DNA of 64,000 nucleotides from Heterotrichella gracilis (Eukaryota; Sar; Xanthophyceae; Tribonematales; Xanthonemataceae). Each line of letters starts with the position of its first letter. Within the stretch, counting starts at the first letter, position 1. The position numbers and the translations under genes are program-made. The stretch is from the NCBI GenBank assembly GCA_032358255.1, contig JAULBX010001003.1:1-64000 (forward strand), in the 5' to 3' direction. Below, one piece after another: positions 1 through 64,000 of the stretch. Under the pieces are notes generated by a model that saw nothing but the letters and a program-made list of their open reading frames with translations, ran no database searches and had not been told where the DNA came from.

Positions 1-602
1 GTGGTTCAAACAGTGCCAGGAAAGAGCTGCGTGGCGCCGCATATGCAAGACCGACTGCTAATCTGGCTGTATTGCTGAAATGCATGTAACTAACTAACTA
101 ACTAACATACCAGACAGGGGCTTGGGAATACGGTAGCCAAAACCAGCATACCTGGGTCACAACTGTCTCAGCTGCCAGATCAGGCAGGACCATTTTCGCC
201 GCACTTTCGCTCAATAGCAGGGCCAGCACGCCTGGTACAAAATACCTCAGACCCGTGTCCACCACTGGCAGAGAAAGCAGGCGCAGCTTCCTCTTCTCCT
301 GCACAGCACTTTAAACGTTTTATTGCAAGCACCATGGTGCACCAGGGCAGCCTGCACAGTACTCAAAAAGGTCCAAAGCACGCACAGGATGGTAAGCACT
401 CAGCATACACAGCAACAAAACCATAGTTTGTTGGCAGCAAGGAGAACACGACACCACCACGTACCTTTGGCGGGTTGTGGTCCATCGCGCACACCCTCGG
501 TGCTGTCTGCCTGCCAGCTGGTGGAGCCCGGGCGTGACCTGTGCCCTTCTGGGCAAACCGCCCCTGCGCCGTCACACGGCTGCCCGAAGTTACTGCCAGC
601 AT
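1..602 (-). CDS. Unidentified hydrophobic protein, 5' part only (runs off left edge)
   Basis: Three exons fit together in phase on the minus strand. Exon 1 ends at 465 with donor AAAG|gtacgt. It starts either at the ATG at 602 or at an in-frame ATG at 485 (MDHNPPK). Exon 2 is 298-111 with donor CTG|gtatgt, and exon 3 runs from 74 off the edge at 1. The joined protein has a short basic start (PKEKRKLR) and then hydrophobic stretches (RYFVPGVLALLLSE, VCWFWLPYSQAPV, RLAVGLAYAAP), which suggests a membrane protein. I do not recognise the family. An alternative donor at the end of VVTQ (CAG|gtatgc) exists but leads into a stop or a poor frame. The intron between exons 2 and 3 starts near a (GTTA)n tract. 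The gene is divergent from FMC1. Existence is likely but function is unknown. Confidence 0.45.
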
Positions 603-1306
603 CGTGAAGTCTGTAGACGTCTGCTCGGCCGAAACGTTGTGGGTGGTTCTACACCTGCCCAGCTGGACTGGAAAATCTCTGGGTACAAGGTAATCAGAAG
701 GACAAACGCTCCAACGGCAGGATCAGCTGGACAGAGCCAAACAGGGCATGAGCGGCAGGTCAACGCCTTTGAGCCAGCGACCTGATTCGTGGACTGTGGT
801 CGTTTGTGGCGAGTGTTGGGCTTCGGTCTAAAAACACAGCCTACTCAGTGGTAAGGGGGGCGGTTACACTACTACGGAAACACACTCGTATGCCATGCTG
901 CCAAAAAGGTGTCAACGTGTCGCGTTTTAACCATCAGCTTGGCAGATGCATGCGTCACAACCCCTTGCCACATCACGAGGGTGGAACGAGTTATAATGCT
1001 GGCACCTCGAGAATCGCCCAAAACCGCTTTGTTGATGTGATTGAGCACGTATAAAGGAGTTTAACATAGATGTAGAAGGCAACACTGGTTTCAAGACACT
1101 CGCACTTTGGCTTATAACCATAGCTTACAGCAGAGCGCACTAACTGATGTCAACAGTGCGCTTTTCAGTAAACTCACAAGAAGCAGCGGTACCCTTTTCA
1201 GCACGGTAGTACGTTTTAGGCATGGCTGGACTAGGCAGAGCATAGCAATTCTACATTGTTTTGGCACAAGCCGCTGCCAGATTGTTCGCTTACAACTTTC
1301 CAAGGC
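603..1306. other. Divergent intergenic region
   Basis: This is the space between two divergently transcribed genes. No convincing coding exon is seen; the ORFs here lack splice and codon support. A TATAAAGG word lies at 1050-1057, about 250 bases before the FMC1 start, and could be a core promoter element for the plus strand, but one motif is weak evidence. Confidence 0.4.
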
Positions 1307-1997
1307 ATGAGTGCTCAGCAAGTATATCGGGAGCTACAGAAAGCCGTTGCGCGCCACATAACCTCGCAGACAGGCAATACATATTTCCGCGACCATGTTG
1401 CGGCAGAGTTCAGGAAGCACGCGAACGTGAGGGACTCTAGCATTGCTGCCAGCCTGCTGCAGCAAGCGAAGGACTATGCACAGCTGTTGGGAGATGTCCA
1501 CGATCACAAGGTACGACGGTGACCTGTCTGAATAACTGGACTGCGTATTTGAGACGAACTAGTAAACTAGACTGCGAAGTCTATATATGCATGCATGTGC
1601 ATATGCATGCATATGTCTCAGCGCAAATGTTGCACAACCCGTGTCCTGGCTGTAAGCAGCTATTCTTGTCCAGCCCATGCACTTCGTATGTGATGCTGGA
1701 CTTGTTATGCATCCAGCGTGCGGTCCTTATTGCTCAATTACACGTGCATGTCCTGCCGTGTGTGCGCAATTCTAGTCCCCAGGTGACCAGTTTGTGGCCC
1801 CTGCCATGGCGCAAACCCATGTGTCGTAACCCTTTCCCCAGGACCTGCTGCTGAGTTACAACATTGGCATCGACCGTGAGGCGCGGCAGCGGCAGAACGT
1901 TGCCGCCACTGCCAACCGGGTGGGCCTGAGTGTGCCTGCCGGATATCTGAAGCACGGGGGGATGGAGAGGGGGCCAACAGATGAGGAAACTAAGTGA
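1307..1997 (+). CDS. FMC1: FMC1-like mitochondrial F1F0-ATPase assembly factor (LYR family)
   Basis: Two exons, 1307-1510 and 1842-1997, join in phase 0 (CACAAG|gtacga ... ccccag|GACCTG) to give 119 residues, close to the 113 residues of human FMC1. The order of recognisable pieces matches FMC1 as I recall it: an N-terminal YRELQ (an LYR-like motif), a helical middle with TYFRDHVAAEFRKH, then an end segment with ANRVGLSVP that parallels the GLVGLKLP tail of the animal protein. In yeast, FMC1 helps the Atp12 chaperone assemble the F1 part of ATP synthase in the mitochondrial matrix. The start is the first ATG of the conserved reading frame, and no separate presequence is visible. Its 3' end faces that of the taspase gene. 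The similarity is short and the family diverges fast, so the call is good but not certain. Confidence 0.72.
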
Positions 1998-2813
1998 TGC
2001 AACCATGCAGCAAGCTGAATAGCAAGGAGGATTGTGGCGGCTGTGGCACACACAGGGACCCCAATTAAAGTGCGCCTTGGTGAACCATACAATATGCCTC
2101 CCACGTCACATAAGGTTACCCAAACATTGGAGGTTCCATACAACTGTGGCCTGCTGATACAAAATTTTGCACACCATGAGGACTGGTGACAAGCGCTGAT
2201 CAAATGCATGACACAGTGCGCACAATAGATATCAAGTATTGGAAGGCCCATGCTGACCTTCAGGTGATTTGATTCAGTTAACAGTCCCCACTGACTTGTC
2301 ACTGTCAGAAATTCCCTATGCACACCAACAGTGATGACACCAATCCATCATGCATGGACCATGTTGGTTGATTCTTTTGAATTTGTTTTCTTACAAATAA
2401 AAGTTCAGATATTGAGTGAGCCGCTGTGGCCCTTGCTGCTCAGTGGCTCATGCCAGCACAGTGTGTCACACGTGGCATGGCCAATGGGTGTAACGCCAAT
2501 GCCAAGTCTGAGTGAGTCACTTAATAATTGCAATTTTCAGAACTAAGTTTGAACACACATGGCTGTTGACAATTGCTCAAGATTAAGTTGACCTCTACTG
2601 TTGCTTCGAATTGCAAAGAAAGAAGAAAGGAAGAAAGGGAACGCACAGAGGCGTAGTTGGGGGGCCACTGGCTCGCACCAGGGCACCACACAAGCCAGAA
2701 CGGCTGGTCAAAGGTGGGCAAAGAGATCCCAGTTGCTATAAAAAATATACATGACAATATTGTGACCATATGGTAGAAGCGCTGCGATGGGCGGCAAGCA
2801 CACCATGATCCAA
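1998..2813. other. Convergent 3' intergenic region
   Basis: The region separates the 3' ends of the FMC1-like and taspase genes. It is relatively A/T-rich with an A/G-rich tract around 2615-2640. I see no coding exon or structural RNA. Confidence 0.4.
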
Positions 2814-5800
2814 TCATGTCACAGGGTCTGCTAGAGGCCAGTGCGTGTGGGCACCAAACCGCACCACCGAGCGCGGAAACCCCCTGTGCCAGGGCCCATG
2901 CGCCTGGCGCAGCATGTGCACCGAAGGCTGCGCCAGCCCCTGGTGCAGCAGCGCTATCCCCATGGAGGCTGACAGGTGGACAGCGCCCAGCTCAATGTGG
3001 AGGCTGCTGGCTCTTGCGTCGCTGCTGGTGGAGGCGGGAGTGGCTTCCTCACGAGTCACGCGCACTGCCACCACGCCACAGTCCCGGGGCTCAGGCCCCT
3101 GCAGGATGGTTGGAGGGGTGGATTGGGATGACAGGCCCTGGCGCATGAGCCAATTGGTCCATAACAACCAGTGCATTTATAAAAATAGTTTTACCATGGA
3201 GATTCGCAATGCCTGGGCCATCACACATGCCTATGCCAATGCACAACCGTGTCACATTGGTTGTGCATGTTGAGTACCATTCAAGACATGGTGCAATATG
3301 AGTCACAGCGCCCATCAACAAGATCACCATCATGCATGTGTTGAGCCATAGTGCACCCACCGTCAATATGCTGCTGTGCATGACGTCAGCACATGCGTCG
3401 TCCACCGCCCTCTCCCCACCCTCCTGCATGGCCCTGCAGCACTCCCTTGCCAGCAGCGCCTCCATCACCACCTCGCCCACACCCGTCACGCTGATGCCCA
3501 CGCCAGGCCTGAGCAAGCACAGGGACAACTGTCAGCCATGCAAACATGCACCAGGCAGCACCAAGTTATAAGGCCAGGCACGTGCAGGTGTCACTGTTTG
3601 GTGTGCGGCATTTGTGTTTCCGTATGAGCATCGACATCTCCTTGCTGAATGCCAGATAGGGATGTGGGGTGGTGGTGACTTATGATGGGCGTGGATGATG
3701 CACCTGTGTTATGCATGTGCAGCAGATACCCAATGCTGTGGCTACATGCCAAGGCCAGGTTGGCCACCCAGTGACATGAGTTTGCTGGCGGCAGTGCAGT
3801 GGCCTTTCACCGCTGAAACCAAACTCACTTACCTCCCTTGATCCCCATCATCAGCCCAGCAGCCGCACCCGTACAGCGCTGCCTCCCCAACCCTCCCACA
3901 TGTTTTCAGTGCTATCCCCCCTGACGACACACCCGAGGCAATGCGGCCTGCAGCCACCATGTGCGGAGCGGGTAAACACTCTATGCATGACAATATCCCC
4001 GGATTGACCACCTTCCATTGCAGCTGAGGCCAATGTGAGCATGATGTGCACTGCCACCAGAGTTTAGGGTTTAGGTAGAGTACCAAGCAACACCACATTC
4101 CACTCTGCTGTCATGGAATGCCCCCTTTTCACGCACAAACCTCAAATGCAGATGTCGCCAGCCTTCCCAAGCATTAGTGGACTCGCCTTCTGCATTGATG
4201 CATATACAGCCAACGGTGTCAAACGCCACCCCCTCCATGTCAATGCCATCTTCCTCTAGGCTGGCGCAGGGCTGGTGGTCATCGTGCTTGGCACGCTTCT
4301 CTGCGCTCCACGCACTATGCTCCCCTGGATGAATGTCAGCGCTCCTGGCCACATCTCCCTCCCCACTTCTCGTGCCAGGAAATCCCGCCTCCTGCACCAC
4401 TTTCCCTGGTGCCGCCGACCCCCCCACTGCCTGCGCAGGCATTGCTGCAAGGTTCCCATTATTGGCTTCATGAGGAAGGGACACGGTTGGGGTCTGGTGA
4501 GCAGCTGGCGGGTGGGCAGAGCGGGTGGCAGCCTCCTCCGCCACCATTGCGCTGTACTTGCTCCACTGGTGGTGCGCACGGGTGGTTACATGGTGCTGTA
4601 GACAAGGGGGGGGAAAGGGGGGCATTGTTGATGATCGTATGGCCAGGGGCGCGTTTGCCCTACTGTAAATAACTGGGGCGGGGCACAGGCCTGTGCTGGC
4701 AACAGGCAATGGGCATGCAACCGCCGCCGCCAAAGAATGCCAATTCATTTACAAATGCTCAGTCCCTTGCATGCCAATCCCTGGGAGCACCCGACCGGTC
4801 CTCACCCACCCACCTGCTGTAACTGCTCTGCTGACGTGGCGGCCCCCAGGCCCCTGGTCACTGCCCACTCACGGGCTCGGTCACCAACAAGCATCCTGCA
4901 TGCAGGTGCATACAGCGTCAGCATGGACAACATGCATGCCTCCAGACGAGTAGCAGACACCAGCATGTGGCATGAGGCACTGGTCCATGAATGGGTAGCG
5001 CACACTCTGTGGTGCGGGTTGCCCCAAAGCCACACCCTAGCAGTAGCAATAGCAGTAGCAATAGCGGTTGCAGTTGCAGGCGGCGTCACCTGGGGCGCAC
5101 TCTCCCCAGGGGCAGAGCCACCTGGCTCTCCTCTGCCAGGAGCAGCGCGGCTTGGACAGGGTTGTGGAGGCCTGGGGGAGGCCACAGGTTGGGTGGTACA
5201 GGGCATGCAACAGGGTTCGCATTGGTGTGGGTCCCATTTGCTTGCTATGTGGTGCGGTAAGGAGACAGGGTGCAGGGTGCAGGTGCAGTGGCAACGGCAG
5301 TGGGCGCGGTGGCAGCGAGTGTGTTGCCCCCACTGGTAGTTGCCTCACTTGACTCCACGTATGTGGTGTACCTTGAACCGCCCCTACAGCGCCAAAGGCC
5401 CCGCCTCCACTCATCACGCTGGCATCACACTCCACCACCCCGGTCTCAGTCAAATTGGACCCCCGCCCAGCGTTGTACAGCTTGTTGTCCTGCAGAACGG
5501 GCCATCCAGGCCATCAGTGTTCTGCAGCAGATTCTGGGCAGCAAGGGACATATTTGGCTAGCATATACGTTTCTTGTTGCTCAGGTGAGTGCAAAGCAGG
5601 CACCCGACCTCTAGGACTGTGATGGCTGCAGCAACAGCCTTCAAAGGGTCTCCAGTCAACCGGAGCTCGTCAGCAGCGCGTGAGCATGCCTCCTTCATAC
5701 CCTGCTTGTAGGGCTCCTCGTGGCGATGAGAGCAGTGCCCAACTCCAACGTGCACCATAACAAGACAATGGTGGTCCCCTGACAAAGGTTGTCCTGTGGA

Positions 5801-5848
5801 AGTTCTCATTACATTTGGCTCGTTTGCATGCATGCATGCATCGGACAC
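2814..5848 (-). CDS. TASP1: Taspase-1-like threonine aspartase (Ntn hydrolase, asparaginase type-2 family)
   Basis: Eight minus-strand exons join in phase: 5848-5609, 5489-5372, 5171-5090, 4895-4814, 4595-4187, 3947-3833, 3508-3361, 3098-2814 (492 residues; human TASP1 has 420). Landmarks in order are MVHVGVGH (human LVHAGAGY), [93 protein letters not shown] and [10 protein letters not shown]. The Thr of DTVG, about residue 301, is the expected nucleophile created by self-cleavage into alpha and beta chains. The segment before it (about residues 195-290) is a longer low-complexity loop than in animals. GCGCWA and LLAREC are taspase signatures, not those of the plant isoaspartyl peptidases. 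Animal taspases cut MLL and TFIIA; the algal substrate is unknown. The intron after 4187 appears to use a GC donor (AAG|gcgagt), which keeps the frame. The start at 5848 is the most upstream ATG of the open frame and is uncertain. Confidence 0.88.
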
Positions 5849-6583
5849 AATCTGCTTTGGTCAACAAGAGTAGATCAGCCTTTCACAAGCGACGTGCGAC
5901 AAGAGCTCTTTGTGGGTTGCGCAGATGCTGTTGGTGTGACTGACTTGGTAAAGAGGTGTAACAGGTCGGGCATCCCACGATGATTCACAGGGGAGAACTA
6001 TCATGAAAACAAGAGCTTGTGGCAAAGACCCGGATAGGCCTAGCTGCTTGAGCAAAAATAAATCAATTTTGGCACACCTGCAGACACGCTGAACGCTGGA
6101 GCCCAAAGAAGCAGTGCATAACAATTGGGCGCATTCCGTCACAGGAAGCCTGCTCAAGCAGACCGCAATTTTGAACGTAGTGGTCCCTGCGTAAATGGTC
6201 AGAAGACGACTGCTTACAACCAACGCTTCAGTCAAACAAGCACGTGTTTCAACTGCAGACCCAATCAGACTGCAGTGCCGTATGCACCTCAGTACAAGCT
6301 GTAACCGGTGCAGTTGTTGCACCAGTGGTGCTCCTACTAGCCCATGCAAGTGCGGAAGCCTGGAGTGTGGAAATAGATACCCAAAAAAATCAGTCTCTTC
6401 TAAAGCGCAAACTCAAATACACTAACCTATCTACTGGCACGATGGTGGTGACAGACTAGCGGCTTCTGCCGTGAATTGCAAGCAGCAGTGGGTTGTATGT
6501 GGGCAGAGGAAATATCAAAGGCAACACTGCTGCTGAGGTTATGTGTCGGCTGGCAGCGCTGCATGGTGATGGATTACTGCTGC
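5849..6583. other. Intergenic region between two minus-strand genes
   Basis: This holds the presumed promoter or 5' leader of the taspase gene and the 3' flank of the transporter gene. A 162-residue minus-strand ORF crosses it, but its composition and lack of splice sites give no support for coding. A small 5' taspase exon here cannot be excluded. Confidence 0.35.
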
Positions 6584-7758
6584 TCAGCCCTTGAGGTTGC
6601 CACTGCCCGACTTGGGCAGCAGCGGCTCATGCTGTTCTTCTTGTTGCGTCTTGAGCTTCTCCTGTACCATCTTCTTGGCCTTCTGGGAGGTGTACCCGTA
6701 GCACACCATGCCAGCCACAGCCAGCAAGATACCGGCTGCCTGCTTGGGCGTCATGGAACCGTCAAAAAACATCCACCCACCAACCAACACCAGCACCGTC
6801 TTCAGATGACCCTGCAACAGGTGCACAGGCAGGTGGCTACTGGCGCCGGGGAACAGACACACCTCCAAGACTTTGAACAGAGAGCAGGCAGGCAAATGAG
6901 CTGTGCTTTACTCACCATGACCTGGAATGTCACCGCTGTCAAGCGCTTCAAGCACATGTACTGGCTCAGGTTGACTAGTACAGCCAGCATACACGTGACC
7001 GCCACCAAAGCGACCACAATTCCCGTCCAGTGGTAGTGCATGATCCAGCGGCCAGAAAGCGTGTATCTGTCTACAACTGGGCCAAGGAGAAGGAGAGAGA
7101 AGCCCTGGTAGGGTGCTGTGGCTGACAGGAACTCGCTGGAAGTGAGCTCATGCTTGTTCTGCAGCACTCCACACAAGATCTGCTGCAGGGCCGAGGTGAA
7201 GACGGAGATCCCAGCAATAAGCACTCCAACTGTCCTGATCTGGAAGTCTGTCACTGTGACTATTCCAACTCCAGTAACTACCACCACCATGGACAGCACG
7301 ACAGGCATGGGGAAGTGCCGTTTCAGCCAGAACGTCTCGATGACTGCTGTCACTGGGATGATCATGAGCTTGGCGATCTGGTAGAAGCCCACGGTGTTCA
7401 CTTGGAGTGACATGTTGAGACTGACAATTGAGGTGCTGGCGATCAGCACGAAAGCAAAAGCGTCGCGCTGTGGCAACCTCTTGATGGGCTTGTTGCTGAC
7501 ATTGGCTGGTTTGGTGAGCTTCACTGTTGCTGCTGAAGCTAGGAAGTGAAGGGCGCACAACGTGGTCACGAAGTTGAAACCATAACCACCATGCCCAGCC
7601 ATTAGCAGCTTGTTCACCAGAATGATGGACACTGAACTGCCAACGTTCAGCATCAGCACTCCAAAGGAAGCCACATCCATGCTTGCAACAGGCTCCCCTG
7701 CACATGCCAAACAGGCTTTGTGGCAAGTGTTGACAGCCTCCTTGTATCCCAAGCTCAC
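6584..7758 (-). CDS. Nucleotide-sugar transporter, UXT/URGT (NST-KT) type, drug/metabolite transporter superfamily
   Basis: Two exons, 7758-6916 and 6811-6584, join in phase 0 (GTCATG|gtgagt ... ttgcag|GGTCAT) to give 356 residues. The protein looks like the plant UDP-xylose and UDP-rhamnose/galactose transporters of the Golgi. Near the N-terminus it has SSVSIILVNKLLM and YGFNFVTTLCALHF. The middle has NTVGFYQIAKLMIIP, GVGIVTVTDFQ and SALQQI. Near the C-terminus it has LSQYMCLKRLTAVTFQVMGHLKT and a short charged cytosolic tail (KKMVQEKLK). About ten hydrophobic segments can be seen, as expected for the TPT/NST fold. The conserved GHLKT sequence spans the exon junction, which confirms the splice. 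It probably exchanges a nucleotide sugar for UMP across the Golgi or ER membrane; the exact sugar cannot be read from sequence. The start is the first ATG of the exon; MDVASFG, 26 residues later, is an alternative. Confidence 0.9.
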
Positions 7759-9261
7759 AACAGTGGCCTCCTAGCCTCACCTTTTTCACCTTCTTGACCC
7801 TCAGTGTCTGGTAGCTCGACTGCTGTACTGTTAGCCGAGCCTGTGTGTGCCTTACTCATTCACCTTGACCTTCAACGAACCCTGCCAGCGATCAAGACCC
7901 CGTTTACTACAGTACTAGTGGTGGCACCAACGTTTTGGTGGGCCACCGCGGTTGGGGGCCAGGTGCACAGACGGTGAGTAACTTTAGTGTTTGCTGGTGA
8001 CTAGCCCACAGTATCCGTGAAGTGAAACACAACAAAGTGGCCCAAACAGTACCCAGGAGCAAGTACAGCGCTGTGACCAACGTTTTGATGAGCCATTGAC
8101 AAGCTGGCAGACAAAATGCAGCGGCAAAGTGCTTAGCTCTCAACTAGTTTGAACTTGCTCACGACCTTTGCTGTGACGGGCAATTTGTTGGCGAGTGACA
8201 TATGCCCCCCCCCACACACATCGCACCAGGCGATAAACGATAGGGAGGTGTCGTTGGGAGAGCACTAAGCACACTAGCAAAGGTGCATACTGCTTGGCGT
8301 ACCTAGGTGTGGGAGCGCGAGGGTAAGATCTGCCAACCTGCAATTGCTGCAGACCGAAGTGACCTAGCGACTCCTGAAGGCGACTGTGCACCTGCCACTC
8401 TATCCAGACAGGCAGCGGCTCGACCAGCAATACAGCAGAACCAATCAACAGATACTGCCAGTGCGAGCACCCGACAACCCGAACAACACTGGATCAACAC
8501 GTCTGAAGGCCAGATCTCGTCCCCAGTATCTTGGCAGAAATGAGGGGCAACCTTAACATGACAAACTCACTCGAGTCAAGCTAGTCGAGCTTGCCTATGC
8601 TGCAAATGTGGTGGACCTTGCCTATGCATATAGCTCCAGCCTTGGCCTGTCTTTGTGCTGTTGACATCACCCGGGCAACACCATTTTTTGGAGGGTCATT
8701 TTCCAGGAAAAAATATGCCAATTTTCAACATGATCATGAACATGAAAAATGCACCATAAAATCGTCAAGCAAGAAACAGGTGTTCATTCAGGAGCAAGCA
8801 CTTGGTGTCCTGCTGTGGCACACTAGCGACTCCCTGACGAGGGTTGCACAAACTTCTCACAAGGTTGCTGCCAACCTCATTCAAGCAACCGGAACTTTTT
8901 GTACAGGCATTGCCATCCGCATGACGAAACCGGAACTTCATGAATGCCACCGCCACAAGCAATTGTGTGCCAACGTTTTGAGGGTGAACCCAACATCTTT
9001 GTAGTACTCAGCCATCTCCTAGCGTAAGGCCACTGCCATCCTTGGAAACCAGACGTCACCACCACCAACAAAACGGGCCGCATGAATGTACTAGCTGCTG
9101 CATTTAAACTATACAGTGTGCCAACTCTTGGTCGTGAAGAAAAGGGGAAAATGAACACACGTAATACAATGTGATACAGCGCCTACCAATACTCCATTGC
9201 GATACACTACTGGCACTCCTTCAGCAGAGCTGCGCACTTAATCCGTTTGCCCTCAGCCTGT
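7759..9261. other. Long intergenic region without a supported gene
   Basis: About 1.5 kb upstream of the transporter and downstream of the enoyl-CoA hydratase. A 137-codon plus-strand ORF (8591-9004) has no recognisable motif. The 11-mer CCAACGTTTTG appears three times (7927, 8077, 8970). A run of C with CACACACA lies near 8206-8220. Otherwise I see nothing. Confidence 0.4.
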
Positions 9262-11153
9262 CTACTTGTGCGTGAACTGGGGCTTGCGCTTCTCCACAAA
9301 CGCAGCCATGCCCTCCTTCTGGTCTTCCAGAGCAAAGCAGGACCAGAATTCTCGACTGCAAGCAAGATAAAGTGTACTGGGCGCACGTCGCAGTAATCTT
9401 TGCACATAGTGGACAGGTGGTGGCTTGCAGAATCTGGTCACAATGCAACATCATATTTAGGCAGCGTCCGATGAAGTGCAGACATACATGCTGTTCTTCA
9501 TCTGCACCTAAACAACCCACCAGGTGCTACCCATTCCTTTCCAGCTGCGTACCTCTCAAACGCCAGCCCTTGTGTGAGCCCCCCCTCATGAGCCTGATTC
9601 ATGCAGTCCTTGGCCTTGGCCACCACCGGCTGCGAGAAGGCGGCTATCTGCTGGCCCAGCTGCAGCGCCTCGTCCATCAGGCGATCAGCGGGCACCACTC
9701 GGCTGATGAGGCCCATGCGCTCAGCCTCCTCCGCACTCACCCTGCAGGTAGGTCACAATGGCGCGCCGGGCATGAGGTGACGCCATGTCCACGTATGCAT
9801 GGAATGACAAGCAATTTGATAAATGTACTAACTGCAGATGGCGTGCAGGCAGGTGGTGTTGCATCATTGCTGTGTAAAGGTTCCAGCATGTGTGGCGTGG
9901 GTCCACAGCCAGCAGGACCAGCTGCTCTGCATATGCCAAGCTGCTGATCAACTTCTGTCTGACAACCGGCACATGGTACATGGCTATTGACTGGAGCGCA
10001 CCTCTTCCCTGTCAGCACCATTTCCATTGCCTTGGACTTGCCCACTGCCCGCACCAGGCGCTGTGTGCCGCCCATTCCCGGTATGACGCCCAAGCCGATC
10101 TCTGGCTGTGGCACATTAAATGCTCCTGGTCAGTGTTGGCTGTGGTATCGGCATCATGCATCAAATTAAATATCAGACATACAACCCATCTTGAAATGCA
10201 AAATACGACTCCAGGATGCCAGCCAGATCAAACGCAACCGCCATGCCACTGCAACGATACATCATAATTCCCTGTGCAGCTGCCCAAAGGTGACTGTCAC
10301 AGAAGCACCTCAAAAGCATGTACCTGTTCCTCCTTACCTGACCAAACATGGCATTGGGGCTGGCCAAGATAATGTCGCACATCATCGCCAGCTCACACCC
10401 CCCGCCAAGCGCATAGCCATTGACCGCTGCAATGATGGGCTTGCGCACCTGGCGGATGACGTTCCACGCCTCAAGCCACTTGCTGTCAAGCGCCTGCAAG
10501 CACAACATCACTCACTACGTTGTCCAGAGGTGGCACTTGCAGTAGAACAGGCGGTGGCGCACTGGAGCTCGCCACTGGGACGAAAAGCCAAAGTCAAGGT
10601 GCACCTGTGGGTATGTCGTCAAGGCCATCTCCTTGATGTCCGCGCCTGCTGCAAATGCCTTGTTACCCTCCCCTGTCACAACAATGCACCGGGTCCCCGC
10701 CGTTTGGTCCAGCTTCAACAAGCACTCTGTCAGCTCCCTCATGACCTGCAAACACCCAATGGTCTTATTGACAAAATATTTTGACAAGCCCCGTGATAAC
10801 AGTAGACAGGTCTGTTGCAAGTAGCTGGTGCTTCAAGTGGCACGATCTTAGCAGGTTACCTCTGAATTCAGAGCGTTGAGAGACTTCGGTCGAGAGATTC
10901 GCACCACCGCAACCTGGTCTTTCACTTCCAGAGCTATCGTGTTGTACTGCTGCTCTCCAGTCATGGAAAATGTTGCAAATTTGCAGGGGAAGCTGCTTGT
11001 CTTTGCACATCGAGGACCGGCTGATGGGTCTAGCGTCGCGGAATGTGCGGCATGCATGTGCTTTTGCATGCATATACCAGCCATTGCTGTCGACGTTGAG
11101 CACTGCTTGCCTAGTGCCTTGACACACAGGGTGTCCATCGCCCTGAGAAACAT
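9262..11153 (-). CDS. Enoyl-CoA hydratase, mitochondrial short-chain (ECHS1-like) crotonase
   Basis: Six exons (11153-10860, 10745-10605, 10493-10338, 10105-10002, 9741-9553, 9355-9262) join in phase to 325 residues. The crotonase core is easy to follow: [53 protein letters not shown], then [27 protein letters not shown], and the ECHS1-type end [14 protein letters not shown]. The two expected catalytic glutamates are present, in GCELAM and in QPEI, and the oxyanion-hole glycines are present in GADI and ALGGG. The enzyme hydrates 2-enoyl-CoA in beta-oxidation and branched amino-acid breakdown. About 75 residues precede the core and include basic and Ser/Thr-rich stretches that could be a mitochondrial presequence. 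The ATG at 11153 is the first in the open frame, but an intron in the N-terminal part (GTATATGCATGC near 11070) is possible. It is divergent from the WD40 gene. Confidence 0.92.
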
Positions 11154-11726
11154 GTTTGCTGGTATAGCTGGAAAGTGGGCAGTGGGCAGGCTGGCACTGG
11201 GTTGGGTACAGCAAAGACTTGACCAGTTTCAGGGCACATGCCGTGAGTTCACCCGGGTATATTGTGTTTAATAACTTTCGCCAACACTACAGCCCGCATA
11301 TCTTGTTCTTGTTTGGCACTCGGTAAGCCGGGTTAGTATTACCGGGTGTGGACAGTAAAGTTGCGCTAACTTCCGCGGGGGTTTAAATAGCGTTTGGCTG
11401 GCGTTTGGCGTGGCACCAGCCCCGTTATTTCGTTAGCAAAAGCCATATGCATGCATAACAAGTGACCAAGCTTTAACACTTTGATCGACGCGCATGGGAC
11501 TTTTGCAGCTCTTCCTAGCTCACCGGCGTCACTTGCAAGTTGGCGCATCAGACCGCAGACGCCCCACAGAATAGTGGGCATGTTGCGTTAGAACTGGGTT
11601 GAGAGTGGGCGAGGTTGCCTAACCTTCAAGACAACACCAAGATCTGTTCGCAAATACTGTGACACCGTCGTTCGCTGAAGCTTTCTCCGCCAGTGTGTAT
11701 GCCGAACTGGCCCCATTGGAGGGATA
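11154..11726. promoter_or_regulatory. Probable bidirectional promoter region
   Basis: The 573 bases separate the starts of two divergent genes (enoyl-CoA hydratase and WD40 protein), so both promoters should lie here. I see no clear TATA box and no coding exon. The call rests on position only. Confidence 0.4.
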
Positions 11727-14632
11727 ATGGATGGAGAGGCTAAGAACAGCTTTGCGACGCTGTCACAAACACACAGTACGTGCAATTAACATAGTTTACA
11801 CAGTGCTTCCACAGTGCCGAAAGTCTTGTGCCTCACTGTTGCATGTATCAACCCAGCCGGCATGCGATGGGCACAACCTGGGCATACACTGGCACAAATG
11901 GGCGCACACATGGGGACTGCACATGAGTACCATAATGGCTACCATAGCATGCCCAATTGCTGTTCTCAGGTAGTATTCTCTGATCATTATGTATGTGGGC
12001 CTGCTCCATAGTACCATTCAACTGCAAGCACTGTGTGAAACTCGGGCATACCATGAGAGGAGTTCCGTCTCAGGCAGCAGTCTTGAAGCTGTAAACAGCT
12101 ATCCTGGCCAGCTTTGTGTTGCCCAGTTTATGCTATTCCTCCAACAACTCGTCTCCTTTCTTTCAGATTGCCCCACCACTTTCCAACACTGGCAACTACG
12201 AGACCTGGTGCACTGCTTTGAAGCTGAAAACCACGTATACTCTGTGAACTGCAGCCAGACTTTCAAGTATGATACAGATACAAAGGAGGTACGTGTCGCA
12301 CAATCACTCAGGAAGTGCACGTCAATGACTGGCCAGTATTCTTGGCCCCGCACAGCATGTAGTGTACTAGGCCAATGCAGGGACACTGCATGGTTAGCGG
12401 TGGCTACACCACCCATGCACAATGAGCAATGAACGATGGTGCAGTTATGCCTCTGATTTGGAGCTACCACAACTTTACTTGTACTAACCCTCCTGGCTAC
12501 ACAAACTCACCCTTGTCGTGGTGTCCTCCCGCTAGACGGAGCTGTTGCAGGACCTCACCTTTGAGCCCTCCTGTATGACGGTGGGGCACGGGTACATAGC
12601 CGCTGGTGGCCAGCAAGCGCAGGTGCGAAACCCAAAGCTGACTGATGGCTACTCACCTTGCCTTTGGCTGCGCTGCACAGTGCGTGGGTTGTTGGAAATC
12701 CTTGCACAAATGCCCTAAAACTCACTCACCTAACTTCGCAAACCAGCAGGCTTGTTCCTCCCACTGATTGCCTTGCCATGGATCCGCTGCTGTATGTCCT
12801 GACTGCATATGGGCTTGGGTGTGCAGCTGGATGTGCGGGTGCTTGAGCCAGGGCATGAATGTGTCTATAAGCATTCAGTGGGCGGGAGTGTCAACAATGC
12901 TCTGCACATAAACAGGGACGGTTCCACAGGTGGGGCAAAGCACAACCCACACCTTGTCGCTGCAAATGTAGAAAGATTTGTGTGATGCCGCTGCGGTTTC
13001 CCCATTAAATGCTGTTGCGCGGGGCAGCTATGGCACATGCAGTAATCATGGTGCACTGTGTGACACAGTCTGTGTCCATCATGTGTCCTCTGCAGCATGT
13101 CCAAAAGCAAAGGGTTGATGTAAAGCAACACCTGAAGACACAGTATAAATCTCCTGTTCTGCATGCCTTTTGTGTATAATTCCTAACCGCCCTTGGGTGC
13201 CTGCAGGCCAGTTACGGATATTTATCTGCAATAATGATGGCTACATCAAGGTGTTCCAACTACCCAGCATGGTCCCCGTAACATCCATCAGGTACGCTTG
13301 CCCCTGCCACCTGGCTATGGTGCACCATCAACCCATCAATGCATAGGGACTGGATGCTAATTGGAAACTTTGTCATGGTTGTCCACCTCCTGAGACCTCT
13401 TGGTGGCATCGCATGCCAGCAGATATGCATATACCACAGGCAGTGCACAGAAGAGATAGCTAGAAATCGAGCGATGGGTGTTCATCCATGACAGACGGAC
13501 ATGGAATATATGATCTCTCCCATATTGTTGTTCCAGGGCACCTGTCGCCATGAACTACTGCGCCGCCAGCCCCTGCGGGGCCTCCCTGGTTTGTGTTGGC
13601 GATAACCACAGCCCTGCAGCTTCTAGCACGTACCTGTACCAGGCCACAGCCACGGGCTATGTGCGCACACGCACCCTGACTGAGGCAGATGATGCGGGCA
13701 TGAGCTGCGCATGGAGCCCTGCGGGGTCGTGCTTTGCCTCCGCCAGCCAGGACGGCCAAGTGTGTGTATGGGATAGGCGAAGCGACAAGGTGGGCGGTAC
13801 TATGTACCATCGTGTCCATGTATTGGGGGGAATATATTTATTACGAGAACATATGTATTGTAACATGGAGGTATTTTAGAAAATGGTTATTGCACCCTGG
13901 GCCTCTGAAAAGAATCCTAAAAAATGGTCTTAAATTGGTCGATATTTTGTGGACTTGCTTGCGCATTCAGGCCATGCTCTGCTCCTCTTCCCTGCAAATC
14001 GCATGCCACTGAAACCCCATCCATTCCTGCCCTCAGGTTGTTGCCCGCTTCTACACCAGCGCCGCCTGCCGCTGCGTCAAGTTCAGCTCCGGCCCTGTGG
14101 ACCTGCTGGCATTCAGCGAGCACACAGGGCGGGTGCATCTGGTGGACACGCGAGGCTACGGGGGCAGGCAGGTGCTGCGCCCAGACCCAGACACAACGCC
14201 GGACATCACGGGGCTGGCCTTCTCGCCAACGGTGCGCTGGCATGGCATTATAGGGTGCATGGCGGTGTGGAGCCGCCCCCGTAGGTGTTGGGCGCACGCA
14301 TTGCCCGAACAGGCTGCTGGCTGCGCAGTGTCTCGATTGTTGGGTTGGCCCAATGGCATGTGTGGTAGGCGCAACCCAACTGATGCTGCATGACATTGGG
14401 TACCCCGCGAGCATGGCAGGCTGCATGAAACCAAAATGCAAAGCCCGGCGGTAAACCATTACCAGGGCCCTGGCAATCTAGTCCCAGTGCTTCCATTGCA
14501 ATTATTGCTCAACCTGCTGCGCATGTGCATGTGCAGGGCGAGCGGCTGTACGTGGGCACCACACAGGTTGTGGCGCAGTACGATGTGGACACGCTGGCCA
14601 GGAGGAGCTTCGCATGTGGGGAGCTGCAATGA
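11727..14632 (+). CDS. WD40-repeat protein of the DUF2415 type (function unknown)
   Basis: Eight exons (11727-11775, 12167-12288, 12536-12622, 12827-12929, 13207-13291, 13537-13789, 14037-14231, 14537-14632) join in phase to 329 residues. The text reads like a beta-propeller: MTVGHGYIAAGGQ, FICNNDGYIKVFQLP, SCAWSPAGSCFASASQDGQVCVWD and LAFSEHTGRVHLVDTR, which contain GH and WD-type strand ends. The segment VDLLAFSEHTGRVHLVDTR resembles the short DUF2415 motif found near the C-terminus of fungal and plant WD40 proteins of unknown role. The N-terminal HWQLRDLV also resembles that family. It is probably a scaffold; no enzymatic residue is expected. The start at 11727 gives MDGEAKNSF, and the next exon continues in phase. 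The family name is from memory of motif style, so treat it as likely. Confidence 0.72.
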
Positions 14633-15791
14633 GGACAGGGGGTGTGTGCGGAAATGCTGGGGGTGCTGGCAGCTGACATGGCCAGTAAGCGCATTGTGTG
14701 TTGATTGATAATGGCCAGCATGGCCCTTATCAAATTCGCGGCAGAGGTATCCATCCCTGTCGCGCCTCTGGATGGTTGGTGCTGTGGCATTTCCATTGCT
14801 TCATGAGTCTGTGTGCCTGCAATGTTCAACATCACGCAGGATTGGTCGGTTGTTTTGCTGCTGCATATCATGGTCATACAACAGTATTGGTTTTGGCGCT
14901 GCATCTGCATGGACGCACCGTGCCGGTGGGCGGGTGATTTTTCAGAGTCTCAGTTTTCCCTGTTTTGGAGCGCTGCATTTGTTCGAGTGTTAAGAGTGTA
15001 CCATAAAGCATGCATGTATGTCCTTGGTCTTTTTTTTAGCTGCATGCGAAACAGGTTTAGTTGGCGGTATGTACTCAGGAAAGGTCCACAGGGGTTTTTG
15101 CCTGGGTGAATCAAGTGTACAGTCTGTGAGTATCCTTTGCCACCACCATAATATCTTGTTCTTTTTTGGTGGACTACACAATTCCCTTGCAGTGCCTGTG
15201 TGGTGCCAGGGACAGGGAAGCGTTGCGCTGTGAACCTTGAGTGATCCTCCTGGCAGCTCTTGACCTGTTATTGTAAGAGGATGCCAACGGCGTAACTGAG
15301 GCGCATATCAATCTGCAATGCAACTAAGGCATATGGCATTGCAATGGGTTTACTGCAAATCAGCGCTCGCTGACAATAAACGTTGATGGCGTGCAGTGCA
15401 TGCCATGCGCAAATTGTGTTCAATGCCATGTAGTTTATATACAGTAGTCTGTTGGCCAGATCGTGGCACCTGACGAGGGAGGTATTGCTAATCCTTTGCT
15501 AGCCCCTATCACGTAGTTGCCGTTGTCTACAGGTCTTTTTGGCAAAGCTCAGGCTGAAATTCTCTGGGTTTCCAATAAAAACAATTTTCCTGTTTGCATA
15601 ACACGATCTTCATCACGGGGGGACCTGGTGGCTGCGGATCGAGTCTGTGGCTAAGTTGTCGTGGCGTGGGCTTAAAGCAATGGCGACATACAAGCGCCCA
15701 GTTCGGCAGCTTTGCAGTTAGGTTGTTGCCCAACTGCTCCCTGGTTGTAAGCAGTGTTATTTGGCAGCGCTACGGCGCAACCAGCAGCATA
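14633..15791. other. Intergenic region
   Basis: About 1.16 kb between two plus-strand genes, A/T-richer than the exons. No coding exon, RNA gene or strong repeat is seen. It should contain the WD40 3' UTR and the S1 promoter. Confidence 0.4.
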
Positions 15792-17860
15792 ATGGAGAGG
15801 GCTGCGTCGCAACTTAGCACGCAGCTGACGAAAGGCCATGCCACCGGCTGCGGCGTGGTCCCACGCTTCCAGGCACGCGTATCCGCCAAGGCAGCGCGTG
15901 TGCAGCACCCCAAGCAAAGCCTGCTTGTCCGGGCGGTAGCCACCCTCGAGCAGTCCAGCAGCGAGCTTGTGATTGAGGACGACCTTGAGACACAGACCCT
16001 GTACCAGCGCTTCGACGAGCTGCTGACCCAGTATGACTTCAACTTTAAGAACGGAGACAAGGTCGTTGGCACAGTTTTCCGGGTGGACGGCAGGGGAGCG
16101 TACGTAGATATTGGCTCTAAGAGCCCAGCTATCTGCCCCGTGACGGAAGTCAGCCTATCAGAAGTGGACAGGGTGCGTGGGTCTAGCTGTGTGTGTGTGC
16201 AGGGTGGGTGGACTGGTGAGTGCCGGGGCGTCCAACACTACTGCTTTAACTGTGCAGGTCAACAAGGTGCTCAGGTCCGACGAGGCTCGGGAGTTCATCA
16301 TCATCCGTGAGCACCCAGAGGTCATTCTGTCGCTGAAGAGGCTAGAGGTGGGTGCCCCGCAAACCCTACTTGGCCATGGCTGCTAGACCCTGCTTGGCAG
16401 TGGTGAATGCAGGCCAAATTGACTTCTTAATGTCGCTTGTAACACTGTTCAACTGCTCAAATTGGTCCCAATTTTCCCCTGCAGTATGCTGTTGCATGGC
16501 AAAGAGTCAGGCAGCTCCAGGAGGAGGACGTGGTTGTGTATGGCAAGGTCATGAGCATCAACCGCGGCGGCCTGATGGTGGAGGTGGAGCACCTGCGTGG
16601 CTTTGTGCCAACCAGCCACTTGTCAGCGGTAAGTGGTAGCTGCAGCAACTTGCACCCTTATCCATTGGACAACTGCATGCACCCACCCACCACCGCCAGC
16701 AGCCCTGTCTCTTATCCATGGTCTCCGCATTGTGCAGAAGTCCCAGTCAGAGGATTTGACCGGACAAACGTTGGCGTTGAAGTTCTTGGAAGTTGATGAG
16801 GTATGTAGAATCCAGCTCTATGCAATGTCCTCCCTGGCAATCCCATGGGAATACACGCAGCTGTGCCATGAACCATGTGTGCATGCTTCTGTGCATGTCA
16901 ACACCCACGCTCCACTTGTGCACCATGGCATGCACCCACAGCCTTGCCTTACCCTTTCGCCAACCCCGTTGACACCCCCTGGCCCCCACCCCCACCCCAG
17001 GAGCGCTTCCGCCTGGTGCTGAGCAACAGGCGCGCCACCACCGAGAGCTCCACCTCCGGGCTCAAGGTCGGGGATGTGGTCGAGGGTGTGGTGCAGGCGG
17101 TGAAGCCCTACGGTGCCTTCGTGGACCTGGGCGGCGGCATGAACGGGCTGCTGCACATCAGCCAAATCTCGCACGACAGAATCTCCTCGGTGGAGTCGGT
17201 GCTCAGCGAGGGAGACAAGCTCAAGGTGTGTAGGGTTTAGGGTTTGCAGTGGAGGATCGAGGACACTGGGTGGGCCATCTCAAGCACGCCAGGAAAGAAA
17301 ACCCGTTGTCATGCCCCACATGAGGGCGCATTAAGATGTGGCAACTCTGCTCGCATGTGTCACCTCGACGGAACTTGAATTGACCATCGTTCCCGCCCTC
17401 TTAATTCCTGTGCATGGCGTCCCTCGCCTGCAGGTGATGGTGCTGAGCCAGGACCGCGACAAGGGCCGCGTGGCGCTGTCCACCAAGAAGCTGGAGCCCA
17501 CGCCCGGTGACATGCTCAGGGACCCCGCGCTGGTGTTTGAGCGCGCAGACGAGATGGCGGCGCTGTTCAGGTGGGTTGCGCAGCCACTGCTGGCACTGTC
17601 TACTTGCTGCTATGCTACATAAACAGTGGCTGCCTTGGGTTTCTCTTTCAACAGTATCATGCGTTGTTGATGAACCTGGCCGTTCATACACTGTGTCTGC
17701 TGCACACCTGTGCCGCCTGTATGTGCAAAATCTGCACTATTCATGGGTACTGGGTATGTGCTGGGTGGTGACCGTCTGAGTGTTGTGGCGCAGGGAGCGC
17801 GTGGCAGCAGCTGAGGCAGCTGCATCCGCGGAGGAGGCGCGCATTGCTGAGGCTGTGTGA
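15792..17860 (+). CDS. PRPS1: Plastid 30S ribosomal protein S1
   Basis: Seven exons (15792-16172, 16258-16347, 16485-16628, 16738-16800, 17001-17225, 17434-17570, 17794-17860) join in phase to 368 residues. The first 50 or so residues are basic and Ser/Ala-rich with few acids ([14 protein letters not shown]), as in a chloroplast transit peptide. Three S1 RNA-binding domains follow. Domain 1 is about residues 85-155 ([21 protein letters not shown]), domain 2 about 170-230 ([26 protein letters not shown]) and domain 3 about 248-320 ([30 protein letters not shown]). The end is [14 protein letters not shown] followed by an Ala/Glu-rich tail. Plastid S1 has three such domains, against six in E. 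coli, so the length fits. It helps the plastid small subunit hold mRNAs for initiation. The ATG at 15792 gives the natural transit peptide start. Confidence 0.93.
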
Positions 17861-18734
17861 GAAGGGGGAAAATGGAAGTCGGGCGGTGGGGGGTGTCACA
17901 GGCAGAGCAAGTGGGGGGGTGCTGGGTGAGCGTTGAATTATGGTGGCAAGGGTATGGGCACTGCACGGCTGCCAAGCTCCACAGCACCCAGTGCCCATGC
18001 CGGGATGTCACTTTCCACGCTGCGCGTTGCTAGACGGGCATGGGGGCGTGGCTGGACTGCTGTCCTTTTTTTCGATGTATTGTGTGTCTGTAGGGAAGGG
18101 TGTATGGCTGTATGTTTTTTATGTGGGCGCTGCTATAACTGTAGCAAGCATTCCTTGCCACGTCTCTTGGGGCTGGGGTAGCAGAAGTGTTCATGCATGC
18201 CCAGGAACACCGCCCGTCCTTGTAAAGCTTCTATTCATGCTCAACCATGGCACTGCACCCAGATTAGCTAGCACACAGGTTGTGTTCACAATCAACCTGC
18301 TGGGTCCCAATAAGCTACAGTTGTGTTGAAATCTTTAGGCAACCTGAGGGCCCTAGGGGCCAATGGGGGCCATCGGTCACCGCTTGCCAGGCATGCCACT
18401 AAATGCCACTAGAATAGTCCAACAGTGTGGATTGCCTAGCCTGGACGCCCAGTGCAGTGCAATCAGTTATGGTGCGCTTCTCGGAGCGCTGCAAAACCAT
18501 AATGCAATCAAGGCTTTGACCATATGGACTTTGTGTCATACCACCCCCTGGGCAGGTAATTGTTAGCGGAAGGCTAGGTACAAAGCGAATGCGACAGTAA
18601 AAAAACGCAAGCTTTTGTTTGTAACAACTGGTTACATAAAGCAATCACCCTGCTATGTAGTACTTTTGCCCGGACCAGTATGGAGCTTGGTTCAGTCGGG
18701 GTTGAGCTGAGGCGTTGAGCTTGTGCCGTGCACC
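17861..18734. other. Intergenic region
   Basis: Between the S1 stop and the SABRE start. Holds the S1 3' UTR and the promoter of the long gene. I see no coding exon or repeat. Confidence 0.4.
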
Positions 18735-21700
18735 ATGGCTTGGGCACTGAACAGGAGCTTCCTAGCCTACGCAGTGCTGCTGTTCGTAGCCTATGTTGCT
18801 GTAAAACGGTAAGTGTGCGTTATACGCTTCTGCAGAAGGCCTTGGACACGCAACTGAGAGGTGTGGTGCCGTGTGCAGCTTGTGTGGGTTGATAGTGTCC
18901 CAGCTTGCAAGTAGCAAGCGCTTCAAGATAAAAGTTGGAGCATTGGGGGTTCTGAGGCTGCAGCAGGCGCGCATATCCTTTGCCAAGGTGCGAGCGGCCG
19001 GGGGTTTGTGCTTGTTGCCGGGTTGGCACGACTTTGCAGCAGTGACACTGTGACCTATCGCAGGGCCCCATTGCCGAGATTTTCGTCAAAGACATCCTCA
19101 TAGCATGGAGCAACAACCCTATCAAGTTGGTCAGAAGCTTCCTGAGCTCCGTCTTTGCCCTGCGGATTGGCCTCCCTATCAAACTGAAGGGGGTGCGGGT
19201 AGTCATCCGGACCCCTCCCAAGTTGGACGAGCAACCAAGCACGAAACCTCGGAAGCAGCGGAAGCACCCACCCGAGGGACTAGTGCGACTGGCCCTGGCT
19301 TTAATGCAGTATGTGTCTGTCATCGTGAAGGAGCTAGTAGTCATTCACGAGGTAAGCCCCTGTGCTTGGAAGTCGCACTGAGATCGTTCGGCATGCATGC
19401 ACTTGTGCTGACCCACACTCAACCGGTTTGCGCGGCAGGAAACGGGGGTGCGCGTGGAGCTGAAACGCCTGGAGGTCGCCCTCCGTGGTTCAGGGCTGTT
19501 TGCACGGCTCAAGTGCCACACACGAGCCACCGGGCTGACGCTCAAGCTCCCTTTCCACGGTAGGTGCTCTCGACAGCAGCACCCCTGTCGTGTGACATAT
19601 GCATGCATTGTGGGAAGCCCGGCATAACGCTCGGTGGGTGCGCGCAGAGGTCGAAGACGAACCCAAGCTGCGTCGGTCGGGCACTGGGTCCAACCCCACG
19701 CCTGTTCTGCAGGTTTCACACGTGGCGCTATCTGCTGTCTGCTTGATACAGCGGTACGTGACACCGCACTTGTGACACATAGCTGCGCACACAGCATACC
19801 TATGCGGGGTATTGTCCTCGACCAAGTGGCTGGAAATGCCACAGCACTGCACGGCATTCTTGGCATTCCTACCCACATGCATTGGCATGCAATTGCCAGG
19901 GGATTGAGTCATGGGTGGTGCGTCCAGGGGGCGCAAGGTGGTGGGCAAGGCTGTGACTGTGGATATTGGTGTGGTCACCCTCACGCTTGCACAGCATGCG
20001 CTGCTGGCCCTGGCGGTCATGCGGGCAGTCAAGAAGGCCAAAAAGGCGGAGGCGCCACCACCGGCAGCGGTTGCCAAGCCCAAAAATCAGCGGGACTGGG
20101 CGGCAGCAGTGGAGCATCTGCCTGAGGAGGTGAGTGCCGTGCATACTATGCCATGTATATGTTCAGCATTGTGGATTAAGAGGCTTGCATGGCAGGGCAT
20201 CATGGACCATGCATGGCATCATGATCTTGGGCATGACATCGGTGTATCATGCGGCATGAGTCAGGCATGACTCTTTTCGCATGCACATGGTCATCTAGGT
20301 TGTTTGTGTGCTGCAATTCGTGCCCTCGCATGCGAAAATGCAGATTGTGGCCCGCACATGCCGCTCCTTTGCAATTTGGCTTCAGCATGGCGAACCCCCA
20401 CCCCACCCTCCCACACCAGCCCCCCGCACCCGCATGCTCACCCCGCATGCACCCCACCAGGTGGAGCTGCGCGTGGCGCGCATTGAGCTGTGCAGCGAGG
20501 CCCCCGCCTCCCCCCACCTGGACATTTGCGGCAGCTGCGAGGGGCTGGTTCTGGCAGGCTCCCCGCAGTACCAGGCGGCCAGCGAGGTACCCGAAACCCC
20601 TGGCAGCTCCCTCCCCAACGAAACCCAGCTATACACGTTCGCGGCCACCGTGGGCGCGGCGTGCGTGAGCGCGGGGGTGGAGGGCGCCACCCCCGCGGGG
20701 TTGATGCACTGGGTGGGCGCCGCGCTGCAGCTGCGCGTGAATGAGTTCATGCTGGGCCTGCCCCCCACCAAGGGCCTGGTGGCACATGTACATGTGGACG
20801 TCAACGACCTGCAGACCAGCGCGTGCCCGGGGCAGGTCCAGCCGGCGGTTACTGCGGGCAAGGCGCTGGCGCAGGCGGTGCGGCAGCGGCTGGGGGTGGT
20901 GATGGAGCAGCGGCTTTGGGAGGCAGCGCTGGGGATAGCCAGCCCTACAAAACTCCTGTCCCTGTCCTCCTCCCTGCAAATCATCCCTCCAGCAGGGCCA
21001 TCTTCCCCACGTCAGGTTATACTTCCTCCTGTCACACTCGCACCTCCATCCACACCGCCCCCGCCGGAGATTGCCACAGCCAGCAGCACTCCCGCCTCCC
21101 CTGAGCCCTCCACCCCTTCCGAGGAAACCCCCGAAACCCTAGGGTTCAACTGGGAGCTGTGCGTCCAGATGGGCCAGGGCAGCAGCCTGAACGTGGTGCA
21201 GGGGGATGGCACACGGCTGTTTGCCATGGAGGTGGGCGTGGCCGCGCTGCGCATGGTGAGCGTGGCGTTCCACCGCTGGTGCAGCCAGGGGCGGTCGCCG
21301 GCCAAGATGGGGCGGGAGGGGGGTGGCGCGGGTGGGGGCCGGGGGGCGCCCCTGCTGGAGCGGTTCATGTGCCAGATGGATGTGAAGCAGGTGGCGGCGC
21401 AGGTGGGTGCGGGGTGGGAAGGGGAATTTTAAAGTAATCCATTTATTAATTCAAATAAAGCATTAGAATTATTTTCTATCCTGATTTATTATAGATGGTG
21501 GCGGGATGGTATGCTTGGCCTGTAGTGCGGGCTACTGCTCAGATGATGCCTGGTAGACATGAGTTATGTCAACTAAGCATACAGTAATTCATGTTCACGT
21601 CATGACGTCACTTACTGTATGCTTACAGTAACATAACATAGTTGACATAACCCATGACATGACACGATCCGCACCAGTGCATTGTCTATCTCAACATACT

Positions 21701-24700
21701 TGGTTGTCCTGGGAAGCTGAAGCCTACTCCAACGAGGCATGGCCATCCCCCCGGCACACCTACCACGCACATGCATGTGCGCCCTGCCACAGGTGCAAGT
21801 CATCCCCGCCTCTGACGCCCCCCCCTGCTACTGCACCATCTTCCACACCGACAGCGTGAAGGCATATGCGGGGCCATCGGTGTGCCTGGGCAGGCAGCAC
21901 AGCGGGCCCGACATGGTGTGCGAAGGTACGGGTGCGGGATGGGAGCAGAGCGGTTATCGTGTTTGAGTAAATGTAAATATTTGGGATACGAAATGTAGGA
22001 ATTAGAGCCTGGCTATTATTAGAGGAGGTGGATGTGTCACGCAATAATAAAGTCCTCTTGCCTTTGTGCGGGCTGTAATAACTTATGTGAAATTTTGCTT
22101 GCACACTCTGCATGTGTGCCTGGGTCGCATCTAGTGGCCGCGCACCCCCACGCCACCCATTGCACCCATCATCCCCTGTCCCCCCTTGCAGGTGTGTTGG
22201 TGGGCCATGGCCTGGTGCTGCGCATGGCCTCAGAAGCCACCGCTGGGCTGCTGCTGCTGGCAACCACACTCCAATCCATCAAGGGAAAGAAATCAGCGCA
22301 AACGACAAAGCCCGCGGGTCCCATTCGCGCGCCCCGCAAGCCGGCCGCGCAGCGCATCTCCATCCAGCTCTCCCGCGCCTCGCTCGAGTACTCCACCCAC
22401 CTTGACCTCCCCGTCGAGATCACGCGCTCCTCCTCCCCTGTGCGCGTGGATGTCACCCAAACCCTCAGCTTTGTCAGTGTATCCACTGATCTTGACCTGG
22501 CTGCTCGCGGGTGGGGGGTGAGCCTGAACGGCATGGAGGTGCAGCACCGGGAGACGGGGGCGGGTGAGGAGGCGGGTGCTGCGGGCGCGAGTGGGCGTAG
22601 CGTCCAGGTGGCGGAGGCTCAGAGCATCAAGGTCAAGCGCAAGCTGGAGGGGGGGGCGCGCTCAATGCAGGTGGGGCGGGGGGTGGGGGAGCAATTACCT
22701 GCGCTGTGGGCGCCGCAAACAAGTCAATATCAAGAACTAATAATGGAATCAAAACTAAAGAACCTGCGCTTTTGCGCAGCAGGTGCATGGGACACCCATG
22801 GGACTACCACAGTGGCTGTAAACTGGGGGACCGTAGTTGCGCCAATCTGCTTGCCAACGGCGCCATGCACCCTGCTCCATGCACATGCCATCCTGTTGCT
22901 GACCAACTCTGTCACAATACCGCTCATGTGCCCATTAGCTTCCCGCCTCCCTTGTTCCTGACTGCCATCCTTACCACCACCACCACCCGCAGGTTGAGGT
23001 GCTTGGCCTGCACACCTGGGTAGAAGCCGACCCCCTATTGGCCAGTCTGAAGGTTGCGGATGACTTCCTGGCAGCCAAGTGGCAGCTGTCGGAACAGCAG
23101 CGGCAGGGGGTGGGGGGTGAACCGCAGGGTGGGGTGGTCGAGCCGGTGGTGGAGGGCGGGGTGGCTGGTGGTGCTGGTGGGGAGGACAGCGATGGTGTGG
23201 TGCAGATGGAGGTGGCACAACCACAGGCACAGTCACAAGTCCTGCCACAGCCAGAGGCACAGCCCCAGTCACAGCCACAGCCACTGTCACAGCCGAAGAA
23301 GGTCAAGACCGAGGTGGTGCTGTACATGCAGGTGGGGGTGAACCCATGTCGGGTTCAACAGGTCACTTGGTGTGCCCGCACCCATTGCCACTCTGGCATC
23401 GCATGTGTGTGCAGAGCAAGCAATGCTTCGCATTCTTGCCTTACTGATTTGTGCAGTACAGTTCTTGTACTGCAAGGGTACCAGTGGCTTCAGGTACCCT
23501 TTGCTGCAGTGCATTGGCCAGCAGCCAACCCCAATGATCTCCCCTTGGCCAGCAGCCAACCCCAATGATCTCCCCACCCTCCTTGGATCACCACAGCATC
23601 ATCTCCTCCTCCTCGCGTACCTCCATGGTAGCAATCACACGCCCATGTGATTATAAACCCAGCACACTCTGTCACATCCTGATCACCAACCATTACTCCC
23701 CCCCCACCCCATGGCGCCCCAGGACACCCGAGTGGATGCGCGCTTCTCCCCCGAAGTGCACTGGGTACTCACCGTAGACAGCGGCGTTAGTGACATACTC
23801 CACCGCCAGCTGCTGCTCACCACTCTGGACCTCAAACTCAACGCCAAGCCCGTTATTTCTGTGGCCAGTTTGGCAATGAATGTGGAGCGAAAGGTGGTGG
23901 GGGTGGGGGTGGGTGGCGGGGGCGAGGCCGGCACCCCCCGCCATGGGAAGCACGACAGTGTGAGCACACAGCCGGAGGAGGAGGGAGGGGGGGGGGGGGA
24001 CGAAGACGAGGAGGAGGAGGGCGGAGGAGGTAGGGCGCCGTGGCGCATGGCCTAGGGGTGCAGCCGTGGTGCTGTGTATGCATCACTGGCACGTGTTGCA
24101 ATGTTCAGTGCAGCAAGAGGCGCATATAATGTTCGCAGTGCACATTTTCTGAGAAATCAATTATAATATTTGCAAGCATGGATTGTCCTTGTGTTTTACA
24201 CACTTGAATTACCCTTGACTGCATGGAGGGCGGAGGTGACGAATGAGCATGGGGGCAAATCCATCTCATATCACAACAATTCCAGGTATGATTTCATGAT
24301 TTTGGGCATTTCTGCAGAGGACGCACCCGGCGACGGGCTCCACTCCGCTGCCTGGTCGGACCGCCGCCGTCACGCTGCGTATGCGCGCGCCGGCCTGCAC
24401 GCATGGATAGACGGCACCCCCGGGCCCGATAACCTGGGCACTGGCCCCTCTACTGTGGTTGAGCTGGGTGTGCAGGATGTGGTGGTGAACATACCCTACG
24501 GGGAGGACCCAGGTGCCTGCCAGCGCTACGTGGAGCTGTGGGTCAAGGCGTTCAAGCAGGTGGGTGGGTAGGGAGGGCCGCAGGTGAGGGAGGGGGCATT
24601 GCAGGTGGGTGGGGGCCAGATGGGGCTGGAGGGCATCGCAATGGGGAGTTTTGAGCAGCGTGGGATAACCAAACCTTGCTGGTGTAAGAAGAAGATGGAA

Positions 24701-27700
24701 CGCTGTTGGCGCCAGGTTATGAGATCCTGCAGCTCGGTGGGCGCCCTGTCCTGTGATGAAACAATAGGGTGCCGGACGTGCACACGCAATCACCAGCAAG
24801 CAACAATCAAGACCATTGAATGCGGGAGATGCACTTGCAATCACGCGAATACCCTAGCACTGATGTCACCCGCCATACTTATCAGCCACTGCAGAAATCC
24901 TAGGCCATGGTCATTGAGCACCAGACTGGCGCCTGCAGGTCCAGTCCAGCCAGATGTCCCACCTGGGCAAGGGGACCAAGAAGGCCAAGGGGGGCGGTGG
25001 CGGTGCCAAGCAGGGTGCTGCCATCGAGGTGCGGTTGAGCCTGCGGGGGGGCATGTTCAAGGTGGAGCAGCACCCACTGGAGGTAGGGCGCAGCAAAGAT
25101 TTAGCGGATACCCTTAGGGTTTTGCTGGAGTTTGGGTAGGGTTCCCCTTGGCACACCCTTGCATGACATCCGTGTCCTGGCATTGGCAGCAGCATGGAAG
25201 TCGATCTGCACCCTGTTGGTAAAAAAATCATGTTTTGAAGCTGTTTTTATGCCATTTTTCTGATGAATCAGGTTAAATTGCAGGAACAAATTTGTTGTTA
25301 TCCCCAAAGGTGGCTGGGTGTACCGGGGTTTGTGTAGGCACAGCCTTGCATGTCACCCTTGCCCTGGCAGTGGTAGCAGCGTTGGTTTTGTTAGAGTTAT
25401 TGCCTCTGTCAATGTTGATTGTGCTCCCATGACCATTGCTGTTGTTGTATTGTCCTCGCCTGGCGGGTATCTCCTATTCTGGCTGTAGTGCTGGAACGCA
25501 TGTCTTCAACTCCAAACTTGTCTTTCCTTCAGGGGTGGCTAGCGGTGCGCGGCCCCCAGCTGCGTGACCTCACCACCCTGCACCAGCTGTGGTCGCGCGC
25601 AGCCGCCGTGATGAACATGCTGCCTCCCGGGGACCCCACCTCCTGGGAGCATGGCCACATGTCGGGGGCGCAGCAGGCGGCGTGGGACGCGCTCATGGCG
25701 GACTGCAGCGAGGCATTCAGAGCGAAGTGTGGGCAGGTGCGGGGGCGGGCAGTGGCGGCGCATGTGTTGGGTGTGCTGCAGGCTGCAGAGCGGCGCTGGG
25801 GTATTAGCCGTCTAGTCATGATGTGGAGGAGCGTGTAACATCACTGCGTTCTGTGAGCTCATTGGGGATGATCTGTGCAGTGGCGGCGCATGCGTGTGGG
25901 GTGCGCTGCAAGGCTGGGGCACATACAGCCTGGTTATAATGTTAAACATTATCGTTGTTTCGTGCTACTGGGGCTGACCTGTGTACCCAGCCAGCCGTGT
26001 GATATGCCTGGTTCACTGCATGGGCGCGTATCTACATGTACCCCTCCCAACTACATTGCGTCGAGCAGGGTCCACCCATGCACACCTTCCAAACCTCCAT
26101 TCACCCCTCACTCCCCAATCCCACAGTCCTCCACCATCCAGCTGCGAGGCACCAAGCAGGGCGCCCTCATGCACGTGTCAGCAGACACGCTGGAGGCAAT
26201 CATAGCCATCAGCCCACCCGGGGACCCCGCCACGCGCGCAGCCGCCACCGACCACATCCACCGGGTAGACCCATGCAGCCCTGGGGTGGGCTTTGCGCAG
26301 ATGGTGATGATGCGGGTGGATGCGGCGGTGGCGCGCGTGGCGGTGCACTTCTCGGGGCTGCAGCGGGTGAGGGGGGATGGGGTGGGGGGTGGTAGGGAGC
26401 GTGGTGGGATTTGGGGGTTTGTAATGGGTAGATCAATGTTGTGCCTTGCCTGATGTGGAAAGGGAGTTGTTGAGGTGGGGTGAGGCCAGAATTGTTTCAT
26501 CACTACTGGAATGGGCGCTTTTGCACGTTTGCGTGCGTTGTGGGTGTGGATGTGGGTGCATGCATCCCCTGATGCAATTACAGATATATCCACAGTTGCA
26601 ATCATAAGGAAGGTATCCAAATTGAACAACAGCAAACCATCTCTCACCAATACAACACTAACACCCCACATGTTCCCTCCCTGCAGCCATTTGTGTCTGT
26701 TGCATCAGCCACCGTGTCTGGCGCAGCCTGCGCCGCCCGCCAGGCCGCCGCCCCCCCCGCGCCCGCGCCCCGCCCCCTGCCGGTTGGGCGCCACTGCCAG
26801 CCCACCATCGTGCTTTCCTCCAAGGGCACGCGCCCCCCCTGGAAGCTGTACGTGGATGTCCAAGCCAGGGCTGTGCAGGCGGCGGTGTGCTACACCACCG
26901 GGCTGCAGCCGGTGCTGGCGCAGGTGCGGCGGCTGGGGCCAATATTCAAGTAGCTAGTCACATTTTCAAACAGTGGTAGAGGCCAATAAGCCGATGAATG
27001 CCTTTCTGTTTAATTGTCTGTAGTGGAGTCCAGATCAGCATTTGGCGTTGGAAAGCTTGCGCCACGGATGAAAATGGGGATCGGCGTGCTCTCCATGCTC
27101 CACCCCTGTTTGAGGATTTTACAAATCTCCTGTGAATCGTATCATTCTCGCCCTCCTTCCCTTGTCTCCCCCCTCCTGGCAGGTTGGCACTCGAAAGCCT
27201 CCACTAGCCACATCGCAAAGCACATCCGCTGTGGCTAAATGTGCGGATTAGTTAAGCTGGAATGGTGAGTTTGTACTGGTTGTTCAACCCTGTTTGTTCA
27301 ACCCTTAATTAGGGTTTCCCTCCTCTCCTCTCACAGGTTGGCATGCACGCCAAGAAGGTGACCACCTCTGACCCCGACAAGACCCAGCCGCGCATACCCA
27401 CCCTGCCATGGTGGGACATGCTGCGTCACCAGTTCCGGGGGCGCATGCAGCTTCACGCGCGCGGCTTTGAGCTGACGCTGTCACTCTCCCCTGATGTCGA
27501 TGTCACCCCTCGCACCGACCGGCTGGCCATGGAGGCTGGTGTGCTTGAGGTGGAGCTGGGTCCGGTCAGCAGCTTTGACATTGCTGCGGAGCACATGATG
27601 GTCACATTCTTCAAGGTGGGGGCAGGAGCAGAAATGTGGTGGTCTTCATGGTTCTCATAACGGATGTTTTACTTCTGTCAATGTCAAATTGTATGGGCAT

Positions 27701-30700
27701 TAGTAGAAAAAGGGATGCTGTATATCAAATTAATTGTGAGGACATCATTATAAAATTTGCCCCCACATGTATATGACTGTGATATATGAAAGTGCTCCTG
27801 GTTGTCCTGGTGTAATCCTCCCCAGTAGCATCCACCTGCTCCACCTATTGACATTCACCCCCACCCCTTGTAGGAGGCCAAGGGCAAGGACCACCCCCCT
27901 GGCACCATGTGGGCGCTGCCCATGGCTGACTTCCCGCTGCTGAAGGCAACCATAGCGCTCACATGGGTGCTGCCGGGGGGCAGGGACCCGCATGACCACT
28001 ACCTCTTCCCGCGACAAGTGCCGGTGGGTGGAATTTTGGAAATCAATGTAGGGATATGAGGTAGCGCCAAACCTGCAATGCCGTGTATCGCATCCAGGGT
28101 TGCAATCGCCAGAGGTAGCTTTGCTTTTTGATGCACATGTGCAGGACATTGTAGACTGCTTGCAATTCTTTTGTGGGGTAGTCCAGGGTTGCTGATGGTG
28201 CAGCACCCCCTCCCATTCAGTCAAATGAGCATTGTAGGGTTTGGGTGGGAAAAGTGCTTTTCTTGGGCCGTGCTGTGTGTGTAAGGGTTTTGGTGGACGG
28301 CCCAGGTGGTAGTTGCCCAAGCTTCTCCAATCTGTGGGCCATTGATAGTGCCAATCGCCCACATCCTTGCGCAGGATGGCTACCAGGAGTTCATCTCCTT
28401 CCCCTCGCTCTTCAAGGCGGAGGCAGTGGACTTTGCTCTCAAGGCGCAAATGCACCCACTGCCGCCAGACAGGGCCCAGCCTGACTTTTCAAAATCCCCG
28501 CTGGTGTACGTGGGGGACCACCAAATCTTGTTCATTCGGAAGATGATTGCGTTCTTCAGCCGGGGCCCGCCGCACCTCAAGCTGGTGTCGCAGCGGGGGA
28601 CCAAATTCGACCCCAAGCCGCCGCGCGTGGGGGGGCCATCAAGGGGCATACCCAAGCTCATGCGGAAGGTAGGAGGGGGGGGGGGGTAGAGGCATGTGTG
28701 GCATTTTTACCTGCACATGTGCTCTCCACATCCTGCCGCCATCCTGCCTCAGACAATTTGCCCACCCACCATATTTCTGACAGGGTTGTGCATGTGATGG
28801 GTGCGGTGTGTCTCCTGCATGGCACAGCACACATGGTTTGAGCAGGCCCTGGAATAAATATTTCCACGAATTAATTCCTGATTATGATGTATTAAGAAAA
28901 TAGGCACACCTCTCCCACTGCCCACCCCCCCATGCCACAGTTTTCCCTTGACCTGGGGGCCACCCCCATCGACCTGCTCCACTTCACGCTGGACATGTCG
29001 GACCCATCATGCGGGCTGGTGCTGTCAACACCCGCAATGCAGTACTCCAGCGCCTGGCTCATGAACCAGCCGCCAGCGCAGCAGTCAGAGCAGCGACCAG
29101 CGGAGCGTACTGCTGTGGTGTCCCCATTTGCATCGCAGGACAATGTCCCCGAGCCGCTTGTTGCAAGGCCCGCCAGGTGGGTGTGCAGTGCGTACCCGGG
29201 CCTAGGACCAGTACCCTAGCCTAGGACCCAGGCCAGCGCAGGTGATGGCCTGTCTACCAATTAGGTGCAGGCAGTGGAGTGAAAATTGGCAGGATCTTGC
29301 AGTGTAGACTTCCCATTTTGACCGCCAATCCTTACTAATGAAGAGCAATGGAATTCTTGTGTGTGTGTGAATTTATATTTGCGCAATGTAGGTCGAATTG
29401 AGTTACGACTGGCATTGATCACAAAGTCCAAGGTCTGTCTTGACACAGTCGCCAGTCCGCGCCCTCTTCCTCCCCCTCATTGGCCCATACTAATGGACAT
29501 CTCACCCTCCACACCCGTTCTCCTGGACAGGGCCATAAACCCTAAATCCCTAAACTCACCCCCTTTCCCCTGCAGGGCCCGCACCCAGACTGTGCTGCAG
29601 CACCTGAGCGTGTCCTCACACGACATGCGCCTGCAGTGGAACGAGGCGGGGGTGGAGGGGGCGGGGCGCGCGCAGGGGGCGGACACCCTCATGGCACTGC
29701 TAGGGGTGGGGGGGGAGGCGGGTGGGGGGCTCATGGCGCGCAGGCCGACTGCAGGTGGGTGATGGTGGTGGGTGGGAGGGTGTAGAGGCTGGTAATGGAA
29801 CCTTGGGCCCACATGGGACGCGGCTGACGGGATCAGGGGTACACCAAAAAGTTAATATATTAGTACACCCCTGGCGGGATCGGTCCCTCGTGCGTGAAAG
29901 CCCTAGAATCCTTAACTGACTGAGCTGCGGGTTCCGGCATGGGGATGCAGACAGAGGACGTGGCAACCAACACCCATCCACCAGCACCAACGCAGCCCGC
30001 CATCCATATCATCCCTTTCACCCCCTTTTTCCCCCCTGCCCAGGTCTTATGTCCAAGCTGGCAGTGCCCGCCCCCTCTGGCGACAGCTACCTCCTTGCAT
30101 TTGGCGCAGTGAGCGTGGACATGCGGGGACCAGACGCACCCCGGCCGCCAGGCAAGCGGGGACTGGCCATCGATGTTGGGGACCAGAACGGGAAAACGTG
30201 CGTTTACCCAGGGTTTTGGGTTTAGGGGTTAGGGTGTGGACAGTCCCAAGTGGGTTATCGTGGCTGTGGGTGCTAAGGAGAAGGGGCGACCTGCACGGTT
30301 TGCTAGGCCCCTGCCACGTTGTGGATTGTGTGTTGAAAAGCGGGGATTTGCACACCTGTCAATGGGGATTGCCTGCAAGGCCCTGGGATCGCTATGGTGT
30401 CTGTGCTCCTCTCCTGAGAATGCCACTCCATGCCATGCCATTCCTTGCCACGCCACCATGTGTATCCGATCAGCCCCGCTCCCGCCCACACTTCCCGCCC
30501 TCCCAGTCCGTCCTGACCGACCACACCTGCCCCCCCCTGCCAGTCCGCTGCAGGTGAAGATCGATGACTGCCGCATCATCCTGGACGTGCAGGCGCGCAA
30601 CGCGGTGTGGGCGGTGGCCGAGCACCTGAGGGCGGCATTTGCACCCGGCCTGGTCCCGCGCAGGTGATCCTCAGTGTACCCTACCCTACATGCCTGTTGG

Positions 30701-33700
30701 AGATGAGTAGCTTGCAGGCATGAACATGGGTGGCTTCCCCCTTTGGTTTGGCAGGCGAGTTGTGTGCCATGTTAGCTGTCTTCCCCTTTTTTGAAAGCTG
30801 CATTTCAGAAGTTGCCCATGCACAGCTTGCGCCACTCAGATCTATCCATGCAGGCCTTCTGCAATTTGACTTTCTCTCCCTAATGCCAACAATCGTATAT
30901 ATACAAAATAGTATCTTTCCCTCGCAGGGCGCCTGAACCCTCAGGGTTGGCTGATGGTGGTGAAAAGGGGGTGTTGTCGCCCACGCGGACCATGCGCCCT
31001 GCTGTATCGCTGGCTGCTGCGCTGGCCAAGGGGGGTGCAGTGGTACAGGGGTTGAGCCAGGCAAAGGGGCCAAAGGCGGCTGCAGGTAAGGAGGGTAGGG
31101 GGCTGTTTGTGGTTTAAGTGCAGGTGGACTGGGGGTTGTCTGTGGTCTCCATTGCAGCGTGGACACCAGGGTTATGTAATGGCCCCTTGTTCAGATGCAA
31201 GGTCTAGCATTGGCCCCTCTGCCAGCATGCATGTGACATGTGGCACCACCAACGGCGGTGCATGCATCCACACCAGCACGGTGCATGCATGCCACACCGC
31301 TTCGAATATGCGTTGTAACATGTGTTGACTACATACATTTTACCCCCATACAGCTGGCTAGCCATAGTCAGTTGCCCAGCTGCTCCATCCTGGCACTGGC
31401 AATACCAGCCTCCTTCCAGTTGCGTGAACGCAGCCCACGTCCTCCCTTGCACAGGTGGCGAGGACGCCAATGGCTTGCTGGCCCTGCTGCTGCAACAGGA
31501 CGCAGCGGCAAAGGAGGAAGGGGAGGAGGTGAAGGATGGGGAGGGCAGCCAGGAGAGTGTCAGCGGTCAAGGAGAGAGGGAGTGGGGTGGCGAAAGGGAT
31601 GGGGAGGGCACCGAGGGGGGTAGCCAGGGGACGGGGGAGGATGAGGGGCAGGATGGCTACAAGCAGGTGTGGGGGAGAACCCTTAGATTACCCCTAGTAC
31701 CCTTGAGTATTTCTGTCCGCCCTTGCCTGCAGAGGCATGACCCCATGCAGCGAGAGCAGGTGGCCCATGTACGCACCACCATCACCATCAATCATAAACC
31801 AGACGATACATTATGAGCCCTGCACTGTTATAACCAACATATTGCAGGTCTTTGGTTTTACATTCTTGATCCACCATTTCGTATACATGTTTCTTTCGTT
31901 TCTTTATATCATCCCCACATCTTGTGTATAATTTTGTTTTTCCCCTGCCCACTATTACCTGCCAATCAGCCCTCCTCCCTCCCCCGCAGCACATGGCCCG
32001 CGTGAAGGAGGAGCAGGTGGCACTGGCTGAGCTGGCGCGGGTGACCCGCTTCACCCTCCAGGTGTCGTCCTTCCAGCTGTGCGTGAAGGCGGAGCAGGCG
32101 CAGGGCCACTTCCTGCTGGCGGCTGAGGGCGGCAGCATGGTGGGCCAGCAGCTGCCCAGCGTCAACCAGTCGGTCATGACGTTCAACCTGGAGCAGGTAG
32201 GGGTTTTGATGGATATGTGGACGGTGGGATGGGTGTTGGGTTTTGGGTTTTAATTGAACCTCAATCCTACTGGTTTATGCTGGAGCAGGTGGGTGTGCAT
32301 GAGTGCACCTCTGGTGGGGTATTGGCTGTGGGATGGAGATGTTTTTGGGCAAAGTAGCTGAGCAGTTTTGTGTTAATGGAGCGGCTATGGTATAGCCTAC
32401 GGTACTGGTCCGCAATGCCCAGGGACTTTTTCTGCAGTGCGGCACCTTCTACTGACTCCTTCACCCTTTGGAACTGTTCCTCGCCTCTTCTAGGCATACC
32501 TCCCACCCACCCTCACGCACCCCCCTTGCAGGTCCAGGCCTATGTTGCCCAGACCGACATCGACCCAGATGCGCCGGTGACGTGGCTGGCAACAAGCGGG
32601 GGGGCAATGGCGCCGGTGGTGGGGGGACCCGTCGCAATGCGCCGCATTTTCAACCCCTTCTGCCTGCAGCTGCGCCACACGCGCACCGCCTTCAGGCCTG
32701 TGGCTCAACCACAGGGGGGCCAGCCACACAGGCCAACCAACGGGGAGGAAGTCTTCCTGGAGGTTAGTTAGTTAGTTAGTTAGTTCCCACGCGACTTGAG
32801 GTCCTGCTGGAGTAAGTCAGCCCATGTGGCCCTTGGCTTACCTACCCCCTTTGCCCCCTCTACCCTACCAACACCATACATTTAGGAACGCTATCGTCTG
32901 ATTCCTGGAGGTGATTCCCCTGTAATGCAATGTAACATGGTTAGAGTAGTAACGATCATATATACCCCTTCAAGGCACGTGAGGGAATGAACCACTGTCG
33001 CCTGGGAATGCCTGACAATGTGATTACATGTGGACACGCCATTTTGGGTGTGGATATGAATCATCCACGGGCATGTTTCGCTTATTCCTTGCCTTTTTTT
33101 CACTGCCAACCCATTTTGCAGCATCACAACACCAATACCCACCCATCACACAACTACCCTGCATGTACATTGCCCCCACGCTCCCCTCCCTCGCCCCGCA
33201 GGTCCCCGAGATCTCCACCCTCATGGACTCCCGCGAGTTTGAGATCCTGACCGACGTGGTGGGCAACACGCTGCTGGCCAGCCCCCCTGTCATCGACCTC
33301 GTCACAGGCGAGGCTGATGTGTGCGCATCCGCCGAGGAGGAGGAGGTGGAGGGGGCCAGGATGTTCTATGTGGCGCTCAAGCAGGAGCTGCACTGCCTGG
33401 AGAGGGAGGTAGGGTGTGGGGTGCTAGGTGTTGGAGGGCTTTTTTGGGGTTCGCACTGTTTATATGTGGCAGGAGCTGCTCTGCCTGATAGAGGGGTATT
33501 GTTGGGTTCTCATGGTCTGCTCACAAGGGCCAAGGTTAATATATAGTCCAAATGTTGTTTATTTACCCTTGCAAGGGCTTGATGCCGTCTGTGTGGCAAT
33601 GAGGGCTCGGGGGTGTACACTGTACAGCAGGGTACAATGCATTCCTTGTTGGCAATGCATATCCAAAATGGCGCCATTTTCCCTTGCACGATTACCATAA

Positions 33701-36700
33701 TGACTGGACTCGTGCCTACCCCCTGTGCAGCTGCTGTCGGTGAGTGGACAGGTGTCTGGTCGGGTGCCCGCTCGCCCCAGCGGCCGCAAGAGCATGCGGC
33801 GCTACAGCAGGGGTGCAAGCATGGATGCAGGCCAAGTGGGGCTGCTGGACCTGCTGGTAAGAGTAGCGGGCGGCGGTGCAGGCTGTAGTTTTTTTCCCGG
33901 ATTCCTGCTCTTGGTGCATCTTCACACGTCCCCCCCATGTGGTGCATGGCAATGGCAATGGTCGATATGCATTGAGTTCACACCAACACCACATGGTCAC
34001 ACTAATCTAGCCCATTGTATCAGCTATTGTAGTAATGTGCCATTGCTGTGTGTAGCCTCTGCCACTTCTAATGTGGCTTTACAAAGCAAACTATTTGCGC
34101 AGCTTTTGCAGGCCTTATCTGTGGAGCAAGTAAGCATCCACACTTTTGCTGCTTGGATGCACATATTGGACACGCGTTTGCTGGCAAATGTTCATCTATT
34201 GGAATACAAAGTATATGCGATTGGAACAGTTATCTGCTGGCCTCCCATTTGCCCAACAGCACAATTCTCCCATCCAGGGCACGGATCTCCCCCCCGCCGA
34301 CCCCCGCTCCGAGCCCACCTCCGCCATGGAGGCATTCTTTAACCAGCTGGCGGCACGAGGGGGAGGGGCGGAACTGCGGGCGCGCGGGCCGCTGGCTGCT
34401 GGCCGGCTGCTGGTGCGTTGGGCTGAGGAGCAGCAGGGTGCAGGGGCGGTGAGCCTGGAGAGGACGCGGCAGGCGCTGGTGCAGCACAAGGTGGGTGGAG
34501 GCGGCGGTGGCGGTGGGGGTGAGCCTGGAGGAAGCGCCAGGCGCAAGTGCATACATGGTGGGTGGGGGTGGCGGTGGGGGTGGGGGATGGGGGCGGTGAG
34601 CCTGGAGAGGAGGCCCCTGGCTCTGATGCAGCACAGAGTGGTGGATGGGGTGAGGGTGTCTGATGGACATTTTTTGACCCTGCCTGAGATGCACCCTGCG
34701 ATGCGTGTGTGATTTAGAAACCCTGACTTTATGAATCCCCACCCTCCCATGCTTGACACCCTCCCCTGCCCCGCCTCCCTTGCAGGCCATTGGCCGCAAG
34801 CGCCAGGGCAGCCGCCATGCCAGCAAGCTGCTTATCCAGGTGGAGGCCATCCACTGGATCATGTGCCACGACAGGACGCCCTTCATGATCGCATCGCTCA
34901 CTGGGTTCATGCTGGAGCGCATGCGCAACCCGGACCAATCAGGTAGGGGGGCAGGCAAGAGGGGGTTGCTGCGGGATGCATCTCACAAAATGACCTGTCC
35001 AGAAATCCGTGTAGTACCATCTCTTACCATGTCCCTTTGGCCACATGCGCTTTGTGAATCACTGTATACAACTTGCCAGGACACCACCCAAAAGCGCAAA
35101 AACCTTCTTTGCTTATTCAACAGACTTCCCTGCACCCCCTTTCCCCCTTTCCCCAGGCCTCATGCGGTTTGTGATCCACCGCGCCGAGGTGAAGGACGCC
35201 ACCGGCAAGGTGGGCCACGCGCCCGGCATTCGCGAGGGCACCATCTTCACTGTGTGGAACCCCACCGCCTCATGGGAGGCGGACGACATGCTGCGGGTGG
35301 TGGCGGTGCTGGGTGCGCCCACTGAGACGCACCAGCGCTACGAGCACATGGACATCATCATGCACCCCATGGTGGTGCACCTCACGGAGGGGGTGGCAAC
35401 CAACTTCTGGGTAAGGGGTGTTTGGGGTTGGGGGGGACTAGCTTTGGGATATGGGGAGGAGGTCCAAGAAGGAGGAGGCCATTCAGGGAAGGGGGTTGCT
35501 TGTCGATTAGTAGAACCAGAGAAGTAAATGAATTTCTCTGATGCGGCTGTTATAAGCAATGCTGTGAGCATCCGCAGGATAATATAATCATGACTGTGTC
35601 TGCAATGATAGCGCACGCTATAACCCCACCTGTACTATTTAAATTTGCTCCCTACAATGATGTGGCAGAGGCCGGTGCCCATTTTGTAAATTTCATGCAA
35701 TGTAATCATACTTGATATACTTTTCCTCCCCATTTTTCCAGGAATACTTCTTCCCCAAGGAGGATGACGCAGCCAAGCGCCAGCAGCGGTGGTTCAAGTC
35801 TGTGGCGCCCCCCTCGGGTAAGGCCTCCCGCCGCACATCGGCAGCACAGACGCAGCCGCAGGCGCTCAACAGCACAGACAGCACAGGGGGTGAGGCAGAC
35901 AGTGCAGGGCAGGGGGATACTCCCAGGGGAGAAGGGGAGGGAGCCTTGTCGCCGGTGGCGGGTGCGTGTCCCAAAGTGGGGTGCGGGGGAGGTGGTGGTG
36001 GTCAGTGCTGTATGCATCATGGCCATCCTGCTGTAGTAGTTGAAGGTTGTCTTTAGTTGTATCTGTGCAAAACAGGTTTTGACCCGCGAGGCTTTGTGTC
36101 TTCCGATGTGTGCAAGCTGGCTGTACTACTGGAAGGCATGTAGCAAATCCACACGGTGGTGACAATCATGCATGGCCACAGCCGCAACACACTAGGCAAT
36201 TTAAACCCAAAACAGACCAGACGCTCATGACCTGTATGGCACGCTGTCCCTTGCAACCACCGCACATCCCACCACCCCCGCACCCACACCTCATCCCTAC
36301 CCCCACCCCTGTCACCTCACCGCCCCACCCCCCACTTCCCCAGCCTCCTCCCGCCGCATGCGCCTGGGCCACAGCCGCACCCCCTCAACCTCGCTGGACT
36401 CACCCACAGCAGCCGACACCCTGCTGTCAACCGCATCAAATGGGCTGCTCACGTCTGGCGGCAGCGGGCCACTCAGTGGACCAGGCACAGAGCCTGCGGC
36501 CCTCATGGAGGCGGCTCGGCGGGTGTCAAGGCACACCTCCACGCAGTCGGATGAGGACCTGTCGGTGGGTACAAATTACCCCACAACCCTAGCTCAGGTG
36601 CAGGGATACCTAGGTAGGGTTTGTATATGTGAAGGCTTTTGTCCACCCAGTCGGATGAGGACATGTCGGTGAGTGCAAACATACCCTACCTATCCCTTCC

Positions 36701-39700
36701 ATGATTCAGAGAACCCTGCCAACCCATTGCCAGTGGGAGGGGAACCCTAACTAGGGTTTATATCTGTGAAGCCTTTTGTGGCGCATGTGTCGTGCGATTT
36801 GAGTGTGGACTGGATGTTGGTGACAGTCCTCCTAATCCTAAGGATGACCTGCAGAGCCCATGGGTTGCAGAGCCCATGGGTGGAGAGCTACCTGCTGGCA
36901 ACCCTACCCTGAAACCTGATCAGTATCTTTGTCCCTCCGTGCGCACCTCCACGTCATGTTGATAGGTGGCCCCACCCTCTGCATCCATTGCCTGCCCCCC
37001 CCCTGCCTGCACTGGTCCCTACTAATGCGATCAGCGGTTGTCGTCTCTCCCTCTCTCGCCCCTGCTGCCCTTCCTCCCGTGCGTGACTCTTTGTCCCCTC
37101 CTTGCCGCAGTCCTTCCACCTCCCCCCCCGCAAGAAGCTGTTTGTGCATGTGCGCTTCAACCGCTTCCACTGCCGCATGACCTTTGAGGGGCAGAGCACA
37201 AACATCAACAGGTTGTCCTTCAGGGACCTGAAGATCGTGCTGGACAACAGGTGGGGGGGTGGGAGGGAGGATTCTCAAATGCGCAGGGGTCGATTAACTT
37301 ATCCCTGAATGTGACTGTCAAATAAACTCTTGTAAACTCTTGTAAAAAGTATGCTGTATGTATATGGACGCCATTGGATGCCATGTGTGACATTCACTTC
37401 AATGTGGCACCTACTTTGGTACTTCTGATGATCAAATGGGCTGATTTACCAACCAAACCACTGCAACACTTATATTGCTATTTGTGACATTTAACTGGGC
37501 CAACCCGCCGCCATGACCATTCTAACCTGTGGCACCCTTGCCTAGGGTTTACGAGAACCTTGATGGCCGGTGGCGCGACCTGTTCAACCGCCTCAAATGG
37601 GACACCATCAAGAGCGTGGTCAAGAGCGTGGCAGGGCTGCAGGGGAAGAAGTTCAAGGTGGGGGACAGGGGAGGAAACGGGGGGATGGGAGTAGAATAGG
37701 ACGTGGGGGGAATTGTCACCCACATTTGGCAGAGGTGCTACCATACCCTGGCGTTGTTATGCTGCATACGATGCAGATGGATTGCATTCTCCAGCAGGTG
37801 TGCTGGTTGCACGCCTTGAATGCACGTCGTTTTCCCTTATAGGTTGCTGATTGCTGCATGTAGAAGCAACTTGCTCCTCATCCTGGGCAAATTTCAGCAT
37901 GCCCATGCCTTTTCCTCGCACAAACGTCACCACTCTTTCTCTCCTACCTCCCTTCCCCCGCCCACGCCCGGCCCCCCCGTGTCCCCCCCCCAGGAGCTTA
38001 TGCAGGCCGCCGACATACCTGACGAGGATGTGGCCCCTCGCCCCTCCTCCCGCGGCCTGTTTGGCCTCAGGCGCAGGCGGGCAACCAGCGGCGATGATGA
38101 CGAGCCATTGGACCTGGAGGAGAGGAAGGTGGGTGGGGGTGTGGAGGTGGGGTTTAGGTCGGCCGTAAACCGTATGTGGTGGTTAGAGCAATTATGCCCA
38201 TGGATCTGGAGGAGAGGGTGGTGGCGGTGACCTGGACCCAAAACCCTAGGCGCTGGTTGGAGCAAATATGCCGATGGACCTGGAGGAGAGGGAGGTGGAA
38301 GGTGGCGGGGTGGGGTGGAGAGGGGAGGGGAGGAGAGGGGAGGACAATGTGAACCCACATTGCCGGGGCTGCTGTGACATTGGTGGAGCTCAAGGCGCCG
38401 CATGCTGCTGACACCACACCAGCCACCCAGTACATTCACAGTCCATCATCTCAGCCAAACCCTAGGTAATGCCGATGGGCTTACCTATGTAGAGCTCGTT
38501 TGCTGCCCTCCTCACGCCCCTCTCCCCCCCTTGCCCCCGCAGCTCCTCACCAAGGCCAAGCTGCTCCTTGGCCCCCAGCACGTGGTCAAGATGGTCACCA
38601 GCGGCGTCACCAATATGCGCCACGCGGTGGGGGAGACGGTGGACGCCATGGGCGACGCGGTGGGGGATGCGGTGGGGAGCGGCGCCAAGGCCATCACCCG
38701 TGTGCGCTCAAGTGTGGTTGAGCGCATCCACAAGGTGCAGTCTGTGGCCATACACGGCAAGGAGAAGCTGTCGGGGAGCGTGCACGGGGATTCGCGGCGC
38801 GGGGTGGGGATGGGGAGCATCGATTTGGATCCCGAGACCGCGCTGCGCATGCAGCTGGGGCTGCAGCCTAGCCTGAGGCGGGGCTCGCAGGACCAGGAGG
38901 GGAGCTACTCGGCGCATGGGAGTGCTTCAGGTGGGGTGGGGGGTGATATGAGTGTTGTGGGGAGAGGAGGGAAGGGCGGGTGAGTTGTTGGACGGCTGTT
39001 TGTGTGCCTTCTCTGTGCCAACGCCTGCTGCTGAGGTGTGATTCGTGCATGCCATGAGCTTGGTCGGAGTGAGTGGCGCGGCGGTCTTGGATGAAGCCTG
39101 GCCACCACTTTAGGTGGCAGGCGGTGGTTGAGGCCTAATTGCTCACGTGGTTGTTGTGTGATTTGAGCTGGTAATGTAAAAGTGTGCGTGTGGTTTTGTG
39201 CCAGGCTCGCGGCGGGGCATTGAGGTGGGGGGCGAGCGCGGCGGCAGCGAGTCGGGGGGTGCGGGGCGCGGGGGCAGCAGCCGCTACCAGCGGTCCGTGA
39301 GCGAGGACATGGAGTCGCTGCAGCTGAGCAAGCAGCGCAGCAGCGGTGGCATGTGGGGGGAGGGGCAGGGGCTGCCCCCAGCCAGGATGCAGGTGCCTGA
39401 GCGGATCGATGAGGGGCTGGTGTGGGGGGAGGTGCAGGTGGGTGCGATGGAGGGAGGGGGGGGGAGGGGAGGGGGTCCTGTGTACCAAATGGAAGCAGTC
39501 ACAGCCAGTGACCACACCAGTGCAGTCCTGCCAGACATGGGAGTGTCAGGAATGGCTTTGGCGCTGCCACCCTTGCATGCCTCCTTCCCTGTGCCCCCCC
39601 TGCGCTCCAATCTATATGCTTTTTGCATGTCCTTGCCACTGCATGCTGTCAGTACCGTCATGCTACTCGCATGGCCTCTATCTGTGGTGGCAACAGCAAC

Positions 39701-39967
39701 ATGAATTCCTACTGGCACCATTGTTACCGCTGCCCCCATGGAAGCCACTCCACATATGGCTTCACCACCACCATCATTACCATGGTGCCTCCAGCATCTC
39801 ACCCCCCACCCCCGCAGGTCCCCCTGGCCCTCACCCGAAGCAGCAACATGCGGCAGCGCGTGAGTGTGAACGAGGGGGAGGGGGGGGCGCCATCACCCAC
39901 ACTGTATCGGTCGGCCACGTGGCAGGCAAGCACACATGCAGCCTCGCCGTGGAAGGAAGGGGGGTAG
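18735..39967 (+). CDS. SABRE: SABRE/KIP/Hobbit/BLTP2-type giant bridge-like lipid transfer protein
   Basis: I resolve 41 exons that keep phase throughout and predict about 2,944 residues. Larger ones are 19064-19351, 20461-21402, 22192-22670, 22993-23331, 27337-27615, 28375-28668, 35157-35410 and 38543-38930; the last is 39818-39967. The protein starts with a single hydrophobic helix (FLAYAVLLFVAYVAV), the ER anchor typical of bridge-like lipid transfer proteins, followed by the conserved N-terminal strand region (RFKIKVGALGVL, GVRVVIRTPPKL). C-terminal landmarks of the SABRE/Apt1/FMP27 group are MWALPMADFPLL, ASWEADDMLRVV, TNFWEYFFPKED, NRLSFRDLKIVLDN and KSVVKSVAGLQGKKFK. Family members form a long hydrophobic groove that moves phospholipids at ER contact sites; plant SABRE acts in cell expansion and division. 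Low-complexity parts include a Gln/Pro repeat (about 23218-23300) and a Gly/Glu tract (23885-24029). Many introns carry ghost copies of the adjacent exon edge. The exon near 25533-25736 may extend further, since the frame stays open. Confidence 0.9.
21556..21662. repeat. Imperfect hairpin (MITE-like inverted repeat) in a SABRE intron
   Basis: The left arm 21558-21586 (contains GTTATGTCAACTA and AGCATACAGTAA) is the reverse complement of the right arm 21612-21658, except for about 15 extra bases in the right arm. The loop is about 25 bases and contains CATGACGTCA. It lies in the intron between 21402 and 21793, in A/T-rich surroundings. It could be a small non-autonomous DNA element or simply a palindrome. 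I could not define a target-site duplication. Confidence 0.55.
23514..23575. repeat. Perfect 31-bp tandem duplication in a SABRE intron
   Basis: The unit TTGGCCAGCAGCC...ATCTCCCC occurs twice without differences (23514-23544 and 23545-23575), which implies a recent slippage or duplication event. It is intronic and does not touch a splice site. Confidence 0.9.
34443..34647 (+). repeat. Exon-31 edge of SABRE plus two degenerate ghost copies in the next intron
   Basis: The end of the exon (34443-34490, GTGAGCCTGGAG...CAGCACAAG|gtgg) recurs at about 34518-34565 and again at 34589-34641, the last with GTGAGCCTGGAGAGGA and GATGCAGCACAGAGTGG. The copies lie wholly inside the intron that ends at 34785 and retain a GT where the real donor lies. 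Confidence 0.7.
36538..36671 (+). repeat. Exon-35 edge of SABRE and its ghost copy
   Basis: The 30-base exon/donor boundary at 36538-36567 (GTCGGATGAGGACCTGTCG|gtg) recurs at 36642-36671 with two differences. The second copy is followed by GTGAGTG, a better donor than the first. A TAGGTAGGGTTTG tract lies between them. Confidence 0.75.
38104..38298 (+). repeat. Exon-38 edge of SABRE with two ghost copies
   Basis: The exon end GACCTGGAGGAGAGGAAG|gtgg (38111-38132) recurs near 38200-38224 and 38273-38298 inside the following intron. AACCCTAGGC lies between the two copies. Both are degenerate. Confidence 0.6.
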
Positions 39968-41766
39968 CGGGGGATGCCGTGGCGGCGTGGGGATTTGTAT
40001 TATGCGGCGGTGGGTGAGGGGCGCGCAGTGGGTGGGGCATTCATGGCGTGCAAGGGGTTCTATTTTCTGAGGCAAGGGAGGGGGCGCTTGTGGGAGGGAG
40101 GGGGGGGGGGGTCGGTCAGGGCATGAATTGAGTTTTTTTTGAAGTTTTTGGTGTGTGGCAGCTTGCAATAAACTCCTTGGAAGCTGCAGGTGGCACTTTC
40201 ACCCTGCACTACAGCATAGGCCATTGCGCTGGACCACACACGCACTGAAGTGCGGCCTGAAGTGGGCATCTCCTGGTGGCAGGAATTGTACGCAACAATC
40301 ACAAGCAGTACACTCCAAAGCTACACCGGCTGGTGCGCTTTTGCGCGGTCGAGACTGTTCAATGTCCACTTCAATCAACTTAAACATACCTCAGATTTTC
40401 ACAGTTTGCAGCATTCTCTTTGAGGCAGCTCATTGGGGCATGGGGGTCATCCAGGCGGGGATTAGGGATTGGGAGGCGACCCTAGGGTGATGCATGCACA
40501 CAGAGGTGTGGACCATTCTCAGCCATGTCCACCGCAGTGGGTCGTGTAGGGTCAGCTTGCTGTAAAATCAGTGCAAGCTAGTGGTCCCCGGACCGGTGAC
40601 TGTGCCTGCCAACTGCACCAGGGCGCCAGAAGCGGCTCCAAGCTGTGGACCTTGCAAGGTACACTTGTGTGCCCTGGCTTGTCCAGGTCAGTGGAGGTGG
40701 ATTGGGGGTACCATACCGGGTGTGCGCTGCACAGTAAAGGTGCAGGTAAAAGGTTGTGGTTAACATTGGCAGGGCATCACTTGAGTAGGTGGTGCAGGGT
40801 TGGTGGCTGGGGCGTCATGGTAGAAGGTATGCTGCAGCAGCGGTCACGGCATATGTACCATGGTGGCCACCACTGGCGACCCAAACCCAACCAACCAAAT
40901 GGTTGTGGTGGTTGGAAGTGGGTTCAGCACCTGTTGCAGCGCATACAGAAGCGCTTTTCTCCTCGCATCTTGCAGCATGCGGGGCGTTGTCAACCAAATC
41001 TCCGACACCTGAGAACGGTGCCCGCCAGCTCAACCCCGAGACGAGGCCATGGCAGCAATCAGGAAACTCGGTAACCCTGCGAAGTTGCGCACATGGCACA
41101 AGGGGGGGACCCTGCACGCTGGAGGAAGGCTCCGTGGCTTTCCTCGTGGTGGGTGACATCGCCTTGGCGGTTTGAGCTGAGGGCACAGAACTGCACCTTT
41201 GTACTGAATTCTGTACTCTGCCAGCATGGCACAGATGGCAGTACGGAAGCTGCAGGTCCAATCGAGCACCCTGCGGCTGTGCATTACAACTGTTGATACA
41301 AGGGGCCTCGTGGTTGTTTTGGCCTTGGAATCTTTTAACCCCCTGTGAATTCCGGAGACATGCGACATGTCCCATTTGCACCCATTATCACGTGGTCGTT
41401 CCCGCCATTCCGAGTTGAGTTTCCGCTAGGCACATGGGACGCATATGCATGCATTATGACAAGGGTTGGCGCAAGGGAAATCCTTCTGAGCAGGATTGCT
41501 GTATCATGTGATATCGCGCGACTTTGTATCTCGTTCACGTGGGGAGACGTCACCGAACAATCAACCAGCGCACTGCACACCCAAACTGGTATAAAGACCG
41601 CAAGCATCGACCCAGAGTTGCCCATATTGTGATAACTAGAAGTACGGTTCTACAGCAACATTAGTACACAGGAATCCCAACCTGTTAGACTGATCCCTGT
41701 CGAACAACACCTTCCGTACCCAGTTCTTGCACCGTATACACGGGATTCGTTTCCCAGGGACCCGTG
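39968..41766. other. Intergenic region, largely unexplained
   Basis: Nearly 1.8 kb between SABRE and HCP. Apart from one possible tiny CX9C-type coding piece on the minus strand (40199-40433) I see no supported gene. A homopolymer G run lies near 40100. ORFs on both strands at 40570-41380 show no family motif. The last few hundred bases should hold the HCP promoter. Confidence 0.4.
40199..40433 (-). CDS. Possible fragment of a CX9C (CHCH) mitochondrial intermembrane-space protein
   Basis: Two short stretches, 40433-40390 and 40256-40199, can be spliced in phase (CTGAG|gtatgt ... cttcag|GCCGCA). The 33 residues read CLKENAANCENLRPHFSACVVQRNG and end at a stop. The spacing C-x7-C and then C-x9-C resembles the second half of twin CX9C proteins, where CLKEN would carry the last Cys of the first motif. 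A first half was not found, so either an upstream exon is missing or this is chance. An ATG lies directly before the first Cys (40433). Low confidence. Confidence 0.22.
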
Positions 41767-44700
41767 ATGGCTTTCTCTTTGCTGAGGTCGTCTGCCCGCT
41801 TGGGCAGGATGGTGACAGCCCTACCCTTGTCCTCCGCGGCATGGCTGCCCGTGGTCAAGCCATTCCCTTCAGTGCAGCACCTGTCCACCCCCGCAAGGCG
41901 ACACACCACCAGCGCAAGCAGCGCCAAACAGTCAGGTGAAAACCCAAACCCTGCTAGCCTCCTTGCACCTGGTCTTTGAATTGGGCACGAAAGCTTGGGC
42001 TTTACCACCGAGTTGCAGTTTGGCAGGTGGTGCAGTTCAAACCCATCGAGTGTCGGTCGCATCTGTTTTCCTGATCTTGGTATACCTGCACGGTAGCACC
42101 GTTTCGGTTGTCGTGCCCTAGTTCTGAGTGGCCTGATCTTGAGATTTGCCAGGCACTTGTCGTAGGTTGGCCTGTACAAGCAACACAAGGGGGGGTCAGG
42201 CCCAGGCACCACGCACCCACCCACCCATGCCTCCACCTCCACACACGCTTCCAGCAGCACCTACCACGTGCACCTATCACGCATGAACAACGCAATACAG
42301 TGGCGCGCACGAAAGTAACCATGTGTCGCCTAGCTCTCGCTAGCTATTGCGGCTCGCTAGTAGCATGGGTCATGGGTAAAAGCACCTGTTCCCCGAACGG
42401 CATGTGTGTGGTGACGTAGCCTAAACCTCATCAGTATCATCATGATCAAACACCTCATTAAACACGCCACCCCGTTCCCCACTTCCCGCCTCAACCCTCA
42501 CCCAAGACCCACAAGCCACACCCCGCCTCCTGCAGACCGCATGCGGGCCTACGCCGCTGCTGCCGCCGCTGAGCCCGCCCTGGCCGACGACCCCATGTTC
42601 TGCTTCCAGTGCGAGCAGACCTCCCAGGGCACGGGCTGCACCAGCGTGGGCGTGTGTGGCAAGACGCCAGAGGTGTCCGCCCTCCAAGACCTGCTGCTGT
42701 ACTCGCTCAAGGTGCGCCGCAAACCCTACCCTAGGGTTCTGTTCAGGTTGACGCAACTGCCGCTGACCTTGGAATCCAGTAGATTGTGCAGTGGTGCATG
42801 CAGCCAAGCAGGAGGTTACAACACATAGGTGGACGTATGTGGTGCACGTAAGTGGTGTGATGCCTTGGCCAGTATTGGGCAGTGCCGCTCCTTGGAGTCA
42901 CCTAACCCTTGCGAAAACCCTGCTGCAGGGTTTGGGTGGCTGGGCGCACCACGCGCGCACCGTTGCCTCCATCAGCGACCCCGAGGTGAACGCCTTCCTG
43001 CTGGCAGCCACCTTCTCCACCCTCACCAACGTCAACTTCCACGACGCGCGCTTTGTGGAGTACCTGCTGGAGGCAAACAGGTAGGGTCTCCAGGGTCTAG
43101 GGTTTACATCTGACCGCCTAGGGTTTTGGGTACAGTATAAACCCTACGTGCTGCTAGGGGTTCCTGCCTGTGACACCCACACCCTGCTAGGGTTTGCTGG
43201 CATGTGCGACACACACTCCTCCCTGCACTGATTCCGCCCTGCACACTCCCGGCACCCCTTTGCATTCCTTTGGCCTTTACCCCCCTTTGCTCCTCCTCCC
43301 CTCCCCACAGGCTCACAGCCAAGCTCAAGGCCGCTGTGTCTGCAGCCGGTGCCCCCCCTCTGGAGGTCCCCCAGGGCGTGAGGCTCAGCTCGCTACTGCC
43401 ACACCCCTTTGAGTTCAACGTCACTGCTGCAGGGCAGGACTCGGCACAGCACTTTGCCAACCTGGGCCATGCGGTGCGTAGGATATGTATTGGTTTATGT
43501 TTTAGTTTCCATGCGGGATGGGGGGGGGGGTAGGCGATAAGTTTTGACTGCGTGACTTGAGACGAATAATAATGGCCAACGCGGCAATGTGCTTCTTGGC
43601 TGCCATCCCTCTATATTGTAGCACCCATCCTCCTACAGCCAGAACCTAAGTGAAACCCTTCCCCCCTCTTCCCAGGTGGGCATCAACCAGCGCCGCTCCC
43701 TGGTGGGCAACGAAACCCTGCTAGGGTTGCAGGAGCTGCTCACCTACGGGCTCAAGGGTACCGCAGCCTATGCGCACCACGCTGCGCAGCTGGGCAAGAC
43801 TGACGAGCAGGTGTATGCTGACGTGGCGGAGTGCCTGGCGTTTTTGGCGGGGCCTGACTGCGCCAAGCTGGACAAGGTGCTGGATGCCAACATGAAGATG
43901 GGCGGGACCAACCTGCGGGTGATGGAGGTGCTGGATGATGCACACACCTCAAGGTAGGCTTGAGAACCCTAAGAAAAAAGCCTAACCCCAACGAAAACCC
44001 TACCAATCTTGATGAATACCCTCCCGCCCCGGCAGCTACGACCACCCCGTTTCCACCAAAACGCCAACCCACGCATCTTAACTCTAATAAATCCCTAACC
44101 ACCCTCTTCCGCCCCCCTCAGCCACGGCACCCCGAGCCCATCGAGGTGTGCACCCACACCACCAAACCCTAATAAAACCCTAACCCCCCCCTCCTACCCT
44201 GCAGCTATGCCCACGCTGAGCCCACGGAGGTGCACACCCACACCACCAAACCCTAATAAAACGCTAAACCCTCCGCTCTCCCCTCTGCAGCTACGGCCAC
44301 CCCGAGCCCACCGAGGTGCGCACCCACGCCCGCCCCGGGCACGCCATCCTCATCACCGGTCACGACATGGCTGACCTGGAGGCCCTGCTCAAGGCCACTG
44401 AGGGCAGGGGGGTGGATGTGTACACGCACGGGGAGATGCTGCCAGGCCACTCCTACCCCGGGCTCAAGAAGTACAGCCACCTGGCAGGTGAGGCAGGGGT
44501 GGGAAGGGGGGGAGGGGGTGTGTTGCTAAGGGGGGAAATGGGGGACCTGTATGAAATGGCTGCGCAATTTATTCTCCTGGCACATAGCCAGAATCCAAGT
44601 TCCTGATGCATGTGTCTAGCTTACAGTAGAAGGATGGATGTGTGGAGGATGCAAAATGTGATTAGGCGAGGTGAAGTTGATCCCGTGTTTCCGGGGACAC

Positions 44701-47045
44701 CCCCCCCTGCTCCAAGGTTCCCCCGTGCAGTTGGTTGGTCAGTTTTAGGATGTAGGGCCTACACCTTGCTAGACAGTGCCTACCATGGCTACGAACAACT
44801 AGGGTGGTGGTGCGAGGCCTTAAAGCGCATTTACGACAAGAAAGGCCTGCCTGGTTGAGTGTGGGGTCCCAAGGGGTCATAATATTGTTTCCACATTTTA
44901 AAACCTGGGAAATTGAAATTAATTAATAAATCATTTAAAAGGTATATGATTATTAAATGCTTATATTGCCATTTAATAAATGCATATAAATACTTTCCCC
45001 ACTGGAAATAATCAACCGACTAGGGACTGACCAACCAATTTCTCCCCCCCCACCCGTCCTCCTTTGAACCCCAATGTCCCCGGAAACACGGGATCAACTT
45101 CGCCTCGCCTTAGATTCGCTGCAATGTTACCTCCCAGGCATGTTCACCCATCACCACTAAGCTTCCTGACTCACAAGCTCTCCTTCCCCCTTCGCAGGCA
45201 ACTGGGGTGGTGCCTGGTACAAGCAGAAGATCGAGTTCCCTCGCTTCCCCGGTGCAGTGCTGGCCACCACCAACTGTGTGCTTGACCCCACACCAGACTA
45301 CGCGCCAAACCTGTTCACAACGGGAGAGGTGCGCTCTATTCGAGTAGAGAGCACATTAGACAAATGAGCAAATGCGCTAGGGTGGCTTGATAGAGTAGTA
45401 GGAGTGCATTTGTATTGGGTTGAAGTTGTAACGCAATATTCCCGCCTCCTTTGGCTTTCCATTTGTGGTGCATTATAATGACTTTGGCCCACATGGCCAA
45501 CACCTGCCCTCCTTGCCCCACTGCCATGTGCCCACCCACCTCCACCCAACCCCAACCCACCCACCCGCCCCCCTCACCACCTCACTACCCACCCCTGCAG
45601 ACTGGCCTCGTGGGGGTACGCCACCTGGACCACCACGACTTTGAGCCCCTGATCAAGCGGGCACTTGAGTTGCCAGGATTCACCGCCGATGAGGCCCCCA
45701 GGCCCATGCTGACAGTTGGCTTTGGCCACCACACAGTGCTTGGGGTGGCTGACCAGGTGATTGGGGCTATGAAGGAGGGCAAGCTCAGCCACATCTTCCT
45801 AATCGGAGGGTGAGTGATGGGTGGTGGGTGGGCCATGTGGTGTGCAACCGATGCACACCATCGGTTGCTTGTCGTTGTGCTTTGTCCAGCGGTGCTGGTG
45901 GCACGTTGCAAAAGCAGGCATGGTGTGAGTGCCAATTAAATCACTTAAATTGTGACTGCCCATCTTGCATGTATGAACCCACAACTATCCGGTGTGTGAC
46001 CCCTCCCTTCTCTCCGTTAAATTCCATCACCTTTGAAGTCTGTATTCCATTCCTGCAGGTGCGACGGCTCCGAGCCCCAGCGGCGCTACTACAAAAATAT
46101 CAACACTCACATGCCTGCCGACACCATGGTGCTCACCCTAGGGTGCGGCAAGTACCGCCTGCTGGACCAGGACTTTGGCACCCTGCCAGGCACTTCCCTG
46201 CCCCGCCTGCTGGACATGGGGCAGTGCAACGACGCGTACTCGGCAATCGTGGTGGCGTCGGTGAGTGGATGCGGTGGGGAGTGGAATGGTGGGGTGGACC
46301 AAAGGGGGTTAATGATATAATTTCAGGGGCTGCATCAGGATGTATGTTTGTTGGTGACCATGCACGTGCAAGGGCTTGAATCTGTCATGACAGTTGACCT
46401 GTGTTGGTGCTTGAGGGTGTTGTATATTACACTCCCAAGACTCCAAAATAACAAAAATCATCATCCTTGCCTGCATAACGTTTTCCTTTAGGAATTTCCT
46501 CCCCTGCTGACCCACTTCCATTCTCCCATGCCAGGCTCTTGCCAAGGCCCTTGACACCGACATCAACAGCCTGCCCCTCAGCCTTGACCTGTCCTGGTTT
46601 GAGCAGAAGGCGGTGGCGGTGCTGCTCACGCTGCTGCACCTGGGGGTCAAGAACATCAGGTGAGGACACATCTGAGATGCACATGCAGACAGTTGCGGCA
46701 GCACCCCAACGCTAATAGGAAAATAAGCCTTGCACCAGCAAGAAAAGCAGAAGGGGTTGGCAAATGTAGTTGCGTCTGGCGGAATGCGATATCCTTTATT
46801 TTCGGTACGATTTAATTGATCTCATTCAACTATGGTTACTAATCGTTAGAGGCTCTGCCTTGCTGCACTGTCCCGCTCTCATCCATCCCACTGACCCTTG
46901 CCTACCCCCCTCCAGGCTTGGCCCCCGCCTGCCCGCCTTCCTCACCCCCGAGGCTGTGGCAGTGCTTGTAGAGAAGTTCAACATCAAGCCAGCAGACATC
47001 AAGAACCCAGATGAGGATGTGGCGCGCATGCTGGCGTGCAACTAG
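41767..47045 (+). CDS. HCP: Hybrid cluster protein (HCP, hydroxylamine reductase family), organelle-targeted
   Basis: Eleven exons join in phase to 643 residues: 41767-41935, 42536-42711, 42929-43080, 43311-43473, 43676-43953, 44291-44487, 45198-45328, 45601-45809, 46059-46260, 46535-46659, 46916-47045. The N-terminal exon is a basic, Ser/Ala-rich presequence ([12 protein letters not shown]) with no counterpart in bacteria. Next comes [14 protein letters not shown] with spacing C-x2-C-x8-C-x5-C, the pattern of the [4Fe-4S] class rather than the E. coli [2Fe-2S] class. All expected hybrid-cluster ligands are visible: His in GHDMADL, Glu in HGEMLP, Cys in TNCVLDP, the persulfide Cys in [11 protein letters not shown], Cys in LGCGKYR, Glu in WFEQKA and Lys in GVKNIR. 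HCPs reduce hydroxylamine in vitro and act as NO reductases or nitrosylases in vivo, mostly under low oxygen. Intron 6 carries a TIR element and intron 5 carries ghost exon starts. Confidence 0.95.
44036..44330 (+). repeat. Tandem ghost copies of the HCP exon-6 start and its acceptor
   Basis: The true exon starts at 44291 after ctctgcag (CTACGGCCACCCCGAGC). Similar starts, each preceded by an AG acceptor, occur at 44036 (after ccggcag), 44122 (after cccctcag) and 44205 (after ccctgcag), with spacing of about 83-86 bases. Between them are AAACCCTAATAAAACCCTAA-like spacers. Only the last gives the long conserved frame; the copy at 44205 soon runs into a stop inside AAACCCTAA. Confidence 0.85.
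44665..45109. mobile_element. Non-autonomous TIR DNA transposon (MITE, Tourist/PIF-Harbinger-like) in HCP intron 6
   Basis: The ends are inverted repeats of about 36 bases. The left end (44665-44700) begins GGCGAGGTGAAGTTG and the right end (45074-45109) ends CAACTTCGCCTCGCC; they differ at very few positions. Both ends are flanked by TTA (44662-44664 and 45110-45112), a 3-base target-site duplication typical of PIF/Harbinger elements. Total length is 445 bases with an A/T-rich centre (44880-45010). A short open stretch at about 44755-44858 (ending [13 protein letters not shown]) could be a remnant of coding sequence, but I recognise no transposase motif. It sits inside the intron and does not interrupt HCP coding. 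Confidence 0.8.
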
Positions 47046-48272
47046 GCACCTGCATCACTCTCTTACGTCAAAACGCATGCCCGCCGGCCGGACATGGATC
47101 GGAAATGGTGCAGTCCGTATTCTACTATAATAGTGAGTTTTGCGAGAAAACTGTCCACATCCCAGCACAGAATAGTCTAAGGGATAGGTGGTCGTAGACT
47201 ACAAACGGTACTACATGTTTAGGCTAACAATGTTGCTGAGAGGAGGTTATGCATGCGTGAGCAGCAGTAGGAGAGTCAATTAGAATCTTGAGTGGAGAGC
47301 CTCTGAGGCAGGCATGAGTACCATTGGGCAAGGGTCTCTATTGGACAGCATTCGGAGCTGCAGCCTGCATCAGGTAGCTTATCTGAGATATAATTGGCAG
47401 GCCCTGAAGTCCACAAAGTCCTTGTTGATCACCACCAGTGCATATACAATTATGTTTCCCATCGTGACGCTATATTTTTGTGTATTTTCATAATAGTATT
47501 AGTATTCTGCCAGTACCAATTGCGGTTGTTACCCGCTCTCTGTGGAGGTAACCTTCAGAAAGAGATATGACTCTGAGCATCATGCTGTTTTTGTATTTCC
47601 TCGGCAACTGGGCAAGTGTTGGAGTGATGTGTGTTCTTCAGTGCGCTATATAGCGCTTTATTAGGGGGAGTATTTGGCAATAATTGCCATCTGATTCAGG
47701 GTAGCAGGGTCAGTTCGTTCATTACCTGGTCCACAAGCTCATTAGGGAGTAATATAGTATTTTATTAAAAATTATAGCACATGGTGCCAGGCCTCAGGCA
47801 AAATGTAGCTAGCGCAAATGGACATAACTCCTTCAAGACTCAAGACTTAATTGAAGGAATACTGCATCAATGATGTAATATGATTATCACAAGTCCCATA
47901 CAATGCGCGCACCAGAGTTACAGAAAGTCGACAAGGATCCTTAAAATGCGATGCAATAGCATGCAGTACCGCTAGAGGTTTCAAGTTGTCAATGACAGTA
48001 ATTCCATGCCTGATCTCCACACACGCCTGTTGGCCAGGCTCAACACCGAACACGACGAAGATCATGATGGAACCCTATTTGCAATAATAAAACCCTTGAG
48101 CAACAGTGCGCCGCCCAGAGTTTGCCTGATGGCCTCCCAGCTCTTCGCGTAGCTGACACCCAGATTGGCCACCCAGAATGAACCACCCAAAGCCCTCGCC
48201 TAGCAACCTAGCCTCGAAGGAGCCAACCCCACGCGGCAGTGGCTAGGCCCAGCAAACCACCCAAACCCTAGC
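47046..48272. other. Convergent 3' intergenic region
   Basis: About 1.2 kb between the converging HCP and MCRS1-like genes, A/T-richer than the genes. It holds a perfect 14-base palindrome GCGCTATATAGCGC (47643-47656) and some AACCCTAG-type words near 48260. No gene is seen. Confidence 0.4.
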
Positions 48273-51200
48273 CTAGGGTGCCCCTTCTAGCGACTGCACC
48301 GCTGCTGAGCGCTGCGCCACACGCCTTGCCGCCTGCAGGTTAGCCATGAACAGCAGGTGCAGGCCACCCACGCTGACCAGGGCCTCATGCGGCAGCGGGG
48401 TGGCGGAACCCTGCGTTAGGGTCTGGCCGTTGACGCGCAGGGGGCGGCGCCCGGTGTTGTGCAGGTGGAAGCGCCCATCCTGCAGGGGGGGAGGAGGGGG
48501 GCGTTGGGTATAGCAGGAGGGTGCAGGGTGGGGGGATGCACCCCGGGATGGGGGGCACATATGCACCTGGGTCTGAAAACAGGGACATCGGAGATACCTG
48601 AAGGTGAGACCGCGTGTTGCTATAATCGCACCAAAAAGCGCCTGCCATTTATCAGTTTAATAAAAACCCTTTCCCCCTCACCTGTGCCTCGAAGAACAGC
48701 CTGGCCTGGTTCCTGGACACCTTGGCACCCTCCTCCCCCTCAATGCTCAAATCAACATCCACCTTGCCGTACGCATGCGTGGACCTGCCCAGGGTCACCG
48801 TGGTGCGCTTCAAGAGGTACCTGTCAACACACACGCCATACCCTGGTCAGCTGGCATGTGGCATGCATCCCATGGTCACACATATATGGAAGCTTATGCG
48901 CACGATGATCAACATGCACTTCCATGTTCACAGTTTCAAGGCAACCACATGGCATGCAAAGGCTTTAAGAGTACTTGTTAACTTGCAACCCGCAACCTAA
49001 ACCCTACACCCGTTTAATTCATCACTTGGTTTTTCTTCACATTACACCGTCCACATACGCCCATCAGCTTGACCAATCACCTGTTCCTTGTGCTGACCAG
49101 CGCCGCCACCGCCTGGTGCCTATCCATGTCCGTGGCAGTGGCAAGGGAGGCGAGGTGCTCAAGCTGGGCGGTGTCGGGCAGAGAGGCGGCAAAGGCGGAG
49201 TCCCACTGGGAGACCTGGCTGAGGGGGGCGGCGGGCAGGTGGGGGGGCAGGGCAGCGATGAGGCGCTGCGCGTGTGAGAAGGAGGGGAGATCCTGCAGGG
49301 CGGTGCAGGGGGTACGTGGTTGAGGTGGGGTGTGATGTTGGTGTGGACATGGTCACTTAGCAAGTGGGTGCTGTTGATGGATGCAATACCCTGGGACACA
49401 CATGAATAACTAACTTCATTTGCAATTGCACCCAGCCTCACACACCGCCTTCAAACCCTTCAGTACCCACCTCATCACTCCCATATCCCCGCACATCATC
49501 GCCCACCCCCGCCACGCGGGTGGCGCCACAAACGCGTGGTCCTGTGGCCGCACCATCCACTGCCACCTTGGCGCGTTTGGCAGCCGGGGCAGCCCCATCG
49601 CCATCCTTAGAGCCATCCTCCCAAGCCGCGCTGGCTGCCGCGGGGTCCGAGGGTTTTGGCGAGGGTTTCGACGCGTTGCTGGTGCCTGGGGCTGGCTCTG
49701 CAGTGAGGTGGGGACCAGTAGAGTGTTGGCCAATACTGTGCTGCGAGGCATTGTGAAATGCCTGGGTGGCTGAGGGGTGTTCGTGCAATGGGGCAAGAGC
49801 GGTGCCTGAATGATACAAGCTTTGCATGGCGTTGTGCACCACACCACCAAATGACATCGGCCACGGTGCAGCTGGTGCGGTCCCTGGCGCATGCCTAAAT
49901 CCTCACATAAGTGTTCAGTAAGTGCCTCTACCTGGTGCACACTTCAGACACTGTCTAAGCCCTTAATTCGAGAATCTACCTGAGGCATGGCAATCTCTGG
50001 AAGGTTCCACTCTTCCAGTGTTTCCACTGCACGTGTCAATGCCCCATGTGTGTTTCCCCACATGCACCACGCACCGTCTTGGTCCATCGCCTGAGCATCG
50101 TCCTCCTCTTGTATACTGCCACCTGGCGCTGGCGTGTCTTTGCTTGGTGCTACGTCAGCGGGCAAATCCCCATCCCCCCTTCTCAATAGCGAGCGCAGGC
50201 TCTCAAACTGGCCTGCGTCACCCTCCCTCCCCTCTTCATCCTCTCCTCCCTCCTCCCCTTGCTCATCCCGCCGGGACTCTGCTCGCAGCGCCTCCAGCAC
50301 ACCCCAGTACTCAACCTGAGGAAAGGAGGCACTTGATCACTTCACGAACAGAGGGTTGATGTCATCAAGGGTTTATGATCAATGTTCGATCCAAACCCTA
50401 AACCCTAAATAGTGCCACCCGCAGCCGTGGCAACGCGGTGGCAATGCATGCACAAAATACGTTTGTTGCAACTTGCAACTTGCAAGTAAGGAAGGCACGC
50501 AGCTGTTGGACAACGCTTGTACTGAAGTACTACAATTTTTTCCAAGTAGGAAGGCGCTTGCTTGACCATTGTCTACAGTGGCTGCAGCAGCAGGGGCCTG
50601 GCTGTGCCTCGTGCAACACGTGGTTGTGGGGTGGGGGGCGGGTGTGACTTGCCTGGTATACCCGGTACAGCTGCTCTATCTGCCCCACCCGCTGCTGCAG
50701 CTGCTGCTCCTTGGTCACACCCTCACCATCTGCTTTCTCTGCACGCAAAAGGCAGCGTCAAGGGTTCATCAAGGGTGGGAACTGAGTGGGGAACTGAGTG
50801 GGGATCGAGCCGGCGCAATATGTGCAGGTCACACAGCGCTGGGCAGTGGGCTGTTGCAAGGGTTTGTGTCAGTGTGGGTCAGGTGCAGGTTGTGAGTGGG
50901 CGGGTACCATCTGTGTCGTGCTCGCCATCCACTGGGTTGACCTCCACGGCTGGCTGCTCAGCCAAGCCATTACTTTCAAGTCTGTTCAAGGGCTCTGCTG
51001 CAACAACAGTAGTCAACAGGATAGTCAGAAGGCGGCTGTAGGTGCCGGTGTCAACTGCTTACTATGGCCGTAGTATGGGCCCGTTGATGGAAAACCGCAG
51101 AAAGTAGTGAGCTGGGTTTGTTCAGGGCACACTACCTGTCTGAGGTACGGCACCAGTGTGGGTTGTGGTGGTGGTGGGGACCTCGTTGGGCTTCGGCTCT

Positions 51201-51468
51201 GCTGCTGGGTTGGCTGTGGGCCCTGTGGACATTTGCAAGGATGATATGGATGCATGCAGAAGTCAAGTGGCTGGTGTGACACTGTCTAGGGATGCCAGAG
51301 TGACACACCCGCTGGTTAACGAATCCGGCTTGCCAGTTGCACCAGTTGCAAAGACTAGGCAGGCACTAGCGTGCATTTCCTAGTGTTAGCTAGATGCAAA
51401 CGTTTACCTGCGGGTGGCTCCTGCTTCACTTCAACCGCCTCCTTAGGAGGCTCTGATGCTTCTGTCAT
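48273..51468 (-). CDS. MCRS1-like FHA-domain protein (microspherule protein 1 family)
   Basis: Exons seen from 3' to 5': 48273-48479, 48682-48820, 49081-49292, 49471 to about 49690, 49980-50315, 50653-50738, 50908-50997, 51136-51222 and 51408 to about 51468. The C-terminal half is an FHA domain of the MCRS1 kind: RYLLKRTTVTLGRST, then KVDVDLSIEGEEGAKVSRNQARLFF, and DGRFHLHNTGRRPLRVNGQ. These parallel human YLMRSREITLGRAT, IDVDLSLEGPAWKISRKQG and EGRRPIYIDG. Ahead of it are an acidic and Lys-rich disordered region and a helical stretch (KEQQLQQRVGQIEQLYRVYQ) before EYWGVLEALR. Animal MCRS1 is a subunit of the INO80 remodeller and the NSL acetyltransferase complex, so a nuclear role is likely. 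The intron after 50653 uses a GC donor (CCAG|gcaagt). The middle exon near 49690 does not yet join in phase to 49980, so a small exon is missing. The start (ATG at 51468) is provisional. The stop TAG lies inside a CCCTAGG word. Confidence 0.78.
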
Positions 51469-53993
51469 CGGTGCAACCTCTCTAGTAACCCTGATTGATG
51501 GTTGTGTGGTGTCACCAGCTGCTGTGACACCAGCTGCTGTGCAGTTGTACGTCGCACAAAGCTGTTCAGAGATGGGCGAGGATGGAATGCACAGCCTTAC
51601 GGTTTATATTTTGGTATATGTAACACGCCGCGGTGGAAGACTGTGTCTTGACGTGTATCTACTGCTGAATTGAACGAAGAAGAGACAAAACCAGACAAAA
51701 CCCTTGTCACGCTATATGCATGCATTGATGGCCCTGAAATACTATTTATTTATCGGTCCCGCGTATTCCAAACACTCGGGTGCAAGGCTGTCAAGGCAAA
51801 GCTGTCAAAGGCTTTCCCTGCACAGCAACTCTGTGCAGCAACTTGCCACAGACCTTCCACCTGCCCAACATAGTTGGTGCTGAAAGGGTATTTGAAGTTT
51901 GTGACGCAGTTTAGGTCAGCCACCACATGGATCACTAGCCACAACAACTGCGCTGCCACCCTTGCGGCTTTCGGTGTACCGTACACTGAAACCACCCCTC
52001 TTCGTGTTTTGAAGCTTACAATAGTCCTCCACTGTTGGCTCCGTGCTGTGAAGGACACCATGGGGGTTGGCCCAATCACCCACCTGTACGTCACACTTCG
52101 GCGGGGGCTGCAGGGCGTACGGGCTGACCAAAAGCGGATAGTGAAGGCACTGGGCCTAAGATACAGGATGCACACTGTGCAGAGGCCGAACCACTCTTCG
52201 ACACGCGGTGCAGTGTACAAGGTAGGGCGTGCATTGGCAGCAGCCTTTTATGATGCATGCATATACCCAGCACTGCTGCGTTCACATCACAACGCCCCAA
52301 CGTGGACACAAGTACCAACTGTGTACTCCGTACAAGGTTGTGAAGCACTGAATGCAGTGTGAGTCCTAGCGGGTGCGAAGCACTCTGCCCAAGTAGACTG
52401 GGAGCCCTGGAGTGGTGCTCATCAGCAGCCCCAGTTGCATGCACAAGGCCAGTGACACCTCCTTAGGCCTGTATTCACCCACCTTCAAGGATATACCGTT
52501 GAAATTTTCACTGATAACCCACCACAGCACGCGAGGTTGGTAATTTACTATGTGACTTGGGCACAGGTGCGGCACCTCTTAGACTTGGAGACTGACGAGA
52601 TGCGGGCAGCGAGGCTCATCAGGGAGGCGCACGCGTCCCGACTGCGGCCGCCCATTGTGGTCACGCACTCCCACCCGCAGGAGCAGCCAGCGCCAATAGC
52701 ACCAGCCGCAGCTGCAGCGGACACAGCGGCAGAGCGACGACTGCAGCAGCAATAGCATGGGCTTGTCCCCAGCGGTTCAGTGGGCGCCTTATCCTGCCCA
52801 TGCCTGGGCCCATGCAGCAGTTGGCAGGAGCATGGTGACGTAGGGCAGCGGTGTGAGCACCATCGTTTTTTAGCGTTAGGGTTTGTTTTAGGGTTTCAAC
52901 ACCATTTCTCGGTTGGCTAGCCAAAAACTTGGGTACTAGTCAAATCACGCCCAGTCATTGAGTCACAAGTTGTATGACTTATAACTGTGGCTGATTTACA
53001 TATGTGAGTGTCAATGTGGCACTTGTGCCTATTCATAGTTTGGAAAACAGGTGGTCTGCACCTTAGCCACCATGGTATTTGTTCTCAATTTTGATAACAA
53101 GATTAATCCTTGCTCCTGAGTGGCGGCTTCCCTGTGGCCTTGGGCTTGCCATTGCTTTGGGGTATTCATGACAGACTTTCAAAGATAGAGTGCACAACCT
53201 GTGAGCCTGATTGTGTATACGTTATGAAGTGTAATAATTGCACTGCGGCATGTTCCCTCGTGTGTCGCAGCGCCCGTCAGCGGCACGCACACTGTAGCGG
53301 TATTGCAGTCAATACAGCAAGCCACTGCTACTCAGGCGGCCGCAACTTACCCACATGTACAGAGGGCTGCCCTAATGTTGTTGTGGACAGGTCCAACACT
53401 TGGGACTCCCGCCGAGCCGCGCAGTAAAAACTTTTAAACTCTAAGCAAGATATTGGGCCCTTCCCGTGCAAGACTATACAAAAGGCCATGCTGTACAGCG
53501 GTGCCTACACCTACACTTGAAGAGCTGCTGGCCACCGGTTGGCGGGTGGAGTGAAACCCTACAGGTGAAACCCTATCAAGGCCAGGCTGGGGGAAACACG
53601 TGTGCCTCTGCTTACGGTACCCTTCCACGCACCGCTGCATCTCCACCAAAGTGCAACAAGAAAGCCCAACACTCCCCTCGCAGTCCTTTTCTTCCACAAG
53701 GCACACGCACGGAATTGCACTGCCGTGCTTGTTGGCCTTATCTTGACCGGTCACCGGCCTCGCCAACGTGCACTACCCCATACGAAAGGCCGTGGGTTCC
53801 TTACCCTCACAAGATCACCCCCCTCTTACGGTGCCCTAGCGGCAACATGGTAGTCGCGAGCTGCGCTGACGTGGTCTTAAGCCCCCCCCAGCCGTCCCCC
53901 TCCACAGTACTGGTGGAGGGTTGTCGCCTTGCCCTGCAACGCATGCATATACCCCACCACCCGACCAGGGCCCAGTAGGCCGCGCGTGCAGCC
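51469..53993. other. Large divergent intergenic region with unexplained open frames
   Basis: About 2.5 kb between the divergent MCRS1-like and TOR genes. It should hold both promoters and perhaps 5' exons of either gene. Candidate coding pieces are a plus-strand stretch at 52567-52755 (VRHLLDLETDEMRAARLIREA, preceded by a good acceptor, ggcacag), a 163-codon plus-strand ORF at 51874-52362, and minus-strand stretches at 52366-52548 and 51916-52131. None matches a family I know, and they do not join into one gene. It could include a decayed mobile element or a fast-evolving gene. Confidence 0.35.
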
Positions 53994-56900
53994 ATGTCGA
54001 CGATACACCAGATGATGTATGCAGGGACTAACATCCGGAGGCCGTCTAGTGTGGGCCCCACGGAGCACCAGGGCGCCCGGTCAGCGACCCTGGTGCAGAT
54101 CCTGAGTGACATCAGCCGACCGGGGAGCCTGGATAGGCGGAGGGAGGGGGAGCGGGCCCTGAAGGAGTACTGCGAGGCCGAGATACGGGAGCTCATGGGC
54201 GAGGCGCTGACCCGGTTTCTGGAGGAGCTGCGGAAGCGGATCCGGGGGCTGATTGCCAGGTGGGAGTGGCATGCATGCGGTTGGCATCAACTGGCCCAGT
54301 GAAGAGGGTGCCATAAGTGCTGTATGCTGCTGTGTTCCAACTGCACTCACGATGGTGTCTTTCCAGCTGCACAACGCAAGTGAATTCCCTTTGGTCAAAC
54401 GCCACAGTGGTGCGCATCTGCCAATCCCCCCTTGGCTCAAGCCTAGGCTAAACCTGGTGCAACCCCGTGTGCAGTGCTGACCAGAATGAGCGGCTGGGTG
54501 GCGTGCTTGCCATTGACGAGCTGGTTGACGTTAAGGTAGGTTCACCCCCCTTGCACCACCTCCTCCACCCCAGGAGATACAACACATGCATATGCCACCC
54601 GCAAGGCCCCGCCCATGCCCCCATCACCCCACCCATGTGCAACCATGCACGGGAAATTGCCTCACAAAGTCAACGCAATGATTGGAAAAACAGAGAAAAC
54701 GCAAACTCCCCATAGCAATCTCTCACCGCTCACGCCGCAATTCCACCCCTGGTCAAAACCCGACACACACAAACCCTCCCTTCTCTTTCCCCCCCCTTGG
54801 AACCTGACCACTCCCCCTCTGTGGTACCAGATGCTGGGTGAAAGCTCCGCCAGCATCAAGGCCTTTGCAGATGCGCTGCTCCAGGTGTTTGACTTCCCCT
54901 CCACAGACCCCACAACCCTAGAGGTGGCGGCCAAAACCCTAGGCCACATTGTGCGGGCGGGCGCGGCGCTGGCAGCGGACGTGGTGGAGGAATATGTACG
55001 TGCTCATGCAATAAGCCTGTACATATGCACTTGAACATGCACCAGTGGGCAGCATGCCAGTCACATCTGCAAGCTCATGCCTTGCATGGCTGGGTGGAGG
55101 GGCATGGTGTGCTAGGGTTGCAAGGCGGTGTAGTACACATAAGCAGCTTGGAGAGCACTTAAGGATTTCAACCCCAGACAGGCATCACAACCGCACCCAC
55201 GTGTGCAAACATGGCCCACGCCCCGTCACACACACGCACAGGCCACGCTTGCACTGTTGCCCAAGATGCAACTCGTGTCCTATGCAACCACATGTGCACA
55301 CCCAGGTGTACCCATGTGCACCCACATGCACAACATGAATGCGCCCAAGCTCGCCCATATGCACACCCACATGTACCCAAATGCACCCTCTCACCAGCCT
55401 GTGCACACCCACGCCAGGTGCACATCTCGGTTGAGTGGCTCCAGTCCAGCGACAAGCAGCAGCAGCGCTACTCCGCTGTCCTCATCCTGCGGGAGCTGGC
55501 GGAGAATGCACCCGCCATTTTCAACATCCACGTCAAGCTGTTCATTGAGGTCATCTGGGCGGGGCTCAGGGACAGCAAGCTGCAAGTGAGGGAGGCGTCG
55601 GTGGCGGCGCTGAGGGTGCGTGGCTGGAAAAACCCTAATGGGAGAAACCCTGAGGGAGTATTCAAGTAGGAGGCTCTGCGGGGGGCACCATGGATGGCGT
55701 ATGGGGCTGCATGTGGTTGAGTACTTCTTTGCAGACTACTCATGCCTCATGCCGTACTATATCATGTTGCTTGCATGCAATCCACCAACATGGTCAGATG
55801 AGCAATAAACCCCGAGATTTTGCGCCGACGCACTCTGCCTTGACAACCTATCTACCACTTTAGGATGCCGTAAGGTTCTTATCTCTGCCTACAGCAGGAC
55901 ACGCCACACACCCTCCCCCTTCCCTAGGCACACACCCCTTTACATGCTGCACACATCCCCTGAATCCCCCACCCCCCTCCCTCCCGCAGGCCTGCCTTGT
56001 GCTGGTTGAGCAGCGCGAGACTCGGTACCGCGTGCAGTGGTACTACCGACTGTTTGAGGAGACGCGCCTGGGGCTCATCCGCCCCGCATTCCCAGAGGCG
56101 GTGCACGGGTCGCTGCTGGCGCTGGGGGAGCTGCTCAACCACACCGGTGAGGAAATGGCCTTTTGGGGGGAGGGGTGTTGGTAGGGTTTGGCGGAGGGTT
56201 TCGGAGGTTTAGGGCATGGCATGGTGCTGGGGGAGCTGCTCAATTACATTGGCGATGGTGTGTTATGCAAGCAAGTACGTTCCAGCATGACAGCTGGAGA
56301 ATACGTGGCCATTACTACACCGCGTTCAAAACCTGCTCAGATTGAAAACCCTAAACCCTAATCGTTCCCTCTGCAGGCGAGTTCATGCTTGCCCGCTACC
56401 GCGAGGTGGTTGAGACTGTGCTCAAATTCAAGGATGCCAAGGACAAGATGATCCGCAAGGCGGTGGTGGCGCTGCTGCCGCGCCTGGCGGGATTTGCACC
56501 CGAGCGCTTTGCCAGCACCTACCTTGCAACCGCCATCCAGCACCTACTCAATGTGCTGAAGAACCCGGTGGAGAGGGGGCCAGGTGGGTGTCTAGGGTTT
56601 GGGAGAACGATTAGGGTTTAGGGTTTGCCAGCACCTACTTTGCCACCGCCATCCAGCACCTGCTCAATGTGCTGAAGAACCTGGTGGAGCGGGGGCCAGG
56701 TGGGCCTAGGCTTTAGGGTTTGGGAGCATTTTTAGGGTTTGGGGTTTGTCAGGGATGGGGAGTGGACCAGGTGGGTGGGGTGTTAGATTAACCCTTAGGG
56801 AGGGTGTCATAGGGCTGTACATATTGAAGAGCAACGAAGGATGTGAATAGAGGGCCAGATGGACGGGGGTTGTCCGCAGCAAATACAACCATTCCAGCAG

Positions 56901-59900
56901 TCCCTGTGGTGGAGCAACCCATCAGTGCGCACTTCCCCTTCCTCCCCCCACCCCACCCGCAACCTTCCTGGCCCTGGGAGACATGGCCAGTTGGACAGGG
57001 GTTGCCCGCAGCACATATAATCTGCGGTGAAGCATATCATCAGTGTGCACTCACCCTTTATACCATACCTCACCATTTTCCACCCCACCCGCAGCTTTCC
57101 TTGCGCTCGGAGACATGGCCATGTCGCTATCAGCGGTGCGCAGCGGACCAGCAGGCATGTCCCGCTCCCTGCCCGCCATCGCCGCACAGATCCGGGAGGC
57201 GGTGTCGGCAAAGGGCCGGGGGCGCGCCGCGTGCCCCGAGGCGCTGCAGTGCGTGGGGACCCTAGGCAGGGCTTTGGGGGCTGACTGGCTGCCCTACTGC
57301 AGCAGCCTGCTTGAGCCCATGATGCTGACGGGGCTGAGCGAGACGCTGGTCAAGGCACTGCATGTAAGGGTTGATGAGGGGTTTTGCTGGGGGTTTAAGG
57401 AGGTTACTTTTGGAGAGGGTTGCTGGTCAACATGCTGCAGGTGAATTTTATGTGTGCATGGGAAACCTTTACCTTAGTCCCGGCGTGCAACAGCGATTCC
57501 CATTCCTCCTGATTCTTCACACACACAAACCTAGCAGCCCACACCATCCGCACAGGCATCCCACCCACTTGCTCCCCTCCTCCCAACCCCAGGCGATAGT
57601 CGAGGCCCTCCCTGACCTTGTGCCTGTGGTGCGGGACTACCTGCTGGACCTGCTGTCGCTGGTGCTGGCGAGAAGACCATTCCTGCCAAACTCGCCCGCA
57701 GCAATGGTGCAGTCGCTGTCCTCCGCAGTGGTGCAAGGTAAGGGGTGGAAGGTGGGGAAGTGGGGACACATGAAGGTTGTAGCGGGGGGAGACAACCCAG
57801 AGACGCACCCTGGAACAGGGGTTTCAGTCCATGACATGTTGCTGTCGCCATGCTGGTGGTGCATATCAGGTTCATCCAGGATTTAGTTCCTGGACGAGAC
57901 TTTGAAAACAGTGGCATGTGCACATTTTCGCTAGTCCTTGCTAATCTCATCTCCCCCTCACACACTCACCCCTCTCCCCCCTTGCACCCAACCCACAGGG
58001 GAGGTCCAGGGCCCTGCCCTCACCAAGCTGGCCCTCCAGACCCTGGGCACATTCGACTTCACCCCATACTCCCTCTTGGAGTTTGTGCGGGACCACGTGT
58101 CCCCCTACCTAGACGACCCTGATTCATCCATTCGCAAGGCGGCGGCGCTGGGTGGGGTGCATGTGGTCGAGCGCCACATCATGGCGCACACCGGCAGGGG
58201 GAGCAATGGGGGGCTGCTGGTGGGGGGTGGGGGGCAGGTGGCCAATGGGTACCAGGGGGTGACGGCCATGCAGCACAGGACCATTGACAAGGTGGGTGGC
58301 GGGGATGGGGGTGCAGAGGAGGAACTTAGGGTGGGTAGTTTGCCTCAAATGCCAAGAGTTACGTGGATTTGAAGAGCCACGATTTGCCAGTATGTACTTA
58401 ACACACTGGACTATCATGACCCTATGTTTTGTGCACCGTCTGTGTTGGATAAAGCTACAGATACCCATAATCCTACCTTTTCCTTGCGCAGATTGTTTCC
58501 CGCCTGCTCATGGCGGCAGTGGCCGACACCTCAACTGGGGTGCGGCGAACCATACTGGACGCCCTGCATGCCACATCAGCACTGGACAACCACCTGGCGC
58601 AGGCAGACTGGTAGGTGGCTGGGAAAACCTAGGGGAACCTTAGGAGAACCCTAGGGAACCTGTCTAGAGTGTGGATGAGGCCTCGAGATGTGTGGGGAGG
58701 TTGAATGGGCAGCTGACTGGTTGGCAGATGGACCATCTGAGATGGTGCATAGGGCTGGAGGCGGCTTGTGAAGGATAGGATTGCGTGGTGTGGCGCCACC
58801 ATTGCGGCTGCATCCCAAATGTTCTCCATAGGTTCTGTACGCCGCAGCCATAACCCCTAAGCAGGGCTTTAACACGCCAGTTAGATTTTCCCCTCTCCCA
58901 CATCCCCTCCCCACCTTTCCTGCAGCCTGCGCTCCCTGTTTGTGACCCTGAACGACGAGGCGGTCACTGTGCGCGCCCTGGCTGTGGTGCTGGCTGGCCG
59001 CCTGGCGGTGGCCAATCCCGCCTACGTCATGCCCGCGCTGCGCCGCCACCTCATGCAGCTGCTGTCTGACATGGAGCACTCGCCGGACTCAAGGCACAGG
59101 GAAGGTGAGGGTGTGCTAGGGTTTTGGGGTAGGGTTTGCTTGGGTTGGGGGTTCCATGCAGCTGCTGTCAGACATGGAGCGCTTACTGGACTCCAGGCAC
59201 AGGGAAGGTGAGGGTTTTGCTAGGGCCTGGGTAGGGTTTAGGATAGATGCTGACATGCATACACCGAAGTTGGTGTAGTGGGGTTTTAGGCATTAGGCTG
59301 GGCAACCTGCTAGGCTGCCGCGCCGTAAGTCTTAACCCTAATTGTCGAACCCTGACCCCTAAACCCAAAGCACCCCCCCTACTCACAGAGTCGACCTACC
59401 TGCTGGGATGCCTCATCTTAGATTTTAAAATCTAAACCGCAAACCTATAATTGCCCCCCCTTCCCGCAGAGTCCGCCTACCTGCTTGGCTGCCTCATCCT
59501 GCACTGCCCGCGCCTGGTGCTGCCCTATGTGGACCCCATATGGAGCGCGCTGGTGGCAAAATTGAGGGCCGCGGCGCAGGCCTCGCCCCCCGCAAATGCG
59601 TCCCAAATGCCGGCAATGCAGGGGGCGCAGCAGCAGGGGCAGCAGCAGGTCCAGCCAGGGGGGCAACAAAAGGCAATCGCGCAGGTGAGCAGGGGAGGGT
59701 GGGGCGTTCTGACAGGCTTTTCTTTGCATACATTTTTTCTTTCGCAGGGGCACCTTTTTTGCTTCTTGCTAACTGCAGCCAAGAAGGCATTTCTCACTAT
59801 CAATCCGTGCAATTTTGTGGCTGGATTCCCCCGTTTTTATTCTGTACTCGCCCTGAGCCCAATTCCTCCTCTGCCTCCCCACCAAAACCCTAAATCCCAC

Positions 59901-62900
59901 GCAGGCGGGCGACGAGAGCGCGGTGGTTGCCTCGGTCCTGGCCACAACCGGCGAGCTGGCGCGCGTGGCGGGGGCCGCCCTGCGTGGCAAGGTGAACGAC
60001 ATTTTCCCGCTCATCATCGACGCCATCCAAGATCCCGTCAACAGCCACAAGCGCCTGGTGGGGGTGACCACGTTGGGGCAGCTGGTGGAAAGCACGGGGG
60101 TGGTGGTGGCGCCCTACAGCGCCTATCCGCAGTTGCTGGGGCTGCTGCTGCGGATGCTGAACGAGGGCATGCCCAAGGTCAGGCGGGAGGTGATGAAGGT
60201 GAGCGTAGGAATTAGGGTTTGGATTAGGGTTGAGGTCCGGTTTAACGTTGGGGTTCAGACCTGTAGGGAACGGCAAACGAGGTGGTTGCTTGGGCTTGCA
60301 TGTGGATTCCTCTGCTCTTACATTTACAGTGTACTTCTTTCCCTTGTGTCTGGATATGTGGGATTGGTGTGTGTAATTGGGGAAAAGTTGGCGGGAAGGA
60401 GGCTGCATACACCTGAGCATGCAGCAATGCGCCCGAGCACACAACCCGCCACCTGAAATCTCCCGCATTCCGCAGGTGCTGGGCATCATCGGCGCACTGG
60501 ACCCCCACACCCACAAGATGAACCAGGCCAACCTCACGGGTGAAGGCGTGCTGGAGCGGGAGGGGGTGCGGCCGCAGCGCCCGGGCCACACCGCCAACAC
60601 CATGCAACCAGTACAAGGAACCCTAGGAACCCTGCCGGAAGACCCTGGGGTTGACCTCCTGCCCAGCGCAGGCTTGACCACCAATTCAGAGGACTATTAC
60701 TCCACTGTGGCCATCAACGCGCTCATGCGGCTGCTGAGGGATGGGTCGATGTCTAGTGTGCACGACGCCATCGTGACCGCGCTGTTCAAGATCTTTGAGT
60801 CCATGTCGATGTCGTGCGTGCCCTACCTGCCGAAGGTGAGGCGGGGCAGAACCATAAAACCCTACAGTGTATTCTTGCCAATCCGCAGGTTGACTGTTGA
60901 AGGTTCATATGGATGTTGGGTGCACTGTACCAGGCAACATAAGTAACTTCAGACCAAATTGACAAAAGGAGAGCCATTTCACGGCAATGAATGGCTCAGC
61001 AGCATTGGGTCACTCTAGTGCGTTGGCCGTGAGCACAACCCAACCGTCCCAACCCACCTGACACCTCGCTCCCTTCCATCTCCCCTCTGAACACAAACCC
61101 ACCCACCCGCAGGTCATGCCCGTGCTGTTCGGCGTGATCCGCGCCTCTGGCGACCTCCTACGCGTGTACCTGTTTGCCCAGCTCACCTCCCTTGTTGGCC
61201 TGCTGCGCCAGCACATGCGCAAGTACCTGCCGGACCTGCTGCACCTGGTGCACGTCTACTGGTCGCCGCACTGCCCGCCCTCGCTGCTGCACAACCTGCT
61301 GCAGCTGCTGTCGGCGCTGTCAGGTGCGTGGGGTAATGGGTAGGGTTTTGGAGGGGTATTGCGTAGGATATGAGTGTGGTTGGGGAATCTGCTGCAGCTG
61401 CTGTCAGGTGGGTGGAGTGGAGGTGTGGGAGGGTTTGGGAGGAGCTGGGTAGGTTGGGCAGGGTTTGCGTAGGTGATGCGCAACCCGCTGCAGCTGCTGT
61501 CAATGTCACTGGGTGTGCGGACTTTTGGGGCAGGGGTTGGGCAGGTTCTTTTTGGGAGGGTTTTCATCCGGCTCAAATCTCCCTACGTTAACCGCACAAA
61601 TCCCCCTCCCTCACCCCACAGTCTGCCTGCGCGATGACTTCCGCCCTTTTCTCCCCGACCTGCTGCCCAAGTTCATTTCCCTGTTCGGCGACGCGGAGCG
61701 CAGCGGGCACTACGACATGGTGCGCGTGGCGCTTGGGGCGCTGGAGGCGCTGGGGCCATCGCTGGAGGAGCACTTGCACCTGCTCACGCCTACGCTCATG
61801 CGGATCGTGTCGCCAGGTAAAACCCTAAACCCTAGACTCTGGACCCTTAACATAGGCCTTAGGGGAGCACTTGCACCTGCTCACGCCCACGCTCATGCAG
61901 ATCGTGTCGCCAGGTAAACCCTAGACCCTGAACCCTAGGGGAGAACTGAAACCCCTGACTTCTAGAGGACGGCTGCTGGGTTCCTGGTAGGAGACTATCT
62001 GCATGTTAAAGTTGATGCAGATCATGGCGTTAGGTGAACCCTAAACCCTAGCCAGCTTGCCAAGCAGGTGGACGGAGCCAGACCACCTGGTGGCTCCAAA
62101 AACAATGCCCAGCATACCCCATGACACTCCCCCTCAGCTCCAACCCTAGTAACCCCCTTCCCTCCCATCTCCAGGCACCACCGCCGTCCCCCTTGAGATC
62201 CGCAAGGCCGCGCTGGGCTCCATGCGCCGCCTGCTACCGCGCATGCAGCTGTCGGGCCACGCATCGGCGGTGCTGCACCCCTTGCTTAGGGTTCTGGATG
62301 GTCCCCACGACGAGCTGCGCAAGGATACCCTGGACACTGTGTGCTCGCTGGCGCCGGCGGTGGGGGCGGACTTTGTCATCTTTGTGCCCACCATTCGCAA
62401 GGTGAGGGGGGTGGAACGGGTGGCTGGGGAGGGATTTGGTGCGATGGGGATGGTGGAGAATGTGTGTGCTCGCGGGGTGTGGCTGTGGGAGGGGAGGTCA
62501 TACTCAACACTGCATTTTTTGATCAGGTTTTTATAGCCCACCAGGGGACTGAGTCAGCGTAATAAGGGTGTAGTGCTCAATCCCTTTTTTCCCTGCTCCC
62601 AGATTGTGCAGCGCCACCGCCTGTCCCACGACCGCTTCAACCTGCTTGCCTCCAAGCTGCTCCTGTCAGAGCCCCCCTGCACCAGCGACGTGGAGGACTG
62701 GGAGGCGGCCAACGCGTGGATGGATGACCTCATCCCGCCTGATGCCGATGCCGCGCTCAGGCTGCTGGCGGAGCCGGCAGGTGGGTGGAAAGTACCCTAA
62801 TGCAGGGTTTAGGGTGTCTGGGGATATTACAATGCACATTTCTGGGGGGTGAACCCCATCTCAGGGTTTGGGGATGGCAATGGTTCATGATGCGGGTCCT

Positions 62901-64000
62901 GCATGATAAATGTATTGCTAACCTCGTGAACTTGCGCCACTTCACAACAACGCCTGCACTGCAATGTCTATTGGCCATTCTCCCCAATACCACCACACCT
63001 GGCCTGACACCCATCTCCCGACCACCCCCCAGGCCCCCCCTCCGCCCAGCGCCATGTGGTTAACGAGGTGAGCCTGCGTCGCGCCTGGGAGAGCAGCCAG
63101 CGCAGCACCAAGGAGGACTGGGCGGAGTGGATGAGGCACTTTGCGGTGGAGCTGCTGCGGGAGAGCCCAAGCCCCGCGCTGAGGGAGTGCACGCGGCTGG
63201 CGCAGGTGGGGTCTAGGGTTTGGTTGAGGGTTTGGTTTGGGGTTTAGGGGTTGCGGTGGAGCTGCTACAGGATCTGCCTGTCTGGATGCAGCATGGCAAA
63301 AAATACGGGTTACATCAGCTCTCCCCCCCGTCTTATCTCAAATCCATTATCGCTTGCAGATGCAGCTGACCACAGTACTCACCTCTCCCCTTCCAATTTT
63401 ACAATCACCCTCCTCGTTTCTGGTTTTTACTCTACCCTCGCTCCAGCCTACCCCTGGCACATTCAACACCCATGTATCTCTCTCTCCCTCCCCGTCTCCC
63501 CCCTCCCCCTTCTCCTCCCCCCGCTGCAGATGCAGCCCACCATGGCCCGCGACCTCTTTCCCGCCGCCTTCGTCTCCTGCTGGTCAGAGCTGGAGGCGGG
63601 GGCGCAGGAGGCGCTGGTTCGCTCCCTTGAGGCCGCGCTCGCCTCCCCCACCATACCCCCTGAGATTGTGACCACGCTGCTCAACCTGGCGGAGTTCATG
63701 GAGCACGACGAGAAGAACCTGCCGCTGGACTACAGGTGAGGGTTTTGGGTAGGGTTTGGTTACAGTCTGGGGTAGGGTTTGGGGTCGGCATGTGAGGTGA
63801 GTTCATGGAGCACAACGGGAAGAGCCTGCCGTTGGACTACAGGTGAGAGGGTGGGTAGGGTCTGGTTAGGGTCCGAGGTCGGGTTAGGATTTAGGGTAGG
63901 GTCTGGGTAGGGTCTGGGTTTTGCTGTTAATCTGGCAGGTGCAGAGCTGGCGGATACTTTTGCTTGGCTACGCCCATTGCCCTTGCACCGTACAGGGCGC
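53994..64000 (+). CDS. TOR: Target of rapamycin (TOR) kinase, N-terminal HEAT and start of FAT (gene continues past right edge)
   Basis: Twenty exons join in phase and give about 1,372 residues: 53994-54259, 54475-54535, 54831-54995, 55418-55615, 55990-56146, 56377-56583, 57095-57363, 57593-57737, 57999-58291, 58492-58610, 58926-59104, 59470-59684, 59905-60198, 60476-60835, 61113-61323, 61622-61816, 62175-62401, 62603-62780, 63033-63205, 63530-63735. They follow human mTOR from its N-terminus to about residue 1,420: [13 protein letters not shown] (human NERKGGILAIASL), [110 protein letters not shown], and [17 protein letters not shown] with [10 protein letters not shown], where the FAT domain begins. 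The kinase, FRB and FATC parts lie outside the window. TOR couples nutrients to growth. TOR introns are rich in TTTAGGG-like motifs and ghost exon edges. Confidence 0.97.
56508..56704 (+). repeat. 81-base copy of the TOR exon-6 end and donor
   Basis: Bases 56508-56588 (end of exon 6 plus donor) recur at 56624-56704 with five differences in 81. Three of the five would be silent if the copy were read in the same frame. The spacer between them contains TTTAGGG-like words. Confidence 0.9.
56860..57130 (+). repeat. Tandem partial copies of the intron end, acceptor and TOR exon-7 start
   Basis: The stretch CACCCCACCCGCAGCTTTCC with GGAGACATGGCC at 57082-57123 has an earlier copy at 56948-56990 in which the acceptor AG is lost (CCCGCAACC). 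Upstream parts (GGACGGGGGTTGTCCGCAGC at 56860 and GGACAGGGGTTGCCCGCAGC at 56994) repeat with the same spacing of about 134 bases. Confidence 0.75.
59052..59499 (+). repeat. Ghost copies at both ends of TOR intron 11
   Basis: The exon-11 end and donor (59052-59110) recur at 59155-59213 with six differences in 59. At the other end of the same intron, the exon-12 start (AGTCCGCCTACCTGCT at 59470) has an earlier copy at 59389 (AGTCGACCTACCTGCT), preceded by its own CAG. Confidence 0.88.
61767..62040 (+). repeat. One near-identical and one partial ghost copy of the TOR exon-16 end
   Basis: The 55-base exon/donor boundary 61767-61821 recurs at 61864-61918 with two differences. A third, more decayed copy lies at 62014-62040 (GATGCAGATCATGGCG then TTAGGTGAACC). 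Each is followed by ACCCTAAACC- or ACCCTAGA-type sequence. Confidence 0.88.
63350..63847 (+). repeat. Ghost copies flanking TOR exon 20
   Basis: The exon-20 end and donor (63692-63740) recur at 63799-63847 with four differences in 49. On the acceptor side, CTTGCAGATGCAGCTGACC near 63353 resembles the true CTGCAGATGCAGCCCACC at 63524. The downstream intron is full of TAGGGT words. Confidence 0.75.

What the first reader, a model, noticed from the sequence alone, without database searches (positions are those of the whole stretch)
18735..63900. Exon edges with splice sites are repeatedly copied into the neighbouring intron
In SABRE, HCP and TOR at least a dozen introns contain a degenerate copy of the adjacent exon edge, usually including the donor or acceptor, about 75-190 bases from the original. 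Examples on the donor side are TOR exons 5, 6, 11, 15, 16, 19 and 20 and SABRE exons 29, 31, 35 and 38. Examples on the acceptor side are HCP exon 6 and TOR exons 7, 12 and 20. Local tandem duplication across AG|GT junctions is a known route to intron gain, but such density in one window suggests an ongoing process that lengthens introns and creates decoy splice sites.
Basis: partly seen in the sequence, partly recalled or inferred. Interest (0 to 1): 0.72.

Follow-up and report, generated by a model that had tools for sequence, protein, structure and literature searches.

The report
Exon edges duplicated into neighbouring introns
In this green-alga-like genome short stretches spanning the border between a gene's coding part and its intron have been duplicated in place many times, leaving decaying decoy splice sites often separated by telomere-like repeats, which exposes a way in which introns grow.

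Summary
In 324 kb with self-trained gene models, a degenerate direct copy of the exon edge lies within 320 bases on the intron side of 36 of 473 donors and 24 of 473 acceptors (expected 0.05 and 0.00). At 640-960 bases it is 0 of 444 and 0 of 459; inverted copies are 0 of 478 and 0 of 479. Offsets are 67-308 bases. Copies decay neutrally while originals stay constrained.

Junction-spanning duplications outnumber intron-only ones 65 to 7; a neutral simulation predicts 45%. Telomere heptamers (TTTAGGG) sit just inside intron ends, mostly with the G strand leaving the exon, 45-fold favoured over anagrams at junctions with copies, 7-9-fold without; they lie between original and copy in 36 of 60 cases.

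Best reading: staggered breaks at exon-intron borders, filled in and rejoined, give short tandem duplications that splicing tolerates, with telomeric repeats added or already there. The duplication is well supported; the break and telomere steps are inferred. No RNA or relative was available.

The parts
33381..33495 (+). SABRE donor 33408: exon-edge original 33381-33406, copy 33469-33495 (offset 88)
34443..34645 (+). SABRE donor 34490: original 34443-34499, copy 34590-34645 (offset 147), with a third degenerate copy between them
   Evidence: the final gene model reads through this array as exon, so it is not among the 36 donors and was counted as exon-only
36538..36779 (+). SABRE donor 36564: original 36538-36584, copy 36642-36689 (offset 104); further intronic match 36603-36642 to 36740-36779
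38109..38318 (+). SABRE donor 38146: original 38109-38150, copy 38275-38318, and a match 38167-38224 to 38241-38298; the predicted 60-base exon 38250-38309 may itself be a copy, so its acceptor 38249 (counted among the 24) is doubtful
44019..44330 (+). HCP acceptor 44290 (exon starts 44291): about 3.6 copies of 84 bp of intron tail + AG + exon head
56117..56243 (+). TOR donor 56146: original 56117-56138, copy 56222-56243 (offset 105); the copy's donor reads GC
56508..56752 (+). TOR donor 56583: 56508-56631 matches 56624-56752, a complete head-to-tail tandem duplication (offset 116) with telomere-like repeats at the unit end
56853..57121 (+). TOR acceptor 57094: copy 56853-56989 before original 56985-57121 (offset 132); edge score 35, just under the cut-off, so not among the 24
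59052..59239 (+). TOR donor 59104: original 59052-59137, copy 59155-59239 (offset 103)
59373..59498 (+). TOR acceptor 59469: copy 59373-59417, original 59454-59498 (offset 81), at the other end of the same intron
61285..61502 (+). TOR donor 61323: original 61285-61312, copies near 61386 and at 61474-61501
61767..62051 (+). TOR donor 61816: original 61767-61833, copy 61864-61929 (offset 97, 94% identical), older partial copy 62015-62051
63692..63918 (+). TOR donor 63735: original 63692-63782, copy 63799-63888 (offset 107), telomere-like repeats in the spacer and after the copy
54012..64000 (+). TOR gene (43 predicted exons, continuing beyond the window on contig C12), one of the richest genes of the sample in copies

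Best explanation
Stretches of mostly 65-230 bases that straddle an exon-intron border are tandemly duplicated in place, repeatedly at some junctions, on many contigs. SHOWN: copies are direct, close by and on the intron side, and the inner copy decays as neutral sequence while the outer one stays constrained, so splicing most likely hides the event from the protein. SHOWN: junction-spanning events far outnumber intron-only events, and telomeric repeats lie at intron ends and often between original and copy. INFERRED: the events come from staggered double-strand breaks at exon-intron borders whose overhangs are filled in and rejoined, which duplicates the overhang. Both intron ends expose a strand that is G-rich and whose 3' end points away from the exon, the kind of end that telomerase and the CST/Pol alpha fill-in machinery act on; this would explain both the telomeric repeats and the preference for junctions. 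The result is intron growth by about 100 bases per event and an accumulation of decoy splice sites.
For: Donors 36 of 473 and acceptors 24 of 473 against 0.05 and 0.00 expected; distance controls 0 of 444 and 0 of 459; deep-exon controls 0 of 145 and 0 of 154. Inverted copies 0 of 478 and 0 of 479. In 8 of 60 cases the aligned length reaches or exceeds the offset, i.e. complete head-to-tail units. Exon-part identity 0.887 (donors) and 0.891 (acceptors) against intron-part 0.830 and 0.788; mismatches by codon position 93/1024, 87/1029, 165/1025: a freely mutating copy against an original constrained at positions 1 and 2 gives a neutral divergence near 0.085 and an expected intron divergence near 0.17; seen are 0.17 and 0.21. 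Junction bias 65:7 against 45% predicted (p 1e-15), 23:4 at 85% identity or more (p 2e-5), 12:3 at 90% (p 0.007); by 10-kb block 17 against 3 with 3 ties (p 4e-4). Telomere rotations against anagrams: 45-fold at junctions with copies, 7-9-fold without, 2.2-fold at +80 to +140, 0.8-fold in exons. Telomere heptamer in the spacer (first 70 bases at most) in 36 of 60 cases, against at most 59 of 388 donors and 40 of 397 acceptors without copies (first 60 bases); spacer only 12, after-copy only 2 (p 0.013); in the 25 bases before the copy 16 of 60 against 1.7 expected. First 30 intron bases on the strand leaving the exon: 33% G at donors, 37% at acceptors, 27-28% further in. 19 of 60 junctions have two or more copies.
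Against: In 24 of the 36 cases with a telomere heptamer in the spacer one also follows the copy, so the tract often came first and was duplicated with the rest. 22 of 60 cases have no exact telomere heptamer in either place. Within the hot genes alone the link of heptamer and copy is not significant (donors 14 of 23 against 17 of 44, p 0.12; acceptors 5 of 11 against 15 of 53, p 0.30). The C strand also piles up after donors (99 hits in the first 40 bases against 188 for the G strand), and 8 of 36 donor spacers carry it. In 17 of 60 cases the exon part is at least 90% identical yet less than 60% of the expected intron part aligns, which a simple tandem duplication does not predict. Opposed single heptamers within 60 bases are not mostly head to head (10 against 19). 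The simulation treats loci as independent, lets all junction-spanning events survive and rests on my gene models. No RNA, relative or empty site was available.
Confidence: 0.6

Rival explanations
1. Tandem duplications strike at random; those within exons are purged, those within introns decay twice as fast, so only junction-spanning ones stay visible. The exon-edge pattern is then pure survivorship.
For: Neutral decay of the copy and the exon against intron divergence fit it; donor and acceptor sides are both affected; exonic tandem repeats with offsets that are multiples of three exist.
Against: A simulation with this decay built in expects 45% junction-spanning among junction plus intron loci; observed 65 of 72, and 23 of 27 at 85% identity or more. 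Model-free: 45-mers from mid-intron recur in 8 of 225 introns, although both sides are open to them, against 28 of 211 donor and 16 of 204 acceptor edges of the same introns.
Confidence: 0.2
2. Telomere-like tracts are splicing elements (G-run enhancers near donors; branch point and pyrimidine tract near acceptors) and selection for intact splicing context decides which duplications are kept.
For: The intron part of the unit is never below 37 bases at donors or 25 at acceptors; tracts sit within 40 bases of splice sites; acceptor-side spacers carry in sense almost only the pyrimidine-rich strand (11 against 1), donor-side ones both (16 G, 8 C).
Against: At intron ends without copies the seven commonest of 140 anagrams are exactly the seven rotations of the genome's own telomere repeat. 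It explains retention, not the scarcity of intron-only duplications.
Confidence: 0.3
3. The copies are alternative or mutually exclusive exons, or functional decoys under selection.
For: Splice dinucleotides are mostly kept.
Against: Mismatch is only 1.8-fold higher at third positions and 31 of 36 exon-part indels shift the frame; offsets modulo 3 are 10/15/11 and 9/5/10; in the mTOR alignment, read by eye, most copy-bearing junctions of the second half of TOR are bridged without added residues (exceptions: 6 extra residues near 64874 and 13 near 66221, probably misplaced small exons or donors of my model). Retention of GT and AG is close to what neutral decay gives.
Confidence: 0.05
4. Assembly artefact: two divergent haplotypes joined at exon edges.
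For: The genome is a draft of 903 contigs with what looks like a foreign contig.
Against: Both haplotypes would be coding; the copies are frame-broken and mutated at all codon positions. Two or more copies at 19 of 60 junctions. A 301-base query over one array matched only itself in the genome.
Confidence: 0.03

Closest known systems
Small tandem duplications from fill-in of staggered breaks (CST and Pol alpha-primase; PMC8355091, abstract and passages seen)
   Same: Short direct duplications whose size follows the overhang; CST also serves telomere ends.
   Different: Here concentrated at exon-intron borders and accompanied by telomeric repeats; the enzymes were not tested.
Interstitial telomeric sequences inserted during double-strand-break repair, a few with direct target duplication at staggered breaks (PMC7215372, passages seen)
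   Same: Telomeric repeats inside chromosomes, a few of them beside direct copies of the target.
   Different: According to that paper the share within human introns (31%) fits random insertion; here tracts pile up within 40 bases of splice sites, and duplication beside them is common.
Intron gain by tandem duplication of an AGGT-containing exon piece (PMC4974935 and PMC2891723, passages seen; Rogers 1989 and Hellsten 2011 only as cited there)
   Same: Tandem duplication involving splice signals.
   Different: No new intron is made; an existing junction with its intron head or tail is duplicated and the intron gets longer.
Introners (transposon-made introns; passages in PMC12730881, otherwise recalled)
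   Same: Growth of intron content by repeated events.
   Different: No shared dispersed family was seen; the copied sequence is the local exon edge.

Membership tests
Tandem duplication at staggered breaks | Direct, nearby copies only | tested here: met
   Inverted 0 of 478 and 0 of 479 against direct 36 and 24 of 473
Tandem duplication at staggered breaks | Unit repeated head to tail without foreign spacer | tested here: inconclusive
   Complete in 8 of 60 units; in 17 of 60 the exon part is well kept but less than 60% of the expected intron part aligns
Tandem duplication at staggered breaks | Dependence on CST, Pol alpha-primase, Ku | not testable with these tools
   none
Interstitial telomeric sequences from break repair | Repeats identical to the genome's telomere repeat, away from chromosome ends | tested here: met
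   TTTAGGG arrays at the very start of contigs C70 and C140 and internal matches on many contigs; 209 overlapping matches to four perfect repeats, backward control 0, first 100 places listed; rotations are the top 7 of 140 anagrams at intron ends without copies
Interstitial telomeric sequences from break repair | Inserted between duplicated target sequences | tested here: inconclusive
   Spacer only 12, after copy only 2, both 24, neither 22 of 60
Interstitial telomeric sequences from break repair | Empty orthologous site in a relative | not testable with these tools
   The genome search reports no relatives for this assembly
Intron gain by AGGT tandem duplication | The duplicate makes a new intron, so the copy of the upstream exon end lies at the intron's 3' end | tested here: not met
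   Copies lie 67-308 bases from the original in introns of median 395.5 (donor side) and 378 (acceptor side), and most bring their own splice site
Introners | Similar intron sequence dispersed in the genome | tested here: not met
   In the 324 kb sample 110 near against 32 far matches; a 301-base query over one array matched only itself; a 5.5-kb query matched elsewhere only in pieces of at most 73 bases, many over its telomeric tract. Only these regions were tried genome-wide, whose best matches were to one 70-base repeat
Alternative exons | Open, frame-keeping copies | tested here: not met
   31 of 36 exon-part indels not multiples of three

The most novel reading that the evidence does not exclude
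Telomerase acts routinely on broken exon edges in this organism. A break at an exon-intron border gets TTTAGGG added to a 3' end and is rejoined with its overhang duplicated, so that introns grow, and may be born, as healed chromosome breaks. Intron heads and tails would then be fossil telomere additions, mostly oriented as telomerase would lay them on the two exon ends.
Probability: 0.22. Interest if true: 0.88.

Novelty: new variant of a known kind. Interest (0 to 1): 0.64.

Why it matters
How introns lengthen and how new splice sites arise is usually inferred from events long erased. Here 36 of 473 donors and 24 of 473 acceptors carry a fossil that can be dated, because the exon-side original is held by selection and serves as a clock. 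Rate, size spectrum, breakpoints and the fate of decoy splice sites become countable in one genome. The link to telomeric repeats at intron ends would tie intron growth to the repair of broken DNA ends and to telomere machinery; none of the listings I saw for that combination was about such a link, and PMC7215372 (passage) names the effect of intronic telomeric repeats on splicing as still to be tested.

Tried and rejected
Pure survivorship of random duplications: simulated and rejected as the whole story. Duplication anchored on a G-quadruplex and running in one direction: 8 of 36 donor spacers carry the C strand yet the unit still runs into the exon, so strand direction alone fails. General templated insertion: inverted edge copies absent. 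A second haplotype of hot regions, to get empty sites: none seen, but one search did not list even the query's own place, so it is weak. Telomere fusion as the rule: (TTTAGGG)2 facing (CCCTAAA)2 occurs at 5 places and the opposite order at 0 genome-wide, but single heptamers in the sample show 10 against 19, and a head G with a tail C in one intron is only slightly more common than chance (10 introns, odds ratio 2.3, p 0.048); this stays open. Literature searches listed related mechanisms; none of the titles and abstract starts shown described this pattern. Only listings were seen except for the five papers whose passages are named; subscription journals are mostly not in that library. The organism could not be named; green alga is my inference from the telomere repeat, the genes and the genome size. 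SABRE, HCP and TOR as gene labels come from the finding and were tested; Schiml 2016 and Vaughn and Bennetzen 2014 on plant duplications were only recalled and carry no weight here.

Rows dropped: contig C1 (20 kb, no predicted exons, bacterial-looking genes) was left out of all counts. Junctions with an exon under 30 bases or a flank under 300 bases were left out. 24 small predicted exons that were themselves copies were masked before the final gene models. The acceptor 38249 and a few pairs on C300 may be two sides of one event and are counted twice. Of the 7 intron-only loci, one is a microsatellite, one is a short minisatellite with telomere-like words, and two overlap a predicted exon by 2 bases. 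The exon-only class includes the SABRE array at 34443, which is a junction case.

Full report
What was examined. The window is the first 64 kb of contig C12 (156 kb) in an unnamed assembly of 68.5 Mb in 903 contigs. I added the next 40 kb, 20 kb of contig C2 and 20 stretches of 10 kb from other contigs, in all 324 kb. A simple gene model trained on the sequence itself gave 557 exons and 552 introns, median intron 299 bases, donor consensus AG|GTGNG and acceptor GCAG|G. As a check, it predicts a TOR protein of 2567 residues, of which a part of 1070 residues aligns to mTOR with 1105 bits. HCP and SABRE pieces were confirmed by Pfam.

Observation. Each exon edge (up to 45 bases) was aligned to the 320 bases on its intron side and, as control, to the flanks of other junctions. 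At score 36 or more, 36 of 473 donors and 24 of 473 acceptors have a copy; 0.05 and 0.00 are expected. Positions 640-960 bases away gave 0 of 444 and 0 of 459; positions 320-640 gave 0 of 458 donors and 2 of 466 acceptors; exon sequence 105-150 bases deep gave 0 of 145 and 0 of 154. Reverse-complement edges gave 0 of 478 and 0 of 479. For short exons a copy of the far edge on the other side is rare: 2 of 188 and 1 of 182. Copies are patchy: TOR and stretches of contigs C300 and C40 are rich, several regions have none. Nineteen of the 60 junctions have two or more copies.

Anatomy. Offsets run from 67 to 308 bases, median 113 at donors and 128.5 at acceptors, with no preference for multiples of three. 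In 8 of 60 cases the unit is complete head to tail, for example TOR 56508-56631 matching 56624-56752; in 17 of 60 the exon part is at least 90% identical but less than 60% of the expected intron part aligns, and the spacer differs from what follows the copy. The intron part of the unit is never shorter than 37 bases at donors or 25 at acceptors, and the exon part is shorter than uniform placement predicts (median 45 against 65). This fits a need to leave the outer splice site with its own intronic context (inference).

Decay. Exon parts are 88.7% (donor) and 89.1% (acceptor) identical, intron parts 83.0% and 78.8%. Mismatches are 93 of 1024, 87 of 1029 and 165 of 1025 at codon positions 1, 2 and 3. 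A copy that mutates freely against an original constrained at positions 1 and 2 and nearly free at 3 gives this ratio, with neutral divergence near 0.085 and expected intron divergence near 0.17; seen are 0.17 at donors and 0.21 at acceptors, over the alignable part only. Indels in the exon part number 36, of which 31 are not multiples of three. The GT is kept in 30 of 34 donor copies and the AG in 21 of 23 acceptor copies, near neutral expectation. The copies are therefore most likely fossils, not exons. In the mTOR alignment, read by eye, most copy-bearing junctions in the second half of TOR are bridged without added residues; 6 extra residues near 64874 and 13 near 66221 are probably errors of my model.

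Survivorship is not enough. I simulated uniform duplications with this decay. Among detected loci 45% of junction plus intron loci should span a junction; observed were 65 junction loci, 7 intron-only, 4 exon-only and 1 outside genes. Restricted to identities of at least 85% it was 23 against 4, and at 90% 12 against 3 (p 2e-5 and 0.007). By 10-kb block, 17 have more junction than intron loci, 3 the reverse, 3 tie. Mid-intron 45-mers recur within their intron in 8 of 225 cases. The bias is thus real, though its size depends on the gene models, on the assumption that all junction-spanning events survive, and on independence of loci.

Telomeric repeats. The genome's telomere repeat is TTTAGGG: arrays stand at the very start of contigs C70 and C140, and four perfect repeats match 209 times (overlapping matches; backward control 0; the listing stops at 100 places). 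In 399 introns of 150-700 bases the G-strand heptamers pile up in the first 40 bases after donors (188 hits) and the C-strand ones in the last 40 before acceptors (135 hits, against 15 for the G strand); after donors the C strand piles up too, less strongly (99 hits). So the strand leaving the exon is mostly the G strand. Among the 140 anagrams of TTTAGGG the seven telomere rotations are exactly the seven commonest at both intron ends without copies; per word they are 6.7- and 8.9-fold favoured there, about 45-fold with copies, 2.2-fold at +80 to +140 and 0.8-fold in exons. Genome-wide, a donor running straight into the repeat (AGGTRAGGGTTTAGGG) occurs 64 times, its backward control 0. Donors with a copy have a heptamer in the first 150 intron bases in 25 of 36 cases, those without in 101 of 437; acceptors 13 of 24 and 95 of 449. 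Within hot genes alone neither difference is significant. A heptamer lies in the spacer in 36 of 60 cases, in 24 of these also after the copy, in 12 not; the reverse occurs twice (sign test p 0.013). In the 25 bases before the copy it is 16 of 60 against 1.7 expected. One locus outside predicted genes shows a clean form, a 137-base copy on both sides of 27 bases of CCCTAAA-type repeat, with no such repeat in the 40 bases printed after it.

Mechanism. Break repair at staggered ends can give such direct duplications: fill-in by Pol alpha-primase guided by CST at 3' overhangs (PMC8355091, passages). Telomeric repeats are known to be inserted at breaks, in a few horse loci with direct duplication of the target (PMC7215372, passages). 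I infer that breaks at exon-intron borders are handled this way, and that the G-rich strand leaving the exon at both intron ends recruits the telomere-linked machinery. Whether telomeric repeats are added in the event or were there before cannot be decided without relatives; the counts suggest both.

Comparison with the known. This is not intron gain by duplication of an exonic AGGT (PMC4974935, PMC2891723, passages): the intron was already there. It does not look like an introner family. I file it as a new variant of short tandem duplication: junction-biased, tied to telomeric repeats, and frequent. Searches for precedents in print are, seen as listings.

Noticed in passing
L006, L007 (contig C1, 894 kb): GC 33% and 36%, no predicted exons; the five long open frames of L006 look bacterial by eye, three of them like sensor kinases: probably a bacterial contig in this assembly.
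   Followed up: partly
L018 8394-8429, L020 472-506 and three other genome places: Head-to-head telomeric repeats (TTTAGGG)n facing (CCCTAAA)n: 5 places with two repeats on each side, the opposite order 0.
   Followed up: partly
L021 2271-2566: 137-base direct duplication with a 27-base CCCTAAA-type spacer; possibly an unannotated exon edge.
   Followed up: no
L005 4803-4981 (C12 98803-98981), L013 9601-9914, L025 7016-7229: Mostly exonic tandem repeats with offsets 114, 147 and 135, all multiples of three and in the same size range.
   Followed up: no
window 23514-23575: Perfect 31-base tandem repeat in the SABRE region.
   Followed up: no
L014 9771-9829, L015 7841-7889 and 8646-8714: Hairpins sharing CAAGGGTAAT, possibly a small family of inverted-repeat elements.
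   Followed up: no
L017 about 2304-2375: A 70-base repeat found on many contigs, overlapping in tandem on some.
   Followed up: no
L021 4249-9670: A gene very rich in edge copies whose first 277 predicted residues have no Pfam match at 1e-5.
   Followed up: partly
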